Source: Micromonospora citrea (lineage in GTDB: Bacteria > Actinomycetota > Actinomycetes > Mycobacteriales > Micromonosporaceae). From it: a DNA stretch of 64,000 bases. The notes under the pieces were generated by a model that did no database searches, had not been told where the DNA came from, and worked only from the letters and a program-made list of their open reading frames with translations. Position 1 is the stretch's first letter; every line of letters begins with the position of its first letter. The position numbers and the translations under genes are program-made. Location: the NCBI RefSeq assembly GCF_900090315.1, contig NZ_FMHZ01000002.1:1342501-1406500 (forward strand). The letters are read 5' to 3'. This document shows positions 1-64,000 of this stretch, piece after piece.

Positions 1-3000
1 ACCAGATCCAGGCCATCGGCGACGCCGTCGAGGAACTGGCCGCCGAGGGGCCCGGCGACGTCCTGGTCTTCCTCAGCGGCGAGCGGGAGATCCGGGACAC
101 CGCCGACGCGCTGGGCAAGCTGGTGGAGAAGAAACCGGCGCTGCGCGGCACCGAGATCCTGCCGCTGTACGCCCGCCTCTCCACCGCCGAGCAGCACCGG
201 GTCTTCGCCCCGCACGCCGGGCGCCGGGTGGTCCTGGCGACCAACGTGGCGGAGACCTCGCTCACCGTGCCCGGCATCAAGTACGTGGTGGACCCGGGCA
301 CCGCGCGCATCTCCCGCTACAGCAGCCGGTTGAAGGTGCAGCGGCTGCCGATCGAGCCGGTCTCGCAGGCGTCGGCCAACCAGCGCAAGGGGCGCTGCGG
401 GCGCACCTCGGACGGCATCTGCATCCGCCTCTACGACGAGCAGGACTTCCTGTCCCGCCCGGAGTTCACCGACCCGGAGATCCTGCGCACCAACCTCGCC
501 TCGGTCATCCTCCAGATGACGTCCATCGGGCTGGGCGACATCGCCGCGTTCCCGTTCATCGACCCGCCGGACCGGCGCAACATCACCGATGGCGTCAACC
601 TGCTGCACGAGCTGGGCGCGCTGGACCCGACGGAGACGGACCCGGCGAAGCGGCTCACCCCGCTGGGCCGGCGGCTCGCCCAGCTCCCCGTCGACCCGCG
701 GCTGGCCCGGATGGTCGTCGAGGGCGAGCGCAACGGCTGCGCCACCGAGGTGATGGTGATCGCCGCCGCGCTGTCGATCCAGGACCCGCGCGAACGGCCC
801 GCCGACAGGCAGGCCCAGGCCGACCAGGCGCACGCCCGGTTCACCGACCGCGAGTCGGACTTCGTGACGCTGCTCAACCTGTGGCGGCACCTGCGCGAGC
901 AGCAGCGCGAGCTGTCGTCCAGCGCGTTCCGGCGGATGTGCAAGGCCGAATACCTCAACTACCTGCGGGTGCGCGAGTGGCAGGACATCGTCAGCCAGTT
1001 GCGCCAGGTCCTGCGTACCCCCGAAGAGGGGCGACCGACGCGCGACGGCGGCGGGCGCGGGGGCGGCGCGGACCTGCCGGAGGAGATCGACACCCCGAAG
1101 GTGCACCAGTCGCTGCTGGCCGGCCTGCTCTCCCACGTCGGGCTCAAGGACGCGCAGAAGCACGAGTACCTGGGCGCCCGGGGCGCGAAGTTCGCGCTCT
1201 TCCCCGGCTCGGCGCTGTTCAAGAAGCCGCCGCGCTGGGTGATGGCGGCCGAACTGGTCGAGACCTCCCGGCTCTGGGGCCGCGTGAACGGCCGGGTCGA
1301 GCCGGAGTGGGTCGAGCCGCTCGCCCAGCACCTGGTCAAGCGCAGCTACAGCGAGCCGCACTGGGAGAAGAAGCAGGCGGCCGTGATGGCCTACGAGAAG
1401 GTGACCCTCTACGGCATTCCGTTGGTCACCTCGCGCAAGGTCAACTTCGGCCGGATCGACCCGGCGCTGTCGCGGGAGCTGTTCATCCGGCACGCCCTGG
1501 TCGAGGGCGACTGGCAGACCCACCACCACTTCTGGCGGGACAACCAGCGGCTGCTGGCGGAGATCGAGGAGCTGGAGAACCGGGCCCGGCGCCGCGACAT
1601 CCTCGTCGACGACCAGACCGTCTTCGACTTCTACGACGCCCGCGTCCCGGCCGACGTGGTCTCCGGGCGGCACTTCGACGCCTGGTGGAAGAAGACCCGC
1701 CGGGAGCAGCCGGACCTGCTCACCTTCACCCGGGAGCTGCTGGTCAACGCCGGCCGTGGCGGCGTCGACGAGGCCGACTACCCCGACGAGTGGTCGGCCG
1801 ACGGGGTGACCCTGCCGCTGACCTACCGCTTCGAGCCGGGGACGCCCACCGACGGCGTGACCGTCGACATCCCACTGCCGCTGCTCAACCAGGTGCCGGC
1901 CGAGAGCTTCGACTGGCAGGTGCCGGGGCTGCGCGAGGAGCTCGTCGTCGCGCTGATCCGCTCGCTGCCCAAGGCGCTGCGCCGCAACTTCGTCCCGGTG
2001 CCGGACTACGCGCGCGCGGCGCTGGCCGCCATGCCGGCCGGCGAGGAGCCGCTGCTGGACGCGCTGACCCGGCAGCTGCGCCGGATGACCGGGGTCACCG
2101 TGCCCCGCGACGCGTGGGACCTCGACCGGCTGCCCGCGCACCTGCGGGTCAGCTTCCGGGTGCTCGACGAGGAGAACCGTCCGGTCGCCGAGGGCAAGGA
2201 CCTGCCGGCCCTGCAACGCCAGCTCAAGGCGGAGGTACGCCAGGTGGTGGCCGCCGCCGCGCCCGACGTGGCCCGTACGGGGTTGACCGACTGGAGCATC
2301 GGCACGCTGCCGCGCACCATCGAGCAGGTCCGGGCCGGGTACGCGGTGACCGCGTACCCGGCGCTGGTGGACGAGGGCACGACGGCCGGGGTGAAGGTGT
2401 TCGACTCCCCCGCCGAGCAGGAGGCCGCGCACTGGGCGGGCACCCGGCGGCTGCTGCGGCTGACCGTGCCGTCGCCGGCGAAGTTCCTCCAGGGGCGGCT
2501 CAGCAACGAGGCGAAGCTGGCCCTGAGCCGCAACCCGCACGGCGGCGTGCAGCAGCTCATCTCCGACGCGGCCGGGGCGGCGATCGACAAGCTCATCGGC
2601 GAGGCCGGCGGTCCGGCCTGGGACGCCGACGGCTTCGCCGCGCTGCGGGAGAAGGTCCGCGCCGACCTGGTGGACACCGTGGTCGAGGTCATGGACCGGG
2701 TACGCCGGGTGCTCGCCGCCGCGTACGCGGTCGAGCAGCGCCTCGGCAGGACCCAGAACCTGGCCGTGGTGGCGGCGCTGGCCGACATCCGGGCACAGCT
2801 CACCGGCCTGGTGCACGCCGGTTTCGTCACCGAGACCGGGTACGCGCGCCTGCCCGACCTGCTGCGCTACCTCACCGCGATCGAGCGGCGGCTGGACCGG
2901 CTGCCGGGCAACCCGCAGCGCGACAAGCAGCAGCAGGACCGGGTCGCGGTGGTGCAGAAGGAATACCAGGACATGCTCGCCGCGCTGCCGCCGAGCCGCC

Positions 3001-3140
3001 GGCAGTCGGCGGCGGTCCGACAGATCCGCTGGATGATCGAGGAGCTGCGGGTGAACGTCTTCGCCCAGGCGCTGGGCACCCCGTACCCGGTGTCCGAGCA
3101 GCGGATCTACCGCGCGATGGACGACGCCGAGGGCCGGTGA
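1..3140 (+). CDS. hrpA: ATP-dependent RNA helicase HrpA, C-terminal part (5' truncated)
   Basis: DEAH-box RNA helicase that unwinds RNA with NTP hydrolysis. The frame is open from base 3, so the gene starts left of the window; about 1046 codons are visible, against a usual length of about 1300. Near the start are helicase motif V (TNVAETSLT, near base 240) and motif VI (QRKGRCGR, near base 385). These are followed by the HA2/ratchet region and the long C-terminal region (OB fold plus DUF3418-type) that separates bacterial HrpA from HrpB. The DEAH motif and P-loop lie outside the window. The stop at 3138-3140 is followed by short GC hairpins, and the next gene is convergent. The family call is secure; the cellular role of HrpA in actinomycetes is not established here. 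Confidence 0.93.
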   Translation, partial: QIQAIGDAVEELAAEGPGDVLVFLSGEREIRDTADALGKLVEKKPALRGTEILPLYARLSTAEQHRVFAPHAGRRVVLATNVAETSLTVPGIKYVVDPGTARISRYSSRLKVQRLPIEPVSQASANQRKGRCGRTSDGICIRLYDEQDFLSRPEFTDPEILRTNLASVILQMTSIGLGDIAAFPFIDPPDRRNITDGVNLLHELGALDPTETDPAKRLTPLGRRLAQLPVDPRLARMVVEGERNGCATEVMVIAAALSIQDPRERPADRQAQADQAHARFTDRESDFVTLLNLWRHLREQQRELSSSAFRRMCKAEYLNYLRVREWQDIVSQLRQVLRTPEEGRPTRDGGGRGGGADLPEEIDTPKVHQSLLAGLLSHVGLKDAQKHEYLGARGAKFALFPGSALFKKPPRWVMAAELVETSRLWGRVNGRVEPEWVEPLAQHLVKRSYSEPHWEKKQAAVMAYEKVTLYGIPLVTSRKVNFGRIDPALSRELFIRHALVEGDWQTHHHFWRDNQRLLAEIEELENRARRRDILVDDQTVFDFYDARVPADVVSGRHFDAWWKKTRREQPDLLTFTRELLVNAGRGGVDEADYPDEWSADGVTLPLTYRFEPGTPTDGVTVDIPLPLLNQVPAESFDWQVPGLREELVVALIRSLPKALRRNFVPVPDYARAALAAMPAGEEPLLDALTRQLRRMTGVTVPRDAWDLDRLPAHLRVSFRVLDEENRPVAEGKDLPALQRQLKAEVRQVVAAAAPDVARTGLTDWSIGTLPRTIEQVRAGYAVTAYPALVDEGTTAGVKVFDSPAEQEAAHWAGTRRLLRLTVPSPAKFLQGRLSNEAKLALSRNPHGGVQQLISDAAGAAIDKLIGEAGGPAWDADGFAALREKVRADLVDTVVEVMDRVRRVLAAAYAVEQRLGRTQNLAVVAALADIRAQLTGLVHAGFVTETGYARLPDLLRYLTAIERRLDRLPGNPQRDKQQQDRVAVVQKEYQDMLAALPPSRRQSAAVRQIRWMIEELRVNVFAQALGTPYPVSEQRIYRAMDDAEGR

Positions 3141-3141
3141 G

Positions 3142-3186
3142 CCCGCCGGGGCGGGTACGAGCCGGTTGATCAGCCCGCCGGGCGGG
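3142..3186. terminator. Possible terminator: two small GC hairpins
   Basis: Two short inverted repeats (CCCGCC/GGCGGG at 3142-3155 and again at 3174-3186) follow the hrpA stop, with no T-run. The remaining gap up to 3375 shows nothing else recognisable. The position between convergent genes suits termination, but the stems are short. Confidence 0.35.
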
Positions 3187-3375
3187 AACGTGTGGGCCGG
3201 TCAGCCGCCGGGAAGCCGCACAGCGCGTCGGCCGCCAACGAACTAGCCGGCCGGGAAGCGGCGCAGCCGCTCGTGGCGGCGGCGCAGCCGCTGGCCGGGA
3301 GCCGCATGGCCCGCCGGCTGCGCGGTGCGCAGCAGGTCGGCGATCTGCGGGGCGGCGGGTGCCGTCGGTCGGCGG

Positions 3376-4305
3376 TCAGAGCGGCTCGACGCCCGGGGGC
3401 AGGTCGCCGCCGGCGGTGGCGTCGCGGACGTACTCCAGCAGTATCCGGCGCAGCTCCCGGCCGGCGTGGGTGGGCACCACGTCGCGGCGGCGGGCGACCG
3501 CGATGGTCCGCCGCACGCCGGGCGGGGCAAGGCGGGTGACCCGGACGCCCGCGCGGCGGGCCACCACGATGCCGGGCACCAGCGCGACGCCCAGCCCGGC
3601 CTCGACGAAGCTGAGCACGGCGTCCATCTCGCCGCCGTCGACGGCGATCCTCGGCTCGAAGCCGGCCTCCCGGCACGCCTGGATGGTGGCGTCGCGCAGG
3701 TCGTAGCCCTCCCGGAACATCACCATCGGTTGGTCGCGCAGGTCGTCGATGCGCAACTGCGCGGCGCCCGGCGCCGTCGGCAGTTCCTCCACCGAGGCGA
3801 CCACCAGGCTCTCCCGCAGGATCGGGTCCGCGCGCAGACCGGGGTCGGTGCCCTGCGCCGGCATGATGATCAGCGCCAGGTCGAGGTCGCCGCGGAGCAG
3901 GTCCCGGACGAGGTCCTGCGAGCCGCTCTCCTCCACCCGCAGGTCGATGGTGGGGTGGGCGTCGCGGAACCGGCGCAGCACCGGCGGGGCGAGCGAGGTC
4001 GCCAGGCTGGGCGTGGCGCCGAGCCGCACCCGCCCGCGCCGCAGGCCCACCAGCTCCTGCACCTCGCGGGTCGCCGTGTCCACGTCGGCCAGGATCCGCT
4101 TGGCCAGCGGGAGCAGCACCTCCCCCGCCGCGGTGAGGGCGATGTTGCCCCTTACCCGTTCGAAGAGCGGGGCGCCGAGGGCGTCCTCCAGCGCGTGAAT
4201 TTGCTTACTCAACGATGGCTGCGTGATGCCCACGAGGTCGGCGGCTTGGGTGAAATGTCGGACTTCGGCGACCGCCACGAAGTACCTCAGCTGATGTAGC
4301 TGCAT
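3376..4305 (-). CDS. LysR-family transcriptional regulator
   Basis: A 309-residue regulator with the full LysR layout. It has an N-terminal winged helix-turn-helix (residues 1-60, including TQAADLVGITQPSLSKQIH and the linker helix) and a two-lobed effector-binding domain from about residue 90. The start is an ATG at 4305. The gene is divergent from sdhCAB with a gap of about 80 bp containing a LysR-type T-N11-A palindrome. The usual LysR arrangement (autoregulation plus control of the divergent operon) is therefore likely, with succinate dehydrogenase as the candidate target. The effector cannot be read from the sequence. Homologues divergent from sdh occur in other actinomycetes, which supports the link, but regulation is an inference. 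Confidence 0.9.
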   Translation of the reverse strand: MQLHQLRYFVAVAEVRHFTQAADLVGITQPSLSKQIHALEDALGAPLFERVRGNIALTAAGEVLLPLAKRILADVDTATREVQELVGLRRGRVRLGATPSLATSLAPPVLRRFRDAHPTIDLRVEESGSQDLVRDLLRGDLDLALIIMPAQGTDPGLRADPILRESLVVASVEELPTAPGAAQLRIDDLRDQPMVMFREGYDLRDATIQACREAGFEPRIAVDGGEMDAVLSFVEAGLGVALVPGIVVARRAGVRVTRLAPPGVRRTIAVARRRDVVPTHAGRELRRILLEYVRDATAGGDLPPGVEPL

Positions 4306-4309
4306 CTAA

Positions 4310-4324
4310 ATAGCCTACAGCTAT
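4310..4324. promoter_or_regulatory. LysR-type operator (T-N11-A palindrome) in the lysR/sdhC gap
   Basis: ATAG-N7-CTAT is an exact inverted repeat containing the T-N11-A spacing typical of LysR-family sites. It lies 5 bp upstream of the lysR start and about 60 bp upstream of the preferred sdhC start. The surrounding AT-richer bases probably hold the overlapping divergent promoters. Binding by the adjacent regulator is inferred. Confidence 0.6.
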
Positions 4325-4382
4325 CAAGACTGCGACTTCGATGCATTGGACGACTGATCAAAGTGCTCCTAGCGTCGTTCAG

Positions 4383-5072
4383 GTGGTAGTCACGAGAACA
4401 CGGTCGCCCATCCGCTCCAACGTCGGCCTCAAGGCCGTCATGGCGGTGACGGGCATCATCCTGGTGCTGTTCCTCATCCTGCACATGATCGGCAACCTGA
4501 AGGTGTTCACGGGGGAGACCTCGTTCGACCACTACGCGCACTGGCTGCGCGACATCGGGAAGCCGCTGCTGCCGGGCGTCTGGTTCCTCTGGATCCAGCG
4601 CGGCGTGCTGACCGTCGCCGTCGTGGCGCACATCGCCGCCGCCACCGCGCTCGCCCGACGCTCCCGCGCCGCCCGACCGGTCCGGTACGCGCACCGCCCG
4701 AAGGTCCAGGGCAGCTACGCGGCCCGCACGATGCGCTGGGGCGGGGTCATCATCCTGCTCTTCGTGATCTACCACCTGCTGGACCTGACCACCGGCCACC
4801 TGAACCCGGTCGGCGACCCGACCAGGCCGTACGCCAACGTCGTCGCCGACTTCGCGCCGGAGCGCTGGTACGTCACGCTCTTCTACACCCTGGCGGTCGT
4901 CGCGTTGGGCTTCCACCTGCGGCACGGGGCGTTCAGCGCGTTCCGCAGCCTGGGGCAGCAGACCCCCAAGGGCGAGCGCCGGGCCCGCACCGCCGCGCTG
5001 GTCTTCGCCGTCGCGCTCTGCGCCGGCTTCCTGGTGGTCCCGTTCGCCGTACTCACCGGATTGGTGTCCTGA
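4383..5072 (+). CDS. sdhC: Succinate dehydrogenase cytochrome b subunit
   Basis: Membrane anchor of respiratory complex II, in the single-subunit cytochrome b558 type with five transmembrane helices. It carries electrons from the iron-sulfur subunit to menaquinone. Helices are visible at [14 protein letters not shown], at the segment around [12 protein letters not shown], at the segment around [14 protein letters not shown], at [12 protein letters not shown], and at the C-terminus. Their histidines (ILHM, IYHLL, HLRHG) are the expected haem b ligands. Start: an in-frame ATG lies at 4341, but conserved sequence begins with [14 protein letters not shown], so the GTG at 4383 (229 aa) is preferred. 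Neither start has a strong Shine-Dalgarno. The stop is one base before sdhA. Confidence 0.93.
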
Positions 5073-5073
5073 C

Positions 5074-7007
<1,934 letters not shown>

Positions 7008-7011
<4 letters not shown>

Positions 7012-7772
7012 ACCTGACCCTGCGCATCTGGCGCCAGTCCGGCCCCGAGGACAAGGGTCGGATGGTCACCTACAAGGTCGACGACGTCTCCCCGGACATG
7101 TCCTTCCTGGAGATGCTCGACGTGCTCAACGAGCGGCTGATCCTGGCCGGCGAGGAGCCGGTGGCGTTCGACCACGACTGCCGCGAGGGCATCTGCGGCA
7201 TGTGCGGCCTGATGATCAACGGCAACGCGCACGGGCCGCAGCGCGGCACCACCGCCTGCCAGCTGCACATGCGGCAGTTCTCCGACGGCGACACGATCGA
7301 CATCGAGCCGTGGCGGGCGCGGGCGTTCCCGGTCGTCAAGGACCTGGTGGTCAACCGGAGCGCGTTCGACAAGATCATCGCGGCCGGCGGCTACATCACC
7401 GCGCCGACCGGCAGCGCCCCCGAGGCGCACTCCACCCCGGTCGCCAAGGCCAACGCGGACGCCGCCTTCGAGGCGGCGGAGTGCATCGGCTGCGGCGCCT
7501 GCGTGGCCGCCTGCCCCAACGGCTCCGGCATGCTCTTCACCGCCGCCAAGATCACCCAGCTCTCGCTGCTGCCGCAGGGCCAGCCGGAGCGCTACACCCG
7601 GGTGATCGGCATGGTCGACGCGCACGACGAGGCCGGCTTCGGCGGCTGCACCAACGCCGGTGAGTGCACCGTGGTCTGCCCGAAGGGCATCCCGCTGAAC
7701 ACCATCGGCCGGCTCAACCGCGACTACCTGGTGGCCACCTCGAAGCGGGGCGACAACACCCCGGGCGCCTGA
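7008..7772 (+). CDS. sdhB: Succinate dehydrogenase iron-sulfur subunit
   Basis: Electron-transfer subunit linking the SdhA flavin to the membrane quinone site, 254 aa. The start is a GTG overlapping the sdhA stop (GTGA). Upstream in-frame sequence only shadows sdhA. The N-terminal [2Fe-2S] ferredoxin domain has Cys58, 63, 66 and 84. The C-terminal domain has the two cluster-binding groups C159-x2-C162-x2-C165-x3-C169 and C214, C220, C224 for the [3Fe-4S]/[4Fe-4S] centres. All ligands expected for a working subunit are present. It is the last gene of sdhCAB and is followed by a strong hairpin. Confidence 0.97.
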
Positions 7773-7799
7773 GCCTCCGCACGTCACGCCGGCGACGCC

Positions 7800-7849
7800 G
7801 GCACGAGGGCCGCCGCCTCCTCCCGGACCGCGGCGGCCCTCGCCGTGCC
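7800..7849 (+). terminator. Terminator hairpin of the sdh operon
   Basis: A perfect 12-bp stem (GAGGGCCGCCGC at 7805-7816 with its complement at 7830-7841) is extended by an outer GGCAC/GTGCC pairing. It starts 27 bases after the sdhB stop. There is no T-run, which is common for actinobacterial terminators. Confidence 0.75.
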
Positions 7850-7967
7850 ACCCCGCCGCTCACGGCCGGCACGCCACGCCAGCCCACGCCGGTCGCCATG
7901 GCACCGGGCGAGCGGCCCACGCCACCGCTCCGGTCGCGGCCGGCACCGCCGGGCCACCCGCACCGGT

Positions 7968-8113
7968 CGCCACCCCGGCGCTCGCGGCCACCATCACGAC
8001 GCAGTCCGGGCCAGGACCGTTCCGGCCGTCGCGGCCCGGCCGCCACCCCGGCGCTCGCGGCCACCATCACGACGCAGTCCGGGGCAGGACCGTTCCGGCC
8101 GTCGCGGCCCGGC
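7968..8113. repeat. 73-bp direct repeat, two copies
   Basis: Two adjacent copies (7968-8040 and 8041-8113) differ at only one or two positions. They begin CGCCACCCCGGCGCTCGCGG. They lie 73 bp left of palindromic element copy A and differ in sequence from the 77-bp units on its right. Confidence 0.85.
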
Positions 8114-8185
8114 GGTCCGTGCTCCCTCCCCGTCGGTCTGGCCGGTCGCGCCCCGGCCGGGCCGTCACAGCCTTCTGGTCCCGCC

Positions 8186-8245
8186 GCTGTCGAGCTGAAT
8201 CGTCTACGACATCGGCTGAATCGTCTACGACATCAGCTCGACAGC
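8186..8245. repeat. Dispersed palindromic element, copy A (compact form)
   Basis: A 60-bp element bounded by 13-bp perfect inverted arms (GCTGTCGAGCTGA at 8186-8198; its complement at 8233-8245). Between and overlapping them lie two direct copies of the 19-bp core TGAATCGTCTACGACATCA (the first ending in G), one after the other with almost no spacer. The core recurs near 17.75, 39.04 and 47.27 kb. No ORF is associated. Confidence 0.85.
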
Positions 8246-8463
8246 GCGCGAGCGAGCCACCCGGGGGCCGACCCACGGACGACGGCACGACAGGCGCAAC
8301 CGGTCCGCACCAGCTCGACAGCGCGCGATCGAGCCACCCGGGGGCCGACCCACGGACGACGGCACGACAGGCGCAACCGGTCCGCACCAGCTCGACAGCG
8401 CGCGATCGAGCCAGCCGAGGGGCGACCCGCGGACGACGGGACGACAGGCGCAACCGGTCCGCC
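8234..8463. repeat. 77-bp tandem repeat, three copies
   Basis: Units start at 8234, 8311 and 8388, each opening with CAGCTCGACAGCGCGCG. The first two are almost identical and the third is diverged. The opening bases are the right arm of palindromic element copy A, so the arm has been amplified with its flank. Confidence 0.9.
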
Positions 8464-8708
8464 CTCGACGCGGGCCGCCGGTCCCGTCCCTGGCCCGCCT
8501 GCCCCCCGGACCCGTCCGTCCCCGGCCCACGCACCCTGACCGACCCGCCCCGGCCGTGCGCGCCCTCCGGCCCGCCGCCGGCCCGTACGCGCCCTCCCCC
8601 CACCCCGGCCCGTGCGCGCCCTCACGCCCGTCTCGCGGCCGGGAACCGGTTCAACTCGACGCAGGCGGGTAGCCCGTCCAAGGACGGCACGAGGAGGGGC
8701 GACGGGAC

Positions 8709-9893
8709 ATGAAGGCACTGACCTGGCAGGGCAAGCGGGACGTACGGGTGGAGGACGTGCCCGATCCGCGCATCGAGGAGCCGACCGACGCGATCGTCCG
8801 GATCACGTCGACCGCGATCTGCGGCTCCGACCTGCATCTCTACGAGGTGCTCGGGCCGTTCCTCAAGCCCGGCGACGTCCTCGGGCACGAACCGATGGGC
8901 GTCGTCGAGGAGGTCGGCCCGGGAGTGACACGGCTCAAGCCGGGCGACCGGGTCGTGGTGCCGTTCAACATCTCCTGCGGCTCCTGCTGGATGTGCGAAC
9001 GGAAGCTCTACGCCCAGTGCGAGACCACCCAGGTCACCGCGCAGGGCAAGGGCGCCGCGCTGTTCGGCTACACCTCGCTGTACGGCTCGGTTCCGGGCGG
9101 GCAGGCCGAGTACCTGCGGGTGCCGCACGCCCAGTTCGGCCCGATCAAGGTGCCCGACACCGGGCCCGACGAGCGCTGGCTCTACCTGTCCGACATCCTG
9201 CCGACGGCGTGGCAGGCGGTGAAGTACGCCGACACCCCGCGCGGCGGCACCCTCGCCGTCTTCGGGCTGGGGCCGGTCGGCCAGTTCTGCGCCCGCATCG
9301 GCCGCCACCTCGGCGCCGACCGCGTGATCGGGCTGGACCTGGTTCCGGAGCGGCTGGCGATGGCCCGCCGGCACGGCATCGAGGTGCTCGACGTCAGCAA
9401 GCTGGACAACGTGCCGGACGCGCTCATCGACCTGGTCGACGGGCGCGGCCCCGACGCGGTGATCGACGCGGTCGGCATGGAGGCGCACGGCGCGCCCCTC
9501 GGCAAGCTCGCCCAGACCGCCGCCGGGCTGCTGCCCGACAAGCTCGCCCAGACCATGACCGACAAGGTCGGCGTCGACCGGCTCGTCGTGCTCAAGGCCG
9601 CGCTCAAGGCCGTCCGGCGCGGCGGCACCGTCTCGATCTCCGGCGTGTACGGCGGCGAGGTCGACCCCATGCCCCTGATGGAGATGTTCGACCGGGGCGT
9701 CCAGTTGCGGATGGGGCAGTGCCACGTGCGCCGCTGGACCGACGAGATCGTCCCGCTGCTCTCCGACGACGCCGACCCGCTGGGCGTGGCGGACCTGCGC
9801 ACCCACCGGGTGCCGCTGGCGCAGGCTCCGCAGGCGTACGAGATGTTCCAGAAGAAGCAGGACGGCTGCGTCAAGGTCGTGCTCGAGCCGTGA
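8709..9893 (+). CDS. Zinc-dependent alcohol dehydrogenase (formaldehyde dehydrogenase-like)
   Basis: Medium-chain dehydrogenase/reductase, 394 aa, predicted to oxidise an alcohol or aldehyde adduct with NAD(P). Catalytic zinc ligands C38 and H60/E61 (GHEPMG) are present. The structural zinc lobe is complete with C90, C93, C96 and C104. The Rossmann motif is FGLGPVGQF. The insert after about residue 115 and the C-terminal region resemble the glutathione-independent formaldehyde dehydrogenase branch (FdhA/threonine-dehydrogenase-like), but the substrate is not certain. The start ATG has a strong upstream GAGGAGGGG. The stop overlaps the following SDR gene by 4 bp, so the two are probably co-expressed. 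Confidence 0.9.
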   Translation: MKALTWQGKRDVRVEDVPDPRIEEPTDAIVRITSTAICGSDLHLYEVLGPFLKPGDVLGHEPMGVVEEVGPGVTRLKPGDRVVVPFNISCGSCWMCERKLYAQCETTQVTAQGKGAALFGYTSLYGSVPGGQAEYLRVPHAQFGPIKVPDTGPDERWLYLSDILPTAWQAVKYADTPRGGTLAVFGLGPVGQFCARIGRHLGADRVIGLDLVPERLAMARRHGIEVLDVSKLDNVPDALIDLVDGRGPDAVIDAVGMEAHGAPLGKLAQTAAGLLPDKLAQTMTDKVGVDRLVVLKAALKAVRRGGTVSISGVYGGEVDPMPLMEMFDRGVQLRMGQCHVRRWTDEIVPLLSDDADPLGVADLRTHRVPLAQAPQAYEMFQKKQDGCVKVVLEP

Positions 9894-10834
9894 GCCGGAC
9901 GGTGGTCGTCACCGGCGCGAGCAGCGGGATCGGCCGGGCTGCGGCCCGGATGTTCGCCGCGCGCGGGGACCGGCTGGTCCTCGCCGCCCGGTCCCCCGGC
10001 ACCCTCGCCGAGGTCCGCGACGAGTGCCGGGCCGCGGGCGCGCAGGTGCTGGACGTGCCCGTCGACATCACCGTCGAGGGCGCGCCGGCGGCGCTGGCCG
10101 ACGCGGCCGTCGAGCGGTTCGGCGGGATCGACGTCTGGGTGCACACGGCGGCGGTGATGGTCTACGGCCGGTTCGAGGAGACCCCGCAACGGGTCTTCGA
10201 GCACGTCGTGCGCACCGACCTGCTGGGCGCCGCCGCCGTGGCCCGGGCGGCGCTGGAGCGCTTCCGGGCGGCCGGCGGCGGCACGCTGGTCCTGACCGGT
10301 TCGGTGCTCGGGCACATCACCGCGCCCTACCTGAGCGCCTACGTGGTCAGCAAGTGGGGGTTGCAGGGGCTGACCCGGGTGTTGCAGCAGGAGGCCCGGG
10401 AGACGCCGGGCGTGCACGTCTGCATCGTCAACCCGGGCAGCGTGGACACCCCGGTCTACCAGCGGGCCGCGAACTACCTGGGCCGGACCGGCCGCCCGCC
10501 GCTGCCGGTCGCCACGCCCGAGCGGGTGGCGCGGGCCGTCGTGGACTGCGCGGATCGGCCCCGCCGGGAGGTGTCGGTGGGCCGGGCCAACGTGGTCATG
10601 CGCGTCGGCTTCACCGCCCTGCCCGGTGTCTACGACGCGCTCGTCGGGCCGCTGATGCGACTGGCCGGGCTGACCGACCGCCCGGTGGCGCCGCACGACG
10701 GGGTGGTGTTCGCGCCGGATCCGGCCAGCGCGGCCGTGCGCGGCGGTTGGCTGCCCGACCTGGGTCGGGTGGTCCGGGCCGTCGGTGGCCTCCCCGGGCC
10801 CGTCCTCGCGGCGGCCCGGAAACGGCCCCGGTGA
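9890..10834 (+). CDS. Short-chain dehydrogenase/reductase (SDR)
   Basis: NAD(P)-dependent oxidoreductase, 314 aa, starting at a GTG that overlaps the preceding stop. It has the classical SDR signature: TGASSGIG at residues 8-15, catalytic S138, Y151 and K155 (YVVSK), and NPGSVDTP after the active site. The C-terminal tail beyond residue 230 is longer than in minimal SDRs and may give a membrane-associated segment (VMRVGFTALPGVYDALV), as in other 300-residue SDRs. Coupling to the zinc dehydrogenase suggests a two-step alcohol/carbonyl conversion. The substrate is unknown. Confidence 0.9.
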   Translation: MSRTVVVTGASSGIGRAAARMFAARGDRLVLAARSPGTLAEVRDECRAAGAQVLDVPVDITVEGAPAALADAAVERFGGIDVWVHTAAVMVYGRFEETPQRVFEHVVRTDLLGAAAVARAALERFRAAGGGTLVLTGSVLGHITAPYLSAYVVSKWGLQGLTRVLQQEARETPGVHVCIVNPGSVDTPVYQRAANYLGRTGRPPLPVATPERVARAVVDCADRPRREVSVGRANVVMRVGFTALPGVYDALVGPLMRLAGLTDRPVAPHDGVVFAPDPASAAVRGGWLPDLGRVVRAVGGLPGPVLAAARKRPR

Positions 10835-10920
10835 CCGGTTTCACGGGCCGCCGAGATGGCTCACTTCGCCTAGGGTGGTCGGCCGGGAGACATTCCGGCC
10901 CACCACGACGGGAGAGACGA

Positions 10921-11934
10921 TTGACCATCCGGGTGAACCGCAGGACCGCGCTGGGACTCGGCACGGTGGCCACCGCCGGCACGGTACTCGGCGCCGCCAC
11001 ACCGGCGTCCGCCGCCTCCGACGTCACCGAACCGGCTCCGACCACACCCCAGCAGGCGGCCCGCCGGGTCGCCGCCAGCTACGCCCGGCAGACCGAGGAG
11101 GCCGGCGGCAACTGGCAGGCCTACGTCAGCGTCGCCGACCCGGCCGGCGAGCCGGTGGTGGCGGTGGCCGACGAGCCGGACCGGCGGATCGAGGCGTACA
11201 GCGTCAACAAGATCGCGGTGGCGGCGGCCGTGCTGGACAAGGTCGACCGAGGGCTGCTGACGCTCGACCAGCGGGTCGAGGTCACCGCCGCGATCGTGGT
11301 GCCCGGCGGCGACGGCATGTTCAGCCTCGACGGGGCGTACCCGAGCTTCGTGACCCTCGGCCACGTGCTGGCCAACCTGCTGACCGTCTCCGACGACACG
11401 GCGGTGCGGCTGTGCGGCCTGGTCTGCCCCGCCGCCGAGCTCAACCAGATCCTGCGGGACAAGGGCTTCCCGAACACGCAGGTGCAGCCGGTGGCCAACC
11501 CGAACCGGTTCTTCCTCGGCACCAGCACCCCCCGCGAGACGCACGACCTGCTGCGCGCGCTGGTGGGCGGCACGCTGCTCTCGCCGGCCGCCACGGCGTT
11601 CGTGCTGCGGCAGTTGCGCGCCCCCGTCGCGTTCACCGACGGCATCCGGCGCGTCATGTCCTCGACGCAGCGGGCCAGGATCGCCACGAAGGCCGGCTGG
11701 TTCGCCGACGCCCGCCACGAGGCCGGGGTGATCTTCGACGCGGCGGGCGCGCCCGTGCTGACGTACGCCCTCTTCGCCGACGGCCAGGCGGGCGCCGACG
11801 ACTTCGGCGCCACCCACCCGGCGGTCGAGGCCCGGGCCCGGATGGGCCGGCGCTTCCTCGCTGCGGTCGACCGCCTCACGGGCACCGGCATCACCCACCG
11901 ACCGGCGGTGCAGCGGCCCAGCAACGGCGGCTGA
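10921..11934 (+). CDS. Tat-exported class A beta-lactamase-like serine hydrolase
   Basis: Penicillin-binding/beta-lactamase fold, 337 aa. The TTG at 10921 has a GGGAGAG upstream; a GTG 12 bp later is an alternative. The N-terminus has a twin-arginine signal (NRRTALGLG, then a hydrophobic stretch and PASAAS cleavage region). Active-site elements are SVNK (S94, K97) and SDD (157-159, in place of SDN). The third motif reads KAG (257-259) rather than KTG, and ELN at 173-175 may correspond to the ExxLN region. The changed second and third motifs make efficient beta-lactam hydrolysis doubtful. A peptidase/esterase-like or weak lactamase role is equally possible. It stands 87 bp after the SDR and is probably separately transcribed. 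Confidence 0.85.
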   Translation: MTIRVNRRTALGLGTVATAGTVLGAATPASAASDVTEPAPTTPQQAARRVAASYARQTEEAGGNWQAYVSVADPAGEPVVAVADEPDRRIEAYSVNKIAVAAAVLDKVDRGLLTLDQRVEVTAAIVVPGGDGMFSLDGAYPSFVTLGHVLANLLTVSDDTAVRLCGLVCPAAELNQILRDKGFPNTQVQPVANPNRFFLGTSTPRETHDLLRALVGGTLLSPAATAFVLRQLRAPVAFTDGIRRVMSSTQRARIATKAGWFADARHEAGVIFDAAGAPVLTYALFADGQAGADDFGATHPAVEARARMGRRFLAAVDRLTGTGITHRPAVQRPSNGG

Positions 11935-11968
11935 GCGACGCGAACCGCGCCATCTCGGCCCACGCGGC

Positions 11969-12064
11969 GCGGTGGCGCGGTGGCGCGGTGGCGCGGTGGC
12001 GCGGTGGCGCGGTGGCGCGGTGGCGCGGTGGCGCGGTGGCGCGGTGGCGCGGTGGCGCGGTGGC
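11969..12064. repeat. 8-bp tandem repeat (GCGGTGGC) x 12
   Basis: Twelve perfect copies in 96 bp between the beta-lactamase-like gene and the next hydrolase gene, with a further partial unit. The 8-bp period shifts frame every unit, so all three frames remain open and create spurious ORFs. Copy number is probably variable by replication slippage. Confidence 0.95.
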
Positions 12065-12171
12065 GCGGATCCCGGCGCGGGTGGCCCCGACCCGTCGGGG
12101 CCGCCCGACCGCCGGCAGCCCCGGCGAGGGCCGGGCTACCGTGTACGACGGGACACGGCGGAGGGACGGCG

Positions 12172-13317
12172 ATGGGCGCACCAGCGGAACGCACGGGACT
12201 CGACCGGGCGCTCGGGCGCCGGCTGCGCGGGGCGGCGGGGCTGGCCGCGCTGGCCGGGCTCGCGTGGGTCGCCCGGGACGTGCCGGCGGCGCTCGGCGGG
12301 CGGCTCGCCGGCGCGCGGGCGGAGCGGGCGGCGCGCTCGCCGCAGTTCCGCGACGGCGCCTTCCGCAACCCGGGCGGCACCCGCTCGATGGCGGGCGCCC
12401 CCGACCGCGACCTGATCCGTGAGCTGATCTTCGGCAAACAGAAGCGCCGCCCCAGCGCGCCGGTGCCGCTGCTGCGCCCCGGTGCCGCGCCGACCGCCGA
12501 CGCCGCGCGCGAACTGAACGTCGTCTGGTACGGCCACGCCTCCGCGCTGATCGAGATCGAGGGGCGCAAGGTGCTGCTCGACCCGGTGTGGAGCGAGCGG
12601 TGCTCCCCGTCGACGCTGGTCGGCCCGCGTCGCCTGCACGAGCCGCCGGTCCGCCTCGACGAGCTGCCCCCGGTCGACGCGATCCTCATCTCGCACGACC
12701 ACTACGACCACCTGGACATGGCGACCGTCCAGGCGCTGACCGCCCTGCAGTCGGCGCCGTTCCTGGTGCCGCTCGGGGTGGGCGCGCACCTGGACCGCTG
12801 GGGCGTGCCGGCGACGCGGATCGTCGAGCTGGACTGGTCGGAGAGCCACCGGGTGGCCGGGCTGGAGATCACCGCCACCGCCGCCCAGCACTTCTCCGGC
12901 CGGGGGTTGCGCCGCGACGGCACGCTGTGGAGCTCGTGGGTGGTGGCGGGCGCGCACCGGAAGGTCTTCTACACCGGCGACTCCGGCTACTTCGACGGCT
13001 ACGCCGAGATCGGCGAGCGGCACGGGCCGTTCGACGTCACGCTGATGCAGATCGGCGCGTACGACCGGGCCTGGCCGAGCATCCACATGTTCCCCGAGGA
13101 GGCCGTCGCCGCCCACCTCGACCTGCGCGGCGGGCTGCTCGTGCCGGTGCACTGGGCGACGTTCAACCTGGCCCTGCACGACTGGTCCGAGCCGGTGGAC
13201 CGGATCTGGGCCGAGGCGAAGGCCCGGGACGTACGGCTGGCCGTGCCCCGCCCCGGCGAGCGGGTGACGGTGGACGACCCGCCCGCCGTCGACGGCTGGT
13301 GGCAGGCCGTCGCCTGA
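12172..13317 (+). CDS. Metallo-beta-lactamase-fold hydrolase (NAPE-PLD/UlaG-like)
   Basis: 381 aa, predicted metal-dependent phosphodiesterase/hydrolase. The metal motif HxHxDH is SHDHYDH (H175, H177, D179, H180). Further ligands are expected at AAQHFSGRG, GDSGYFDGY and VHWATFNL. The N-terminal 100 residues, with NPGGTRSM and a hydrophobic stretch (AAGLAALAGLAWVA), match the layout of bacterial proteins related to N-acylphosphatidylethanolamine phospholipase D. A lipid-type substrate at the membrane is plausible but unproven. The start ATG has GGAGGG at a good distance. A longer in-frame extension upstream comes from the 8-bp repeat and is rejected. Confidence 0.87.
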   Translation: MGAPAERTGLDRALGRRLRGAAGLAALAGLAWVARDVPAALGGRLAGARAERAARSPQFRDGAFRNPGGTRSMAGAPDRDLIRELIFGKQKRRPSAPVPLLRPGAAPTADAARELNVVWYGHASALIEIEGRKVLLDPVWSERCSPSTLVGPRRLHEPPVRLDELPPVDAILISHDHYDHLDMATVQALTALQSAPFLVPLGVGAHLDRWGVPATRIVELDWSESHRVAGLEITATAAQHFSGRGLRRDGTLWSSWVVAGAHRKVFYTGDSGYFDGYAEIGERHGPFDVTLMQIGAYDRAWPSIHMFPEEAVAAHLDLRGGLLVPVHWATFNLALHDWSEPVDRIWAEAKARDVRLAVPRPGERVTVDDPPAVDGWWQAVA

Positions 13318-13369
13318 GGCGTGCGGAAGGGGCCACGTCGACGCCCGCGGTGGCGGCAGGGCCCTGCGG

Positions 13370-14881
13370 TCACAGTACGAAGGCGTCGGTCCAGAGCGCG
13401 CCGGAACGGCCCGACAGGGAGTCGAGCATGGCGACCGCCTGGCCGTCGGTGAGCTGGGCGACGAAGTCGACGATCGCCCGGCCGCGGGCCCTGCCGATCC
13501 GGTCCGGCGTACGCGGGTGCAGCTCCGCCTCGGCCAGCTCGACCAGGTCGTGCAGGCGGCGCGGCAGCCGGGACTCCTCCTCCGGGTCGAGCAGCCAGTC
13601 CAGCAGCGCCTCGACCAGGGTGCCCAGCAGCCGGGCCTGCCCGCGCTGGTGCAGGGCCAGGTCCGGCCGGGCCAGCACGAAGCGGTGGTGGACGAACTTG
13701 AGCACCTGCACCTCGTGCCACTGGGCCGGGGCGAGCAGCACGTGGCCGGAACGCACCGACGGCCGCTCGACCACCGTGATCGCGTCGACGAACCGGGTGG
13801 TCCAGCGGGCCGAGAAGCGGGCCACGTACTGCTCCGCCTCGATGGAGCCGTCGAAGGGCATGGCCAGCAGCCCCTCCACCAGCTCCTCGCGGACGTGCTC
13901 GACGGCGGCGGCGAACGCCTCGTCGTCGGCGACCCAGGCGTCCTTGCGGTGCAGCTGCCGACGCAGCCGCTCGATCGCCGACCCGGGCCGGCGAGCCGCA
14001 GCGGCCAGCGCGGCGTCGGTGATGGCCCGGTAGTGCCCGCTCTCGCGCTGCCACGCCATCAGCTCGGCGGCCACCGCGCCCTGCTGGAGCACCCCGACGC
14101 GGTAGAAGTCCTCCACGTCGTGGATCGCGTACGCGATGTCGTCGGCGGTGTCCATCACCGACGCCTCGACGGTCTGCTGCCAGTCCGGGATCCGGCCGAC
14201 GAACGGCTCCCGGGCCTGCCGCAGGTCGTCGACCTCAGTCCGGTACGCCCCGAACTTCGACGAGCCGCTGCCCGGGTCGTCCGGTGGCGGGGTGGCACCG
14301 CGCGGCGGCGGGTCCATCAGCCGGGGGTGCGGGTCGGGGTGGTCCAGCCGCGTCCAGGGATACTTCAGCATGGCCGCGCGGACCGCCGCCGTCAGGTCCA
14401 GGCCGGTGGTCGCCGCGCCGCGGATCTCGGTGCTGGTGACGATGCGGTACGACTGGGCGTTGCCCTCGAATCCGTCGGTGAGTCCCAGCCGCTGCCGGGC
14501 CAGCCGGTCGAGCACCCGCTCCCCCAGGTGCCCGAACGGCGGGTGGCCGAGGTCGTGCGCGAGGGCGGCGGCCTCCACCACGTCCGGGTCGCAGCCGCCC
14601 AGTTTCTCCAGCAGGTCGCCGTGCTCGCCGTCGGCGGTGAGCCGCTCGGCGATCGCCCGGGCCACCTGGGCGACCTTGAGGCTGTGCGTCAGCCGGTTGT
14701 GCACCAGCAGGCCGGAGCCGCCGGGGCTGACCACCTGGGTCACGCCGTTGAGCCGGGCGAAGAACGGCGAGGCCACGATCCGGTCCCGGTCGGCCCGGAA
14801 GGGGCTGGCGGCGAGGTCGCCGAGGGCCCGGGCGCTGCCGCCGAAGAGCCGCCGGGCCCGCGGGTCCGCGGGAGGTTCCAT
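13370..14881 (-). CDS. dgt: Deoxyguanosinetriphosphate triphosphohydrolase-like protein
   Basis: HD-domain dNTP triphosphohydrolase, 503 aa, releasing triphosphate from dNTPs and so shaping nucleotide pools. The N-terminal part has RLTHSLKV (H66) and the HD pair [14 protein letters not shown] (H109-D110). The downstream pattern (YDFEGNAQS-like region, ILKYPW-like segment, then [19 protein letters not shown]) is that of the actinobacterial type. The start is chosen at the ATG 14881 ([11 protein letters not shown]), as conserved sequence begins close after it; the frame stays open upstream without conserved content. Divergent from tex with 220 bp between the starts. Confidence 0.93.
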
Positions 14882-15101
14882 GATCGCCACGCTAGCGCAG
14901 TGCGGGCCGGGACGGCGCACGCCCGCCGCTTCCGCAGCCGCGACGTCGCGGGCGAGGCGGGGCAAGGGTCCCTCCGCCCACCTGCGGCGACGACGAGTGC
15001 CCTTCCTTAACATCCGGCGCGCCGGGGCGGGGGCGGCGACGGGCGTCGGTGCGGGCCGGCAGAATGCACGGCGGAACCCACACCGAAGGCGGATCGAGAT
15101 C

Positions 15102-17516
15102 GTGACCCTCTCTGTTCATCAGCGGATCGCCGAGGAACTCGGCGTCGCCGAGCGTCAGGTACGGGCGGCCGTCGAGCTGCTCGACGGCGGCGCCACCGTG
15201 CCGTTCATCGCCCGGTACCGCAAGGAGGCCACCGGCCTGCTCGACGACACCCAGCTGCGCACCCTGGAGGAGCGGCTGCGCTACCTGCGCGAGCTGGACG
15301 AGCGGCGCGCGGCGGTGCTGGAGTCGATCCGCGGCCAGGGCAAGCTCGACGAGGCCCTGGAAGCGCAGATCATGGCGGCCGAGTCGAAGTCCCGCCTGGA
15401 GGACATCTACCTGCCCTACAAGCCCAAGCGTCGGACGCGGGCGCAGATCGCCCGCGAGGCCGGGCTGGAGCCGCTCGCCGAGTCGCTGCTGGCCGACCCG
15501 GGGCAGGACCCGCGCCAGGCCGCCGCCGGCTTCGTGGACGCGGACCGGGGCGTCGCCGATCCCGCCGCCGCCCTGGAGGGCGCCCGCGCCATCCTCATCG
15601 AGCGGTTCGCCGAGGACGCCGACCTGATCGGCACGCTGCGCGAGCAGATGTGGTCGCGGGGCCGGCTGGTCTCCCGCGTACGCGACGGGCAGGAGGCGGC
15701 GGGCGCGAAGTTCGCCGACTACTTCGACTTCGCCGAGCCTTACCCGAAGCTGCCCTCGCACCGCATCCTGGCCATGTTCCGGGGCGAGAAGGAGGGCGTG
15801 CTCGACCTGACGATGGAGCCCGAGGAGGCCGGCGAGGCCGACGCCGCCCCCGCCGGCCCCAGCCGCTACGAGGCGGCGATCGCCAGCCGTTTCGGCATCA
15901 CCGACCAGGGGCGGCCGGCCGACCGGTGGCTGGCCGACACGGTGCGCTGGGCGTGGCGCACCCGGATCCTCATCCACCTCGGCGCCGACCTGCGGATGCG
16001 GCTGTGGCAGGCGGCCGAGGAGGAGGCGGTCCGGGTCTTCGCCACCAACCTGCGGGACCTGCTGCTCGCCGCGCCGGCCGGCGCCCGGCCCACGATGGGG
16101 CTGGACCCGGGCCTGCGTACGGGGGTGAAGGTCGCCGTCGTGGACGCCACCGGCAAGGTGGTCGCCACCGACACGATCTACCCGCACGAGCCGCGCCGGC
16201 AGTGGGACGCCTCGATCGAGACCCTCGCCCGGCTGGCCGGGGCGCACGGCGTCGAGCTGGTCGCCATCGGCAACGGCACCGCCAGTCGGGAGACCGACAA
16301 GCTGGCCGGCGAGCTGATCAAGCGGTACCCGCAGCTCAACCTGACGAAGGTGGTGGTCTCCGAGGCAGGCGCGTCGGTCTACTCCGCCTCCGCGTACGCG
16401 TCGCAGGAGCTGCCCGGGCTGGACGTCTCGCTGCGCGGGGCGGTCTCCATCGCGCGCCGCCTGCAGGACCCGCTCGCCGAGCTGGTCAAGATCGACCCGC
16501 GCTCGATCGGCGTCGGCCAGTACCAGCACGACCTGTCCGAGGTGAAGCTCTCCCGGTCGCTGGACGCGGTGGTCGAGGACTGCGTCAACGCGGTCGGAGT
16601 CGACGTCAACACCGCCTCCGCGCCGCTGCTGACCCGGGTGTCGGGCATCGGCGCCGGGCTGGCGGAGAACATCGTGCTGCACCGCGACGCCAACGGGCCG
16701 TTCCGCACCCGGGCCGAACTGAAGAAGGTCTCCCGGCTCGGGCCGAAGGCGTTCGAGCAGTGCGCGGGCTTCCTGCGCATCCCGGGCGGCGACGACCCGC
16801 TGGATTCCTCCAGCGTGCACCCGGAGGCGTACCCGGTGGTGCGCCGGATCCTCGCCAGCACCGGGCAGGACGTGCGCTCGCTCATCGGCAAGAGCACCAT
16901 CCTGCGCGGGCTGCGTGCCACCGACTTCGTCGACGACACCTTCGGCCTGCCCACCGTCACGGACATCATCGCCGAGCTGGAGAAGCCGGGCCGCGACCCG
17001 CGGCCGGAGTTCCGCACCGCCACCTTCGTCGAGGGCGTGGAGAAGATCAGCGACCTGACGCCGGGCATGGTGCTGGAGGGCGTGGTCACCAACGTGGCCG
17101 CGTTCGGCGCGTTCGTGGACGTCGGGGTGCACCAGGACGGCCTCGTGCACGTCTCGGCCATGTCCCGGACCTTCGTCAAGGACCCGCGCGAGGTGGTCAA
17201 GTCCGGCGACGTGGTGAAGGTCAAGGTGCTCGACGTCGACGTACCCCGCAAGCGGATCTCGCTCACCCTCCGCCTCGAGGACGACGCGGAGGCGGGCGCG
17301 GGGCGCGGCGGTCAGGGCGCTCCCGGTGGCGGTCGCGGGCAGGGCGGCCAGTCGGGGCACGGCGGCGGACGTGGCCGGGGTGCCCAGGCCGGCGGGCGCG
17401 GCGGTCAGGGCGGGCAGGGCGGCGGGCGCGGCGGGGCGGCGCGACAGGGCCGCGGCGGAGCGGGGCCGGCGAACGACGCCATGGCAGACGCGCTGCGTCG
17501 GGCCGGACTGGCCTGA
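15102..17516 (+). CDS. tex: Tex-family RNA-binding transcription accessory protein
   Basis: 804 aa. The sequence runs from an N-terminal helical region ([26 protein letters not shown]) through a YqgF/RNase H-like domain starting near residue 329 ([16 protein letters not shown]) and helix-hairpin-helix repeats ([28 protein letters not shown]). It ends with an S1 RNA-binding domain (about 655-725, [17 protein letters not shown]) and a glycine/arginine/glutamine-rich tail of about 75 residues. Tex proteins bind nucleic acids and influence transcription. The start is a GTG at 15102, where homology begins. The Gly-rich tail (RGG-like) is longer than in many Tex proteins and is probably disordered and RNA-binding. 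Confidence 0.95.
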
Positions 17517-17518
17517 CA

Positions 17519-17570
17519 CCCGCCCGGCACCGACCCGATCCGTACGCGGTTCGGGTCGGTGCCGGGCGGG
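17519..17570 (+). terminator. Terminator of tex, 18-bp perfect stem
   Basis: CCCGCCCGGCACCGACCC (17519-17536) pairs perfectly with 17553-17570 around a 16-nt loop. It begins three bases after the tex stop. No T-run. Confidence 0.85.
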
Positions 17571-17738
17571 CCTGGCCACGGCGGCGCTCCGTCTGGCGTT
17601 CTGGCGCCCACACATTCTGGCGTTCGGAGGCTCGGGCGCGTTCTGGCGTCCTGGCGTCCTGGCGTTCTGAGGCGATCCCGGTCGCCTGTCAGGGCCGTTG
17701 TTCGTCGGCGGGCCGGAAGGGGTGCACACGCAGGGACG

Positions 17739-17820
17739 CTTTCGAGCTGATGTCGTAGACGATTCAGGCAGCGACGAGCCCGGCCGCCACCCTGATGTCG
17801 CAAACGATTCAGCTCGAAAG
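17739..17820. repeat. Dispersed palindromic element, copy B
   Basis: Left arm CTTTCGAGCTGA (17739-17750) and its exact inverse TCAGCTCGAAAG at the right (17809-17820). Core 1, TGATGTCGTAGACGATTCA (17748-17766), and core 2, TGATGTCGCAAACGATTCA (17793-17811), lie as direct repeats separated by 26 bp. The same plan occurs in copy C; copy A is a compact form in the opposite orientation. Confidence 0.85.
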
Positions 17821-17870
17821 CATCATTCGAGCTTCCCGCCCGCGGCACGCCGAGCACCACAGCTTGCGGG

Positions 17871-18013
17871 GACGGCACGCCCGCACCATCGCCTGCGCGG
17901 CAGGCACGCCCGCCACCACCGCCTACGCGGCAGGCACGCCCGCCACCACCGCCTACGCGACAGGCACGCCCGCCACCACCGCCTACGCGACAGGCACGCC
18001 CGCCACCACCGCT
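17871..18013. repeat. 30-bp tandem repeat, about 4.7 copies
   Basis: Units CAGGCACGCCCGCCACCACC plus ten further bases start at 17901, 17931, 17961 and 17991 (partial), with a degenerate unit before them. The array lies 50 bp right of palindromic element copy B. Confidence 0.9.
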
Positions 18014-18220
18014 CACGGATCGGGCCATCCCTCGGCGGGTCGGAGCTAGCCGCCCCTCGACCCGACAGAGCGACCGCCCGTCGACCGACCGCAGCAACCG
18101 GCCCGCGTCGGACGCGGGCGACGCATCCGACCGGGTGCGGCGGTCGACCGTGCACGGTCGGAGCCGTGAGGAGACCGCCGCACGTTTCCGGTGGCGGGTG
18201 CGGGGCGTACCGTCGCGGTC

Positions 18221-18652
18221 GTGGACGAGGGCGACGGCCGACAGTGGCGGGAACGGCAGCGACGGGCGGTGCGGGCGCACGCGGCCGCCGACGAGCGCCG
18301 TCGGGCGGCCGAGCAGGCCGAGGCGGCGGAACTCGTCGCCTGGTTCGTCGCCGAGGCGACCCGGCGCGGGCTGCCCACGGAACGGCTCACCGCCCGGGCG
18401 TACGACGGTCGCGGCCGCTATCGGACGCGGCTGCGCGGCTGGTACGTCGACCGGGCTCGGACCCGGGCGGTCGACACCGACGGGCGGTTCCACCTGCTGA
18501 CCGTGCCGGGCGGGCTGCGCGCCCGGCTGCTCGGGGCCGAGCCGCAGCCCAGCCCGGCACCGCTGGTCGTCGGCGCGGGCGGTCGCGACGGCGAGTCGAT
18601 CCCGCTGCGCGCCCTGCTGGCCCGTCGGCTCGACGGCGACGACGGGGCCTGA
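18221..18652 (+). CDS. Conserved hypothetical protein, 143 aa
   Basis: No recognised domain. The N-terminal third is a charged, alanine/arginine-rich helix (RQWRERQRRAVRAHAAADERRRAAEQAEAA by position 35), probably a coiled coil. The remainder contains LRGWYVDRARTRAVDTDGRF and ends SIPLRALLARRLDGDDGA. It resembles an uncharacterised family I associate with Micromonosporaceae. Two GTG starts are possible: 18191, with a distant GAGGAG, and 18221, preferred because the helical region starts there. The gene is convergent with the DUF389 gene, the stops only 6 bp apart. Codon use matches the neighbours, so it is probably real. Confidence 0.7.
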   Translation: MDEGDGRQWRERQRRAVRAHAAADERRRAAEQAEAAELVAWFVAEATRRGLPTERLTARAYDGRGRYRTRLRGWYVDRARTRAVDTDGRFHLLTVPGGLRARLLGAEPQPSPAPLVVGAGGRDGESIPLRALLARRLDGDDGA

Positions 18653-18658
18653 CCGGGG

Positions 18659-19606
18659 TCAGCGCCCGGCGCCCGTGGGACTGCGACGGGCCAGGTACCA
18701 CCACCACGACTGCTGCACCAGCAGCGTGACCAGCCCGGCGAGCACGATCGCGCAGAGGTTGACGACCAACTGGAGGGCGGAGCCGGCCGCCTCGTGCCAG
18801 ACGCCGTACGCGGCGGCGACGGCGACGTTCGCGGCGGCCGGGACGGTGGTCACCGAGATCAGCACCCCGACCAGGCTGCCGGACTTCTTCGACGTCAGCG
18901 ACAGCATGCCGGCCGCGCCGGCGAGCAGACCGACGACCCAGGAGAGCGCGTCCGGTCGCCAGATGAAGTCGGTGAGCGGGCGCTCGGCCAGCAGCATCCC
19001 GCGGTCGACCAGGCCAGCGGCGGTCAGCGCCCAGGTGCTGAGCACGGTGACCACCATGGCGGCGAGGAACCCGACCACCAGGGCCTGCACCGAGCGAACG
19101 ATGATCGACGCCTTGCGGCGCAGCAGTGCCACGCAGAGGGCGGCCAGGGGACCGAACTCCGGCCCGACGACCATCGCGCCGACGATGAGGATCGGCTGGT
19201 CGAGCAGCACCCCGATGCCGGCCAGCATGGTGGCGACGGTGATCAGCACGAGGTAGGTGGCGGACAGCTCGGTCTGCTCGCCGGTCTTGGCGGCGATCTC
19301 GTCCCAGACAACCGCGTCGGCGCCGCTGCCGGGTGCCCGCCGCGCCGCCCGGTCCGCCGCGGAGGAGATGGTCAGCTCCACGTCGTCGGCCGCGATGGCG
19401 CCGCGCGCCTCCACGCCGAGCTGCCGCAGATCGCGCAGCACACTGTCGGCACTCTCCCGGACCACGTCGCAGAGGATGAGGTCACCCTGCGGCTGGCGGG
19501 CGGCGCCGGCGAGCACGGCCAGGTGGGTCACCCCCGGGTCGGCGGCCAGTAGGTCGGCGACGGCGGCGGACTGGTCCGGTGGAGCGATCACCCTCAGGTG
19601 CAGCAC
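18659..19606 (-). CDS. DUF389 family membrane protein
   Basis: 315 aa. A soluble N-terminal region of about 110 residues (ferredoxin-like, GDLILCDVVRESADSVL) is followed by the DUF389 membrane domain with about six hydrophobic helices. These include YLVLITVATMLAGIGVLL, ILIVGAMVVGPEFGPLAALC and AMVVTVLSTWALTAAG. The GAMVVGPEFGP motif is characteristic. Function is unknown for the family; transport has been suggested from topology alone. The start is the GTG at 19606 with GGGGGAGG just upstream; the longer frame upstream lacks conservation. Confidence 0.87.
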   Translation of the reverse strand: MLHLRVIAPPDQSAAVADLLAADPGVTHLAVLAGAARQPQGDLILCDVVRESADSVLRDLRQLGVEARGAIAADDVELTISSAADRAARRAPGSGADAVVWDEIAAKTGEQTELSATYLVLITVATMLAGIGVLLDQPILIVGAMVVGPEFGPLAALCVALLRRKASIIVRSVQALVVGFLAAMVVTVLSTWALTAAGLVDRGMLLAERPLTDFIWRPDALSWVVGLLAGAAGMLSLTSKKSGSLVGVLISVTTVPAAANVAVAAAYGVWHEAAGSALQLVVNLCAIVLAGLVTLLVQQSWWWYLARRSPTGAGR

Positions 19607-19680
19607 GGCCTCCCCCTCGCTTCGGCCGTCGAGCACTCTACTGCCGACGGCGGGGAGCCGAAGGGTCACGTCCTGGCGGT

Positions 19681-19706
19681 CGGCCCGCGTCCTCGCGGGC
19701 CGTTTT
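19681..19706 (+). terminator. Intrinsic terminator upstream of the glycan locus
   Basis: CGGCCCGCG-TCCT-CGCGGGCCG forms a perfect 9-bp stem with a 4-nt loop, followed by TTTT. This is an unusually canonical intrinsic terminator for this genome. It reads on the + strand, ahead of the first glycan gene, and may insulate the locus from transcription running antisense through the DUF389 gene. A promoter for the downstream gene probably lies at 19707-19822 (for example TACAAC at 19774). Confidence 0.6.
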
Positions 19707-19822
19707 GCGGTTTGACCTGTCGGGATCAACGCCCCGTGTCGCGATTCAAGCCTTATGAAACGCTCGTACCTGCTACAACCTTTTTGTCGCATCGTGACTG
19801 GTCTTCGCTGGAGGTCGACGCC

Positions 19823-20533
19823 GTGCCTGGTCCCATCAACGCCCGCGAAGGTGCGGCGCGGCGTACCCGAACGGACGGCCTCAAGCGAGCGGTCGACCTG
19901 GCGGCAGCCCTCGTGCTGCTGGTGCTGAGCGCGCCGCTGATGCTCCTGGTGGCTGCCGTGGTGGCGGTGGGCCTCGGCCGCCCGGTGCTGTTCCGGCAGG
20001 CCCGGGCCGGGCAGCACGGCGACGTGTTCGAGCTGGTCAAGTTCCGCACCATGCTGCCGCCCGATCCGGGGCGGGGGCTGCTGCGGGACGGGGACCGCCT
20101 GACCCCGCTGGGACGCTTCCTGCGCTCCACCAGCCTGGACGAGCTGCCGACCCTCTGGAACGTCCTGCGCGGCGACATGAGCCTCGTCGGCCCCCGACCG
20201 CTGCTCACCGCGTACCTGCCGCGCTACTCCCCCACGCAGGCCCGACGGCACGAGGTCAGGCCGGGTGTCACCGGGCTGGCCCAGGTGCGCGGACGCAACA
20301 GCCTGAGCTGGGAGGAGAAACTCGACCTCGACGTCTGGTACGTCGACAACCGCAGCCTGCGCCTGGACCTGTCGATCCTGGCCGCGACGGTACGCACCGT
20401 GCTGCGCCGCGAGGGGATCTCCGCGACGGGTTCCGCCACCGCACCGGAGTTCCTCGGCACGCCGTCGCTGGTGGCGGCTACCGGGGTGCGGCCGGAGGCC
20501 GGCGCGGCGGTCCCGACCGGAGGTGGCCGATGA
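19823..20533 (+). CDS. pglC: Polyprenyl-phosphate glycosyl-1-phosphate transferase (PglC-like)
   Basis: 236 aa, initiates a lipid-linked glycan by moving a sugar-1-phosphate from UDP-sugar to undecaprenyl phosphate. One N-terminal re-entrant or transmembrane helix (LAAALVLLVLSAPLMLLVAA, residues 27-46) precedes the catalytic domain. That domain has the Asp-Glu dyad in SLDELPTLWNV (D106, E107), PRPLL, and RPGVTGLAQVRGRN. This is the small monotopic PGT form, not the large WbaP type. The start is the GTG at 19823 with GGAGG 8 bp upstream. Genomic partners suggest UDP-N,N'-diacetylbacillosamine as donor. The stop overlaps the aminotransferase start (ATGA). The symbol is by analogy with Campylobacter. 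Confidence 0.87.
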   Translation: MPGPINAREGAARRTRTDGLKRAVDLAAALVLLVLSAPLMLLVAAVVAVGLGRPVLFRQARAGQHGDVFELVKFRTMLPPDPGRGLLRDGDRLTPLGRFLRSTSLDELPTLWNVLRGDMSLVGPRPLLTAYLPRYSPTQARRHEVRPGVTGLAQVRGRNSLSWEEKLDLDVWYVDNRSLRLDLSILAATVRTVLRREGISATGSATAPEFLGTPSLVAATGVRPEAGAAVPTGGGR

Positions 20534-21669
20534 GCCGCACGATCCACCTCTCCGCGCCGGACGTCGGGCCGCTGGAGGAGTCGTACCTGATCGCCGCCCT
20601 GCGGTCGGGCTGGGTGGCGCCGGTCGGGCCGGACCTCGACGCGTTCGAGCGGGAGGTCGCCGCGCGGGCGGGCACCCGGGGGGCGGTGGCGGTCAGCTCC
20701 GGCACGGCCGGTCTCCACCTGGCGCTGCTCGGGGTGGGGGTCCGGCCCGGCGACGTCGTCGTCGTCCCGACGCTGACCTTCGTGGCCACCGCCAACGCGG
20801 TCCGGTACACCGACGCCCGGCCGGTCTTCGTCGACTGCGACCCGCAGACCGGCAACGTCGACGTCGGCCTCGTGGCGGAGCTGATCCGGCGCCTGACGTC
20901 CCGCGGCGAGCGCGTCGGGGCGGTGGTGCCGGTCGACCTTTTCGGCAGCTGCGTCGACTACACCGCGCTGGTGCCGGTCTGCGCGTCGGCCGGCGTTCCG
21001 GTCGTCGAGGACGCCGCCGAGGCCCTCGGCGCGACCCATCGCGGCCGACCCGCCGGCTCCTTCGGGCAGGCGGGCATCCTCTCCTTCAACGGCAACAAGA
21101 TCATGACCACGTCGGGCGGCGGGATGCTCGTCTCCGACGACACGGCCCTGCTGGCCCGGGCCCGGCACCTCTCGACCCAGGCGCGCGAACCGACGCCGCA
21201 CTACGAGCACCGCGAGACGGGCTACAACTACCGGCTGAGCAACCTGCTCGCCGCGCTGGGGCGTGCCCAACTCGTCCGGCTGGACGGGATGATCGCCCGG
21301 CGGCGGCAGCTCCGCGACCGGTACGCCAAGCTCTTCGCCCCGGTCCCCGGCGTGCGGCTGCTCGGCGCGGAGGACGCGGAGTCCAACTGCTGGCTGACGA
21401 CCATCGTGGTCGACCCGGAGCGGTCCGGGTGGTCGGCCGCCGACCTGGCGACGCACCTGGCGGCGCGGGACATCGAGACCCGCCCGGTGTGGAAGCCGAT
21501 GCACCTGCAGCCCGCGTACGCCGACGCCGAGCGCCTCGTCACGGGCGCGGCCGAGCGGTTGTTCGCCGACGGGCTCGCCCTGCCCAGCGGCAGCGTCCTC
21601 ACCGAGGCGCAGATCGGCCACGTCCTCGCCGCCGTCGACGAGTTCCTGACGGCACGGACGGGAGCGTGA
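20530..21669 (+). CDS. pglE: DegT/DnrJ/EryC1-family sugar aminotransferase (PglE-like)
   Basis: PLP-dependent aminotransferase, 379 aa. It is predicted to aminate C4 of a UDP-4-keto-6-deoxy-GlcNAc using glutamate. It shows SSGTAGLHLAL (phosphate/PLP contacts), D161 in VVEDAAEALGA for the PLP pyridine nitrogen, and internal-aldimine K190 in FNGNKIMTTSGGGM. The C-terminal pattern is of the NDP-sugar type (TGYNYRLSNLLAALG, RPVWKPMHLQP). It sits between the PGT and the acetyltransferase genes, 4-bp overlapped with the first and 4 bp before the second, which fits the bacillosamine pathway. Other 4-amino sugars cannot be excluded by sequence alone. Confidence 0.88.
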   Translation: MSRTIHLSAPDVGPLEESYLIAALRSGWVAPVGPDLDAFEREVAARAGTRGAVAVSSGTAGLHLALLGVGVRPGDVVVVPTLTFVATANAVRYTDARPVFVDCDPQTGNVDVGLVAELIRRLTSRGERVGAVVPVDLFGSCVDYTALVPVCASAGVPVVEDAAEALGATHRGRPAGSFGQAGILSFNGNKIMTTSGGGMLVSDDTALLARARHLSTQAREPTPHYEHRETGYNYRLSNLLAALGRAQLVRLDGMIARRRQLRDRYAKLFAPVPGVRLLGAEDAESNCWLTTIVVDPERSGWSAADLATHLAARDIETRPVWKPMHLQPAYADAERLVTGAAERLFADGLALPSGSVLTEAQIGHVLAAVDEFLTARTGA

Positions 21670-21673
21670 CGGC

Positions 21674-22318
21674 GTGACGGTCCCCCTGGTGGTCGTCGGC
21701 TGCGGCGGCCACGGCCGGGAGGTCCTCGCGATCGCCCGCGCGATGGACGCCGCGGCCGGCCGGCGGCGCTGGCGCCTGCTCGGTTTCGTCGACGACCGCC
21801 CGTCGGAGGAGAACCTGAAGCGGGTGCAGCGGCTGGACGTCGCCTACCTCGGCGGGGTCGCCTGGCTGCGCGACGCGCCCCCGGACACGCACCACGTCAT
21901 CGGCATCGGTGATCCCCGCGTCCGGCGTGCCGTCGCCGGGCGCGTCAACGCGTACGGGGTGCCGGCGGCGAGCCTGGCGCATCCGGCGGCGACGGTCGGG
22001 CCGGACACCGTGTACGGCCCCGGCTTCGTCGCCTTCGCCGGGGCCCGCGTCACCACGAACGTCACCGTCGGGCGGCACGTGCACCTCAACCAGAACGCCA
22101 CCGTGGGGCACGACTGCGTCCTCGACGACTTCGTGTCGGTGAACCCGCTCGCCGCCGTCTCCGGCGACTGCCACCTGGCGGAGGGGGCGCTCGTCGGCAC
22201 GACGGCGGCCGTGCTGCAGGGGCTGCGGGTGGGGCGGGACAGCACGGTCGGGGCGGGTGCCTGCGTGGTGCGGGACGTGCCGGACGGCGTCGTCGTCAAG
22301 GGCGTACCGGCCCGTTGA
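21674..22318 (+). CDS. pglD: Sugar O/N-acetyltransferase, NeuD/PglD family
   Basis: 214 aa. The N-terminal nucleotide-sugar-binding domain (VVVGCGGHGREVLAIA) is followed by a left-handed beta-helix of hexapeptide repeats. H146 in NATVGHDCVLDDF is the expected catalytic base of PglD-type enzymes, which use acetyl-CoA to acetylate the 4-amino group of UDP-4-amino-6-deoxy-GlcNAc. The N-terminus is slightly extended (AAAGRRRWRLLGFVDDRP) but otherwise the length is usual. The GTG start lies 4 bp after the aminotransferase stop. It is the last gene of this three-gene run; an AT-rich spacer follows. Confidence 0.86.
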   Translation: MTVPLVVVGCGGHGREVLAIARAMDAAAGRRRWRLLGFVDDRPSEENLKRVQRLDVAYLGGVAWLRDAPPDTHHVIGIGDPRVRRAVAGRVNAYGVPAASLAHPAATVGPDTVYGPGFVAFAGARVTTNVTVGRHVHLNQNATVGHDCVLDDFVSVNPLAAVSGDCHLAEGALVGTTAAVLQGLRVGRDSTVGAGACVVRDVPDGVVVKGVPAR

Positions 22319-22467
22319 CCCGACGCCGCCTCGGCGACTCGGCTCAAAAATTCGGTCATCAAACCCGAAAACTCCCAAACATCGCTTTTATGCATGTATC
22401 AACTAGAGGAGCTCAATGCTCCTTCCGCCCCGGGCGGAAGCGGTCGGAGACGGACAGGGGAGCACAG
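22319..22467 (+). promoter_or_regulatory. AT-rich promoter region with a 19-bp palindrome
   Basis: 149 bp between the acetyltransferase and dehydratase genes. Bases 22342-22406 are strikingly AT-rich for this chromosome (for example CTCAAAAATTCGG, CTTTTATGCATG). CTTCCGCCC-C-GGGCGGAAG (22422-22440) is a perfect palindrome 27 bp before the start codon. A promoter plus operator, or a 5'-UTR hairpin, is likely. No factor can be named. Confidence 0.55.
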
Positions 22468-24339
22468 ATGCCGCCGGAGACAGAGACCAGCAGACTCAGC
22501 GAGCAGGGGTCACGCCGGGCCAGGGCGCGCCGCCGCACCATCGGATTTCTCGCCACCGACAGCACCGCCTGGATCGGCGGGTTCGTCGCCGCGGTCTGCT
22601 TCCGTTACGAGTTCGGCCTGACGGCCGGCCAGCTCGCGCGCGCCGCCGCCTGCGGCTTCCTCGCGGCCGTCGTGCACGTGGCCGTGGCGGCGGTGCGCCG
22701 GATCTACTCCGGACGCCATCCGCTGGGCAGCCTCCAGGAGGTGCAGGGGGTGGCCGGCACCGCCGCCACCACCGCCATGATCCTGCTGATCGGGCTGCTG
22801 CCGGCCGACGAACGGCCGGTGCCGGCGAGCACGCCGCTGGTCGGGGGCGCCCTGGCACTGCTCTTCATGCTCACGGCCCGGTTCACCTACCGGCACCGCC
22901 GCGACCTCGCCATGCGACCGGACGTCCGCTCCTCGAACCCGGTGCTGCTGTTCGGGCTCGGCGACGCCGGGCAGGGGCTGCTGCGGGCCATGCTCAGCGA
23001 CCCGCGCGGGCGGTACCGGCCGGTGGGCGCCCTCGACGACGACCCGGACAAGCGGGATCTGCGCATCGGCGGCGTACGCGTGCTCGGCGGCCGCCGGGAC
23101 GTCGCGGAGGCCGTCCGGCGCACCGGAGCGACGACGGTGATCTTCTCCGTCGCGAACGCCGACGCCGCGCTGATCCGGCACATCCGGGAGGCGACGCTGC
23201 AGACCGGCGCGGCGTTCAAGGTGCTGCCGCCGGTCGGGGACCTCGTCGACCACCGGATCACCGTCACCGACATCCGCGACGTGCAGATCGGCGACCTGTT
23301 GGGGCGCCGGCAGGTGGTGGCGGACATGCAGGTGCGGACCAACGGCCTCACGGGTCGGCGGATCCTCGTCACCGGCGCCGGCGGCTCCATCGGCTCGGAG
23401 CTGTGCCGGCAGCTGATGAAGGCCGACCCGGGCGAGCTGATGATGCTCGACCGCGACGAGTCGGCCCTGCACGGCCTGCAGATGTCGCTGACCGGGCGGG
23501 CCATGCTGGACGGTCCCGAGCTGATCCTCGCCGACCTCCGCGACGACGAGGAGATCCGGCGGATCATTCGCAGGCGCCGGCCGGAGATCATCTTCCACGC
23601 CGCCGCGCTGAAGCACCTCACGCTGCTGGAGCGGCACCCCGGCGAGGCGGTGAAGACGAACGTCTGGGGCACCCTCTCCGTGCTCGACGCCTGCCAGGAC
23701 GTGGCGCGGTTCGTCAACATCTCCACCGACAAGGCGGCCGACCCGATAAGCGTCCTCGGCTACTCGAAGCGGATCACCGAACGGCTGACCGCGCACGCCG
23801 CCTCCCGCTTCCCCGGCACGTTCCTCAGCGTCCGCTTCGGCAACGTGCTGAGCAGCCGCGGTTCGGTGGTGACCGCGTTCCAGCGGCAGATCGAGCTGGG
23901 CCGCCCGCTCACGGTCACCCACCCCGAGGTGACCCGCTACCTGATGACGCTGCAGGAGGCGGTGCACCTGGTGCTCCAGGCCGCCGAGATCGGCCGGGAC
24001 GGGGAGGCGCTGGTGCTGGACATGGGCGAGCCGGTCCGCATCGCCGACCTGGCGCGGCAGCTGGCCGAACAGGCGGAGAGCAGCGTGCCGATCGTCTACA
24101 CGGGCCTGCGGCCCGGCGAGAAGCTGCACGAGAACCTGTTCGGCACCGGGGAGGTCGACACCCGGCCGCTGCACCCGCTGGTCTCGCACGTGACGGTGCC
24201 CGCCCTCGACCCGATGGAGGTCAGCGGCCTCAACCCGTACGACGACGCAGAGAAGGTCGCCGCGCAGCTGGCCCTGCTCTGCGGCCACCCGGCCGGACCG
24301 GTCCACACCTCCTCGGTGCAGGTGCCGCTGTCCCGCTGA
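22468..24339 (+). CDS. pglF: Membrane UDP-GlcNAc 4,6-dehydratase (PglF/CapD family)
   Basis: 623 aa, predicted to convert UDP-GlcNAc to UDP-2-acetamido-2,6-dideoxy-4-keto-hexose, the first step of bacillosamine synthesis. The N-terminal part has about four transmembrane helices. A CoA-binding-like Rossmann region follows (VLLFGLGDAGQGLL) and then the SDR domain with TGAGGSIGSE (from residue 302) and catalytic T420-D421-K422 (ISTDKAADP). FHAAALKHLTLLE and RFGNVLSSRGSVV are family signatures. Leucine stands four residues before the lysine of GYSKR, where WbpM-like enzymes have methionine; the classical Tyr is absent, as usual for this family. The ATG 22468 has AGGGGAG upstream. It completes the set with the three genes before it. 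Confidence 0.9.
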   Translation: MPPETETSRLSEQGSRRARARRRTIGFLATDSTAWIGGFVAAVCFRYEFGLTAGQLARAAACGFLAAVVHVAVAAVRRIYSGRHPLGSLQEVQGVAGTAATTAMILLIGLLPADERPVPASTPLVGGALALLFMLTARFTYRHRRDLAMRPDVRSSNPVLLFGLGDAGQGLLRAMLSDPRGRYRPVGALDDDPDKRDLRIGGVRVLGGRRDVAEAVRRTGATTVIFSVANADAALIRHIREATLQTGAAFKVLPPVGDLVDHRITVTDIRDVQIGDLLGRRQVVADMQVRTNGLTGRRILVTGAGGSIGSELCRQLMKADPGELMMLDRDESALHGLQMSLTGRAMLDGPELILADLRDDEEIRRIIRRRRPEIIFHAAALKHLTLLERHPGEAVKTNVWGTLSVLDACQDVARFVNISTDKAADPISVLGYSKRITERLTAHAASRFPGTFLSVRFGNVLSSRGSVVTAFQRQIELGRPLTVTHPEVTRYLMTLQEAVHLVLQAAEIGRDGEALVLDMGEPVRIADLARQLAEQAESSVPIVYTGLRPGEKLHENLFGTGEVDTRPLHPLVSHVTVPALDPMEVSGLNPYDDAEKVAAQLALLCGHPAGPVHTSSVQVPLSR

Positions 24340-24349
24340 GGAATCTGAC

Positions 24350-24386
24350 GCGGACGCCGCCGGCCCGCCGGGCCGGCGGCGTCCGC
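24350..24386 (+). terminator. Terminator of the bacillosamine gene set
   Basis: GCGGACGCCGCCGGCCC (24350-24366) pairs over 17 bp with 24370-24386 around a 3-nt loop, 10 bases after the dehydratase stop. Confidence 0.85.
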
Positions 24387-24473
24387 GCGTGTGCTGGTGG
24401 AACCCACGGGCCCGAGGCGCGGATCCTGTCTCGCACCGCGACGCCGGGCTGCGGCGCAGGGCGGCGCAGGTGA

Positions 24474-24519
24474 GACGACAGGGCCGGCGACCGGAGTTCC
24501 GGTCGCCGGCCCTGTCGTC
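24474..24519. terminator. Bidirectional terminator between convergent operons
   Basis: A perfect 19-bp stem (24474-24492 with 24501-24519), whose loop GGAGTTCC can close further (GGA/TCC). It ends 4 bp after the stop of the - strand 2-epimerase gene and probably terminates that operon. Confidence 0.85.
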
Positions 24520-24523
24520 CGTG

Positions 24524-25648
24524 TCAGCGGCGGATGCCCGCCCAGTCGTGGTGCCGCCGGACGGTGGAGAGGATGAAGTCGACCACCCGGCGGGAGGTGT
24601 CCGGCACCCGGTAGTCGACCGGGCACGGCACCCCCTGGGCGGCGACCTGTCCGACGGTGACCTCGACCGCCTCGACCACGCCCTGCGGGTCGAGCCCGGT
24701 CATGATGATCCCGCCGGCGTCCAACGCCTCGGGGCGCTCGATCGACTCGCGCAGCGTCACGGCGGGGAAGCCGAGGATCGCGGCCTCCTCGCTGATCGTG
24801 CCGCTGTCGGAGAGTGTGCAGTAGGCCCTGGTCTGCAGGTGTACGTAGTCGAAGAGGCCGAACGGCTCGTGGAACGCGATCCCGTCGAGGGCGGCGGCGT
24901 CCGGCGCCAACGCCTCCAACCGCTTGCGGGTGCGCGGGTGCGTCGAGACCAGCACCGGATGTCCCCACCGGTCACGGACCGCCCGGAGGCAGTCGAGCAG
25001 GCGTTCCAGGCGGGCCGGCTGGTCCACGTTCTCCTCGCGGTGCGCGCTGACCACGAAGTACCGGCCGGGTGCCAGGTCGAGCTGGCGCAGGATCGCCGAC
25101 GCGGCGATGTCCGACCGGTAGTGTTCCAGGACCTCCCACATCGGGGAGCCGGTGTGCAGGATCCGGCGGGGGTGCAGGCCCTCGGCCAGCAGGTTGCGCC
25201 GGGCGTGCTCCGTGTAGACCAGGTTGAAGTCGGCGACGTGGTCGACCAACCGCCGGTTCGTCTCCTCCGGGACGTTCAGGTCGAAGCATCGGTTGCCGGC
25301 CTCCATGTGATAGACCGGCACCCGCATCCGCCGGGCCATCAGCGCGGCGATGCAGCTGTTGGTGTCGCCGAGCACGAGCAGCGCGTCCGGCCGCGTCTCG
25401 GCGATCGCCGTCTCCATGCCGACCAGCACGCCGCCCAGCACCCGGCCGAGCGACGAGGTGTCCACGCGCAGGAAGCGGTCCGGCTCGCGCAGCCGCAACT
25501 CCTTGAAGAAGACGTCGGAGAGGGTGCTGTCCCAGTTCTGGCCGGTGTGCACCAGCAGGTGGTCCACGGTGTCGTCGAGCCGGGCGATCACCCGGGACAA
25601 CCGGATGATCTCCGGTCGGGTGCCGACCACCGTCATGATCCGGGTCAT
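24524..25648 (-). CDS. capG: UDP-GlcNAc 2-epimerase family enzyme (CapG/WbjD-like)
   Basis: Non-hydrolysing UDP-sugar 2-epimerase, 374 aa. Signatures are VGTRPEIIRLSRV at the N-terminus, LVLGDTNS, HMEAGNRCFD with PEETNRRLVDH, SAHREENVD and SDSGTISEEAAILG. On its own it could be WecB (UDP-ManNAc). However, it is co-transcribed with CapE- and CapF-like enzymes, and GNRCFDLNVPEE is like the CapG group. The better call is therefore the last step to UDP-N-acetyl-L-fucosamine (2-epimerisation of UDP-N-acetyl-L-pneumosamine). The ATG overlaps the preceding stop by 4 bp (ATGA). Last gene of a four-gene operon. Confidence 0.86.
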   Translation of the reverse strand: MTRIMTVVGTRPEIIRLSRVIARLDDTVDHLLVHTGQNWDSTLSDVFFKELRLREPDRFLRVDTSSLGRVLGGVLVGMETAIAETRPDALLVLGDTNSCIAALMARRMRVPVYHMEAGNRCFDLNVPEETNRRLVDHVADFNLVYTEHARRNLLAEGLHPRRILHTGSPMWEVLEHYRSDIAASAILRQLDLAPGRYFVVSAHREENVDQPARLERLLDCLRAVRDRWGHPVLVSTHPRTRKRLEALAPDAAALDGIAFHEPFGLFDYVHLQTRAYCTLSDSGTISEEAAILGFPAVTLRESIERPEALDAGGIIMTGLDPQGVVEAVEVTVGQVAAQGVPCPVDYRVPDTSRRVVDFILSTVRRHHDWAGIRR

Positions 25649-26883
25649 GCCCGTCCTCTCTCTGCTGCCAGCTTGCTCATGATGTCCTCGAACTGGTCCA
25701 CGCCCACCCGCAGCGACATGCGCTCCTGGTAGACGCGCCGGGCCCGCAGGCCCAACTCGGCCCGCGTCGCCGGGGACTCGGCCGCCGCGACGGAGAACCG
25801 CGCGGCGAGCGCCCGCCAGTCCCCGGGCGGAGCGACGAGCCCGACGCCGGCCGAGCGGACCAGCGCCGCCGCGTCGCCCCCCACGGAGGCGATCACCGGG
25901 GCGCCGCAGGCCAGCGCGGCCTGCAGCTTCGACGGGATGCTGCCGCGCAGCGCCGGAAGATCGCGCAGGCAGACGAGCTGCCAGTCCGCGGCGGCGTACA
26001 ACTCGGCCATCTGCTCCGCAGGGCGGCGGCCCACGAAGCGGACGTTGTCGGCGCCCAGGTCGGCGGCGAGCCGCCGGGCGGCGTCCTCGCCCGCGCCGGA
26101 GCCGACCAGCACCAGGTCGACCCGCTCGCGGGCGGCGGCCGCCGCCCTGATCGCGGTCTCGATGCCCTGCAACAGGCCGATGTTGCCGGCGAACATCACC
26201 GTGCAGCGTCCACGGTGGCCCAGCGCCGCGCGGGCCGCGTCGGTGGCCGGCACCGGCCGGAACAGCGCGTCGTCGGTCCAGTTCCACACCACCCGCACCC
26301 GGCCCGGGTCCGCGCCGCGGGCCACCACCAGGTCGGCCATCGCCGGCGAGATCACCACGACGGCACTGGCCAGGCGGTACGTCGTACGCATCAGGGCGCC
26401 GATCCCCCGCTGCAACGCACGGCCGGCCCGGCCGGTCGGCGCCATGCCGGACCCCAGCACGGACTCCGGCCACAGGTCCTGCACGTGGAGCACGACCGGC
26501 GTACGCCGGGCCAGGCGGGCGATCGCCGCCGCGGCGAACGAGGTGGGTGGCGGATGGTAGACGTAGGTGACGTCGACGCCGGCCAACCAACGGAAGCCGC
26601 CCAGCGCGCTGCTGGCCCCGAAGGAGAGGTGGCTCAGCGCGCGCCGGGCGGCGGACGTGTCGTGGCTGGGATAGGCGGGCACGCGCCGGACGGCGACCGG
26701 GCCGTCGGCCTCGACGTGCCGCCAGCGTTGCCGCCAGCCCGGGAAGACGCGGCCGTGCGGATAGCTCGGGAAGGTGGTGAGCACCCGCACCTCGTGGCCC
26801 CGCTCCGCCAGCTGGCGCGCCAGGTTGCCGGGGATGAACACCCCTTCCGGCGGATACCACTGGCTGACCAGGCCGATTTTCAC
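25645..26883 (-). CDS. Glycosyltransferase family 4, WbuB-like (putative L-FucNAc transferase)
   Basis: 412 aa GT-B enzyme on the cytoplasmic face of the membrane. The N-terminal domain begins KIGLVSQWYPPEGVFIPGNL. The C-terminal donor-binding domain shows VMFAGNIGLLQGIETAI, LVLVGSGAGEDA, and a degenerate E-x7-E region (SIPSKLQAALACGAPVIAS). The pattern PPEGVFIPGNLARQLAERGHEV with VQDLWPESV matches WbuB-type transferases, some of which transfer N-acetyl-L-fucosamine. Its place inside the UDP-L-FucNAc operon, with GTGA and ATGA overlaps at its ends, supports that donor. Donor specificity is an inference. Confidence 0.82.
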   Translation of the reverse strand: MKIGLVSQWYPPEGVFIPGNLARQLAERGHEVRVLTTFPSYPHGRVFPGWRQRWRHVEADGPVAVRRVPAYPSHDTSAARRALSHLSFGASSALGGFRWLAGVDVTYVYHPPPTSFAAAAIARLARRTPVVLHVQDLWPESVLGSGMAPTGRAGRALQRGIGALMRTTYRLASAVVVISPAMADLVVARGADPGRVRVVWNWTDDALFRPVPATDAARAALGHRGRCTVMFAGNIGLLQGIETAIRAAAAARERVDLVLVGSGAGEDAARRLAADLGADNVRFVGRRPAEQMAELYAAADWQLVCLRDLPALRGSIPSKLQAALACGAPVIASVGGDAAALVRSAGVGLVAPPGDWRALAARFSVAAAESPATRAELGLRARRVYQERMSLRVGVDQFEDIMSKLAAERGRA

Positions 26884-28007
26884 GGGCCGCCCACCGCCTG
26901 CCCCGCCCCGGGCGGTTCCACCGGCTCGGGCCAGGTGTCCGGCCGGCCCGGGTCGAACACCTCGTTCGTCCAGAACATGGTGACCAGCTCGTCGGGACCG
27001 GTGTTGACCAGGTTGTGCACCCACATGGTGGGCATGTCCACCAGCACCGGCTCGTCGCCGGAGACGGGGAAACGCACGACCTCGTTGTCGCCGACCCTGC
27101 GCAGGCTGATCTCGGCCGAGCCGTGCAGCACGACGAACCGCTCCATCTTGGCCAGGTGGAAGTGCTCCCCCCGGGTGACACCGGGACGGGTCGTGGAGCA
27201 GAACGTCTGCCCGCCTCCCCCGTGCGCCTTGACCGTCTCGACCAGCTCGCCCCGGGCGTCGGCCCGGCGCGGCAGCGGCAACGGGTAGTGCGCGGGGAAG
27301 CAGTGCGACCGGTACGTGTTGAACAGCCGCACGTCGTGCCGGTCCAGCAGGGCCGGGATCTCCCCCGACCGGTAGGTGGCGGCGACGGCGGCGAGCCGGT
27401 CGGCGAGGTCCCGCACGCCGATCCGCAGCGCCGGCATCGCCGGGTCCCACGACTGCCCGGCCGGAACGCCGACGAGCCGGGCCGCCGCGTCGGTGACGTG
27501 CACCAGACTCAGCTCACGGTCCCCGTGCACCTCCGGCTGACCGCCCTCGGCGAGCAGCCGGCAGAAGGTCGCGACCGCGGAGTTGTAGAACGGCCGGCCG
27601 TGTTCGCCGTACAGGTTCGGCAGCAGGACGTCGTCGACGGGCAGGCCGGTGTCGGCCAGGATGCCGGCGGCGGCGGCCTTCGCGTCGCCGTAGGGCGTGC
27701 CGTTGCCGGCCTGCACCGAGTTGGCGAAGACCACCGAGCCGGGTGGGGTGGCGCAGTGTTTGAGACCCTGCGCGAGCTGGGCCGCGAGCTGCACGTTGCC
27801 GGCGGACACGTCCGCCGGCTCGCCCCGGTTGACCCCGGCCAGGTGCAGCACCCGGTCGGCCCCGTCGACCTTCGCGGCGACCCGCTCCGGGTCGGCCAGG
27901 TCGGCGCGGGTGACGACGACCGGCTCCGGCCAGCCGAGCACGCGCAGCAGCACCCGCACGTGCCAGCCGAGGAAGCCGCCGGCCCCGGTGACCGCGAGCC
28001 TCAGCAC
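26880..28007 (-). CDS. capF: CapF-like bifunctional UDP-sugar epimerase/reductase
   Basis: 375 aa. The N-terminal SDR domain (VTGAGGFLGWHVRV, HLAGVNRGEP, PYGDAKAAAAG in place of a strict YxxxK) is followed by a cupin from about residue 250. In the cupin, GVTRGEHFHLAKMERFVVL carries the His and Glu metal ligands. In Staphylococcus CapF the cupin epimerises C3 and the SDR domain reduces C4 of the CapE product to give UDP-N-acetyl-L-pneumosamine. Length and two-domain order agree. The GTG start overlaps the CapE stop, and the stop overlaps the glycosyltransferase start. Neighbours on both sides supply the steps before and after. Confidence 0.88.
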   Translation of the reverse strand: MLRLAVTGAGGFLGWHVRVLLRVLGWPEPVVVTRADLADPERVAAKVDGADRVLHLAGVNRGEPADVSAGNVQLAAQLAQGLKHCATPPGSVVFANSVQAGNGTPYGDAKAAAAGILADTGLPVDDVLLPNLYGEHGRPFYNSAVATFCRLLAEGGQPEVHGDRELSLVHVTDAAARLVGVPAGQSWDPAMPALRIGVRDLADRLAAVAATYRSGEIPALLDRHDVRLFNTYRSHCFPAHYPLPLPRRADARGELVETVKAHGGGGQTFCSTTRPGVTRGEHFHLAKMERFVVLHGSAEISLRRVGDNEVVRFPVSGDEPVLVDMPTMWVHNLVNTGPDELVTMFWTNEVFDPGRPDTWPEPVEPPGAGQAVGGP

Positions 28008-29053
28008 GCCAGCACCGGATCCCGCAGGGCCAGCTCCGCGCGGACCTCCGGCAACGTCTTGAGCAGCTCGACGATCTCCGGTACGCGCATCCGCGGCGCG
28101 TTGGCCGAGTTGAAGTCCTCGGTCGGACCCTGGCCCAGCTCGCCCTCGTCCACGTAGAGCGCGTAGTTCAGGTCGCGCGCGTCCAGCGGCACCCGGAGGA
28201 AGTCGCCGAAGTCGTCGGCCTGGGCGAGCTCCTCCCGGCTGGCGAGCGTCTCGGCCTGCTTCTCGCCGTGCCGTACGCCGATCACGTCGAGCTTGGCCGG
28301 CACGTCGAAGAGTTCGCAGACCGCCTCGGCCAGGTCGCCGATCGTGCAGGCGGCGGCCTTGCGGATGAAGATGTCGCCGGGGCGGGCGTGCTGGAAGGCG
28401 TGCTCGACCAGTTCGACCGAGTCGGCCAGCGACATCAGGAACCGGGTCATCCCCGGGTCGGTCACCGTGGGCGCCCGGCCCGCCTTGATCTGCTCGATGA
28501 ACAGCGGGATCACCGAGCCGCGCGAGTACATGACGTTGCCGTACCGGACGCAGGAGACCGTGGTGGCGCTGTTCGGGTTGTTCCGGGCGTGCGCCTGGGC
28601 CACCTTCTCCATCAGGGCCTTGCTCATGCCCATCGCGTTCACCGGGTGGACGGCCTTGTCGGTGCTCAGCACGACCACGGAGCCGACGCCGTTGCGCTCC
28701 GCCGCCTCGACGACGTTGGCGCTGCCCAGGACGTTGGTCCGCACCGCCTCCAGCGGGAAGAACTCGCACGACGGCACCTGCTTCAGCGCCGCCGCGTGGA
28801 AGATGTAGTCGATGCCCCGGCTGGCCCGCAGCACCGAGTCGTAGTCGCGCACGTCCCCGACGTGGTAACGGACCCGGTCGTCGCCGAGCTGCCGGCGCAT
28901 GTCGTCCTGCTTGGCCTCGTCGCGGCTGAGCACCCGGACCTCGCCGACGCCCCGGTCGAGGAGGCGGCGGACCATCGTCTTGCCGAAGGAACCCGTGCCG
29001 CCGGTGATGAGTACCCGCTGGCCGTTGGAATTTGTGGTCACTCCCGCTCCCAT
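28001..29053 (-). CDS. capE: CapE/WbjB-like UDP-GlcNAc 4,6-dehydratase/5-epimerase
   Basis: About 350 aa soluble SDR enzyme without membrane helices, unlike the dehydratase at 22.5 kb. It opens ITGGTGSFGKTMVRRLL, has HAAALKQVPSCEFFP, the catalytic LSTDKAVHPVNAMGMSK (Met in the Tyr position, as in the FlaA1/CapE group), RYGNVMYSRGSVIP, and the C-terminal RHGEKQAETL. It should start UDP-L-FucNAc synthesis from UDP-GlcNAc. Start: ATG 29053, or the GTG at 29041, which has GGGAG five bases upstream and leaves nine residues before the Rossmann strand, as in homologues; both are credible. First gene of the operon. Confidence 0.9.
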   Translation of the reverse strand: MGAGVTTNSNGQRVLITGGTGSFGKTMVRRLLDRGVGEVRVLSRDEAKQDDMRRQLGDDRVRYHVGDVRDYDSVLRASRGIDYIFHAAALKQVPSCEFFPLEAVRTNVLGSANVVEAAERNGVGSVVVLSTDKAVHPVNAMGMSKALMEKVAQAHARNNPNSATTVSCVRYGNVMYSRGSVIPLFIEQIKAGRAPTVTDPGMTRFLMSLADSVELVEHAFQHARPGDIFIRKAAACTIGDLAEAVCELFDVPAKLDVIGVRHGEKQAETLASREELAQADDFGDFLRVPLDARDLNYALYVDEGELGQGPTEDFNSANAPRMRVPEIVELLKTLPEVRAELALRDPVLAC

Positions 29054-29239
29054 GTCGCTTCGCCGTGCCCCGCCCCCCGTACACCCGGCGGGTTCGTTGA
29101 GAGGAACGACCACTCCCGTACCGGAGAAACGCATTTCATCCGACAATCGCTACGAATGCCCGCTTAAGCGAGAAAGAGATGGGAGACTGGCGACCGCAGC
29201 GGATATGCCGCCTGGTCACCGAATCCGAAGGGCTACAGC
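29054..29239. promoter_or_regulatory. Divergent promoter region, capE / Wzy-like gene
   Basis: 186 bp between divergent starts. It contains less GC-rich stretches (29105-29175) and the exact palindrome CGCTTAAGCG at 29161-29170. Promoters for both directions should lie here. No consensus boxes are clear. Confidence 0.45.
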
Positions 29240-30586
29240 GTGGGAGACGTACCTCCAGGCCTCCTGTCCGGATCCGCCCGCTCGCTCGGCACGCACCGGC
29301 GACGGGCCCCTCGGCGCTACGCCACGCTGGTCAGCGTGGCGATCCTCAGCGGCGTCGCCTTTCTGGCCTGCTGGTCGGTGGATCAGACCTATTTGGCCCC
29401 CGCTCTGCTGGTCGCCGTCACCCTCAGTGGTCGCTTTCCCCGGCCGGGGTTGGTCGACGTGCTCGCCCTGCTGCTCGGCGTGTGGGTGGTCGCCAGCCTC
29501 GGGTGGACGGTCGACACCTCGGCGACCCGCAGCGCCGTCTACCTGTACGGCACCTGCGTACTGCTGCTGGTCGCGGTGCGGCACATCGTGACCACCACCC
29601 GCGACCTGCTCGCGGTTGGTGGCGCGTTCCTCGCCGGGTGTCTCGTCCGGACGTTCCAACTGATCCGTGAGCCCTCCGTCAGCGGCGACCTCGGACGGGC
29701 GGGAGCCTTCGACCTCAGCGTCCGGTACGGCATCGAGGGATTCAACATCAACCTGACTGCCTACACGATGGTCGCCGGGATTCTGCTGGCGGTGCTGCTG
29801 GGCGCCGTCGGTGGGCTGCCCCGCGCGGCACGCCTCGTGCTCTACGCGATCGTGGCGATGCTGGGCTACGCGGTGCTGCTCAGCGGGACGCGGGGCGCCC
29901 TGGCCGCGCTGCTGCTCGGAGCCGTCTATCTGCTGTGCAGCCGGGCAACTCCCCGGGCGTGCTGGCGGGTGGCGGTGGTCGTCGTCCCGGCAGCCCTGCT
30001 CCTGATACCGCTCGGCATGGGCGAGGCGGCGCTGCTGCGCCTCGACGGCCTCGTCGTCGACCGGGCGACCGGTGACCTCGCCGGCCGGATGCTGGTCTGG
30101 CCCGAGGCCGCCGCCATCTGGGGGCAGTCCCCGCTCGCCGGAATCGGGGCGGGCGCGTTCACGGCTGTCAGTTCCTGGGGAATCGGCGCCCACAGTCTGG
30201 CCCTCACCCTCGGCGCCGATCTCGGGCTCGTGGGCGTGCTGTGCTACGCAGCCGTCCTGGCCGCCGCCGTGCGGCCCGTCGGGCGCGCCTCCCAGCTCGG
30301 CGCGCGGCTGGCCGGGTTGTTCCTGGTGATGTTCCTGCCGATCTGGCTCACTGGACACTGGGAGGCCGCCCTGGCCGCCTGGCTACCGCTGGCGTTGCTC
30401 TCGCTCGTGCCCGCCCTCGCGGCCGACCGTCCACAGAGCACCGGCGGCCGGCACCACCGCAGGGTCCACCGGTCAGGACCCGACGGGGTGCTTCCCCGGC
30501 GCGGCGGCCGGCGGTCGGCGGTCGTGCCGGGGGGAACCGGCGACCCGACGCCACAGGTCGGTGTGCTGGCGCAGCACGCTCTGTAG
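29240..30586 (+). CDS. O-antigen polymerase/ligase-like membrane protein (Wzy/WaaL type)
   Basis: 448 aa with about ten to twelve predicted transmembrane helices. It would join or transfer lipid-linked repeat units on the outer face of the membrane. The typical O-antigen ligase/polymerase signature is present: a long periplasmic-type loop with RMLVWPEAAAIWGQSPLAGIGAGAF followed by AHSLALTLGADLGLVG, and SGTRGALAALLLG before it. The GTG start has GAAGG upstream. The C-terminal 40-60 residues are low-complexity Arg/Pro/Gly, and the last 114 bp overlap the end of the convergent glycosyltransferase gene. A Wzy-type role fits the flippase and transferase neighbours; ligase activity is the alternative. 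Confidence 0.8.
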   Translation: MGDVPPGLLSGSARSLGTHRRRAPRRYATLVSVAILSGVAFLACWSVDQTYLAPALLVAVTLSGRFPRPGLVDVLALLLGVWVVASLGWTVDTSATRSAVYLYGTCVLLLVAVRHIVTTTRDLLAVGGAFLAGCLVRTFQLIREPSVSGDLGRAGAFDLSVRYGIEGFNINLTAYTMVAGILLAVLLGAVGGLPRAARLVLYAIVAMLGYAVLLSGTRGALAALLLGAVYLLCSRATPRACWRVAVVVVPAALLLIPLGMGEAALLRLDGLVVDRATGDLAGRMLVWPEAAAIWGQSPLAGIGAGAFTAVSSWGIGAHSLALTLGADLGLVGVLCYAAVLAAAVRPVGRASQLGARLAGLFLVMFLPIWLTGHWEAALAAWLPLALLSLVPALAADRPQSTGGRHHRRVHRSGPDGVLPRRGGRRSAVVPGGTGDPTPQVGVLAQHAL

Positions 30587-31651
30587 CCCGTAGAGCCGGT
30601 GCACCCGGGCCCGGGCCCGGCCGGCCAGCTCAGCACGGCGCACCGGGTCGGTCATCAGCTCCCGCAGCGCCGCGGCGAGGCCGACGGGGTCCGAGGGCGC
30701 GACGACCACCCCGCTGTCGTCGCCGAGGATCTCGGCGGTCGCCCCCACGTCGGTGGCGACGACCGGGCAACCGAGCGCCATCGCCTCGACCACGACGTTG
30801 GGGAACCCCTCGGTGTGGCTGGGCAGGACGAACAGGTCGCAGCGACCCATCATGGCAAGGACCTCCGCATGCGGCAGCTCCCCCAGGAAGGACACCGACG
30901 CAGGCGGCTGGTGCTGCTCGGTGACCGATCGCAGGTAGGCCGGGTCGGCGGGGCCGACGAAGAGCAGCCGCCAGCCCGGCTGCGCGGCCGTCCGCCACGC
31001 GGTCAGCAGGTCCTCGACCCCCTTGGCGTGCAGGAACCAGCCAACGAACAGCACCGTGCGTTCCGCCGGCGCGGGGTCCCGGTGTGGCGCCGGGAGCCGG
31101 TCGAGGTCCACCCCGTTCGGCATCCGCCGCACCCACACCGTGGGGAGCTGGTTGCGGACAGTGGCCTCGGACGCCTCGTCGAGGACCAGAACGGCCGTCG
31201 CCAGCCGCATCGCCCGGGCCATCAACCGCCATTCCCGACTGCCGCGCCCGGCGATGTCGGGGATCCGCCCGAAGTGCAGGTGGTAGATGACCGGGCGCCG
31301 GTACACCCGGGTGATGAGCAGCAACGCCAGGTCCCGGAAGACGCCGGGGCCACCGGACGAGTGCAGGTGCACGACGTCGGTGCGGCCCGCGGCCAGGACG
31401 CGGCGCAGCGCCACGGCGCCGGCCGTGAGCTGGCGTACGCCCGCGGTCAGGCGCCGACCCCGCCCGAGTTCGTGCACGCCGCGCCACTGCTGGGCGATGT
31501 CGACCACCTCGATGTGGACCTCCGGATCGTCGCGGAACCGGTTGACCAGCATCGCCACCCCGCGGGCGATTCCTCCCATCGGTGGCGGCAACGGCCCCAC
31601 CACACACACCCGCATCCGCTCCGGCATCTCAGTGTCCACGGTGTCCGGCAC
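30473..31651 (-). CDS. Glycosyltransferase family 4
   Basis: 392 aa GT-B transferase. N-terminal CVVGPLPPPMGGIARGVAML is the glycine-rich acceptor-side loop, and the HLHSSGG stretch follows. The C-terminal domain has VLFVGWFLHAKGVEDLL and the E-x7-E motif in HTEGFPNVVVEAMALGCPVVAT. The start is the GTG at 31651 with a perfect AGGAGG six bases upstream, overlapping the preceding transferase gene by 23 bp. The C-terminal tail is Pro/Arg-rich and overlaps the convergent Wzy-like gene. Donor and acceptor unknown. Last gene of the flippase/transferase operon. Confidence 0.85.
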   Translation of the reverse strand: MPDTVDTEMPERMRVCVVGPLPPPMGGIARGVAMLVNRFRDDPEVHIEVVDIAQQWRGVHELGRGRRLTAGVRQLTAGAVALRRVLAAGRTDVVHLHSSGGPGVFRDLALLLITRVYRRPVIYHLHFGRIPDIAGRGSREWRLMARAMRLATAVLVLDEASEATVRNQLPTVWVRRMPNGVDLDRLPAPHRDPAPAERTVLFVGWFLHAKGVEDLLTAWRTAAQPGWRLLFVGPADPAYLRSVTEQHQPPASVSFLGELPHAEVLAMMGRCDLFVLPSHTEGFPNVVVEAMALGCPVVATDVGATAEILGDDSGVVVAPSDPVGLAAALRELMTDPVRRAELAGRARARVHRLYGLQSVLRQHTDLWRRVAGSPRHDRRPPAAAPGKHPVGS

Positions 31652-32846
31652 CCGTTACCTCCTGCACAGAATCGAGCAGCCGCGCCAGCGGCTGTGCGTA
31701 CGCCCGGATGTCGAAGGAGTCCAGCGCCTGCTCCCGGGCGGCCTTGCGCATGAGCAGCCGTTCCTCGGTGGTCAGCCGCACCGCCCGGTGCAGCGCCGTT
31801 GTCAGCGCGGCCCCGGAGTGGTCGGCGCAGACCAGGGCGTTGACGCCGTCTTCCAGGTAGCGGCCCAGGTCGCTGGTCAGGTTGCAGATCACCGGGGTGC
31901 CGTTCGCCATCGACTCGCAGACCTTCGTCGGGAATCCGGCGTTGGCGTACCGTGCCGGTGGCCGGAGCAGGACGCTGAAGTCGGCCTCGCGCAGCAGGTG
32001 CGGCACGGTCCACTGCGGTACCCGGCCGACCACCTCCACCATCTCCGGCGGGTCGCCGCCGAGCAGGTCCCGCAGCTGTTGGCGGGACGGCCCCACCACC
32101 CGCAGCCGCAGCCGCGCACCGGAGCGCGCCACCGCCTCGACCGCCTGGACGACGGTGCCGAGCAGATCCTTGCGCCCGGGGGTGCCGGCGTAGACCAGGG
32201 TGAGCTCGTCACGCCCGGTGGCCGGGGCCTCCGGTGCGCCCGCCAGTTGCCGCACGTCGAGGGTCGGGGGCACCCGCACCACCGGGCAGCCCCGCCGCCG
32301 GAAGTGCTCCTCGAGCAGGGTGCTGATGGCGATGACGCCGGAGCAGCGCGGATAGTGGTGACGCAGGGCGAGCTTCGCCGACAGGTGCAGGGGGCCCAGC
32401 GCTCCGCCGGCCAGTTGCCGAGGGCTGTACCACTCGACCACGTCGACCACCAGCGGCACCCCGTGGCGCCGGCACCACCGGCGCAGGTGGACCATGTACG
32501 GCGTCCCGCCCCCGTAGACCACGACGTGCGAGGGTCGGGTCGGCTGCGCCGCCAGCCAGGCGACGGTCCGCGCCCCCCAGCGGAGGAGGACCTGGTTCGC
32601 CTTGGCGGCCGGGCTCGCCCCGGCGGGCGGCAGCTCGCCCACCCCGACGTGCGTTATCGTGCCCGGCGCAGCCGCGAAGTCGACGGGCCGAGGCTCGGTC
32701 GGGGTGTGTTCCCCGCCGACCACCACCACGTGTCGGCCGGTCAGGGCCAGCGACCGGGCGATCCCGTCGACCCGCCGGGAGCAGGCCTCGCCCCACGGGT
32801 AGCGGAACGGCCCCACGTACGCCACCCAGTCGGATGAATCAGTCAC
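31629..32846 (-). CDS. Glycosyltransferase (GT4-like)
   Basis: 405 aa. The N-terminal domain has YVGPFRYPWGEACSRRVDGI. The C-terminal nucleotide-sugar domain has LVYAGTPGRKDLLGTVVQAV and NAGFPTKVCESMANGTPVICN in place of the E-x7-E region. AKGRKD- and FPTKVCE-type motifs resemble transferases of exopolysaccharide loci rather than glycogen-type GT4. The GTG start with AAAGGA upstream overlaps the preceding gene by 4 bp (GTGA). The sugar transferred is unknown. Confidence 0.82.
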   Translation of the reverse strand: MTDSSDWVAYVGPFRYPWGEACSRRVDGIARSLALTGRHVVVVGGEHTPTEPRPVDFAAAPGTITHVGVGELPPAGASPAAKANQVLLRWGARTVAWLAAQPTRPSHVVVYGGGTPYMVHLRRWCRRHGVPLVVDVVEWYSPRQLAGGALGPLHLSAKLALRHHYPRCSGVIAISTLLEEHFRRRGCPVVRVPPTLDVRQLAGAPEAPATGRDELTLVYAGTPGRKDLLGTVVQAVEAVARSGARLRLRVVGPSRQQLRDLLGGDPPEMVEVVGRVPQWTVPHLLREADFSVLLRPPARYANAGFPTKVCESMANGTPVICNLTSDLGRYLEDGVNALVCADHSGAALTTALHRAVRLTTEERLLMRKAAREQALDSFDIRAYAQPLARLLDSVQEVTGAGHRGH

Positions 32847-34180
32847 CGCGCCGTCCTTTCCGACACCGGGCCGGGTACGGCCACGGCGGAGACCTCCGTC
32901 AGGCGGGCGGCGAAGGCCCGGGCCACCTGACCCCTGCTGTGGTGGCGCCACGCCCATTCGTGCCCGGCACGGGCCAGTCGGCCGCGCAGGGCACCGTCGC
33001 GGCACAGCCGTTCGAGGGCCTGCCGCAGCTGTCTCTGGTCCTCGACGCCCACCCCCAGGGCGGCCCCGGCGGCATCGAGGTGCCGCATGGAGGCGAGCTC
33101 TCCCGGCCCGTACGCCAGGACGGGTCGCCCGGCGGCCAGGTACTGGGGGATCTTGGTGGAGAGCGAGAAACGGGTGTAGCGCCGCAGCTCCGGCCGGAAA
33201 GACTCCACATGCACCAGGACGTCCGCCTCGGCCAACGCGCGGGTGACCTCCGCGCCACCCAGGGACTCCCCGAGGTGGACCTGCGGGCAGTCAACGAACC
33301 GATCCCGGTAGCGGACCAGGTCCGCCTCGGGCGCGTGCACCGTCAACCGCGGTCGAGGCAGGTCCCCGGGCAGTTCGCCGAGGGCGAGGCCGACCTGACG
33401 CAGCACTGCCCACCGGTCGAGGTGCAGGCCCCCCACGTAGCTCAGGCGCAGCGCCCCGGTTTCCGCCCGACCGTCCACCGGGTCGACGAAGGCACTCTCG
33501 TCGACGCAGTTGGCGAACGCCGCGAACGGTCGGTCGTACCGCCGCTCGTACTCCCTGGCCATCTCGTCGCTGATGCACAGGCCGCTGACGCAGCGGCGCA
33601 TGACCCGGTCCAGGTGGCGCCGGACCGAACGCTGGCCATAGCCGAGCAACTCACCGGAGGCGTAGAGGGTCGCCGGCCAGTCGTCCATGAAGTGGGGCAC
33701 CAGCGGCGCGCCACTGCACTCGGCCAGCCGGTCTGCCAGCCGCATGATCCGGACGCTGCCCAGCATCGAGTAGACCACGTCGGGGCGGAACGCCCGGACC
33801 CACTCGACCAGCGGGCCGGCGATCCGCAGCGGGCTCAGGTCGGCCAGGGCCCGCAGTTCGGCGTGCAGCCGGGCCGACGAGGGTGCCCCCGCCGATACCG
33901 GTATCGCCCCGATCGCCGGATCGGCCCGCCCCCACGGCGAGCCGCCACGGCTCAGGAACCGCCGTCCGTAGTGGTCGACCGGGCTGCTACGCGGGTCGAT
34001 CCGATGGAACCGGGAGCAGACCTCGGTGGAGGGTTCCGCGGCGGCGGTGTAGACCTGCGCGAGCCGGTCCCGCGGCCACCCCGCGAAGAGGTTGGCCAGG
34101 GTGATGCCGCTGCCCGTGGTGGCCCGGAAGGGCTCCGCCCCGACGACGAGGACGCGAGCCCGGCCCGGCTGCCCGTTCAT
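32843..34180 (-). CDS. Glycosyltransferase-like protein of the glycan locus
   Basis: 445 aa, GT-B-like. The N-terminus ARVLVVGAEPFRATTGSGITLANLFAGW is followed by RPDVVYSMLGSVRIM. The C-terminal half has LSYVGGLHLDRWAVL, ADVLVHVESF and STKIPQYLAAGRPVLAYG, matching the donor-site layout of GT4 enzymes with a weak E-x7-E. It is translationally coupled to the flippase (ATGA at 34177-34180) and to the next transferase. Specificity cannot be read. Confidence 0.78.
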   Translation of the reverse strand: MNGQPGRARVLVVGAEPFRATTGSGITLANLFAGWPRDRLAQVYTAAAEPSTEVCSRFHRIDPRSSPVDHYGRRFLSRGGSPWGRADPAIGAIPVSAGAPSSARLHAELRALADLSPLRIAGPLVEWVRAFRPDVVYSMLGSVRIMRLADRLAECSGAPLVPHFMDDWPATLYASGELLGYGQRSVRRHLDRVMRRCVSGLCISDEMAREYERRYDRPFAAFANCVDESAFVDPVDGRAETGALRLSYVGGLHLDRWAVLRQVGLALGELPGDLPRPRLTVHAPEADLVRYRDRFVDCPQVHLGESLGGAEVTRALAEADVLVHVESFRPELRRYTRFSLSTKIPQYLAAGRPVLAYGPGELASMRHLDAAGAALGVGVEDQRQLRQALERLCRDGALRGRLARAGHEWAWRHHSRGQVARAFAARLTEVSAVAVPGPVSERTAR

Positions 34181-35574
34181 GCCGTCACCCGCTGCCCGTG
34201 CGCCGCCGGTCGGGCTCGGGTCACCACCTGGCGGTAACCCAGTAGCGCCGCCGGGACGACCGTCACCAGCCCGACGGCCGCACCCAGCCACGGCACCGCG
34301 GCCGTCCCCAACGCTCCGGCGCCCCACCCCTTCAGCGGCACCGCCAGGGCGAGGTAGGCCGTCCAGCCGGCGAGCTGCGGGCGGACCACCCCGGCGGCGT
34401 TCTGCACCATGAACCAGGGTGAGGCCACCGCGAGCACCATCCACCAGGCACCGAGGCCGGCGAGCAGCCACCGGTCCGGTGCCTGCGCCATCCCCATCAG
34501 CGCGGCCAACGGCTCCCCACCGACGAGCGCCACCACGACGCTCGGCAACCCGACGGCTGCCACCGCGATGAGGGTCATCCGGCCGGTGAGGCGACGGACC
34601 CAGTCCACCCGTCCGTGGGCCAGCGCCTCACCGTACGCCGGCCACAACGCCGTGGTCATCATCGACATGAGCAGTCCCAACTGAGCGAACAAGCGGGCGG
34701 CCACGGCGAACACGGCCACCTCGGCCAGGCCGCGGGTCTGGGCGACGATCAGGGGGTCGGTGTTGGTCGCGACCGTCAGCACGGCCGTGAGCAGCAGGAA
34801 CATCCCGCCCAGCTTGAGCAACACCCGGGCGGCGGATGCTTCCACGTACCGCGGTGACGGGGCCAGCTCCGGCATCCGCCGGATGTACAGCCACAGGCTG
34901 TTCACCAGGTTGCCCAGCAGCGGGCCGCTCACCGCGGCGGCCACCAGGGGCACCGGACCGGCGTCGAGGGCCACGGCGACCAGGGTCAGCGGGAGGCAGA
35001 GCAGGGACCCTGCCAGCTGCCACGAGTTGGCGCAGGCGACCTGCTGGACGCCGTACTGCACCCGAACGACCAGCGACATCGGCACGTTGAGGATGAAGAC
35101 GGTCAGGCAGACCAGCGTCATGGTCCGGGCCGTCGGCACCAGCTCGGCGCTGGGCAGGTTGAACACGGCTACCCACGGGGTGACGAGCGCCCCGAGCCAG
35201 AGGGCGGCGCAGGCGGCACCCGCCGCGCCGGCCAGGGTCAGGTAGGCGGTGGAGACGTAGCGTCTGGCCTGCACGGCGTCGCCCCGGGCATGGGCGTCCG
35301 CCAGCTTGGTCATCAGCCCGTTACCCAGGCCGAGGTCGGCGAAGGCCGCCATCGCGGTGAGTGCCGTCACCGCCTGCCACAGGCCGAACAGCTCCACGCC
35401 CAGATACCGCTGGGTGAGCGGGAGCAGCAGCAGCGGCACGATGGCCCCGACCGCCCGGCTGCCCACCGTCGTCGCGATGCCGGCCACCAGCCTCCGGTCG
35501 CGGCCCCGGTCGGCCACCGCCGGGTCGGCCAGCGGGGCCCGGGCGTCGGCCGACTCCGTGACGGTGGGGTGCAT
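34177..35574 (-). CDS. Wzx-like oligosaccharide flippase
   Basis: 465 aa with twelve or more hydrophobic helices. It belongs to the MATE-like polysaccharide transport superfamily that flips undecaprenyl-diphosphate oligosaccharides. Helix 1 region: AVGAIVPLLLLPLTQRYLG, followed by LFGLWQAVTALTAMAAFADLGLGNGL, which is the conserved DLG-G segment of Wzx proteins. The first 40 residues are charged and probably cytosolic. The start ATG 35574 gives a 14-bp gap to the epimerase. With the PglC-like initiator, the transferases and the Wzy-like protein, it makes a Wzx/Wzy-type assembly route plausible. Confidence 0.87.
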   Translation of the reverse strand: MHPTVTESADARAPLADPAVADRGRDRRLVAGIATTVGSRAVGAIVPLLLLPLTQRYLGVELFGLWQAVTALTAMAAFADLGLGNGLMTKLADAHARGDAVQARRYVSTAYLTLAGAAGAACAALWLGALVTPWVAVFNLPSAELVPTARTMTLVCLTVFILNVPMSLVVRVQYGVQQVACANSWQLAGSLLCLPLTLVAVALDAGPVPLVAAAVSGPLLGNLVNSLWLYIRRMPELAPSPRYVEASAARVLLKLGGMFLLLTAVLTVATNTDPLIVAQTRGLAEVAVFAVAARLFAQLGLLMSMMTTALWPAYGEALAHGRVDWVRRLTGRMTLIAVAAVGLPSVVVALVGGEPLAALMGMAQAPDRWLLAGLGAWWMVLAVASPWFMVQNAAGVVRPQLAGWTAYLALAVPLKGWGAGALGTAAVPWLGAAVGLVTVVPAALLGYRQVVTRARPAAHGQRVTA

Positions 35575-35588
35575 CGTGGTCGGCCGCC

Positions 35589-36536
35589 CTAGACCGGACT
35601 CAGCGCGCGGGCAGCGGACTGCCACTCGACGGTCGCCACCAGGCCGGCGCGCAGCGAGTGCGGCCGGGCGGCGGGGAACAGCTCCCGCAGCCGGGTGCAG
35701 TCGGCCTGGGAGTCGCGGACGTCGCCGGGCCGCGGTGGGCCGTGCTCCACCTCGAGCCGCCAGCCGAGCACGCCCTCAAGCTCGGCGACCAGATCCCGCA
35801 GCGACGTACGGGTGCCGAACGCCAGGTTGACCACGTCGGACGCGCCGACGCGGCGCACCACGGCGTCGGTGATGACGTCGGTGACGTCGGCGACGTAGGT
35901 GAAGTCGCGGGTCTGCTGGCCGTCGCCGTGCAGCGTCAGGGGCCGGCCGTCGAGCGCGTCCGCGATGAACCTCGGCACCACGGCGGCGTAGGGGTGCTCG
36001 GGGTCCTGCCGCGGCCCGTACACGTTGAAGAAGCGGAACGGGAGCACCGCGAGGTCGAAGCAGGCAGCATAGGCGAGGGTGTAGGTCTCGGTGGCGAGCT
36101 TGGAGGCCGCGTACGGGCTCACCGGCATCGGCCGCAGCGCCTCGTGCCGGGGCATCCCCGGAACCGCCCCGTATACCGAGGAGGAGGAGGCCACCACCAC
36201 GTGCCGCACGTCGTGGCGGCGCACCGCCTCCAGCACGCTCACCGTTCCCGTGGCGTTGGCGTGGTGGCTGCGCACCGGATCGTCGATCGACCCGGGCACC
36301 GAGCCGAGGGCACCGAGGTGCACGACGCTCGCGGCGCCCGGTAGCGCGTCGTCCAGCACGTCCGGGTCGCAGACCGAGCCGACGAGGACCCGGGCGGGTA
36401 CGTCCCGCAAGTTGTCCAACGAACCGGTCGACAGGTCGTCGACCACCACGATCTCGCTGATCCGCGGCTGCTCAGCGAGCGCCCGTACCAGGTTCGAACC
36501 GATGAAACCGGCCCCCCCGCTGACCACAATCTTCAA
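35589..36536 (-). CDS. NAD-dependent sugar epimerase/dehydratase, paralogue 1
   Basis: 315 aa extended SDR. It shows SGGAGFIGSNLVRAL for NAD, DDLSTGSLDNL, catalytic ASSSSVYG and YAASK (Y-x3-K), then FRFFNVYGPRQDP and HGDGQQTRDFTYV. This is the UDP-glucose/UDP-GlcNAc 4-epimerase-like class, so UDP-Gal, UDP-GalNAc or a uronate product is possible. The start is taken as TTG 36536, preceded by GGGGGAAC and placing the Rossmann strand at residue 3, exactly as in its paralogue. A longer frame upstream crosses AT-richer DNA. Roughly 70% identical by eye to the gene at 36747-37691. Confidence 0.85.
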   Translation of the reverse strand: MKIVVSGGAGFIGSNLVRALAEQPRISEIVVVDDLSTGSLDNLRDVPARVLVGSVCDPDVLDDALPGAASVVHLGALGSVPGSIDDPVRSHHANATGTVSVLEAVRRHDVRHVVVASSSSVYGAVPGMPRHEALRPMPVSPYAASKLATETYTLAYAACFDLAVLPFRFFNVYGPRQDPEHPYAAVVPRFIADALDGRPLTLHGDGQQTRDFTYVADVTDVITDAVVRRVGASDVVNLAFGTRTSLRDLVAELEGVLGWRLEVEHGPPRPGDVRDSQADCTRLRELFPAARPHSLRAGLVATVEWQSAARALSPV

Positions 36537-36746
36537 CTGTTCCCCCGATGTCGCATGTTGCTGCCTGTCGGCACCAACTAGGCGAATGACCCTTTTGCAC
36601 CCTTCACGACAGTCAACGACAAGCAACACCCAAGGTCACGGTTCCGTATCAGGACGGGATGCCGTCGCACCGGCGATTCCCGCCACGTCGTCGGGGCGGT
36701 ACCGGTCCACCGCCGCCCGCGCCCCGGCTAGTTGGGCGGGCGGTCA
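36537..36746 (-). promoter_or_regulatory. Promoter-like spacer between the two epimerase genes
   Basis: 210 bp, with 36550-36655 less GC-rich than the surroundings (for example CATGTTGC, ACCCTTTTGCACCC, GTCAACGACAAGCAACACCC). It may hold a promoter for the six-gene run that begins with epimerase 1. No exact boxes can be assigned. Confidence 0.4.
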
Positions 36747-37691
36747 TCAGGCGAACTGCTCCGCGTGCGCCTCGTACCAGCGCACCGTCTCTCGCAGGGC
36801 CTGGGCGCGCGGCACCGGCGTCACGTCGGGGAAGAGCGCGCGCAGCACCCCGTTGTCGGCGTCGGAGTGGCGGACATCGCCGGCGCGGGGCGGGCCGTGC
36901 ACCACCTCGAGGCGGCGATCGAGCACCTCCTCCAGTTCCGCGATCAGTTCCAGCAGCGAGATCCGCGCGCCGAAGGCGAGATTCACCACGTCCGACGCGC
37001 AGACCCGGCGCAGGACCGCGTCGACGATGACGTCCGTGACGCTGCCGACGTAGGTGAAGTCGCGGGTCTGGGTGCCGTCGCCGTGCACCTGGAGCGGCCG
37101 GCCCGCCAGGGCCGCCGAGACGAACCTCGGCACCACGGCGGCGTACGCGTGGTTGGCGGCCTGGCGGGGCCCGTAGACGTTGAAGAAGCGGAACGGCAGC
37201 ACGTCGATGCCGTAGCAGGAGGCGTAGGCGAGCGCGTATGCCTCGGTCGCGAGTTTCGAGACCGCGTACGGGCTCACCGGCATCGGCCGCAGGTCCTCCC
37301 GCCGGGGCAGGACGGGGTTGGCGCCGTAGACCGAGGACGAGGAGGCGACCACGACGTGGGGCACCCTGTGGCGCCGGACCACCTCCAGGACGCTCAGGGT
37401 ACCGGTGGCGTTGGCGTGGTGGCTTCGCAGCGGGTCGTCGATGGAGCGGGGCACCGAGCCGAGGGCACCGAGGTGGACGACGCTGGCCGCCCCGCTCACC
37501 GCCTCGTCGAGCAGGTCGGGGTCGAGGACGGTCCCGGTGAACAGCCGCGCCGGCAGGTCGAGAAGGTTGTCCAGCGACCCGGTGGAGAGGTCGTCCACCA
37601 CCACGATCTCACTGACCCGCGGCGCGTCGGCGAGGGCGCGTACCAGGTTGCAGCCGATGAAGCCGGCGCCACCGGTAACGACGATCTTCAA
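36747..37691 (-). CDS. NAD-dependent sugar epimerase/dehydratase, paralogue 2
   Basis: 314 aa extended SDR nearly collinear with paralogue 1. It shows TGGAGFIGCNLVRAL, DDLSTGSLDNLLD, ASSSSVYGANPVLPRRED, YAVSK, FRFFNVYGPRQAA and HGDGTQTRDFTYVG. Start TTG 37691 with a perfect AGGAGG upstream, which supports TTG as the true start in both copies. A tandem duplication followed by divergence could have yielded two substrate specificities (for example Glc/Gal and GlcNAc/GalNAc). First gene of the leftward flippase/transferase run and divergent from the NAD kinase gene. Confidence 0.87.
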   Translation of the reverse strand: MKIVVTGGAGFIGCNLVRALADAPRVSEIVVVDDLSTGSLDNLLDLPARLFTGTVLDPDLLDEAVSGAASVVHLGALGSVPRSIDDPLRSHHANATGTLSVLEVVRRHRVPHVVVASSSSVYGANPVLPRREDLRPMPVSPYAVSKLATEAYALAYASCYGIDVLPFRFFNVYGPRQAANHAYAAVVPRFVSAALAGRPLQVHGDGTQTRDFTYVGSVTDVIVDAVLRRVCASDVVNLAFGARISLLELIAELEEVLDRRLEVVHGPPRAGDVRHSDADNGVLRALFPDVTPVPRAQALRETVRWYEAHAEQFA

Positions 37692-37886
37692 GGATCCTCC
37701 TCGTGGTTCCGCCCGACGCGCCACCTGCGCGTGGCACGGGGTACGAGCCGTCGGGCCGGTACCCGCTTCGACCAACGACCGGCGCACGGGCGCGTCACGC
37801 ACGATGTGCGGAGCGTGACGAAGAGGCCCGTCGGTGCGCCTTCCGATACGCCCGTCGGGACGGCCGGGATGTGGTGAGCTGTAGGT

Positions 37887-38816
37887 ATGGACCGGAGCCG
37901 GCTCGGGCTGGTGCTGCACCCCACCCGGGATGTCTCGGCCGTGGTCGACACGATCGTCGACTGGGCCGCCCGGCACCGGATCTCCCTGGCCGTACGCGCC
38001 GAGGACCGGCTCCGGGTGCCGGCCACGGTCGAGCCGCTGCCGGTGGGCGAGGTGGCCGTCCGGTCGGACGCGCTGATCGCCATCGGCGGGGACGGGACGA
38101 TGCTCGGGGCGTTGCGCTCGGCCGTCCACGACCCGAAGCCGGTGCTCGGTGTGCACGTCGGCAAGCTCGGCTTCCTCGTCGAGGTGGAGCCGCCGGAGCT
38201 GCCGACAGCGCTGGACCGGCTGATCGCGCACGACTTCACGGTGGAGAGCCACAGCTGCCTGGCCTGCGACGTCTGTGGCGACGACGTCGTCGCGTTCAAC
38301 GACGTGGCGCTGATCCGCCAGCCCGGCGCCGGCTTCGTCAGCGCCTCCCTCGCCGTCGACGGGCAGCAGTACGGGTACTACCGCTGCGACGCGCTGGTGG
38401 TCAGCACGCCCACCGGCTCGACCGCCTACAGCTACGCCGCCGGCGGCCCCCTGGTCTCGCCGGCCGCCCAGGCGGTCGTGGTTACCCCGTCCGCGCCGAT
38501 GGCGGGCATCTCCCGGGCGGTGGTGCTCTCCCCCGACGAGACGATCCGCCTGGAACTGCGCGAGGGCTCCGGGCCGGTGGCGGTGGAGGTGGACGGCCTG
38601 GTCATCCGCGACGCCGCGAGGGAGGGCGTCGTGCAGGTGCGCTACCGACGCGACGCGGGCCTGGTCGTCCGCCTGGATCCGCGCCGCTACCAGGAACGCA
38701 ACCAACTGAAGCTGAGCTTGCTGGACCTGCCGCTGCTGCCCGAGCAGCTCCGGGAACTGCTGCCGGAGGGCCTCCGCGAACGGCTCAACCGCCGCGACCT
38801 GCCCCCGCCCCGCTGA
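37887..38816 (+). CDS. nadK: NAD(+)/NADH kinase family protein
   Basis: 309 aa. It phosphorylates NAD to NADP with ATP or polyphosphate. The diagnostic GGDGT lies at residues 67-71, followed by NDVAL, STPTGSTAYSYAAGGP (substrate binding), and PDETIRLEL near the C-terminus. Length is normal. Many actinomycetes have two NadK paralogues; whether this is the main enzyme cannot be decided here. Start ATG at 37887, about 195 bp from the divergent epimerase. No operon partners follow; a repeat-filled gap does. Confidence 0.9.
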   Translation: MDRSRLGLVLHPTRDVSAVVDTIVDWAARHRISLAVRAEDRLRVPATVEPLPVGEVAVRSDALIAIGGDGTMLGALRSAVHDPKPVLGVHVGKLGFLVEVEPPELPTALDRLIAHDFTVESHSCLACDVCGDDVVAFNDVALIRQPGAGFVSASLAVDGQQYGYYRCDALVVSTPTGSTAYSYAAGGPLVSPAAQAVVVTPSAPMAGISRAVVLSPDETIRLELREGSGPVAVEVDGLVIRDAAREGVVQVRYRRDAGLVVRLDPRRYQERNQLKLSLLDLPLLPEQLRELLPEGLRERLNRRDLPPPR

Positions 38817-39027
38817 CCGGCCCCGCGCGCCGGTCCCGGCCCGCCACCAGGCGCCGCTCGCTTGGTTCCCACCGCCAGACGCCCCTCGCCCGGCCCACCG
38901 CCAGGCCGATTCGAGCCCGCCACCAACGACACTGCCCGCCGAGTCACCGGCCCTCGCTTGCCCGGCGGGTCAACAGGTCGCGCCCGCCGGCTCGTCCGCC
39001 CGCCACGGCCGACTCGTCTTCGGCACC

Positions 39028-39158
39028 CTTTCGAGCTGATGTCGTAAGCGACTCACGCGTCTGTATCGGCCGTACGACACGGTTCGGGATCCGCACGGGT
39101 ACCGAGAGGCCGCCGCCCCGGACCGTGGTCCGATGTCGCAAACGACTCAGCTCGAAAG
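39028..39158. repeat. Dispersed palindromic element, copy C (long spacer)
   Basis: Left arm CTTTCGAGCTGA (39028-39039) and right arm TCAGCTCGAAAG (39147-39158) are exact inverses. Core 1 is TGATGTCGTAAGCGACTCA (39037-39055) and core 2 is CGATGTCGCAAACGACTCA (39131-39149), in direct orientation, 75 bp apart. Both cores share ACTCA where copy B has ATTCA, so the two cores within a copy resemble each other at this position. Confidence 0.85.
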
Positions 39159-39230
39159 GGGCCGGGGAAGGGTGCGCCCGCCGACGGCGTGCAAATTTCC
39201 GCAGCCGGCGGCCGGCAGACGGCGACAGCC

Positions 39231-39330
39231 GGCGGCGACAGGCGGCGGCCGGCGGCGACAGGCGGCGGCCAACGGCGACAGGCGGCGGCCAGCGGCGACA
39301 GGCGGCGGCCGGCGGCGACAGGCGGCGAGG
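39231..39330. repeat. 20-bp tandem repeat (GGCGGCGACAGGCGGCGGCC) x 5
   Basis: Five units at 39231, 39251, 39271, 39291 and 39311, with one or two changes each and degenerate units before. It starts 73 bp right of palindromic element copy C. Confidence 0.9.
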
Positions 39331-39390
39331 CAGCCCTCAGAGGACGGACGGTGAGCGAACGGCGGGCGGGCGTGAGCCGAGGGTGGACGG

Positions 39391-39570
39391 GCAGGCCGAG
39401 GGGCGGACGAGCGGACCGAGGGGCAGACCGGCAGGCCGAGGGGCAGACCGGCAGGCCGAGGGGCAGACCGGCAGGCCGAGGGGCAGACCGGCAGGCCGAG
39501 GGGCAGACCGGCAGGCCGAGGGGCAGACCGGCAGGCCGAGGGTGGACGGGCGGACCAAGGGGCGGACGAG
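39391..39570. repeat. 20-bp tandem repeat (GCAGGCCGAGGGGCAGACCG) x about 9
   Basis: Units every 20 bp from 39391; those at 39431, 39451, 39471, 39491 and 39511 are identical, the outer ones diverged. The pattern of perfect centre and decayed edges suits recent expansion by slippage. It ends 16 bp before the pgm stop codon. Confidence 0.93.
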
Positions 39571-39586
39571 CGGGCGCGGACGGTTC

Positions 39587-41229
<1,643 letters not shown>

Positions 41230-41233
<4 letters not shown>

Positions 41234-42462
41234 GGTTCCACCTTCTGTCCCTTGCCGATGACCACGATGCCGTTGTCGGAGACGGTGTAGCGCTGCCGGT
41301 CCTTCTCCAGGTCGACGCCGATCTCGGCGCCCTCGGGCACGATCACGTTCTTGTCGAGGATCGCCCGGCGGACGACCGCGTGCCGGCCGATGTCCACGCC
41401 CTCCATCAGCACCGCGCCGTCCACGTGCGCCCAGGAGTGCACCTTCACCTTGGGCGAGACGATCGAGTTCTCCACGAGCGAGCCGGAGATCACCGCGCCG
41501 GGCGAGACCATCGAGGCGACGGCCCGGCCGACCCGTTCGCCCCACTGGTGGACGAACTTCGCCGGCGGGTAGGTGAGCTGCCCGGTGTAGATCGGCCACT
41601 CGAAGTTGTAGAGGTTGAACACCGGGTGCACGTTGATCAGGTCCATGTGGGCGTCGTAGAAGGAGTCGAGCGTCCCCACGTCGCGCCAGTAGCCGCGGTC
41701 CCGGTCGGTGCTGCCCGGCACCTCGTTGTCGCGGAAGTCGTAGACGTTGGCCTCGCCGCGCTCGACCAGCATCGGGATGATGCTGCCGCCCATGTCGTGC
41801 TTGCTGGTCTTGTCCTCCGCGTCGCGCTCGACCGCCTCGCAGAGCGCCTTCGTGGTGAACACGTAGTTGCCCATCGAGGCGTAGATCTGGTCGGGGGCGT
41901 CGGGCAGGCCGACCGCGTCGGTGGGCTTCTCGCGGAACGCCCGGATCCGCCGGCCGTCCTCGCCGACCTCGATGACGCCGAACTGGTCGGCCGTCGACAG
42001 CGGCTGCCGGATGCCGGCCACGGTGACGCCGGCCCCGGAGGCGATGTGGTCCTCCACCATCTGCCGCGGGTCCATCCGGTAGATGTGGTCGGCGCCGAAG
42101 ACGATCACGTGGTCGGGCTGCTCGTCGTGGATGAGGTTGAAACTCTGGTAGATCGCGTCGGCGGAGCCGGCGAACCACCACGGGCCACGCCGCTGCTGCG
42201 CCGGCACCGGCGTGACGTAGTTCCCGAGCAGGGTCGACATCCGCCACGTCTTGGTGATGTGCCGGTCCAGCGAGTGCGACTTGTACTGGGTCAGCACGAC
42301 GATCTTCAGATAGCCGGCGTTCGCCAGGTTGGAGAGGACGAAGTCGACCATGCGGTACATCCCGCCGAACGGGACGGCCGGCTTGGCCCGGTCCGTGGTG
42401 AGCGGCATGAGGCGCTTGCCCTCTCCGCCGGCCAGGACGATCGCGAGCACCTTGGCAGCCAT
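41230..42462 (-). CDS. glgC: Glucose-1-phosphate adenylyltransferase
   Basis: 410 aa, makes ADP-glucose from Glc-1-P and ATP, the committed step of alpha-glucan synthesis. N-terminal nucleotidyltransferase signature [23 protein letters not shown], substrate loops [10 protein letters not shown] and [13 protein letters not shown], and a C-terminal left-handed beta-helix ([20 protein letters not shown]). Usually allosteric. ATG at 42462. Divergent from the glycogen synthase-type gene with only about 70 bp between starts, so a shared regulatory region is likely. Confidence 0.96.
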
Positions 42463-42533
42463 GTCCCGACGCTAACCATCCGCCGGGGACTTCACCACTC
42501 GTACGGGCACACTCCTGCACTAGGGTGCGGGGG

Positions 42534-43736
42534 ATGACGGATTCCGCACACCTTCGCGTCGATCTGCTGACCCGGGAGTACCCGCCGGAGGTGTACGGCG
42601 GGGCCGGCGTGCACGTGGAGTACCTGGCCCGGGAGCTGCGCCGCCTCGCCGACGTGCGGGTGCACTGCTTCGGCGCGCCACGCACCGAGCCGGGCGTCAC
42701 CGCGTACGCCGAGCCGGCGAGCCTGACCGGCGCGAACGCCGCGCTGCGGACGATGGGCGTGGACCTGGAGATGGCGGCGGCGTGCGCCGGCACCGACGTG
42801 GTGCACAGCCACACCTGGTACGCGAACCTGGCCGGGCACGCCGCGAAGCTGCTGCACGGGGTGCCGCACGTGGTGACGGCGCACAGCCTGGAGCCGCTGC
42901 GGCCGTGGAAGGCCGAGCAGCTCGGCGGCGGCTACGCCCTCTCCTCGTGGTGCGAGCGCACGGCGTTCGAGGCCGCCGACGCGGTGATCGCGGTCAGCGA
43001 GGGGATGCGCCGCGACGTGCTGGCGGCCTATCCGGCGGTGGACCCGGACCGGGTCCGGGTGGTGCACAACGGCATCGACACCGACGAGTACTCCCCGGAC
43101 CACGGCACGGACGTGGTCCACCGGCTCGGCATCGACCCGGCCCGGCCGAGCGTGGTCTACGTGGGGCGGATCACCCGGCAGAAGGGGCTGCCCTACCTGC
43201 TGCGGGCGGCGCGCGAGCTGCCGGGCGACACCCAGCTGGTGCTGCTGGTCGGCGCGCCCGACACCCCGGAGATCGCCGCCGAGGTGGAGGGGCTGGTGGC
43301 CGAGCTGCGGGCGACCCGCTCGGGCGTGGTCTGGGTGGCCGAGATGCTGCCCAAGCACGAGGTCATCCAGGTGCTCACGCACGCCACCGTCTTCGTCTGC
43401 CCGTCGGTCTACGAGCCGATGGGCATCGTGAACCTGGAGGCGATGGCCTGCGAGACGGCGGTGGTGGCCACCGCGACCGGCGGCATCCCCGAGGTGGTGG
43501 TCGACGGCACGACCGGCCTGCTGGTGCCGATCGAACAGGCCGACGACGGCAGCGGCCGACCGCTGCACCCGCAGCGGTTCGTGGCGGACCTGGCGGCGCG
43601 GATCAACGAATTGCTGGCCGACCCGGACCGGACCGCCGCGTTCGGCGTCGCGGGGCGGCGGCGCGCGGTGGAGCACTTCTCCTGGGACGCCATCGCCGCG
43701 CGCACCCTGGAGCTGTACCGCTCCCTGTCGAAGTAG
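42534..43736 (+). CDS. glgM: GT4 alpha-glucan synthase, GlgM-type (ADP-Glc: alpha-maltose-1-phosphate synthase)
   Basis: 400 aa GT4 enzyme. N-terminal [21 protein letters not shown] holds the glycine loop, then [12 protein letters not shown], and in the C-terminal domain [17 protein letters not shown] and [23 protein letters not shown] (E-x7-E). This is the short actinobacterial class annotated as GlgA but shown in mycobacteria (GlgM) to make maltose-1-phosphate from ADP-Glc and Glc-1-P. Presence of glgE and glgC nearby supports that function. Start ATG 42534; a GTG nine bases upstream is possible. Confidence 0.92.
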
Positions 43737-43766
43737 GCCGGACGGCACCGCCCGCCCCGGCGCCGT

Positions 43767-43781
43767 ATCGCCCCGGGCGAT
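43767..43781. terminator. Small palindrome after glgM
   Basis: ATCGCCC-C-GGGCGAT is a perfect 7-1-7 palindrome, 31 bases after the glgM stop. Too short to be sure of termination; it could also be a protein-binding site. Confidence 0.3.
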
Positions 43782-43889
43782 CTCCCCGGCCCTTTGATGA
43801 TCACCCCACGCGCAGTTCCGCGCATAACTGTCGATGGTGCGCGAAGAACGAAAAATTGGGCGATCGTTGCCTATGATTGCGATTCGGGC

Positions 43890-44093
43890 TCATTCATCAT
43901 CGCGTGGCGGAATCGAGCGGACCGACACCTCGGCGGACACGATGGGGTCGACGGCCAGGACGCCGAAGTCGCGGGCGTCCGCGAGCGCGTCTCCGGACCA
44001 GCCCGCCCAGCGGGGATCGTCGGTGAACACGTCCAGCAGCACGTTCGTGTACACCAGCGTGGTGGCGGTGTCGGCTGGCCGGTGCGAGAGCAC
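43890..44093 (-). pseudogene. Remnant of a VapC-type PIN-domain toxin, N-terminal half
   Basis: 67 codons carrying the N-terminal half of a PIN ribonuclease: TLVYTNVLLDVFTDDPRWAGW, then ARDFGVLAVDPIVSAEVSVR. It then runs into an unrelated end and stops; about 75 residues with the other acidic residues are missing. The first catalytic aspartate (D of the D-T-N motif) is tyrosine here (Y-T-N). It is therefore inactive twice over. No antitoxin start lies directly upstream in the correct phase. The DNA just left of it (43800-43900) is AT-richer than the chromosome average. Confidence 0.75.
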
Positions 44094-44158
44094 CCCTGGC
44101 CGCGACCCGGCGCGTGTTCGTCGCGGTGGTGTCCCCGCCGCGCCGGTACGATGCCGGC

Positions 44159-44713
44159 ATGAGCGCAGAGGCGGTTGGCAGATCGATGCCCCCCGTGGTG
44201 ACGCTCGACGATCTGACCGCGATGATGGCCGCGGACGAGCATCACCGGTACGAGATCAGCCCTGAGGGAGTTCTCTCGATCATGCCGCCGCCGGGATATG
44301 CCCATGCGATCATCGCGACCCGGCTCATGGTGTGGCTCGCCCAGGGCGGTGTGCCGGCGGACCGCATCGCCCAGGCGGTCGGGCTGCGCATCCCGGGCCG
44401 CAGTGGCGGGGTCGGCGGGCGCATCCCCGATCTGGTTGTCTGGAGCAAGACCCAGTCCGACGGGGTGTGGCTGCCGGCCGGTGACGTCCTTCTCGTGGTC
44501 GAGATCGTCTCACCCGGGTCCGAGGGCATCGACACGGTGACCAAGCGCGGCGAGTACGCCACGGCCGGCATCCCGCAGTACTGGATCGTGGAGCAGGACC
44601 CGGCACAGACTGTCACGATGCACACCTTGGACGGCGAGGACTACGGCGTACGGGCACGCATGCCGCTCGCATGGCTGCTCAACACCAGCCCCGCAGAGCA
44701 CGACCTCGGCTGA
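44159..44713 (+). CDS. Uma2-family (DUF820) putative endonuclease
   Basis: 184 aa PD-(D/E)xK-fold protein. Motifs: YEISPEGVLSIMPPPG at the start, RIPDLVVW (Asp), then VVEIVSPGSEGIDTVTKRGEYATAGIPQYWIV containing the Glu, Lys and AGIPQYW signature. The fold places it with restriction-enzyme-like nucleases, but Uma2 proteins are abundant in actinomycetes and cyanobacteria and their role is unknown. The ATG at 44159 is preferred; no strong ribosome-binding site is seen. It lies between the two broken vapC remnants, on the opposite strand. Confidence 0.85.
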   Translation: MSAEAVGRSMPPVVTLDDLTAMMAADEHHRYEISPEGVLSIMPPPGYAHAIIATRLMVWLAQGGVPADRIAQAVGLRIPGRSGGVGGRIPDLVVWSKTQSDGVWLPAGDVLLVVEIVSPGSEGIDTVTKRGEYATAGIPQYWIVEQDPAQTVTMHTLDGEDYGVRARMPLAWLLNTSPAEHDLG

Positions 44714-44774
44714 CCGGAGACACGCCGAGACGCACAGATCGTGGCACCCGGGACCCCACCTGGCCTGGTCGGGC

Positions 44775-45089
44775 TCAGCCTGGCGGGACGATCAGGTGAA
44801 GCCTGGGGAAGTAACTGCGGTAGCGGGCGCCGTCGCGAGTGAGCAGCCGATACCCACACACCGCGGCGGGCGCTCCGATGTAGAAGTCGGCGATCGGTGA
44901 CCGCTTGGCCCCTCCCTGGGAGCGGTATCTGGCGTAGGCCTTCCTCGCCAGGAACCCCCTGGTCTCCGCGCCACTCACCCGGACGATTCGCAGCGCACCG
45001 CCCTCCTCCGCGACGTCGACCTCGTGCAGCCCGTGTCAGGCCCGCATCGCGGCCGGGATCGTGACCTGGCCCTTGCTGTTGAGTTTCAT
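44775..45089 (-). pseudogene. Decayed vapBC: antitoxin start, nonsense codon, and fused toxin C-terminus
   Basis: One reading frame carries four pieces in order. First is the AbrB-type antitoxin start MKLNSKGQVTIPAAMRA. A TGA stop follows at 45038-45036. Next comes the rest of a VapB core (HGLHEVDVAEEGGALRIVR, then VSGAETRG). Then, with no gap, comes the C-terminal part of a PIN toxin (FLARKAYARYRSQGGAKRS, ADFYIGAPAAVCGYRLLTRD, YFPRLHLIVPPG). The antitoxin's C-terminus and the toxin's first 80 or so residues are gone, so a deletion joined the two genes in frame, and a nonsense mutation cut the antitoxin. Confidence 0.78.
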
Positions 45090-45160
45090 GACGCTTCCCC
45101 CTACCACGTAATGCGAACGACACGTGTCGGAGGTGGATTCGGGCAGGCTGCGGGGCAGCC

Positions 45161-46381
45161 TCAGGTGACGTGCAGGGCGGCGGCGAGGCGGGCCAGGCCG
45201 GCGGGAGCGGCGGCGTACCGGGCCACGGTGGCGACCAGGTCGCGCGCCGCCGGCCGGTCGTGCACCTCGCTGCGCGCGGTGCGTTCGGCGTCCAGCAGCG
45301 CCCGCCCCGCCCGGGCCATGTCGCCGGCGAGAGCGTGTACGCGGGCCACGTCGAGCAGGTACGCCGCCCGGTGCTCGGGCGGCAGCCACCGCCACTGCTC
45401 ACCGGAGACGAGGCGATCGTGCCGTACCGTCGCCGCCCGCACGTCTCCGACGGCGGCCTCGGCCACCACCCGCGCCGCCTCGACCGACGCCCGGCCGAAG
45501 CCGCCGCCGACCGCTGCCGCTGCCTCGGCCTGGTCGAGCAGGGCGGCCAGCCGGCGCTCGTCTCCCCGGCCGGCAGCGGCGAGAGCGGCCTGGAGCAGCA
45601 ACGTCACGCGCAGCGACGGAGCACCGTCACCGCCCGGCGGCGGGGCACCCTCGGCCGACTCGCTCTGCGACAGGTCGCCACCGGCCGCCTCGCGCGGTGG
45701 AAGTCGGCGGGCGGCCACGAGCGCCGTCTCCATCGCGGAGCGCCGCCGGCCGACGGCCCGCAGCGCCTGGCTCAGCGGTACGGTGGCGACGCCCGCCAGC
45801 CGCGCGTCGTCCGTGGCCAGCGCCACGGCCATCCCCCGGTCGGCGGCCAGCCACGCCAACTCTCCCTGACCGACCTTGACCAGCACCAGGGCGACGAGCC
45901 CGTACGCGGCCACCAGCAGCTCGTCGGCGACCGCCAGTTCGTCGGCGACCCGGCCGGGGCTGGCGACCCGCGCCTCGCGGGCGGCGTCGAGCAGCCCGGG
46001 CAGCAGGCCGAGCAGGACCGGGTACCGGGCGTGCCGGTAGCTCTGCTCGGCATGGTCGAGGCGGGCCCGCACCTGCGCGACGTCGGGCGGCCGGGACGAC
46101 GCCTCGACGTGGTAACGGGCCAGGGCGGCCCGGACCCGCGCCACACCGGCGACGGCGACGTCCGGTTGCCCGACCCGCTCCGCGAGCAGCACCTCCAGGT
46201 CGATCCGCAGCGCCTCGGCGACCTCCCGCAGGTTGGACATCCGGTCCAGCGGGCGTACCCCGCGCTCGACCTTGTCCACCCAGCTCTTCGACTTGCCGAG
46301 GCGGTCGGCGAACTGCTGCTGGGTCATGTTGCGCCGCACCCGCCACTGGGCGACCCGCCGGCCCACCGGCAGGCCGGTCAC
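45161..46381 (-). CDS. XRE-family transcriptional regulator with TPR-like C-terminal region
   Basis: 406 aa. An N-terminal helix-turn-helix domain covers residues 5-65 (VAQWRVRRNMTQQQFADRLG, KSKSWVDKVERGVRPLDRMS). It is followed by about 330 residues of alanine/leucine-rich helices resembling TPR repeats (for example LLPGLLDAAREARVAS, HALAGDMARAGRALLDAERTAR). This plan is common among actinobacterial XRE regulators whose C-termini are thought to bind ligands or partners. The GTG at 46381 is 16 bp after the stop of the small membrane protein gene, so the two are co-transcribed. Confidence 0.85.
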   Translation of the reverse strand: MTGLPVGRRVAQWRVRRNMTQQQFADRLGKSKSWVDKVERGVRPLDRMSNLREVAEALRIDLEVLLAERVGQPDVAVAGVARVRAALARYHVEASSRPPDVAQVRARLDHAEQSYRHARYPVLLGLLPGLLDAAREARVASPGRVADELAVADELLVAAYGLVALVLVKVGQGELAWLAADRGMAVALATDDARLAGVATVPLSQALRAVGRRRSAMETALVAARRLPPREAAGGDLSQSESAEGAPPPGGDGAPSLRVTLLLQAALAAAGRGDERRLAALLDQAEAAAAVGGGFGRASVEAARVVAEAAVGDVRAATVRHDRLVSGEQWRWLPPEHRAAYLLDVARVHALAGDMARAGRALLDAERTARSEVHDRPAARDLVATVARYAAAPAGLARLAAALHVT

Positions 46382-46397
46382 CGCCGGCCCGTCCCGC

Positions 46398-46595
46398 TCA
46401 CCGCAGGATCCCGACCGCGACGAGCACGAGTACGAGCAGCGCGACCGTGAGGCCGTAGGCGTACTGGCGACGGGTGAGCGGCGCGCGCTGCGGGCGGGGC
46501 GGACAGGGCACCTGGTCCCCGTCGGGCTGTCGAGCGCGGGCACCCGGGACCGGGTGCGCCGCCGGCAGCGGCCCGTCAGGCGGACGCTCCTGCAT
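46398..46595 (-). CDS. Small single-helix membrane protein
   Basis: 65 aa with a Pro/Arg-rich N-terminal half and one transmembrane helix at the C-terminus (YAYGLTVALLVLVLVAVGIL). No family is recognised. A perfect GGAGG precedes the ATG, a better signal than most genes here. Its stop is 16 bp before the XRE regulator start, so they form a two-gene operon. A role in sensing with the regulator is only a guess. Confidence 0.72.
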   Translation of the reverse strand: MQERPPDGPLPAAHPVPGARARQPDGDQVPCPPRPQRAPLTRRQYAYGLTVALLVLVLVAVGILR

Positions 46596-46760
46596 CGTGA
46601 GCCTCCTTGCAGGTGAGTACGAAGCACGTGGTCAGGGCGAGGTACGCGAAGCGTGCGGTGTGGGTCGTGGGCGGATCGGGCGAAGAGGACCACCGCGTTC
46701 TCCCGCCCGGCCCCGGGGCGCTCCGCTGCTGACGAGAGAACCCCTGCCATCCCCAACTTA

Positions 46761-46775
46761 GAAGGCACTGCCTTC
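46761..46775. promoter_or_regulatory. Perfect 15-bp palindrome, probable operator
   Basis: GAAGGCA-C-TGCCTTC lies in the 254-bp spacer between the leftward membrane-protein/XRE operon and the rightward mini-GntR gene, with AT-richer flanks (AACTTA before, ACAGTCAAC after). A repressor dimer site for the GntR-like or XRE protein is the natural reading. Confidence 0.6.
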
Positions 46776-46849
46776 ACAGTCAACAGAGCATGCACGGCGC
46801 GTCACTCCGGGTGCGAAGATCGGAGCGCTGACGAGAGGTGGCGCCACCC

Positions 46850-47077
46850 ATGCCGCAAGCACCGCTGTACGAGCAGATAATCGCCGACATCACGGCCTCA
46901 ATCCGCGCGGGCACCCTTCAGCCCGGCGACAAGCTGCCGTCTATCGCCGAGATGCGCGAGCAGTACCAATCGAGCGCATGGCCCGTGCGATACGCGCTGC
47001 GGATCCTGGAGGAGAGAGGCTGGATCGTGACCCGGCAGGGCAAGGGCTCGTTCGTGGCACCCGAACCACCCGCCTGA
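46850..47077 (+). CDS. Mini GntR-family DNA-binding protein
   Basis: 75 aa consisting only of a GntR winged helix: YEQIIADITASIRAGTLQPG, then KLPSIAEMREQYQSSAWPVR and LEERGWIVTRQGKGSFV. The effector/oligomerisation domain of normal GntR proteins is absent. The residues match the HutC/YtrA side of the family. Start ATG 46850 with GAGAGG upstream. Such small forms occur in actinomycetes, often near XRE regulators; here it is divergent from one. It could compete for, or regulate at, the palindrome at 46761. Truncation of a longer gene is the alternative, but the stop is clean. Confidence 0.8.
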   Translation: MPQAPLYEQIIADITASIRAGTLQPGDKLPSIAEMREQYQSSAWPVRYALRILEERGWIVTRQGKGSFVAPEPPA

Positions 47078-47128
47078 ACTCCACCCTCCCGCCCCCTGGG
47101 CATAGCGGTCCAAGTCTCGGGACAAGCG

Positions 47129-47181
47129 GTAGACCTTGGCAGGAGCGGCCCTTGGCGGGGCCCTTTCCTACCAGGATCTAC
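47129..47181. terminator. Imperfect hairpin of the CTTGGTAGGAA type
   Basis: Left arm GTAGACCTTGGCAGGA, right arm TCCTACCAGGATCTAC, with a GGCCC/GGGCC-like inner stem. It begins 51 bases after the mini-GntR stop. A second, better paired example of the same element lies at 51768-51809, so this is a repeated terminator-like element. Confidence 0.6.
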
Positions 47182-47263
47182 GACGATCTGAGGCAACGGC
47201 AGGTCGTCGTCGGAATCCTCGTCATGAGCAGCGCGCTCCGTTGATCGGCCACGGCAGGCGTGC

Positions 47264-47290
47264 GAGTCGTTGACGACATCAGCTCGAAAG
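47264..47290. repeat. Dispersed palindromic element, copy D (half element)
   Basis: One core in reverse orientation (GAGTCGTTGACGACATCA, 47264-47281) joined to the right arm GCTCGAAAG (to 47290). The left arm and second core are missing. The remaining spacer before glgE (about 260 bp) has only a 17-bp tandem repeat and plain GC-rich sequence. Confidence 0.75.
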
Positions 47291-47354
47291 GACGGCAGAA
47301 GCTAGCTGGCGACCCCCGCCCCGCCGCACCCTGCGGCCCGCCGTCCTCGCCGAG

Positions 47355-47403
47355 GGCACGCAGGCCCCAGCGGCACGCAAGCCCCAGCGGCACGCAAGCC
47401 CGT
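47355..47403. repeat. 17-bp tandem repeat (GGCACGCAAGCCCCAGC), 2.9 copies
   Basis: Units at 47355, 47372 and 47389 (partial), one mismatch. It lies 65 bp right of palindromic element copy D. Confidence 0.85.
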
Positions 47404-47553
47404 CGGGCGGGTGAGCACGTGACGCACCGACCGGAGCCCCGGAGCCCCGACACGCTCCGCCGGCACGATGCGCGAGGCCCGCCAGGAGCGGGCCCGGACG
47501 GAGTCGGGACGCTTGGCCGCGCGCGAAAGGATCTCGCGCAGTAGGTTGAATCG

Positions 47554-49640
<2,087 letters not shown>

Positions 49641-49653
<13 letters not shown>

Positions 49654-51743
49654 TCACCGGCGCGACGCACGACCCGCACGCCGTCCTCGGCGCGCACCCC
49701 GCCGACGGGCGCACGACCGTGCGCACACTGCGCCGGGGCGCCGCCGACGTCGCCCTCCTGGTCGGCGGCGAGCGGCACCCGATGCGGCGCGCGCACGACG
49801 CCGGGGTCTTCGAGGCGACGGTGCCGGGCGAGGTGCTCGACTACCGGATCGAGGTCGACGGCCGGCCCCACGACGACCCCTACCGCTACCCGCCCACGCT
49901 CGGCGAGCTGGACCTGCACCTGATCGGCGAGGGCCGGCACGAGCGCCTCTGGGAGGCCCTCGGCGCCCGGGTCTTCGACGAGGGCGTGGCGTTCACCGTG
50001 TGGGCGCCGAACGCGCGGGGCGTCCGGCTGGTCGGCGACTTCGCCGGCTGGGGGCCCGACGACGGCTGGCCGATGCGCTCGCTCGGCTCCAGCGGGGTGT
50101 GGGAGATCTTCGTCCCGGGCGTCGGGGCCGGGGCCCGCTACAAGTACCGGATCCTGGGCGCCGACGGGCAGTGGCGGGACAAGGCCGACCCCCTGGCGGC
50201 GTACGCGGAGGTGCCGCCGGCCACCGCCTCGGTGGTGCACCACTCCACGTACGAGTGGAGCGACGCCGACTGGCTGGCGCGGCGGGCGCGGCGGCAGCCG
50301 CACCAGGAGCCGATGAGCGTCTACGAGGTGCACCTGGGGTCGTGGCGGCCCGGGCTGGGCTACCGGGAGCTGGCCGAGGAGCTGGTCGCGTACGTCACCG
50401 GGCTGGGCTTCACCCACGTGGAGTTCCTGCCGGTGATGGAGCACCCGTTCGGCGGCTCGTGGGGCTACCAGGTCACCGGCTACTACGCGCCGACCTCCCG
50501 CTTCGGCGACCCCGACGAGTTCCGTCACCTGGTGGACCGGCTGCACGCCGCCGGGATCGGAGTGATCCTCGACTGGGTGCCTGCGCACTTCCCCAAGGAC
50601 GAGTGGGCGCTCGCCCGCTTCGACGGCACGCCGCTCTACGAGCACCCCGACCCGCGCCGCGGCGAGCACCCCGACTGGGGCACGTACGTCTTCGACTTCG
50701 GCCGCCGGGAGGTGCGCAACTTCCTGGTCGCCAACGCCCTCTACTGGTGCGAGCAGTTCCACGTCGACGGGCTGCGGGTCGACGCGGTCGCCTCGATGCT
50801 CTACCTGGACTACTCCCGCCAGGAGGGGCAGTGGACGCCGAACGTGCACGGCGGCCGGGAGAACCTGGAGGCCATCGCGTTCATGCAGGAGGTGAACGCG
50901 ACGGTCTACAAGCACCACGCCGGGGTGGTGGTGATCGCCGAGGAGTCCACCGCCTGGCCGGGGGTCACCCGCTCCACCGACGCCGGCGGGCTGGGCTTCG
51001 GCTTCAAGTGGAACATGGGCTGGATGCACGACACCCTGCTCTACACCTCGAAGGATCCGATCTACCGGCAGCACCACCACCATCAGCTCACGTTCTCCCT
51101 GGCGTACGCCTGGAGCGAGAACTACGTGCTGCCGATCAGCCACGACGAGGTGGTGCACGGCAAGGGCTCGCTGGCCGGCAAGATGCCCGGCGACACCTGG
51201 CAGCGGCTGGCGACCGTGCGCGCCCTGCTGGCGTACATGTGGGCGCACCCGGGCAAGCAACTGCTCTTCATGGGCTGCGAGCTGGCCGACGACCGGGAGT
51301 GGAGCGAGGAGCGGGGCCTCGACTGGCACCTGCTGCACGACCCGGCCCGGGCGGGCGTGCAGCGCCTCGTCGGCGACCTCAACCGCGTCTACCGGGACGT
51401 CCCGGCGCTGTGGGCGCAGGACACCGAGCCCGCCGGGTTCCGCTGGATCGCCGGGGACGACGTCGCCAACAACGCCGTCTCGTTCGTCCGGATCGCCCCG
51501 GACGGCGCGACCCTGGTCTGCGTGGCGAACTTCTCCGCCCGGCCGCTGCACGACTACCGGATCGGCCTGCCGGCCGGCGGGGCGTGGACGGAGGTGCTGA
51601 ACACCGACGCGCACCACTACGGCGGGTCGGGGGTGGGCAACCTGGGCGAGGTGCACGCCGAGGCGGTGCCGTGGCACGGGCTACCGGCGTCCGCCGCCCT
51701 CCAGGTGCCGCCCCTCGGCGTGCTCTGGCTGCGCCGCGACTGA
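49641..51743 (+). CDS. glgB: 1,4-alpha-glucan branching enzyme
   Basis: 700 aa GH13 enzyme adding alpha-1,6 branches to the linear glucan made by GlgE. It has two N-terminal beta domains ([11 protein letters not shown]; then CBM48 with [17 protein letters not shown]) and the barrel with [10 protein letters not shown] and [21 protein letters not shown] motif (here SWGYQVTG). Catalytic D381 ([13 protein letters not shown]) and E434 ([12 protein letters not shown]) are present, with the downstream [18 protein letters not shown] 49641 with AGGAGG; overlaps glgE, so translation is coupled. A terminator-like hairpin follows. Confidence 0.96.
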
Positions 51744-51767
51744 GCGAGGCGCGGCCCCGCGGGAGAC

Positions 51768-51809
51768 CTTGGTAGGAAACGGCCCCCGGACGGGCCTCTT
51801 CCTACCAAG
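51768..51809. terminator. Hairpin terminator of the CTTGGTAGGAA type
   Basis: CTTGGTAGGAA...GGCCC pairs with GGGCC...TTCCTACCAAG, with a 2-nt internal mismatch. It lies between the convergent stops of glgB and the GHL10 gene and probably serves both. Shares its arm sequence with the hairpin at 47129. Confidence 0.8.
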
Positions 51810-51836
51810 ATCGGGAACGGGAAGAGGCCGCCCGGC

Positions 51837-53858
51837 TCAGAGTCGGGTGATGCGGACGGCGTCGGCGACGACGTACCCCTGAGTGCTGGTCCAGCGGCTG
51901 ACCCCGACGACCTGGCGCGTCCCCGCGGCGAGGTCGTAGGTGCCCAGCACCCGCCACTGCCCGCCGCCGGTGCGCTGGTCGACCCTGGCCGTGACGGTCC
52001 CGTTCGCCGTCGCCACCAGGTACGGCGTGGCGCTGTTGTAGCCGGGGTCGGCCGGGTACCAGACCTCGACCCGGTAGCTGCCCGTGGCGGGCAGCGTCGC
52101 GGTGAACCAGGCCGGGTCGCTGACCGCCTGCGGGGTGGCGAAGCGGTAGTCGGCGCCGTAGCGCGCCGGGAGGTACGACGACGTGCCCCAGGTGGCGGCG
52201 GCGGTGAAGCCGCCGGTGGTGGAGTTGTCCACGATCACGCTGAACGTCCCGCCCGTGCCGGTGACGACCCGCGCGTTGCTGGCGGCGCTCTCGTGGTGCA
52301 GCCGGTCCAGGGCCGTCACCAGATAGCGGTACGTCGAGCCGGCCGCCGCGCTGGCGTCGGTGAACGTCCCGGTCGTGCCCGAGGCGCGGACCGTGCCGAG
52401 CAGGTGACGGGCGTCGGCCAGGTCGCAGGCGTCGACCGCGCCGTCGCCGGGCAGCCGGTAGACCGCGTACGCGGTCGTGCTGCCGGTGGCGCCGCGCTGC
52501 CAGGTGAGGGTCACCCCGCCGGTGCCGCGTACCGCCGAGGTGAGGTTGGGTGCGGCGGGCGCGGCGCCGCCCACCCCGGCCGGCGCCAGCGCGGGCCGGG
52601 GGTAGTGGTCGGTCGCCACCCGGGAGACGGCCCCGATCCGGTCGGCGCGGACGTCCTTGGCGCTGAAGTGGATGTCGCCGACGATCCTCGGGTGGCTGCG
52701 GTTGAGCGTCAGGTGGTCGGTCAGCTCGGCCGGGTCCTGCCAGGCGGCGTCCTGGCCGGACGCCCCGGCCCGGTAGGTGGCCTGCCCGACGAGCAGCTGC
52801 ACGTCGGTGCCGGTCACGGTCTCGGACCACCAGCGCACCAGCTCCGCGTAGTCGGCCGCCGGGTGGCCGATGTGCCAGTAGAGCTGCGGGGCGATGTAGT
52901 CGAGCCAGCCCTGCCGCACCCAGCGGCGGGTGTCGGCGTAGATGGCGTCGTACGACTGGAGGCCGGTGGTGCGCGAGCCGAGCGGGTCGGTGCCGGCGTT
53001 GCGCCAGATGCCGAACGGGCTGACGCCCAGCTTCACCCACGGCTTGACCGCCCGGATCCTGTCGCGCATCTCCCGCACCAGCAGGTTGACGTTGTTGCGC
53101 CGCCAGTCGCCGATGTTGCCGAAGCCGGCACCGTACTGGGCGTAGGTCGCCTGGTCGGGGAAGGCCACCCCGCTGACCGGGTACGGGTAGAAGTAGTCGT
53201 CCCAGTGCACCGCGTCGATGTCGTAGCGCTTGACGGCGTCCATCATCGCGTCCTGCACGAAGGCGCGGACGGCCGGGATGCCGGGGTTGTAGTAGATGTG
53301 TCCGCCGTAGGTGACGGTCCAGCCCGGGTTCTTGCGGGCCGGGTGGCTGGCCGCCAGCTTGGTGAGGTCGGTGTGGTTGGCCACCCGGTACGGGTTGAAC
53401 CAGGCGTGGAACTCCAGGTTGCGGGCGTGCGCCTCGGCCACCATGAAGGCCAGCGGGTCGTAGCCGGGGTTGCCGCCCTGGGTGCCGGTGAGCCACTGCG
53501 ACCAGGGCTCGTACGTCGACGGCCAGAACGCGTCGGCGGCCGGGCGGATCTGCACGACGACGGCGTTCATCCGCCGCTGCCGGGCCAGGTCGAGCCAGCC
53601 CCGGAACTCCGCCTGCTGCGCGGTCGGGGTGAGCCCGGTGCGGCTCGGCCAGTCGATGTTCGCCACGCTGGCGATCCACATGGCGCGGAACTGCCGCTTC
53701 GGCGTCGCCGGGTCGGTCACGCAGGCCGCCTCGGCGGCCACCGGCACGGTGTCCGGGGCGTCGGGCCGGGCTGGCGCGCCCGTGGGGACCGCCGTGCCGA
53801 GCGTCAGCGCCGCCACCAGCGCGGCGAGGGGAAGGAATCGACCAAAGTCTACGCGCAC
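51837..53858 (-). CDS. Secreted GHL10-family glycosidase with fibronectin-like and golvesin-type C-terminal domains
   Basis: 673 aa. A Sec-type signal peptide (LPLAALVAALTLGTAVPTG) leads into a GHL10 (DUF187) TIM barrel from about residue 55. The barrel shows FRAMWIASVANIDWPSR, NAVVVQIRPAADAFWPS, FHAWFNPYRVA and DAVHWDDYFYPYP, plausible carboxylates for hydrolysis. About 95 residues of Fn3-like fold follow (GGVTLTWQRGATGSTTAYAVYR). The end is a golvesin/xanthan-lyase-like beta domain (FSVIVDNSTTGGFTAAATWG ... VVADAVRITRL). The family is thought to cut bacterial wall or surface glycans; the substrate is unknown. GTG start at 53858. Monocistronic and convergent with glgB. Confidence 0.87.
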   Translation of the reverse strand: MRVDFGRFLPLAALVAALTLGTAVPTGAPARPDAPDTVPVAAEAACVTDPATPKRQFRAMWIASVANIDWPSRTGLTPTAQQAEFRGWLDLARQRRMNAVVVQIRPAADAFWPSTYEPWSQWLTGTQGGNPGYDPLAFMVAEAHARNLEFHAWFNPYRVANHTDLTKLAASHPARKNPGWTVTYGGHIYYNPGIPAVRAFVQDAMMDAVKRYDIDAVHWDDYFYPYPVSGVAFPDQATYAQYGAGFGNIGDWRRNNVNLLVREMRDRIRAVKPWVKLGVSPFGIWRNAGTDPLGSRTTGLQSYDAIYADTRRWVRQGWLDYIAPQLYWHIGHPAADYAELVRWWSETVTGTDVQLLVGQATYRAGASGQDAAWQDPAELTDHLTLNRSHPRIVGDIHFSAKDVRADRIGAVSRVATDHYPRPALAPAGVGGAAPAAPNLTSAVRGTGGVTLTWQRGATGSTTAYAVYRLPGDGAVDACDLADARHLLGTVRASGTTGTFTDASAAAGSTYRYLVTALDRLHHESAASNARVVTGTGGTFSVIVDNSTTGGFTAAATWGTSSYLPARYGADYRFATPQAVSDPAWFTATLPATGSYRVEVWYPADPGYNSATPYLVATANGTVTARVDQRTGGGQWRVLGTYDLAAGTRQVVGVSRWTSTQGYVVADAVRITRL

Positions 53859-53948
53859 GAAAAGATGTTCATCGTTTCGCGAACGTCGCGCAAGTATTCT
53901 TCACAACTCTCACCGTTCGGGGTCGCGCCCCCACCCGCCGTGGACCGG

Positions 53949-54989
53949 TCAGACCAGCCCGGCGTCGCGCAGCAGCTTCCACAGGCCGGCGCCGTCGGGC
54001 GCCGAGAGCCACCGCTGCCCCACCGGCCCGGAGGCCGACTGCCCGGCCGGGGCGGGCAGGCTGCCGGCCAGCACCGACTGTGCGGGCGAGAGCCGGCGGA
54101 TCGCCACCCCCGCCACGTTCTGCGGGTGGGCGGCCGCGAACTCGCGGTAGATCTCCGGGTCGTGCTGCCCGTCGTCGCCGACCAGCAGCCACTTCACGTC
54201 GGGGAACTCCTTGGCCAGCCGGGCCAGCGTGACCCGCTTGTGCTCCCGGCCGCTGCGGAACCAGCGGTCCGCGGTCGGCCCCCAGTCGGTCAGCAGCAGC
54301 GGCCCGGCCGGGTAGAGGTGCCGGGACAGGAAGCGGGTCAGCGTCGGCGCGACGTTCCACGCACCGGTGGAGAGGTAGAAGACCGGGGCGCCGGGGTGCG
54401 CGGTGGCCAGCCGCTCGTAGAGCACCGCCATGCCGGGCACCGCCGCCCGGGCGTGCTCGTCGAGGACGAAGGTGTTCCAGGCGGCGAGCAGCGGGCGGGG
54501 CAGCGCGGTGACCATGACCGTGTCGTCGATGTCGGAGAGGATGCCGAAGCGCACCTCCGGGTCGAGGATGCGCACCGGCGCCTCGACCGGCTCGGCCTCG
54601 GGCAGGCTGATCCGCACCGCCCCCCAGCCGGGCGGCAGGTCCGCCTCGACGAGCGTGTCGATGAAGCCGCTGCGGTCCGTGGTCGCCTCGTGGCGTACCC
54701 CGCCGGCCTCGATGGTCACCGTGACGTGCTTGGCGGGCAGCGTGGTGAAGCTGCGCCAGCCGCGCACCTTCTCCAGCCGGCCCCGCTGGCGGGTGTCCGG
54801 CCGCCCCAGCAGCACCCGGCACATCACGCGGGCCCAGCCCGGCGCGCCGTAGCCGGCGTACGCGACGATGTTCGTCCGCCAGCCGGTGCGCCGCAACCGG
54901 CGCTCGACCAGCGAGTGCACGGCGTCCTCGATCCGCGCGGCCCGGTGCAGGTTCGGTACGGCCAACTGGCCGGCGGCAGTGGGTGGCAC
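53949..54989 (-). CDS. App1-family phosphatase-like protein (DUF2183)
   Basis: 346 aa HAD-like protein. The catalytic DxDxT is SDIDDTVMV (D153, D155, T157). FYLSTGAWNVAPTLTRFLSRH (Thr/Ser motif) and LVGDDGQHDPEIYREF (Asp pair) follow, as in yeast App1 phosphatidate phosphatase. The first 140 residues form the usual N-terminal domain (WRTNIVAYAGYGAPGWARVMCRVLL). A lipid phosphatase function is known only for the yeast protein. Start chosen as the GTG at 54989; the frame continues upstream without conserved content. Divergent from the GT-C-like gene. Confidence 0.86.
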   Translation of the reverse strand: MPPTAAGQLAVPNLHRAARIEDAVHSLVERRLRRTGWRTNIVAYAGYGAPGWARVMCRVLLGRPDTRQRGRLEKVRGWRSFTTLPAKHVTVTIEAGGVRHEATTDRSGFIDTLVEADLPPGWGAVRISLPEAEPVEAPVRILDPEVRFGILSDIDDTVMVTALPRPLLAAWNTFVLDEHARAAVPGMAVLYERLATAHPGAPVFYLSTGAWNVAPTLTRFLSRHLYPAGPLLLTDWGPTADRWFRSGREHKRVTLARLAKEFPDVKWLLVGDDGQHDPEIYREFAAAHPQNVAGVAIRRLSPAQSVLAGSLPAPAGQSASGPVGQRWLSAPDGAGLWKLLRDAGLV

Positions 54990-55125
54990 GCCAGCAACCC
55001 TGCCACAACCCGGCGGCCTCGGCCACGCGAGGCGATCTTCGTCGGCCCCGGGCTGCGCCGATCCGCCCCGGCCGGCCCCGACGACGTGAAACACTCCGGT
55101 CGGGACGACGACGGGGGCGTTGGTC

Positions 55126-56745
55126 GTGTCGCAACCAGTGCGCAAGCGTGGGCGGTGGCGCCCGCAGCTCGACCGGCCGGCGCTCGTGGCGCTGCTGTTC
55201 GGGCTCGCCGGGGTCGGCTACCGGCTGGTCCTGACCCTGCGCACGGTGCCGGTCTCCAACAGCGACGAGGCCACCTTCGGGCTGGCCGCGCTGCACATCG
55301 CGCAGGGCCGCGAGCTGCCCGTCTTCCTCTACGGCCAGCGCTACATGGGGATGCTGGAGTCCTATCTCGCCGCCCCGCTGATCGCCGCGGCCGGGCCGAG
55401 CTGGCCGCTGCTGCGCCTGCCGCTGGTGCTGCTCTACGCGCTCTTCCTCTGGTTGATCCACCGGCTCACCCGGCGGACCTGCTCGCCCTGGTTCGCCGCC
55501 TTCGTCGTCGGGCTGCTGGCGCTCGGCGGGGAGCGGGTGGTGCGCGACCAGTTGACGGTGGTCGGCGGCCGGCCGGAGGTCAAGGTGGCGGTGCTGGTGA
55601 TGCTGCTGGTCGTGGTGGGGCTCGCCCGGGGGACCGTGCGGCACCGCCGGCTGGCCGTCGGGCTCTTCGGCCTGCTCGCCGGGGTGGCGGTGTGGTCGGA
55701 CTGGCTGATCGTGCCCTACCTGGGGGCGGCCGGGCTGGCGCTGCTGTGGGTCGCCCGCCGGGAGCTGCTCGGCTGGGCGGGGGCGCTGCTGCTGGCGGGG
55801 TTCGCCGTCGGGGTCGCGCCGATGATCCGCGACAACCTGGTCGCCCCGCCCGGCGAGGACTCACTGTCGGTGCTCCAGGAGATCAGCACCAAGGCGGGGC
55901 CGCCCCCGTCGTGGTCGCGGCGGCTGGACGGCGGCCTGCTGGAGGGGGTGCCGCTGGCCGCCGGCCTCTGCCCGGTGGACGGCTGCACCCGGGGTCAGGA
56001 GTGGTTCGGACTGCTCTACCCGGTGCTGCTGGCGGTCGCCGCCGCGCTCGCCGTGGTCGCGTACCGGCGGGCCGCGGGCGGCCCGGCCGGCCGGCGGGTC
56101 GGCCCCGTGGTGCACCTCGCGCTCGTCGTCGGCGCCGCGTTGACCCTGCTGTCGTACGTGCGCAGCCCGCTGGCCGCCACCAGCCCGCTGGACAACGCCC
56201 GCTACCTGTCGGTGCTCCAGCTCTCCCTGCCGGCGGTGCTGTGGCCGCTGTGGCTGGCGGCGGTGGCCTGCTGGCGGGGCACGGTCGGGGCGCTCGGCCG
56301 GCTGGCCGGCGCGCTCGCCACCGCCGTGCTGGCCGCGCTGGCCGCGACCACGCTGGTGGTCACCGTGCTGTTCGCCGCCACCGGGACGACCGCGTCCCGG
56401 ATCGAGGAGCGGCAGGCCCGCGAGCTGGCCGACCGGCTCCGCGCGGACGGCCCGCGCGAGGTGTACGGGGACTACTGGACCTGCAACCGGCTGATCTTCA
56501 ACACCGACGAGTCGGTGGTGTGCGCGGTGCTCGACGGCGACCTCACCCCCGGGCAGAACCGCTACCCCGCGTACTGGCGGCAGGTGGGGCGGGCCGACCG
56601 GCCGGGGTACGTGCTGCCGGCCGGCTCGACCGCGGAGCGCCGGCTGCGCGGGCTGCTGGGCGACCGGGCCGACGCGGCGCTGCGCGCCGAGGTGGGCGGG
56701 TATCGCGTGTACCACCCCGAGACGCCGGTGCGGCCCTGGCGGTAG
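55126..56745 (+). CDS. GT-C-type membrane glycosyltransferase-like protein
   Basis: 539 aa with about ten transmembrane helices. The first outer loop has SNSDEATFGLAALHIAQGRE; the acidic pair D-E after helix 1 is the hallmark of polyprenyl-phosphate-sugar dependent GT-C enzymes (PMT/ArnT-like). The soluble C-terminus from about residue 425 (ADGPREVYGDYWTCNRLIFN) lies outside the membrane. A hypothetical family in Micromonosporaceae; sugar and acceptor are unknown. Start GTG 55126 (a TTG two codons upstream is less likely). It precedes yaaA by 61 bp on the same strand. Confidence 0.75.
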   Translation: MSQPVRKRGRWRPQLDRPALVALLFGLAGVGYRLVLTLRTVPVSNSDEATFGLAALHIAQGRELPVFLYGQRYMGMLESYLAAPLIAAAGPSWPLLRLPLVLLYALFLWLIHRLTRRTCSPWFAAFVVGLLALGGERVVRDQLTVVGGRPEVKVAVLVMLLVVVGLARGTVRHRRLAVGLFGLLAGVAVWSDWLIVPYLGAAGLALLWVARRELLGWAGALLLAGFAVGVAPMIRDNLVAPPGEDSLSVLQEISTKAGPPPSWSRRLDGGLLEGVPLAAGLCPVDGCTRGQEWFGLLYPVLLAVAAALAVVAYRRAAGGPAGRRVGPVVHLALVVGAALTLLSYVRSPLAATSPLDNARYLSVLQLSLPAVLWPLWLAAVACWRGTVGALGRLAGALATAVLAALAATTLVVTVLFAATGTTASRIEERQARELADRLRADGPREVYGDYWTCNRLIFNTDESVVCAVLDGDLTPGQNRYPAYWRQVGRADRPGYVLPAGSTAERRLRGLLGDRADAALRAEVGGYRVYHPETPVRPWR

Positions 56746-56806
56746 CGACGGCCCGTACGCTGGCCGGACCGGCGCGCGGACGGCGTGCCGAGCGAGGAGT
56801 CCACCG

Positions 56807-57604
56807 ATGATCGTCCTGCTGCCGCCCTCCGAGGGAAAGGCCGACGCCGGCACCGGCCGGCGGCTGGACCTGGCCCGGCTCTCCCTGCCGGAGCTGACCG
56901 GCGCGCGGGAGGAGGTGCTGGCCGCGCTGATGGCGCTCAGCGAGGGCGGCGACGAGGCGGCGGCCCGGGAGGCGCTGGGGCTCAGCGAGGGCCAGCGGGG
57001 CGAGCTGCGGCGCAACGCCCGGCTGCGGGTGGCGGCCACCGCGCCCGCCGGCGGGCTCTACACCGGGGTGCTCTACGAGGCGCTCGACCTCGCCTCGCTC
57101 CCGCCGGCGGCGCAGCGGGCGGCGCGCCGGTCGGTGCTGATCAGCTCGGGCCTCTGGGGTGCGGTACGCCTCACCGACCGGATCCCGCCCTACCGGTGCC
57201 CGATCGGCGCGCGGCTGCCGGGTGTCGGGGCGCTGTCGGCGTACTGGCGGCGGGCGCTCGGGCCGGCGATGGAGGCGGCGGCGGGCGCGGGGCCGGTGCT
57301 CGACCTGCGCTCCGGCGCGTACGCGGCCACCTGGGTGCCCCGGGGCGAGGTGGCCGCCCGTACCGTGACGGTCCGGGTGCTGCACGAGCGGGAGGTCGAC
57401 GGCGTGCCCGTCCGGTCGGTGGTGAGCCACTTCAACAAGGCGACCAAGGGCCGGCTGGTGCGGGACCTGCTGACCGCGGGCGCGCGGCCGCGCTCGGCCG
57501 ACGGGCTGGTGGCCGCGCTGCGGGACCTGAAGTACACGGTGCTGGAGCAGCCCGGCCCCGCCGGCCGGCCACGTCAGGTCGATCTGGTCGTCACCGAGCT
57601 GTAG
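56807..57604 (+). CDS. yaaA: YaaA-family protein (peroxide stress / DUF328)
   Basis: 265 aa. Starts with the family signature VLLPPSEGKAD and contains PPYRCPIGARLPGVGALSAYWR and HFNKATKGRLVRDLL near the C-terminus. E. coli YaaA lowers intracellular iron under peroxide stress and binds DNA; the actinobacterial members are not studied as far as I know. ATG start with GAGGAG ten bases upstream. Length normal. Confidence 0.9.
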   Translation: MIVLLPPSEGKADAGTGRRLDLARLSLPELTGAREEVLAALMALSEGGDEAAAREALGLSEGQRGELRRNARLRVAATAPAGGLYTGVLYEALDLASLPPAAQRAARRSVLISSGLWGAVRLTDRIPPYRCPIGARLPGVGALSAYWRRALGPAMEAAAGAGPVLDLRSGAYAATWVPRGEVAARTVTVRVLHEREVDGVPVRSVVSHFNKATKGRLVRDLLTAGARPRSADGLVAALRDLKYTVLEQPGPAGRPRQVDLVVTEL

Positions 57605-57705
57605 GACACCCGCAAGATTTCCTCAAGGCTGCGGCGCACGGGTTTCGCGGTCGGCGTCGACGGGTCACGGTAGGAGGACCCCGACGCCGACAAGGAGTGC
57701 CTGAG

Positions 57706-58380
57706 TTGGCTCCCGAACAGATCCTGCTCGACCGGCCGCGCCTGCCGTCCACCCCGCCGCCACTGGACTGGCTGACCCTTGCCGACGCGTTCGAGGCCGC
57801 CTGCCTGCTGCGCTGCACGCCACTGCCGGCCGCCACCGGTGCCCGCCGACCGGTGCCGCACCACCGCCCTGCGATCGTCGAGTTCAACCGGGAGGAGACC
57901 GCGCAGCGGTTCCGGCAGCTGCTCGGCCGCCTCGACGTCCCCGTCGACCACGAGGTGACCGTCGGCGGGCTGCGCCGCCGGTACGAGCTGCACAGGCTCT
58001 CCGTGCCGCCGGCGCACCGCCCGGCGTACGCGCGGGTGTTGGAGGCCGGCTGGCGTCAGGGCCGCCGCGAGCTGCTGGGCGGCCCGTTCCCCGGCGCGTC
58101 GACGGCGCGGCGGGTGTGGCGTCCCCGGCTGGCGGCGGCGGCCTGGCGGGCCGCCCTGCTCGCCGGGGGGCGGCACGTCCGACGGCACATCCTCGGCGTC
58201 CGGCTCACCGACCGCGAGCTGGCCGCCGTCCTGGTGCGCGGGGCCGCCCTGCTGGAGGTGCCCGCGCTGCTGCGCCCCGGCACCGGCTGCTTCCTGGTCT
58301 GCGTCGCCGACGGCCCCGACCGGGAGCGGATCCTGCACAGCGCCGCGCTGGAGCCGGCCAGGGCGGCCGAACCGGCCTGA
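57706..58380 (+). CDS. Conserved hypothetical protein, 224 aa
   Basis: No recognised domain. Arginine- and leucine-rich, with LDWLTLADAFEAACLLRCTP near the start and a block HILGVRLTDRELAAVLVRGAALLEVP toward the end that looks like a helical bundle. The TTG at 57706 has AAGGAG eight bases upstream; the GTG at 57697 (three codons earlier) is in frame but lies inside that sequence. Codon usage is typical of the neighbours. Possibly unique to actinomycetes; no function proposed. Confidence 0.65.
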   Translation: MAPEQILLDRPRLPSTPPPLDWLTLADAFEAACLLRCTPLPAATGARRPVPHHRPAIVEFNREETAQRFRQLLGRLDVPVDHEVTVGGLRRRYELHRLSVPPAHRPAYARVLEAGWRQGRRELLGGPFPGASTARRVWRPRLAAAAWRAALLAGGRHVRRHILGVRLTDRELAAVLVRGAALLEVPALLRPGTGCFLVCVADGPDRERILHSAALEPARAAEPA

Positions 58381-58541
58381 GACGTCGCGGCGGGGCCCGC
58401 CACGGCACCACGGACACGACGCGGCACTGTCCGGCCGACGGCACCACGGACACGGACGCGGCACCGCCGGCCTGCGGCGTCCGGACACGGACGCGGCGCC
58501 GCCGGCCCACGGGGTCACGGGCCGGGCGACGACGCTCGGCG

Positions 58542-58605
58542 CGGCCCGAGCCGTGGACGGCGGCTTGCGGTGACGGCCCGAGCCGTGAACGGCGGCTTGC
58601 GGTGA
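58542..58605. repeat. 32-bp direct repeat, two copies
   Basis: Starting CGGCCCGAGCCGTG, copies at 58542-58573 and 58574-58605 differ by one base. They lie just upstream of the TAXI lipoprotein gene, so they may fall in its promoter or leader. The 58381-58541 stretch also has loose CGGCACCACGGACACG repetitions. Confidence 0.85.
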
Positions 58606-58633
58606 CGGCCCGCGCGGGCGCAGAGTGCAGCGC

Positions 58634-59599
58634 GTGAGTCGAACCCGGTTCCGTCGCGTTCGCCCGCGCCCCGGCCGCCCGGCGGCGCTGCTGGCGCTGC
58701 TGCTGCTGGTGACGCTGCCCGGCATCGCCGGCTGCCGGGACTCCCCCGAGGCGCCCGTGCCGATCCGGATCGCGACGGGCAGCCCGACGGCGGTCTACCA
58801 CGCCTTCGGCCGGTCGCTGGCCGACATCCTCAACCGGGAGATGCCGAACGTCCAGGCCAGCGTGGTGGTCACCGCCGCCTCGGCGGAGAACGTCCGGCTG
58901 GTCGGCTCGGGCGAGGCGGAGCTGGGCTTCACCCAGGCCGACGTGCTGCCTGCCGCGCCGGCGGCGCACCCGTCCGTGGTCGCGGTCGCCCGCGTCTACG
59001 ACGACCTGCTGCACCTGGTCACCACCGCCGGCGGCCCAGTCCGCACGCTGGCCGACCTGCGCGGCCGGCGGGTCTCCGTGGGTGCCCCCGGGTCGGGCAC
59101 CGAGATCACCGCCTCCCGGCTGCTGGAGGTGGCGCACCTGGGCGACGGCCGGGTGCGCCGGGAGCGGCTCGGCCTCGACGACTCGGTCGCGGCGCTGCGG
59201 GCCGGCACGATCGACGCGTTCTTCTTCTCCGGCGGCCTGCCCGTCAGCGCGGTCAAGCAGCTGGCCGGCGACAGCGCGACCCGGATCGTCGACCTCGGCG
59301 AGTGGACCGATCCGCTGCGCGGCAGCAATCCCGAGGTCTACGTCTCCCGGGACATCCCGCGCTCGGTGTACGGCACCGACCCGGTCACCACCGTCGCCAA
59401 CCCCAACTTCCTGATCGTCCGGGCCGACCTGCCGGAGTCGCTGGTGCGGGAGGTGACCCGGCTGCTGATGGAACGACGGCAGGAGCTGGCCGCGGCGCAC
59501 CCGGCCGCCGGCCGGATGAGCCCCCGCTCGGCCATCGCCACCGCCCCGCTGCCGCTGCACCCGGGCGCCGCCGACTGGTATCGCGCCGCCAAACCCTGA
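58634..59599 (+). CDS. TAXI-family TRAP-type solute-binding lipoprotein
   Basis: 321 aa. A lipoprotein signal ends in LPGIAGC (lipid-modified C34). The mature TAXI domain has RIATGSPTAVYHAFGRSLADIL, VVTAASAENVRLVGSGEAEL and VSVGAPGSGTEITASRLLE, the last being the family signature. TAXI proteins bind carboxylates for TRAP transporters. No DctQ/DctM-like membrane genes are adjacent; instead the next genes (convergent) encode a sensor kinase and response regulator. It may act as a ligand receptor for signalling. Start GTG 58634; another GTG at 58625 is possible. Confidence 0.88.
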   Translation: MSRTRFRRVRPRPGRPAALLALLLLVTLPGIAGCRDSPEAPVPIRIATGSPTAVYHAFGRSLADILNREMPNVQASVVVTAASAENVRLVGSGEAELGFTQADVLPAAPAAHPSVVAVARVYDDLLHLVTTAGGPVRTLADLRGRRVSVGAPGSGTEITASRLLEVAHLGDGRVRRERLGLDDSVAALRAGTIDAFFFSGGLPVSAVKQLAGDSATRIVDLGEWTDPLRGSNPEVYVSRDIPRSVYGTDPVTTVANPNFLIVRADLPESLVREVTRLLMERRQELAAAHPAAGRMSPRSAIATAPLPLHPGAADWYRAAKP

Positions 59600-59636
59600 C
59601 CGCCGTACGGGCGGGGCCGCCGCACGGCGGGCCGCC

Positions 59637-59810
59637 GAGGGCCGGTGCGCCCTCCCCGGCGGGGACGTCGGGTGCCCCTACCGCAAGGCTGGGTCGGCGA
59701 GGGCAGGCGCTCCCTTCCCAGCGGGGGTGGCGGGTGGCCCTACCGTGAGGCCGGGTCGGCGAGGGCCGGCACGCCCTCCCCGGCGGGAGCGTCGGGCGGG
59801 TCGGTCGGGG
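59637..59810. repeat. 62-bp tandem repeat, about 2.8 copies, entering the kinase gene
   Basis: Units start at 59637, 59699 and 59761 (GAGGGCCGG type), about 80% alike. The kinase stop (59740) lies in the second unit and the third encodes its last about 20 residues. Confidence 0.75.
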
Positions 59811-61170
59811 CCGGGAACCAGAGGCCGGCGACCAGGCCGCGCGGCTCGCCCCGGCGCATGGTGAGCCGCCCGTCGGAGGCGTCGACCAGCACGGCGACGA
59901 TGGTGAGGCCCAGCCCGGCGCCGTCGACGTTCTGCACCTCCGGCGCCCGCCAGAACCGCTCGGTCGCCTGGCCGAGCTGGCTCTCGGTCATGCCGGGGCC
60001 GGTGTCCCGGACCTCCAGGGCGGTCCCGCCCTCGTGGTGCCGCACGGCCACCGTCACCTCCCCGCCGGCGCCGCTGAACTTCACCGCGTTGTCGATCAGC
60101 GCGTCCAGGGCCTGGTCGATGGCGGTCGGCACGGTCCGCGCGTACGCCGGGGAGTCGCCCGCCGTCAGCCGGAGGGTGACCGACCGGTGCCGGGCGAGCG
60201 GCTCCCACGCGGCGACCCGGGACGCGGCCACGGCCGCCGCGTCGACGGTGACCCGCTGGTTCTCCCGCCGTTCGGCGCGGGCCAGGGTGAGCAGCGCGTC
60301 CAGCACCAGGGCGAGCCGGTCCGTCTCCTCCAGGGCCAGCCGGTGCTCGGCCCGCCCGTCCGGGTCGGTCAGGCTGGGTCCAAGCTCCTCCACCCGCAGC
60401 CGCAGCGCGGTCAGCGGGTTGCGCAGCTGGTGGCTGGCGTGCGCGACGAACGCGCGCTGCCGGTCCATCACGTCGGAGACCACGTCGGCCATGTGGTTGA
60501 AGCTGGCCGCCAGCCGGCGCAGCTCCGGCGGGCCGAGCCGGTGCTGCACGCGGGCGCCGCGGTCGCCCTCGGCGATCTCGTGGGTGACCGCGTCCAGCTC
60601 GGTGACCGGCCGCAGCACCCAGCCGGCCAACCCGAACGCGGTGAGCACGCAGGCCAGCACGGCGAGCAGACCCGTGCCGGCCAGCAGCAGCCACCAGAGC
60701 GTGACGGCGCGCCGGACGTCGTCGGTCGGGGTGGCCGTGACCACCGCGCCGAGCACCTCACCGCCGTCGTTGATCGGCACCGCCACCACGATCGGCCGGT
60801 CGACCCAGGGCCAGACCGATTCCGGCCCGCTGGACTGCTGGCCGGAGAGCGCCGTGTCGAGCGCGGCGCGGGTCCCGCCGGCCGGCCGCCAGTTCTCCGA
60901 GGCCGCCACCGTCCGGCGTTCCCGGTCGACCACCGCGGCGCCGATCCCGTAGAGGTCGTCGTAGCTGCGCAGCTCGTTGTCGAGCGGGCCGGGGGTCCCG
61001 CCGCGCAGCGCCGGGCCGGCCAGCGAGGCGAACCGGGTGGCGTCGGCGAGCCGGTCGGCGCGCACCCGGTCGGTCTCGCGGGTCGCCAGGGTGGCCGCGA
61101 GCGGGGTCTCCAGCGCGATCAGCACCAGCACCATGAGCAGCAGGTAGCTGATCACCAGCCGACGTCGCAC
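59740..61170 (-). CDS. Sensor histidine kinase
   Basis: 476 aa. TM1 at residues 7-29, an extracytoplasmic domain of about 125 residues, TM2 at 156-184, HAMP at 185-236, and the HisKA phosphoacceptor H247 (FVAHASHQLRNPLTALRLR). The HATPase domain has IDNAVKFSG (N box), RDTGPGM (G1) and GAGLGLTIV (G2). All catalytic boxes are intact. The extracytoplasmic domain is dCache/PDC-like in size and may contact the adjacent TAXI lipoprotein. The C-terminal APAGEGVPALADPASR is encoded by a tandem repeat and is probably non-functional. It starts 9 bp after the regulator stop. Confidence 0.92.
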   Translation of the reverse strand: MRRRLVISYLLLMVLVLIALETPLAATLATRETDRVRADRLADATRFASLAGPALRGGTPGPLDNELRSYDDLYGIGAAVVDRERRTVAASENWRPAGGTRAALDTALSGQQSSGPESVWPWVDRPIVVAVPINDGGEVLGAVVTATPTDDVRRAVTLWWLLLAGTGLLAVLACVLTAFGLAGWVLRPVTELDAVTHEIAEGDRGARVQHRLGPPELRRLAASFNHMADVVSDVMDRQRAFVAHASHQLRNPLTALRLRVEELGPSLTDPDGRAEHRLALEETDRLALVLDALLTLARAERRENQRVTVDAAAVAASRVAAWEPLARHRSVTLRLTAGDSPAYARTVPTAIDQALDALIDNAVKFSGAGGEVTVAVRHHEGGTALEVRDTGPGMTESQLGQATERFWRAPEVQNVDGAGLGLTIVAVLVDASDGRLTMRRGEPRGLVAGLWFPAPTDPPDAPAGEGVPALADPASR

Positions 61171-61179
61171 GGCGTCGCC

Positions 61180-61836
61180 TCACTCGCCGCGCAGCCGGTA
61201 GCCGACCCCGCGGACGGTCTCCACGAGGCGGGGGTCACCCAGCTTGCCGCGCAGCGACCCGACGTGCACCTCCACGGTGTGCCCGTCGCCCCAGGTGGTG
61301 CCCCAGGCGTCCAGCAGGATCCGCTCGCGGGGCACCGCCACCCCGGGCTGCCGGGCCAGGGAGAGCATGACGTCGAACTCCTTGCGGGTCAGCGCCACCG
61401 GCCGGCCGTCCACGGCCACCGTCCGCGCGGCCACGTCGATGCGTACGGGCCCGACGTCGATGAGGTTGCGCTCGGGCACCGTGTGCGCCGCCCGGCGCAG
61501 CACCGCCTCGATGCGCGCCTGCAGCTCCGTCATGGAGAAGGGCTTGACCACGTAGTCGTCCGCGCCCAACCGCAGGCCGAGCACCCGGTCGCGTTCCTCG
61601 CCCCGGGCGGTCACCGCGATGATGCCGAGCTGGCTGCTGCGCCGGCGCAGCTCCCGGCACAGGTCGGTGCCGTCCCCGTCGGGCAGGGTCAGGTCGAGCA
61701 GCACGAGGTCGCAGGGGGCGGCGGCAAGGGCGGCGGCGACGGTCGCCGCGTGCTCCACCTCGTAGCCGCGGCGGGTGAGCGCGGAGGAGAGCGCGGCGGC
61801 CACCCGGCAGTCGTCCTCGACCAGCAGGATGCGCAC
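61180..61836 (-). CDS. OmpR-family response regulator
   Basis: 218 aa. Receiver domain with phosphoacceptor D48 (VLLDLTLPDGDG), T/S and K residues (AVTARGEERD, VKPFS), then an OmpR-type winged helix with the recognition segment (DGHTVEVHVGSLRGKLG and VRGVGYRL). The GTG start is at 61836. First gene of the two-component operon with the kinase. Target genes unknown; the nearby TAXI lipoprotein gene is a candidate. Confidence 0.94.
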   Translation of the reverse strand: MRILLVEDDCRVAAALSSALTRRGYEVEHAATVAAALAAAPCDLVLLDLTLPDGDGTDLCRELRRRSSQLGIIAVTARGEERDRVLGLRLGADDYVVKPFSMTELQARIEAVLRRAAHTVPERNLIDVGPVRIDVAARTVAVDGRPVALTRKEFDVMLSLARQPGVAVPRERILLDAWGTTWGDGHTVEVHVGSLRGKLGDPRLVETVRGVGYRLRGE

Positions 61837-61958
61837 CCGGGGCCCCCATTCGTCGGTTCGTCGACCCGAATGGTGGCAGAAGCCGGCCCGGAGCGGGAGG
61901 GTAGGCCCCGCGTCGACCGCGCACAGCGCGCCCGGGGCATCGACGGGCCGGGGTTCAA

Positions 61959-62047
61959 AGCCCGAAGACGTCGTCGGCGGGCCGAGGGTCAGAGCCCGAA
62001 GACGTCGTCGGCGGGCCGAGGGTCAGAGCCCGAAGACCTCGTCGGCG
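61959..62047. repeat. 34-bp tandem repeat copying the 3' end of the next gene
   Basis: Units at 61959, 61993 and 62027, beginning AGCCCGAAGACGTCGTCGGC. The third is the end of the coding sequence of the - strand gene at 62023-62334; each extra unit repeats its last codons and stop. Confidence 0.85.
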
Positions 62048-62334
62048 GCGGCGTCCCGCACGCCGTCGACGAAGCCCCGGAACCCGGGGTCGTGGTGGCT
62101 GGCCGGCACGCTCGTGACGTTCTCGCCGGTGGCCTGGGTGACCGCGTCGACCAGGGGCGGGTAGTCGAGTTCGGCGTCGCCCAGGGTGTCGTCGTCGGCC
62201 TGACCCAGGTTGATCACGTGTTGCACGTCCTCGGTCGGGGTGTCCGGGTCGCCGGCCCACTCGCCGCCGGCCCGGTAGCACTCGTCGTACAGCGCGCGCT
62301 GGCCGTCGGTCCAGTCGTCGTCGTAGCTCTCCAT
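62023..62334 (-). CDS. Small acidic hypothetical protein, 103 aa
   Basis: Strongly acidic (MESYDDDWTDGQRALYDECY; QADDDTLGDAELDYPPLVDA) and soluble. No domain recognised. The ATG start follows a GGAGGGGTGGGCG Shine-Dalgarno region, a good one. The C-terminal DEVFGL is repeated downstream as out-of-gene copies (34-bp tandem repeat). Codon use is normal. It lies between the response regulator and a DUF952 gene. Confidence 0.72.
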   Translation of the reverse strand: MESYDDDWTDGQRALYDECYRAGGEWAGDPDTPTEDVQHVINLGQADDDTLGDAELDYPPLVDAVTQATGENVTSVPASHHDPGFRGFVDGVRDAAADEVFGL

Positions 62335-62442
62335 CGCCCACCCCTCCACGCGGCCGCTCCCACCTGAGAGCATGCCGGGCGGCGGGGCACCGGAGCGGCC
62401 GTACCGCCGGAAAACCGGGCCGGCCGTGCGTAGGCTGCCGGG

Positions 62443-62781
62443 ATGATCTACAAGCTGCTGACGACCGTCGAGTGGGACGATGCGCTGGCCGCGGGGCACT
62501 TCGCCGGCACCGCCATGGACGCGCAGTCCGGGTTCATCCACCTTTCCGGGCCGGACCAGGTGGTCGAGACGGCCCGGCGGGTCTTCACCGGCGCCACCGG
62601 GCTGACCCTGCTCACCGTCGACCCGGCCCGGCTCGGCGACGCGCTGCGCTGGGAGCCCTCGCGCGGCGGCGCGCTCTTCCCCCACCTCTACGGGCCGCTG
62701 CCGGTGCCGGCCGTGGTGGCCGCCGCCGCGCTGCCGGCGGACGTGCCCGTCGCCGACGCGGTGGCGGCGTTGCTGCCCTGA
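62443..62781 (+). CDS. DUF952 domain-containing protein
   Basis: 112 aa, the usual size of this family. Starts MIYKLLTTVEWDDALAAGHF and carries GFIHLSGPDQVVETARRVF and GALFPHLYGPLPVPAV, the conserved stretch. The fold resembles ADP-ribosyltransferase/RolB-like small proteins but the function is unknown. ATG start, monocistronic by spacing. Confidence 0.88.
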   Translation: MIYKLLTTVEWDDALAAGHFAGTAMDAQSGFIHLSGPDQVVETARRVFTGATGLTLLTVDPARLGDALRWEPSRGGALFPHLYGPLPVPAVVAAAALPADVPVADAVAALLP

Positions 62782-62944
62782 GCGGGTCGATATGCTACGC
62801 CGAGTCCGCGCGCCCCGGCCCCACTTCCGTGCCCGGGGCCGGCGCGGCAGCCCGGATCCGCGCGGCCGGCCGCCGCTCGCGGCGCACGCCGAACGCGGGT
62901 CACCGACGGCGCCCGGCGCGCCCTGCGAGCATGCGAGTTGAAGG

Positions 62945-63490
62945 ATGACTGACAGCAGTTCCCCGTCCCCCTCGGTCTTCGTCCACCCGACGGCCGACGT
63001 CGAGGAGGGTGCCCGGGTCGGCGACGGCACCAAGGTCTGGCACCTGGCCCACATCCGGTCCACCGCCCAGGTGGGCGCCGGCTGCGTCATCGGCCGCAAC
63101 GTCTACGTCGACGCCGGCGTCACGGTCGGCGACCTGGTCAAGATCCAGAACAACGTCTCCGTCTACCAGGGCGTGACCCTGGAGGACGAGGTGTTCGTCG
63201 GGCCGTGCGCGGTCTTCACCAACGACTTCCGGCCCCGGGCGCAGAACCCGGACTGGAAGATCACCCCGACCGTGGTCCGCCGGGGCGCCTCGATCGGCGC
63301 GAACGCGACCCTGGTCTGCGGCATCGAGGTGGGCGAGTACGCGATGATCGCCGCGGGTTCCGTGGTCACCAGGGACGTGGCGCCGTACCAGCTCGTGGCG
63401 GGCAACCCGGCGCGGCCGAAGGGCTGGGTCGACGAGCGGGGCGAGGTCGTCTCCCGCGACGTGGACGCCCCGCCGCAGCGGCAGGGCTGA
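62945..63490 (+). CDS. Left-handed beta-helix acetyltransferase (WbpD-like)
   Basis: 181 aa of hexapeptide repeats: VFVHPTADVEEGARVGDG, KIQNNVSVYQGVTLEDEVFVGPC, FTNDFRPRAQ and GIEVGEYAMIAAGSVVTRDV. The NNVSVYQGV and FTNDFRPRA blocks match UDP-2-acetamido-3-amino-2,3-dideoxy-glucuronate N-acetyltransferases (WbpD) and related sugar acetyltransferases. The dehydrogenase and aminotransferase partners (WbpB/E) are not in the window; they may lie to the right or the enzyme may act elsewhere. ATG start with GAAGGATG context. Confidence 0.86.
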   Translation: MTDSSSPSPSVFVHPTADVEEGARVGDGTKVWHLAHIRSTAQVGAGCVIGRNVYVDAGVTVGDLVKIQNNVSVYQGVTLEDEVFVGPCAVFTNDFRPRAQNPDWKITPTVVRRGASIGANATLVCGIEVGEYAMIAAGSVVTRDVAPYQLVAGNPARPKGWVDERGEVVSRDVDAPPQRQG

Positions 63491-63500
63491 TCCCCCGACG

Positions 63501-63540
63501 ACGAACGGCGGTGGACGGGCCCCCGTCCACCGCCGTTCGT
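63501..63540. terminator. Bidirectional terminator, 19-bp perfect stem
   Basis: ACGAACGGCGGTGGACGGG (63501-63519) pairs with 63522-63540. It lies between convergent genes, 11 bp past the acetyltransferase stop and 11 bp before the next stop. Confidence 0.85.
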
Positions 63541-63550
63541 GCGTCCGCGC

Positions 63551-64000
63551 TCAGCGGCAGAGCCGGCCGATCTCCTCCCGGAACCGCTCCATCGGGTTCG
63601 CCTCCGCCGGGCCGAGCAGGTAGGTCTTGAGCTCGCGCCGGGCCTCGGTCATCGGGTCGTCGCCGGCCCGGGTCACCGACACGATCTTCTCCAGCTCGCC
63701 GCAGTCGCGAGAGAGCAGGTACGCGGCCCGCGACGTCGGGTACTCCCGGCGGAACTCGTCCTCGGGCAGGCCGCCCGGGTTGGCCACCACGTACGGCCGC
63801 TGGCTCTGCACGAAGTCGGAGACCACACTGGACACGTCGCTGATCAGCAGGTCGGTCTGGTTGAAGCAGTCGAACAGCGCGGGCGTCCGGCCGGTCACCA
63901 CGAGGTGCCGCGTGCCGTCCAGGGAGCGGGCGTCGGGGTCGCCGCCCGCGGCGCGGATCCGCTCCACGATCCGCTCGTGCACCGCCTTGGCCTCCTTCGA
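63551..64000 (-). CDS. TagB/SpsB-like CDP-glycerol glycerophosphotransferase, C-terminal part (truncated by window edge)
   Basis: 150 codons, open to the right edge. The sequence LFDCFNQTDLLISDVSSVVSDFVQSQRPYVVANPGG is the conserved C-terminal block of CDP-glycerol:poly(glycerophosphate) transferases and related polymer synthases; DVSSVVSDF is the key motif. The enzyme probably adds a phosphopolyol or sugar-phosphate to an envelope polymer. The exact product cannot be judged from the fragment. With the adjacent sugar acetyltransferase it suggests a second envelope glycopolymer locus to the right. Confidence 0.85.
   Translation of the reverse strand, partial: SKEAKAVHERIVERIRAAGGDPDARSLDGTRHLVVTGRTPALFDCFNQTDLLISDVSSVVSDFVQSQRPYVVANPGGLPEDEFRREYPTSRAAYLLSRDCGELEKIVSVTRAGDDPMTEARRELKTYLLGPAEANPMERFREEIGRLCR

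Follow-up and report, generated by a model that had tools for sequence, protein, structure and literature searches.

Results

The window analyzed here, a 64-kb stretch of the genome of Micromonospora citrea, which belongs to a genus important for natural products, carries four copies of a short palindromic element, and none of them overlaps a predicted gene (predictions are from our own gene caller). Copy A (8187..8244, minus strand) consists of arm CTGTCGAGC, core, 2-bp linker, core and arm and is, with its 58 bp, the minimal two-core form; by sequence, its arms lie at 8187-8195 and 8236-8244, its right-type core, which differs from the consensus at one base, at 8196..8214 and its left-type core at 8217..8235. 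Copy B (17739..17820, plus strand), 222 bp downstream of what we take to be a Tex-like gene, has arm CTTTCGAGC, a left core (17748..17766), 26 bp, a right core (17793..17811) and an arm. Copy C (39028..39158, plus strand), with convergent genes on either side, starts with the same arm and has 75 bp between its left core (39037..39055) and its right core (39131..39149, one base different from the consensus), which is followed by the second arm. Copy D (47263..47290, minus strand) is a single left-type end, with a core at 47263-47281 that differs from the consensus at one base and an arm at 47282-47290; a facing end was looked for around it and none was found. In all three deviating cores, of the seven in the window, the changed base is a terminal one. 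The preliminary description of this DNA had placed four intergenic copies here, with A and D reverse to B and C, D as a half element and no ORF carried, and in all of this it was accurate; the core spacing that it gave is correct for B and C, while for A it is 2 bp and not 0. With up to three mismatches the core pattern matches the window 8 times, at the seven cores and weakly at 52670, compared with 0.78 expected from shuffles, none of which (0/100) reached 8. Rfam models gave no match in the window at gathering score.

The whole M. citrea genome (7.2 Mb) has 56 exact matches to the core GATGTCGYNNRCGAYTC and 85 with at most one mismatch, far above the reversed control with its 1 match, and of 37 places examined 35 have an end and 28 have facing ends. 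The exact core is present in 25 of 61 genomes, that is in M. citrea itself and in 24 of 36 same-genus relatives, and in none of 24 genomes from other families; the 12 relatives in which it is missing have to be seen in light of the fact that diverged cores escape an exact search. Across the genus, this survey counted 0 to 51 exact cores per genome. Core and arm together, with at most one mismatch, are present in 23 of the 38 same-genus genomes searched, 4 of 162 other-genus genomes gave a single match each, all 11 stretches with the strict single-core palindrome in GTDB are from Micromonospora, and viral contigs searched with GAGCTGATGTCGYNNRCGAYTCA gave no matches. As far as searched, the family thus appears confined to Micromonospora. 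Copies are nearly always situated between genes: in other genomes 70 of 73 clusters lie outside predicted genes and two of the three exceptions are single matches in other genera. Among 108 clusters convergent gene pairs are favoured (32) and divergent ones depleted (14), with binomial p values of 0.0005 and 0.001 in relation to gap length and 0.018 and 0.014 in relation to gap number, all of which are optimistic because orthologous loci are counted among these clusters.

A full copy is composed of two 28-bp imperfect inverted ends with the arms outermost, each end being a 9-bp arm and a 19-bp quasi-palindromic core (consensus arm CTNNNGAGC and core TGATGTCGYNNRCGAYTCA, the core having the form TGA-T-GTCG-YNNR-CGAY-TCA). 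The two cores had been described as direct, which they are, but they are also quasi-inverted: since the core is nearly symmetric, apparently direct cores pair, the left end with the right end in copies A, B and C, and the whole copy folds as one hairpin. Core orientation within the arms is free, as left-left and right-right forms occur. The enclosed DNA ranges from 0, in a single-core 37-bp hairpin of which 14 distinct forms with a near-strict core are present among the fetched loci, to about 2,150 bp with two genes, and some loci (L033, L043, L044 and L046) are arrays of several cores in which the spacers recur. Most interiors are GC-rich repeats in which no gene is predicted, and in most M. 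citrea copies the arms are more than 100 bp apart.

The predicted hairpins are strong, with -33.5 kcal/mol as RNA for copy A (z -7.2) and -24.8 kcal/mol for one 37-mer, L147 (z -6.4). In single-core copies (16 copies, 15 of them distinct, with L219, L222, L223 (imperfect arms), L224 and L284 taken in) 95.4% of cells pair, 12 changes are two-sided, and the covariation score of the 15 distinct copies exceeds that of all 500 shuffles. Such hairpins could be bidirectional transcription terminators or 3'-UTR hairpins, in accordance with the position of several single-core copies about 20-60 bp from predicted gene ends, often convergent ones. We consider this improbable, as many copies are hundreds of bp away from genes, the wide separation of the arms in most M. 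citrea copies fits it poorly and, judged by eye, there is neither a clear strand bias relative to neighboring genes nor a T-tract past the arm. Locus-specific pairing of arms within genomes is also weak: when arms were shuffled within genomes the observed value was reached in 83 of 2000 shuffles for all 82 elements and in 335 of 2000 for M. citrea. A structured RNA element was rejected on the lack of an Rfam match in the window, the unclear strand bias and this weak arm pairing.

Perfect arms are present in 22 of 30 single or short elements and 26 of 52 long ones, and a tie between arm mismatch and element length was dropped (Fisher p 0.06, and 0.29 without M. citrea). The arms were also considered as a pre-existing target palindrome, and this was rejected too, as abutted arms with one mismatch are present in 6 of 151 genomes and their reversed control in 7 of 151. 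Coreless abutted arms are therefore not above control, which suggests that an arm and its core belong together as a single unit. In a gapped search with arms only, coding-looking matches dominate and control counts are similar in size, so the sequences listed by it were used and its counts were not.

Ends are alike within one genome and shifted between genomes. The commonest arm is CTGTCGAGC in M. citrea, CTTTGGAGC in G219 and G253 and CTAGGGAGC in G006, while the nearest relative, G025, has kept the arm and in most cases carries a different core. At the place of copy B, end-like matches on the same strand are present in 11 of the 30 same-genus genomes with an excisable gap; at the place of copy C, the two corresponding predicted genes of the nearest relative are a mere 12 bp apart. 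No end was found in this relative at the places of copies C and D and of two further loci (L055 and L045), nor in M. citrea at four places of the relative's elements (L199, L194, which is an unpaired end, L201 and L205). Orthologous copies conserved without any sign of mobility would have spoken against the preliminary description, and both patterns are seen: at some loci the ends are conserved orthologs, while at others one relative has the element and in the next none was found.

Two orthologous loci, L090 (4 species) and L088 (5 species), show that ends are retained although the DNA between them is replaced. Mean identities of arm and core are 0.86-0.97, in comparison with 0.34-0.43 in the adjoining 30 bp on the inner side and 0.56-0.81 on the outer side; similarity drops at the inner core edge, the flanking DNA of these species is about 92-97% identical, and the interiors are mostly unrelated, with 3 of 16 interior pairs aligning above z 3. 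Arm and core are conserved about as well as the flanking genes, which looks like constraint and counts against idle remnants. Ends kept in this way could be paired DNA-binding sites maintained by the host, akin to the paired site for one protein that the preliminary description had named as an option, with a dimeric or nucleoid protein looping or bridging the DNA and the spacing free. The arm and core variants of each genome would fit co-evolution with one such protein, and the free orientation of the core is in accordance with it. It is nevertheless a possibility that we regard as unlikely, because presence varies at many loci, the exact core is missing from a third of the same-genus relatives (with the above reservation on diverged cores), and a single complex would hardly accommodate spacings that range from 2 bp to about 2.15 kb.

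The drop in similarity at the inner core edge also brings to mind an exchange of cassettes, in which cores would be sites of site-specific recombination, recombination of core with core would delete the interior and leave the 37-bp single-core palindrome, and new DNA would enter at the core. Single-core forms, multi-core arrays and one locus in particular (L050) are in agreement with this. There, a pair of ends surrounds a two-gene ECF-sigma cassette in M. citrea only; the cassette is absent from this place in all seven relatives with the full gap, six of which have no end and one of which (G249) has a short element. This explanation is improbable, since interiors mostly lack genes, few paralogous pairs among the M. 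citrea loci compared have a common interior, no integrase is linked to the elements, the three aligning interior pairs do not fit it, and neutral turnover of unconstrained intergenic DNA predicts the same pattern. Quite improbable, too, is an integron-like system in which a protein would read arm plus core and co-evolve with them in each species, core recombination would swap enclosed DNA such as the ECF-sigma pair, and the 37-bp palindromes would be empty sites.

In paralogous pairs of loci, similarity starts 10-11 bp outside the left arm in L055/L061 and L045/L047 and reaches at least 35 bp outside it in L033/L046 and L032/L050; as the latter two pairs are alike further out, the 11-bp border is not general. 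Insertion junctions could not be read from present/absent pairs because intergenic flanks are unalignable between the available species. MITEs are non-coding, dispersed elements with inverted ends, and the inverted 28-bp ends, dispersed occurrence and lack of ORFs in the window copies would suit elements that arose by deletion from a DDE transposon bounded by such terminal inverted repeats. MITEs are, however, characterized by a target duplication, a common interior and a parent transposon, none of which is seen here, although a DDE parent may exist, the transposase search having covered the Y1 family. Target duplications of 2-10 bp at offsets of 0-3 are absent from 75 elements (all z below 2), which largely refutes a classical MITE and leaves the proposed MITE-like nature unsupported, and the rarity of common interiors adds to this; we regard a classical MITE as very improbable.

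A search for the mobilizing enzyme with the Y1_Tnp profile (PF01797) gave no match in genomes G000, G025 and G219 and one in G002, with no element end in its surroundings (L308). The trans-acting transposase for which the preliminary description suggested a search is not matched by this profile in M. citrea, and, with Y1 as the family searched, no transposase or recombinase is tied to the elements. REPs with a RAYT were rejected on this ground. IS200/IS605 ends carry, close to their termini, hairpins in which a T is bulged, and make no target duplication. The Micromonospora elements resemble them in the hairpin with a bulged T and in the absence of target duplication, but IS200/IS605 elements have a Y1 transposase, not found in M. 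citrea, and strand-specific end hairpins, whereas Micromonospora cores can face either way within the arms, and there is thus no single recognized strand.

Discussion

According to PMC3733652, REP and BIME sequences (GTAG- and CGTC-tagged palindromes) are short dispersed intergenic hairpins that are often paired at variable distance and prefer gaps between convergent or unidirectional genes, and the Micromonospora family, with its many copies, resembles them in all these respects. Some REP dimers, in A. variabilis and H. neapolitanus, sit within larger outer palindromes that do not occur by themselves (PMC3733652), which is comparable to Micromonospora cores within outer arms. There are also differences. 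REPs have an unpaired GTAG or CGTC tag and, in the CGTC group, an 8-9-bp stem, while the Micromonospora core has, by eye, no tag outside the stem; units in direct orientation are described as absent or under-represented among REPs (PMC3733652), while Micromonospora units are mostly direct repeats with arms that, unlike in REPs, vary with the genome. GTAG REPs go with a RAYT (Y1) transposase, for which M. citrea gave no match, and CGTC REPs are given as having no known transposase (PMC3733652), a point of likeness to the Micromonospora family. The REP-like character originally proposed is therefore supported by 35 dispersed intergenic loci, genus restriction as searched and presence/absence differences, and its link to RAYT is not.

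The second comparison is with dRS3/NIME, the neisserial intergenic mosaic elements, where, according to PMC3898611, palindromic repeats of about 20 bp together with RS stretches of 30-160 bp form intergenic mosaics; in Micromonospora, too, palindromic repeats of about 20 bp bracket variable stretches. The core, however, differs from the dRS3 sequence (ATTCCC-N8-GGGAAT), the outer arms are extra, and there are tens of mostly isolated pairs instead of hundreds of copies in large arrays interleaved with RS repeats. In addition, dRS3 is a target of phage integrase, and no such role is known for the Micromonospora ends.

The best reading of these results is that the family is related to palindromic repeats known from bacteria and has so far gone undescribed; the main text of PMC3733652 does not contain the word Micromonospora, and no description of such a family was found in open-licence literature. 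More specifically, and with middling confidence, we propose a Micromonospora-specific family of short, non-autonomous REP/NIME-like palindromic end-pairs spread by a putative trans-acting factor, a reading supported by copy number and pairing, genus restriction, presence/absence differences, the shift of arm and core between genomes, the 10-11-bp border in two paralogous pairs, the gene-pair context and the joint occurrence of arm and core. Against it count the lack of a tied transposase in the Y1 search, the absence of target duplications, the unreadable insertion junctions, the wider similarity in other paralogous pairs, the lack of viral matches, and the conservation of arm and core at two loci. 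Copies would spread, now or in the past, via a protein in trans that recognizes the end hairpin or site and leaves no target duplication, and they probably also ride on segmental duplications; the interior would then be free to expand, slip or take up other DNA. Fixed ends, a replaced interior and a genome-specific core on a kept arm pose a testable question, namely which factor recognizes the ends. If it is a trans-acting enzyme, this would be an added route of intergenic turnover, and perhaps of gene capture, in high-GC bacteria, and if it is a host protein, the ends would be a chromosome-wide set of paired sites.

The gene that is repeated beside three of the loci (L055, L059 and L061) was also considered as a transposase; this identity is ruled out, as the gene codes for a C39-like peptidase.

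Anatomy and copy number

The structure and copy number of the element are established from the loci themselves. All four intergenic copies of the preliminary description are present as it had them, namely A (8187-8244, minus strand), B (17739-17820, plus), C (39028-39158, plus) and the half copy D (47263-47290, minus), except that the linker of copy A is 2 bp and not 0 bp. In the host genome (7.2 Mb, two contigs) the 17-nt core has 56 exact matches and 85 with at most one mismatch, against 1 for the reversed control. We fetched every exact match outside the window and most one-mismatch matches, leaving out five isolated ones (C2 423509, 898496, 1418331, 2672193 and 6660161). At least one end, that is a 9-bp arm with a 19-bp quasi-palindromic core, was found at 35 of the 37 places examined, of which four lie in the window and 33 were fetched, and none at L051 and L063; 28 of the 37 have two facing ends, and seven have ends facing one way only (copy D, L031, L035, L036, L039, L040 and L058).

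The arms, CTGTCGAGC or variants, are inverted and outermost. Of the 28 paired loci, 23 have direct cores, four (L057, L059, L060, L062) have the left-left arrangement and L038 has the right-right one; since the core is nearly palindromic, direct cores are also inverted. In the predicted folds of copies A, B and C the two ends are base-paired with each other over their full length (z between -5.2 and -7.2; for C on one strand only), so that an end is best regarded as an imperfect inverted repeat of 28 bp. Beyond the 9-bp arm the next 2 nt are still complementary (z 3.6 and 2.9), after which complementarity ceases. Our catalogue of 93 elements drawn from many genomes including this one (four long loci on both strands, L181 twice) comprises 11 single-core 37-nt hairpins, 18 elements of 58-75 nt and 64 longer ones; arm agreement in it is selected, since each left end was placed by matching it to the right arm. 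Under a relaxed arm rule we count 14 distinct single-core copies, of which 11 have perfect arms, and some elements carry at least three cores (L280, L286; arrays L033, L043, L044, L046). Three 77-bp tandem repeats adjoin copy A (8231-8461), and the right arm, CAGCTCGACAGCG, recurs in each of them, which indicates that the arm was swept into the tandem duplication. Long GC-rich tandem repeats were seen by eye to the right of copy C (39205-39560).

Distribution and comparison with relatives

Among the genomes searched, the family is limited to the genus. The exact 18-nt core occurs in 25 of 61 genomes, which are its own and 24 of 36 same-genus relatives, and in none of 24 genomes from other families of the order. 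Core plus arm with at most one mismatch was found in 23 of 38 same-genus genomes and as four single matches in 162 genomes of other genera; the strict single-core palindrome occurs in 11 stretches of GTDB contigs, all 11 from Micromonospora, and the viral contigs searched gave 0 matches. We found no relevant description of such a Micromonospora family in the open-licence literature.

Presence varies between genomes at corresponding places. Downstream of the Tex-like gene (222 bp upstream of copy B), 11 of the 30 same-genus genomes with an excisable gap have same-strand end-like matches, some well diverged; at locus A a perfect arm pair is present in 2 of 25 excisable same-genus gaps, and where the two genes around copy C stand 770 bp apart, the nearest of the relatives searched has a gap of 12 bp. 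A scan of that relative, G025, covering the present core type and a TGCCCCGTCCATGGGGCA-like one, detected no end at the places of copies C and D, L055 and L045, and none was found in this genome at the places of G025's L199, L194, L201 and L205.

The ends are genome-specific. At many loci G025 has the arm CTGTCGAGC too, but mostly joined to a different, TGCCCCGTCCATGGGGCA-like core (20 places fetched, among the matches listed); this core stands at the places corresponding to A, L042, L043, L046, L054, L056 and L057, with one end only seen at the L046 counterpart, and copy B retains there a diverged form of the present type. Both types occur together in L057 of this genome and L196 of G025.

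Retention of ends and replacement of the interior

In a clade with the arm CTTTGGAGC both ends are retained at L090 (4 species) and L088 (5 species); at L090 ends were seen also in G004, and the right end in G024, beyond the four species counted, and at L088 G004 and G063 showed none. Arms and cores have mean identities of 0.86-0.97, identity 30 bp outside is 0.56-0.81 and 30 bp inside 0.34-0.43, with an interior alignment z above 3 in 3 of 16 pairs (G034/G029, G030/G002, G002/G034). At these two loci the ends are fixed and the interior is replaced.

We consider the chances about even that this is a REP/NIME-like non-autonomous palindromic family, in which a trans-acting protein would act on the ends and the interior would turn over passively. 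Our chief reservation is that at some loci the conservation of the ends is close to that of genes, and two other explanations therefore stay alive: paired sites bound by the host, which seem rather unlikely, and cassette exchange, to which we give a still smaller chance. As REP super-families are presented in parts of one account (PMC3733652), the Micromonospora elements resemble them in location and, in some cases, in nesting inside outer palindromes, but the tag test and the RAYT test both fail. With dRS3/NIME, as far as described in sections of another (PMC3898611), they share the plan of a bracket and a variable stretch, but not the sequence or the arrays.

Pairing and covariation

In 15 distinct single-core copies, most of them found by patterns fixing the inner stem, 95.4% of cells are paired and 12 changes are two-sided. 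With the structure derived from the same 15 sequences and kinship left in, their covariation score exceeds all 500 shuffles and the four pairs with a two-sided change were reached in 2 of 500; the count of pair types is ordinary (73 of 500). Shuffling right arms within genomes gave complementarity as high as that observed in 83 of 2000 trials (82 elements, separately detected ends) and for this genome alone in 335 of 2000, so compensation lies mainly between genomes and only weakly locus by locus, as co-evolution with a trans-acting factor or spread from genome-specific copies would lead one to expect.

Gene context and enclosed genes

Of the 73 clusters from other genomes (including two other-genus single matches and a few from G025), 70 are clear of the genes predicted by our own gene caller, and 4 of 36 ends or pairs in this genome touch the edge of such a gene (L031, L036, L044, L058). 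Taking the 36 clusters of this genome with 72 from others, flanking genes are convergent in 32 of the 108 and divergent in 14, with p values of 0.0005 and 0.001 against intergenic length and 0.018 and 0.014 against gap number, which are optimistic because orthologous loci are included. No clear strand bias relative to neighbours was found. At L065, L140, L145, L153 and L155, several of which are one orthologous locus, a predicted start codon lies 21 bp beyond the end of the right core (compare L043, L204) and about 12 bp beyond the arm, which may supply ribosome-binding sequence.

In the paralogous pairs L055/L061 and L045/L047 likeness begins 10-11 bp outside the left arm; in L045/L047 it breaks off some 41 bp past the right arm, and in L055/L061 it continues into a duplicated gene. 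In L033/L046 and L032/L050 it reaches at least 35 bp outside the left arm. A C39-like peptidase gene is present in three near-identical copies (L055 3516-4282, L059 1385-2145, L061 1125-1889; identity to the L059 copy is about 97% over 767 bp), and an element lies no more than about 1.1 kb from each. At L050 the ends are 2.2 kb apart (2466-4676) around a two-gene operon that includes an ECF sigma factor gene. Flanking genes meet there without operon or end in six of eight fetched relatives, G249 has a short element and no operon, and the operon is absent from all seven with the full gap, the eighth stretch (L304) being too short to tell; the operon was found at other places in G002 and G028.

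Several further hairpin families were seen in intergenic regions of these genomes. A second palindromic repeat, of the GATCTTGGCAGG...GGCCCC...CCTACCAGGATC type, lies near copy D (47130-47182) and also near L039, L040, L057 and L196. In G319 the same TCGAGC/GCTCGA arms enclose yet another palindrome, TGCTGGC...GGAGCGCTCC...GCCAGCA; of the eight places listed there, five are copies of 48 bp and two are variants.
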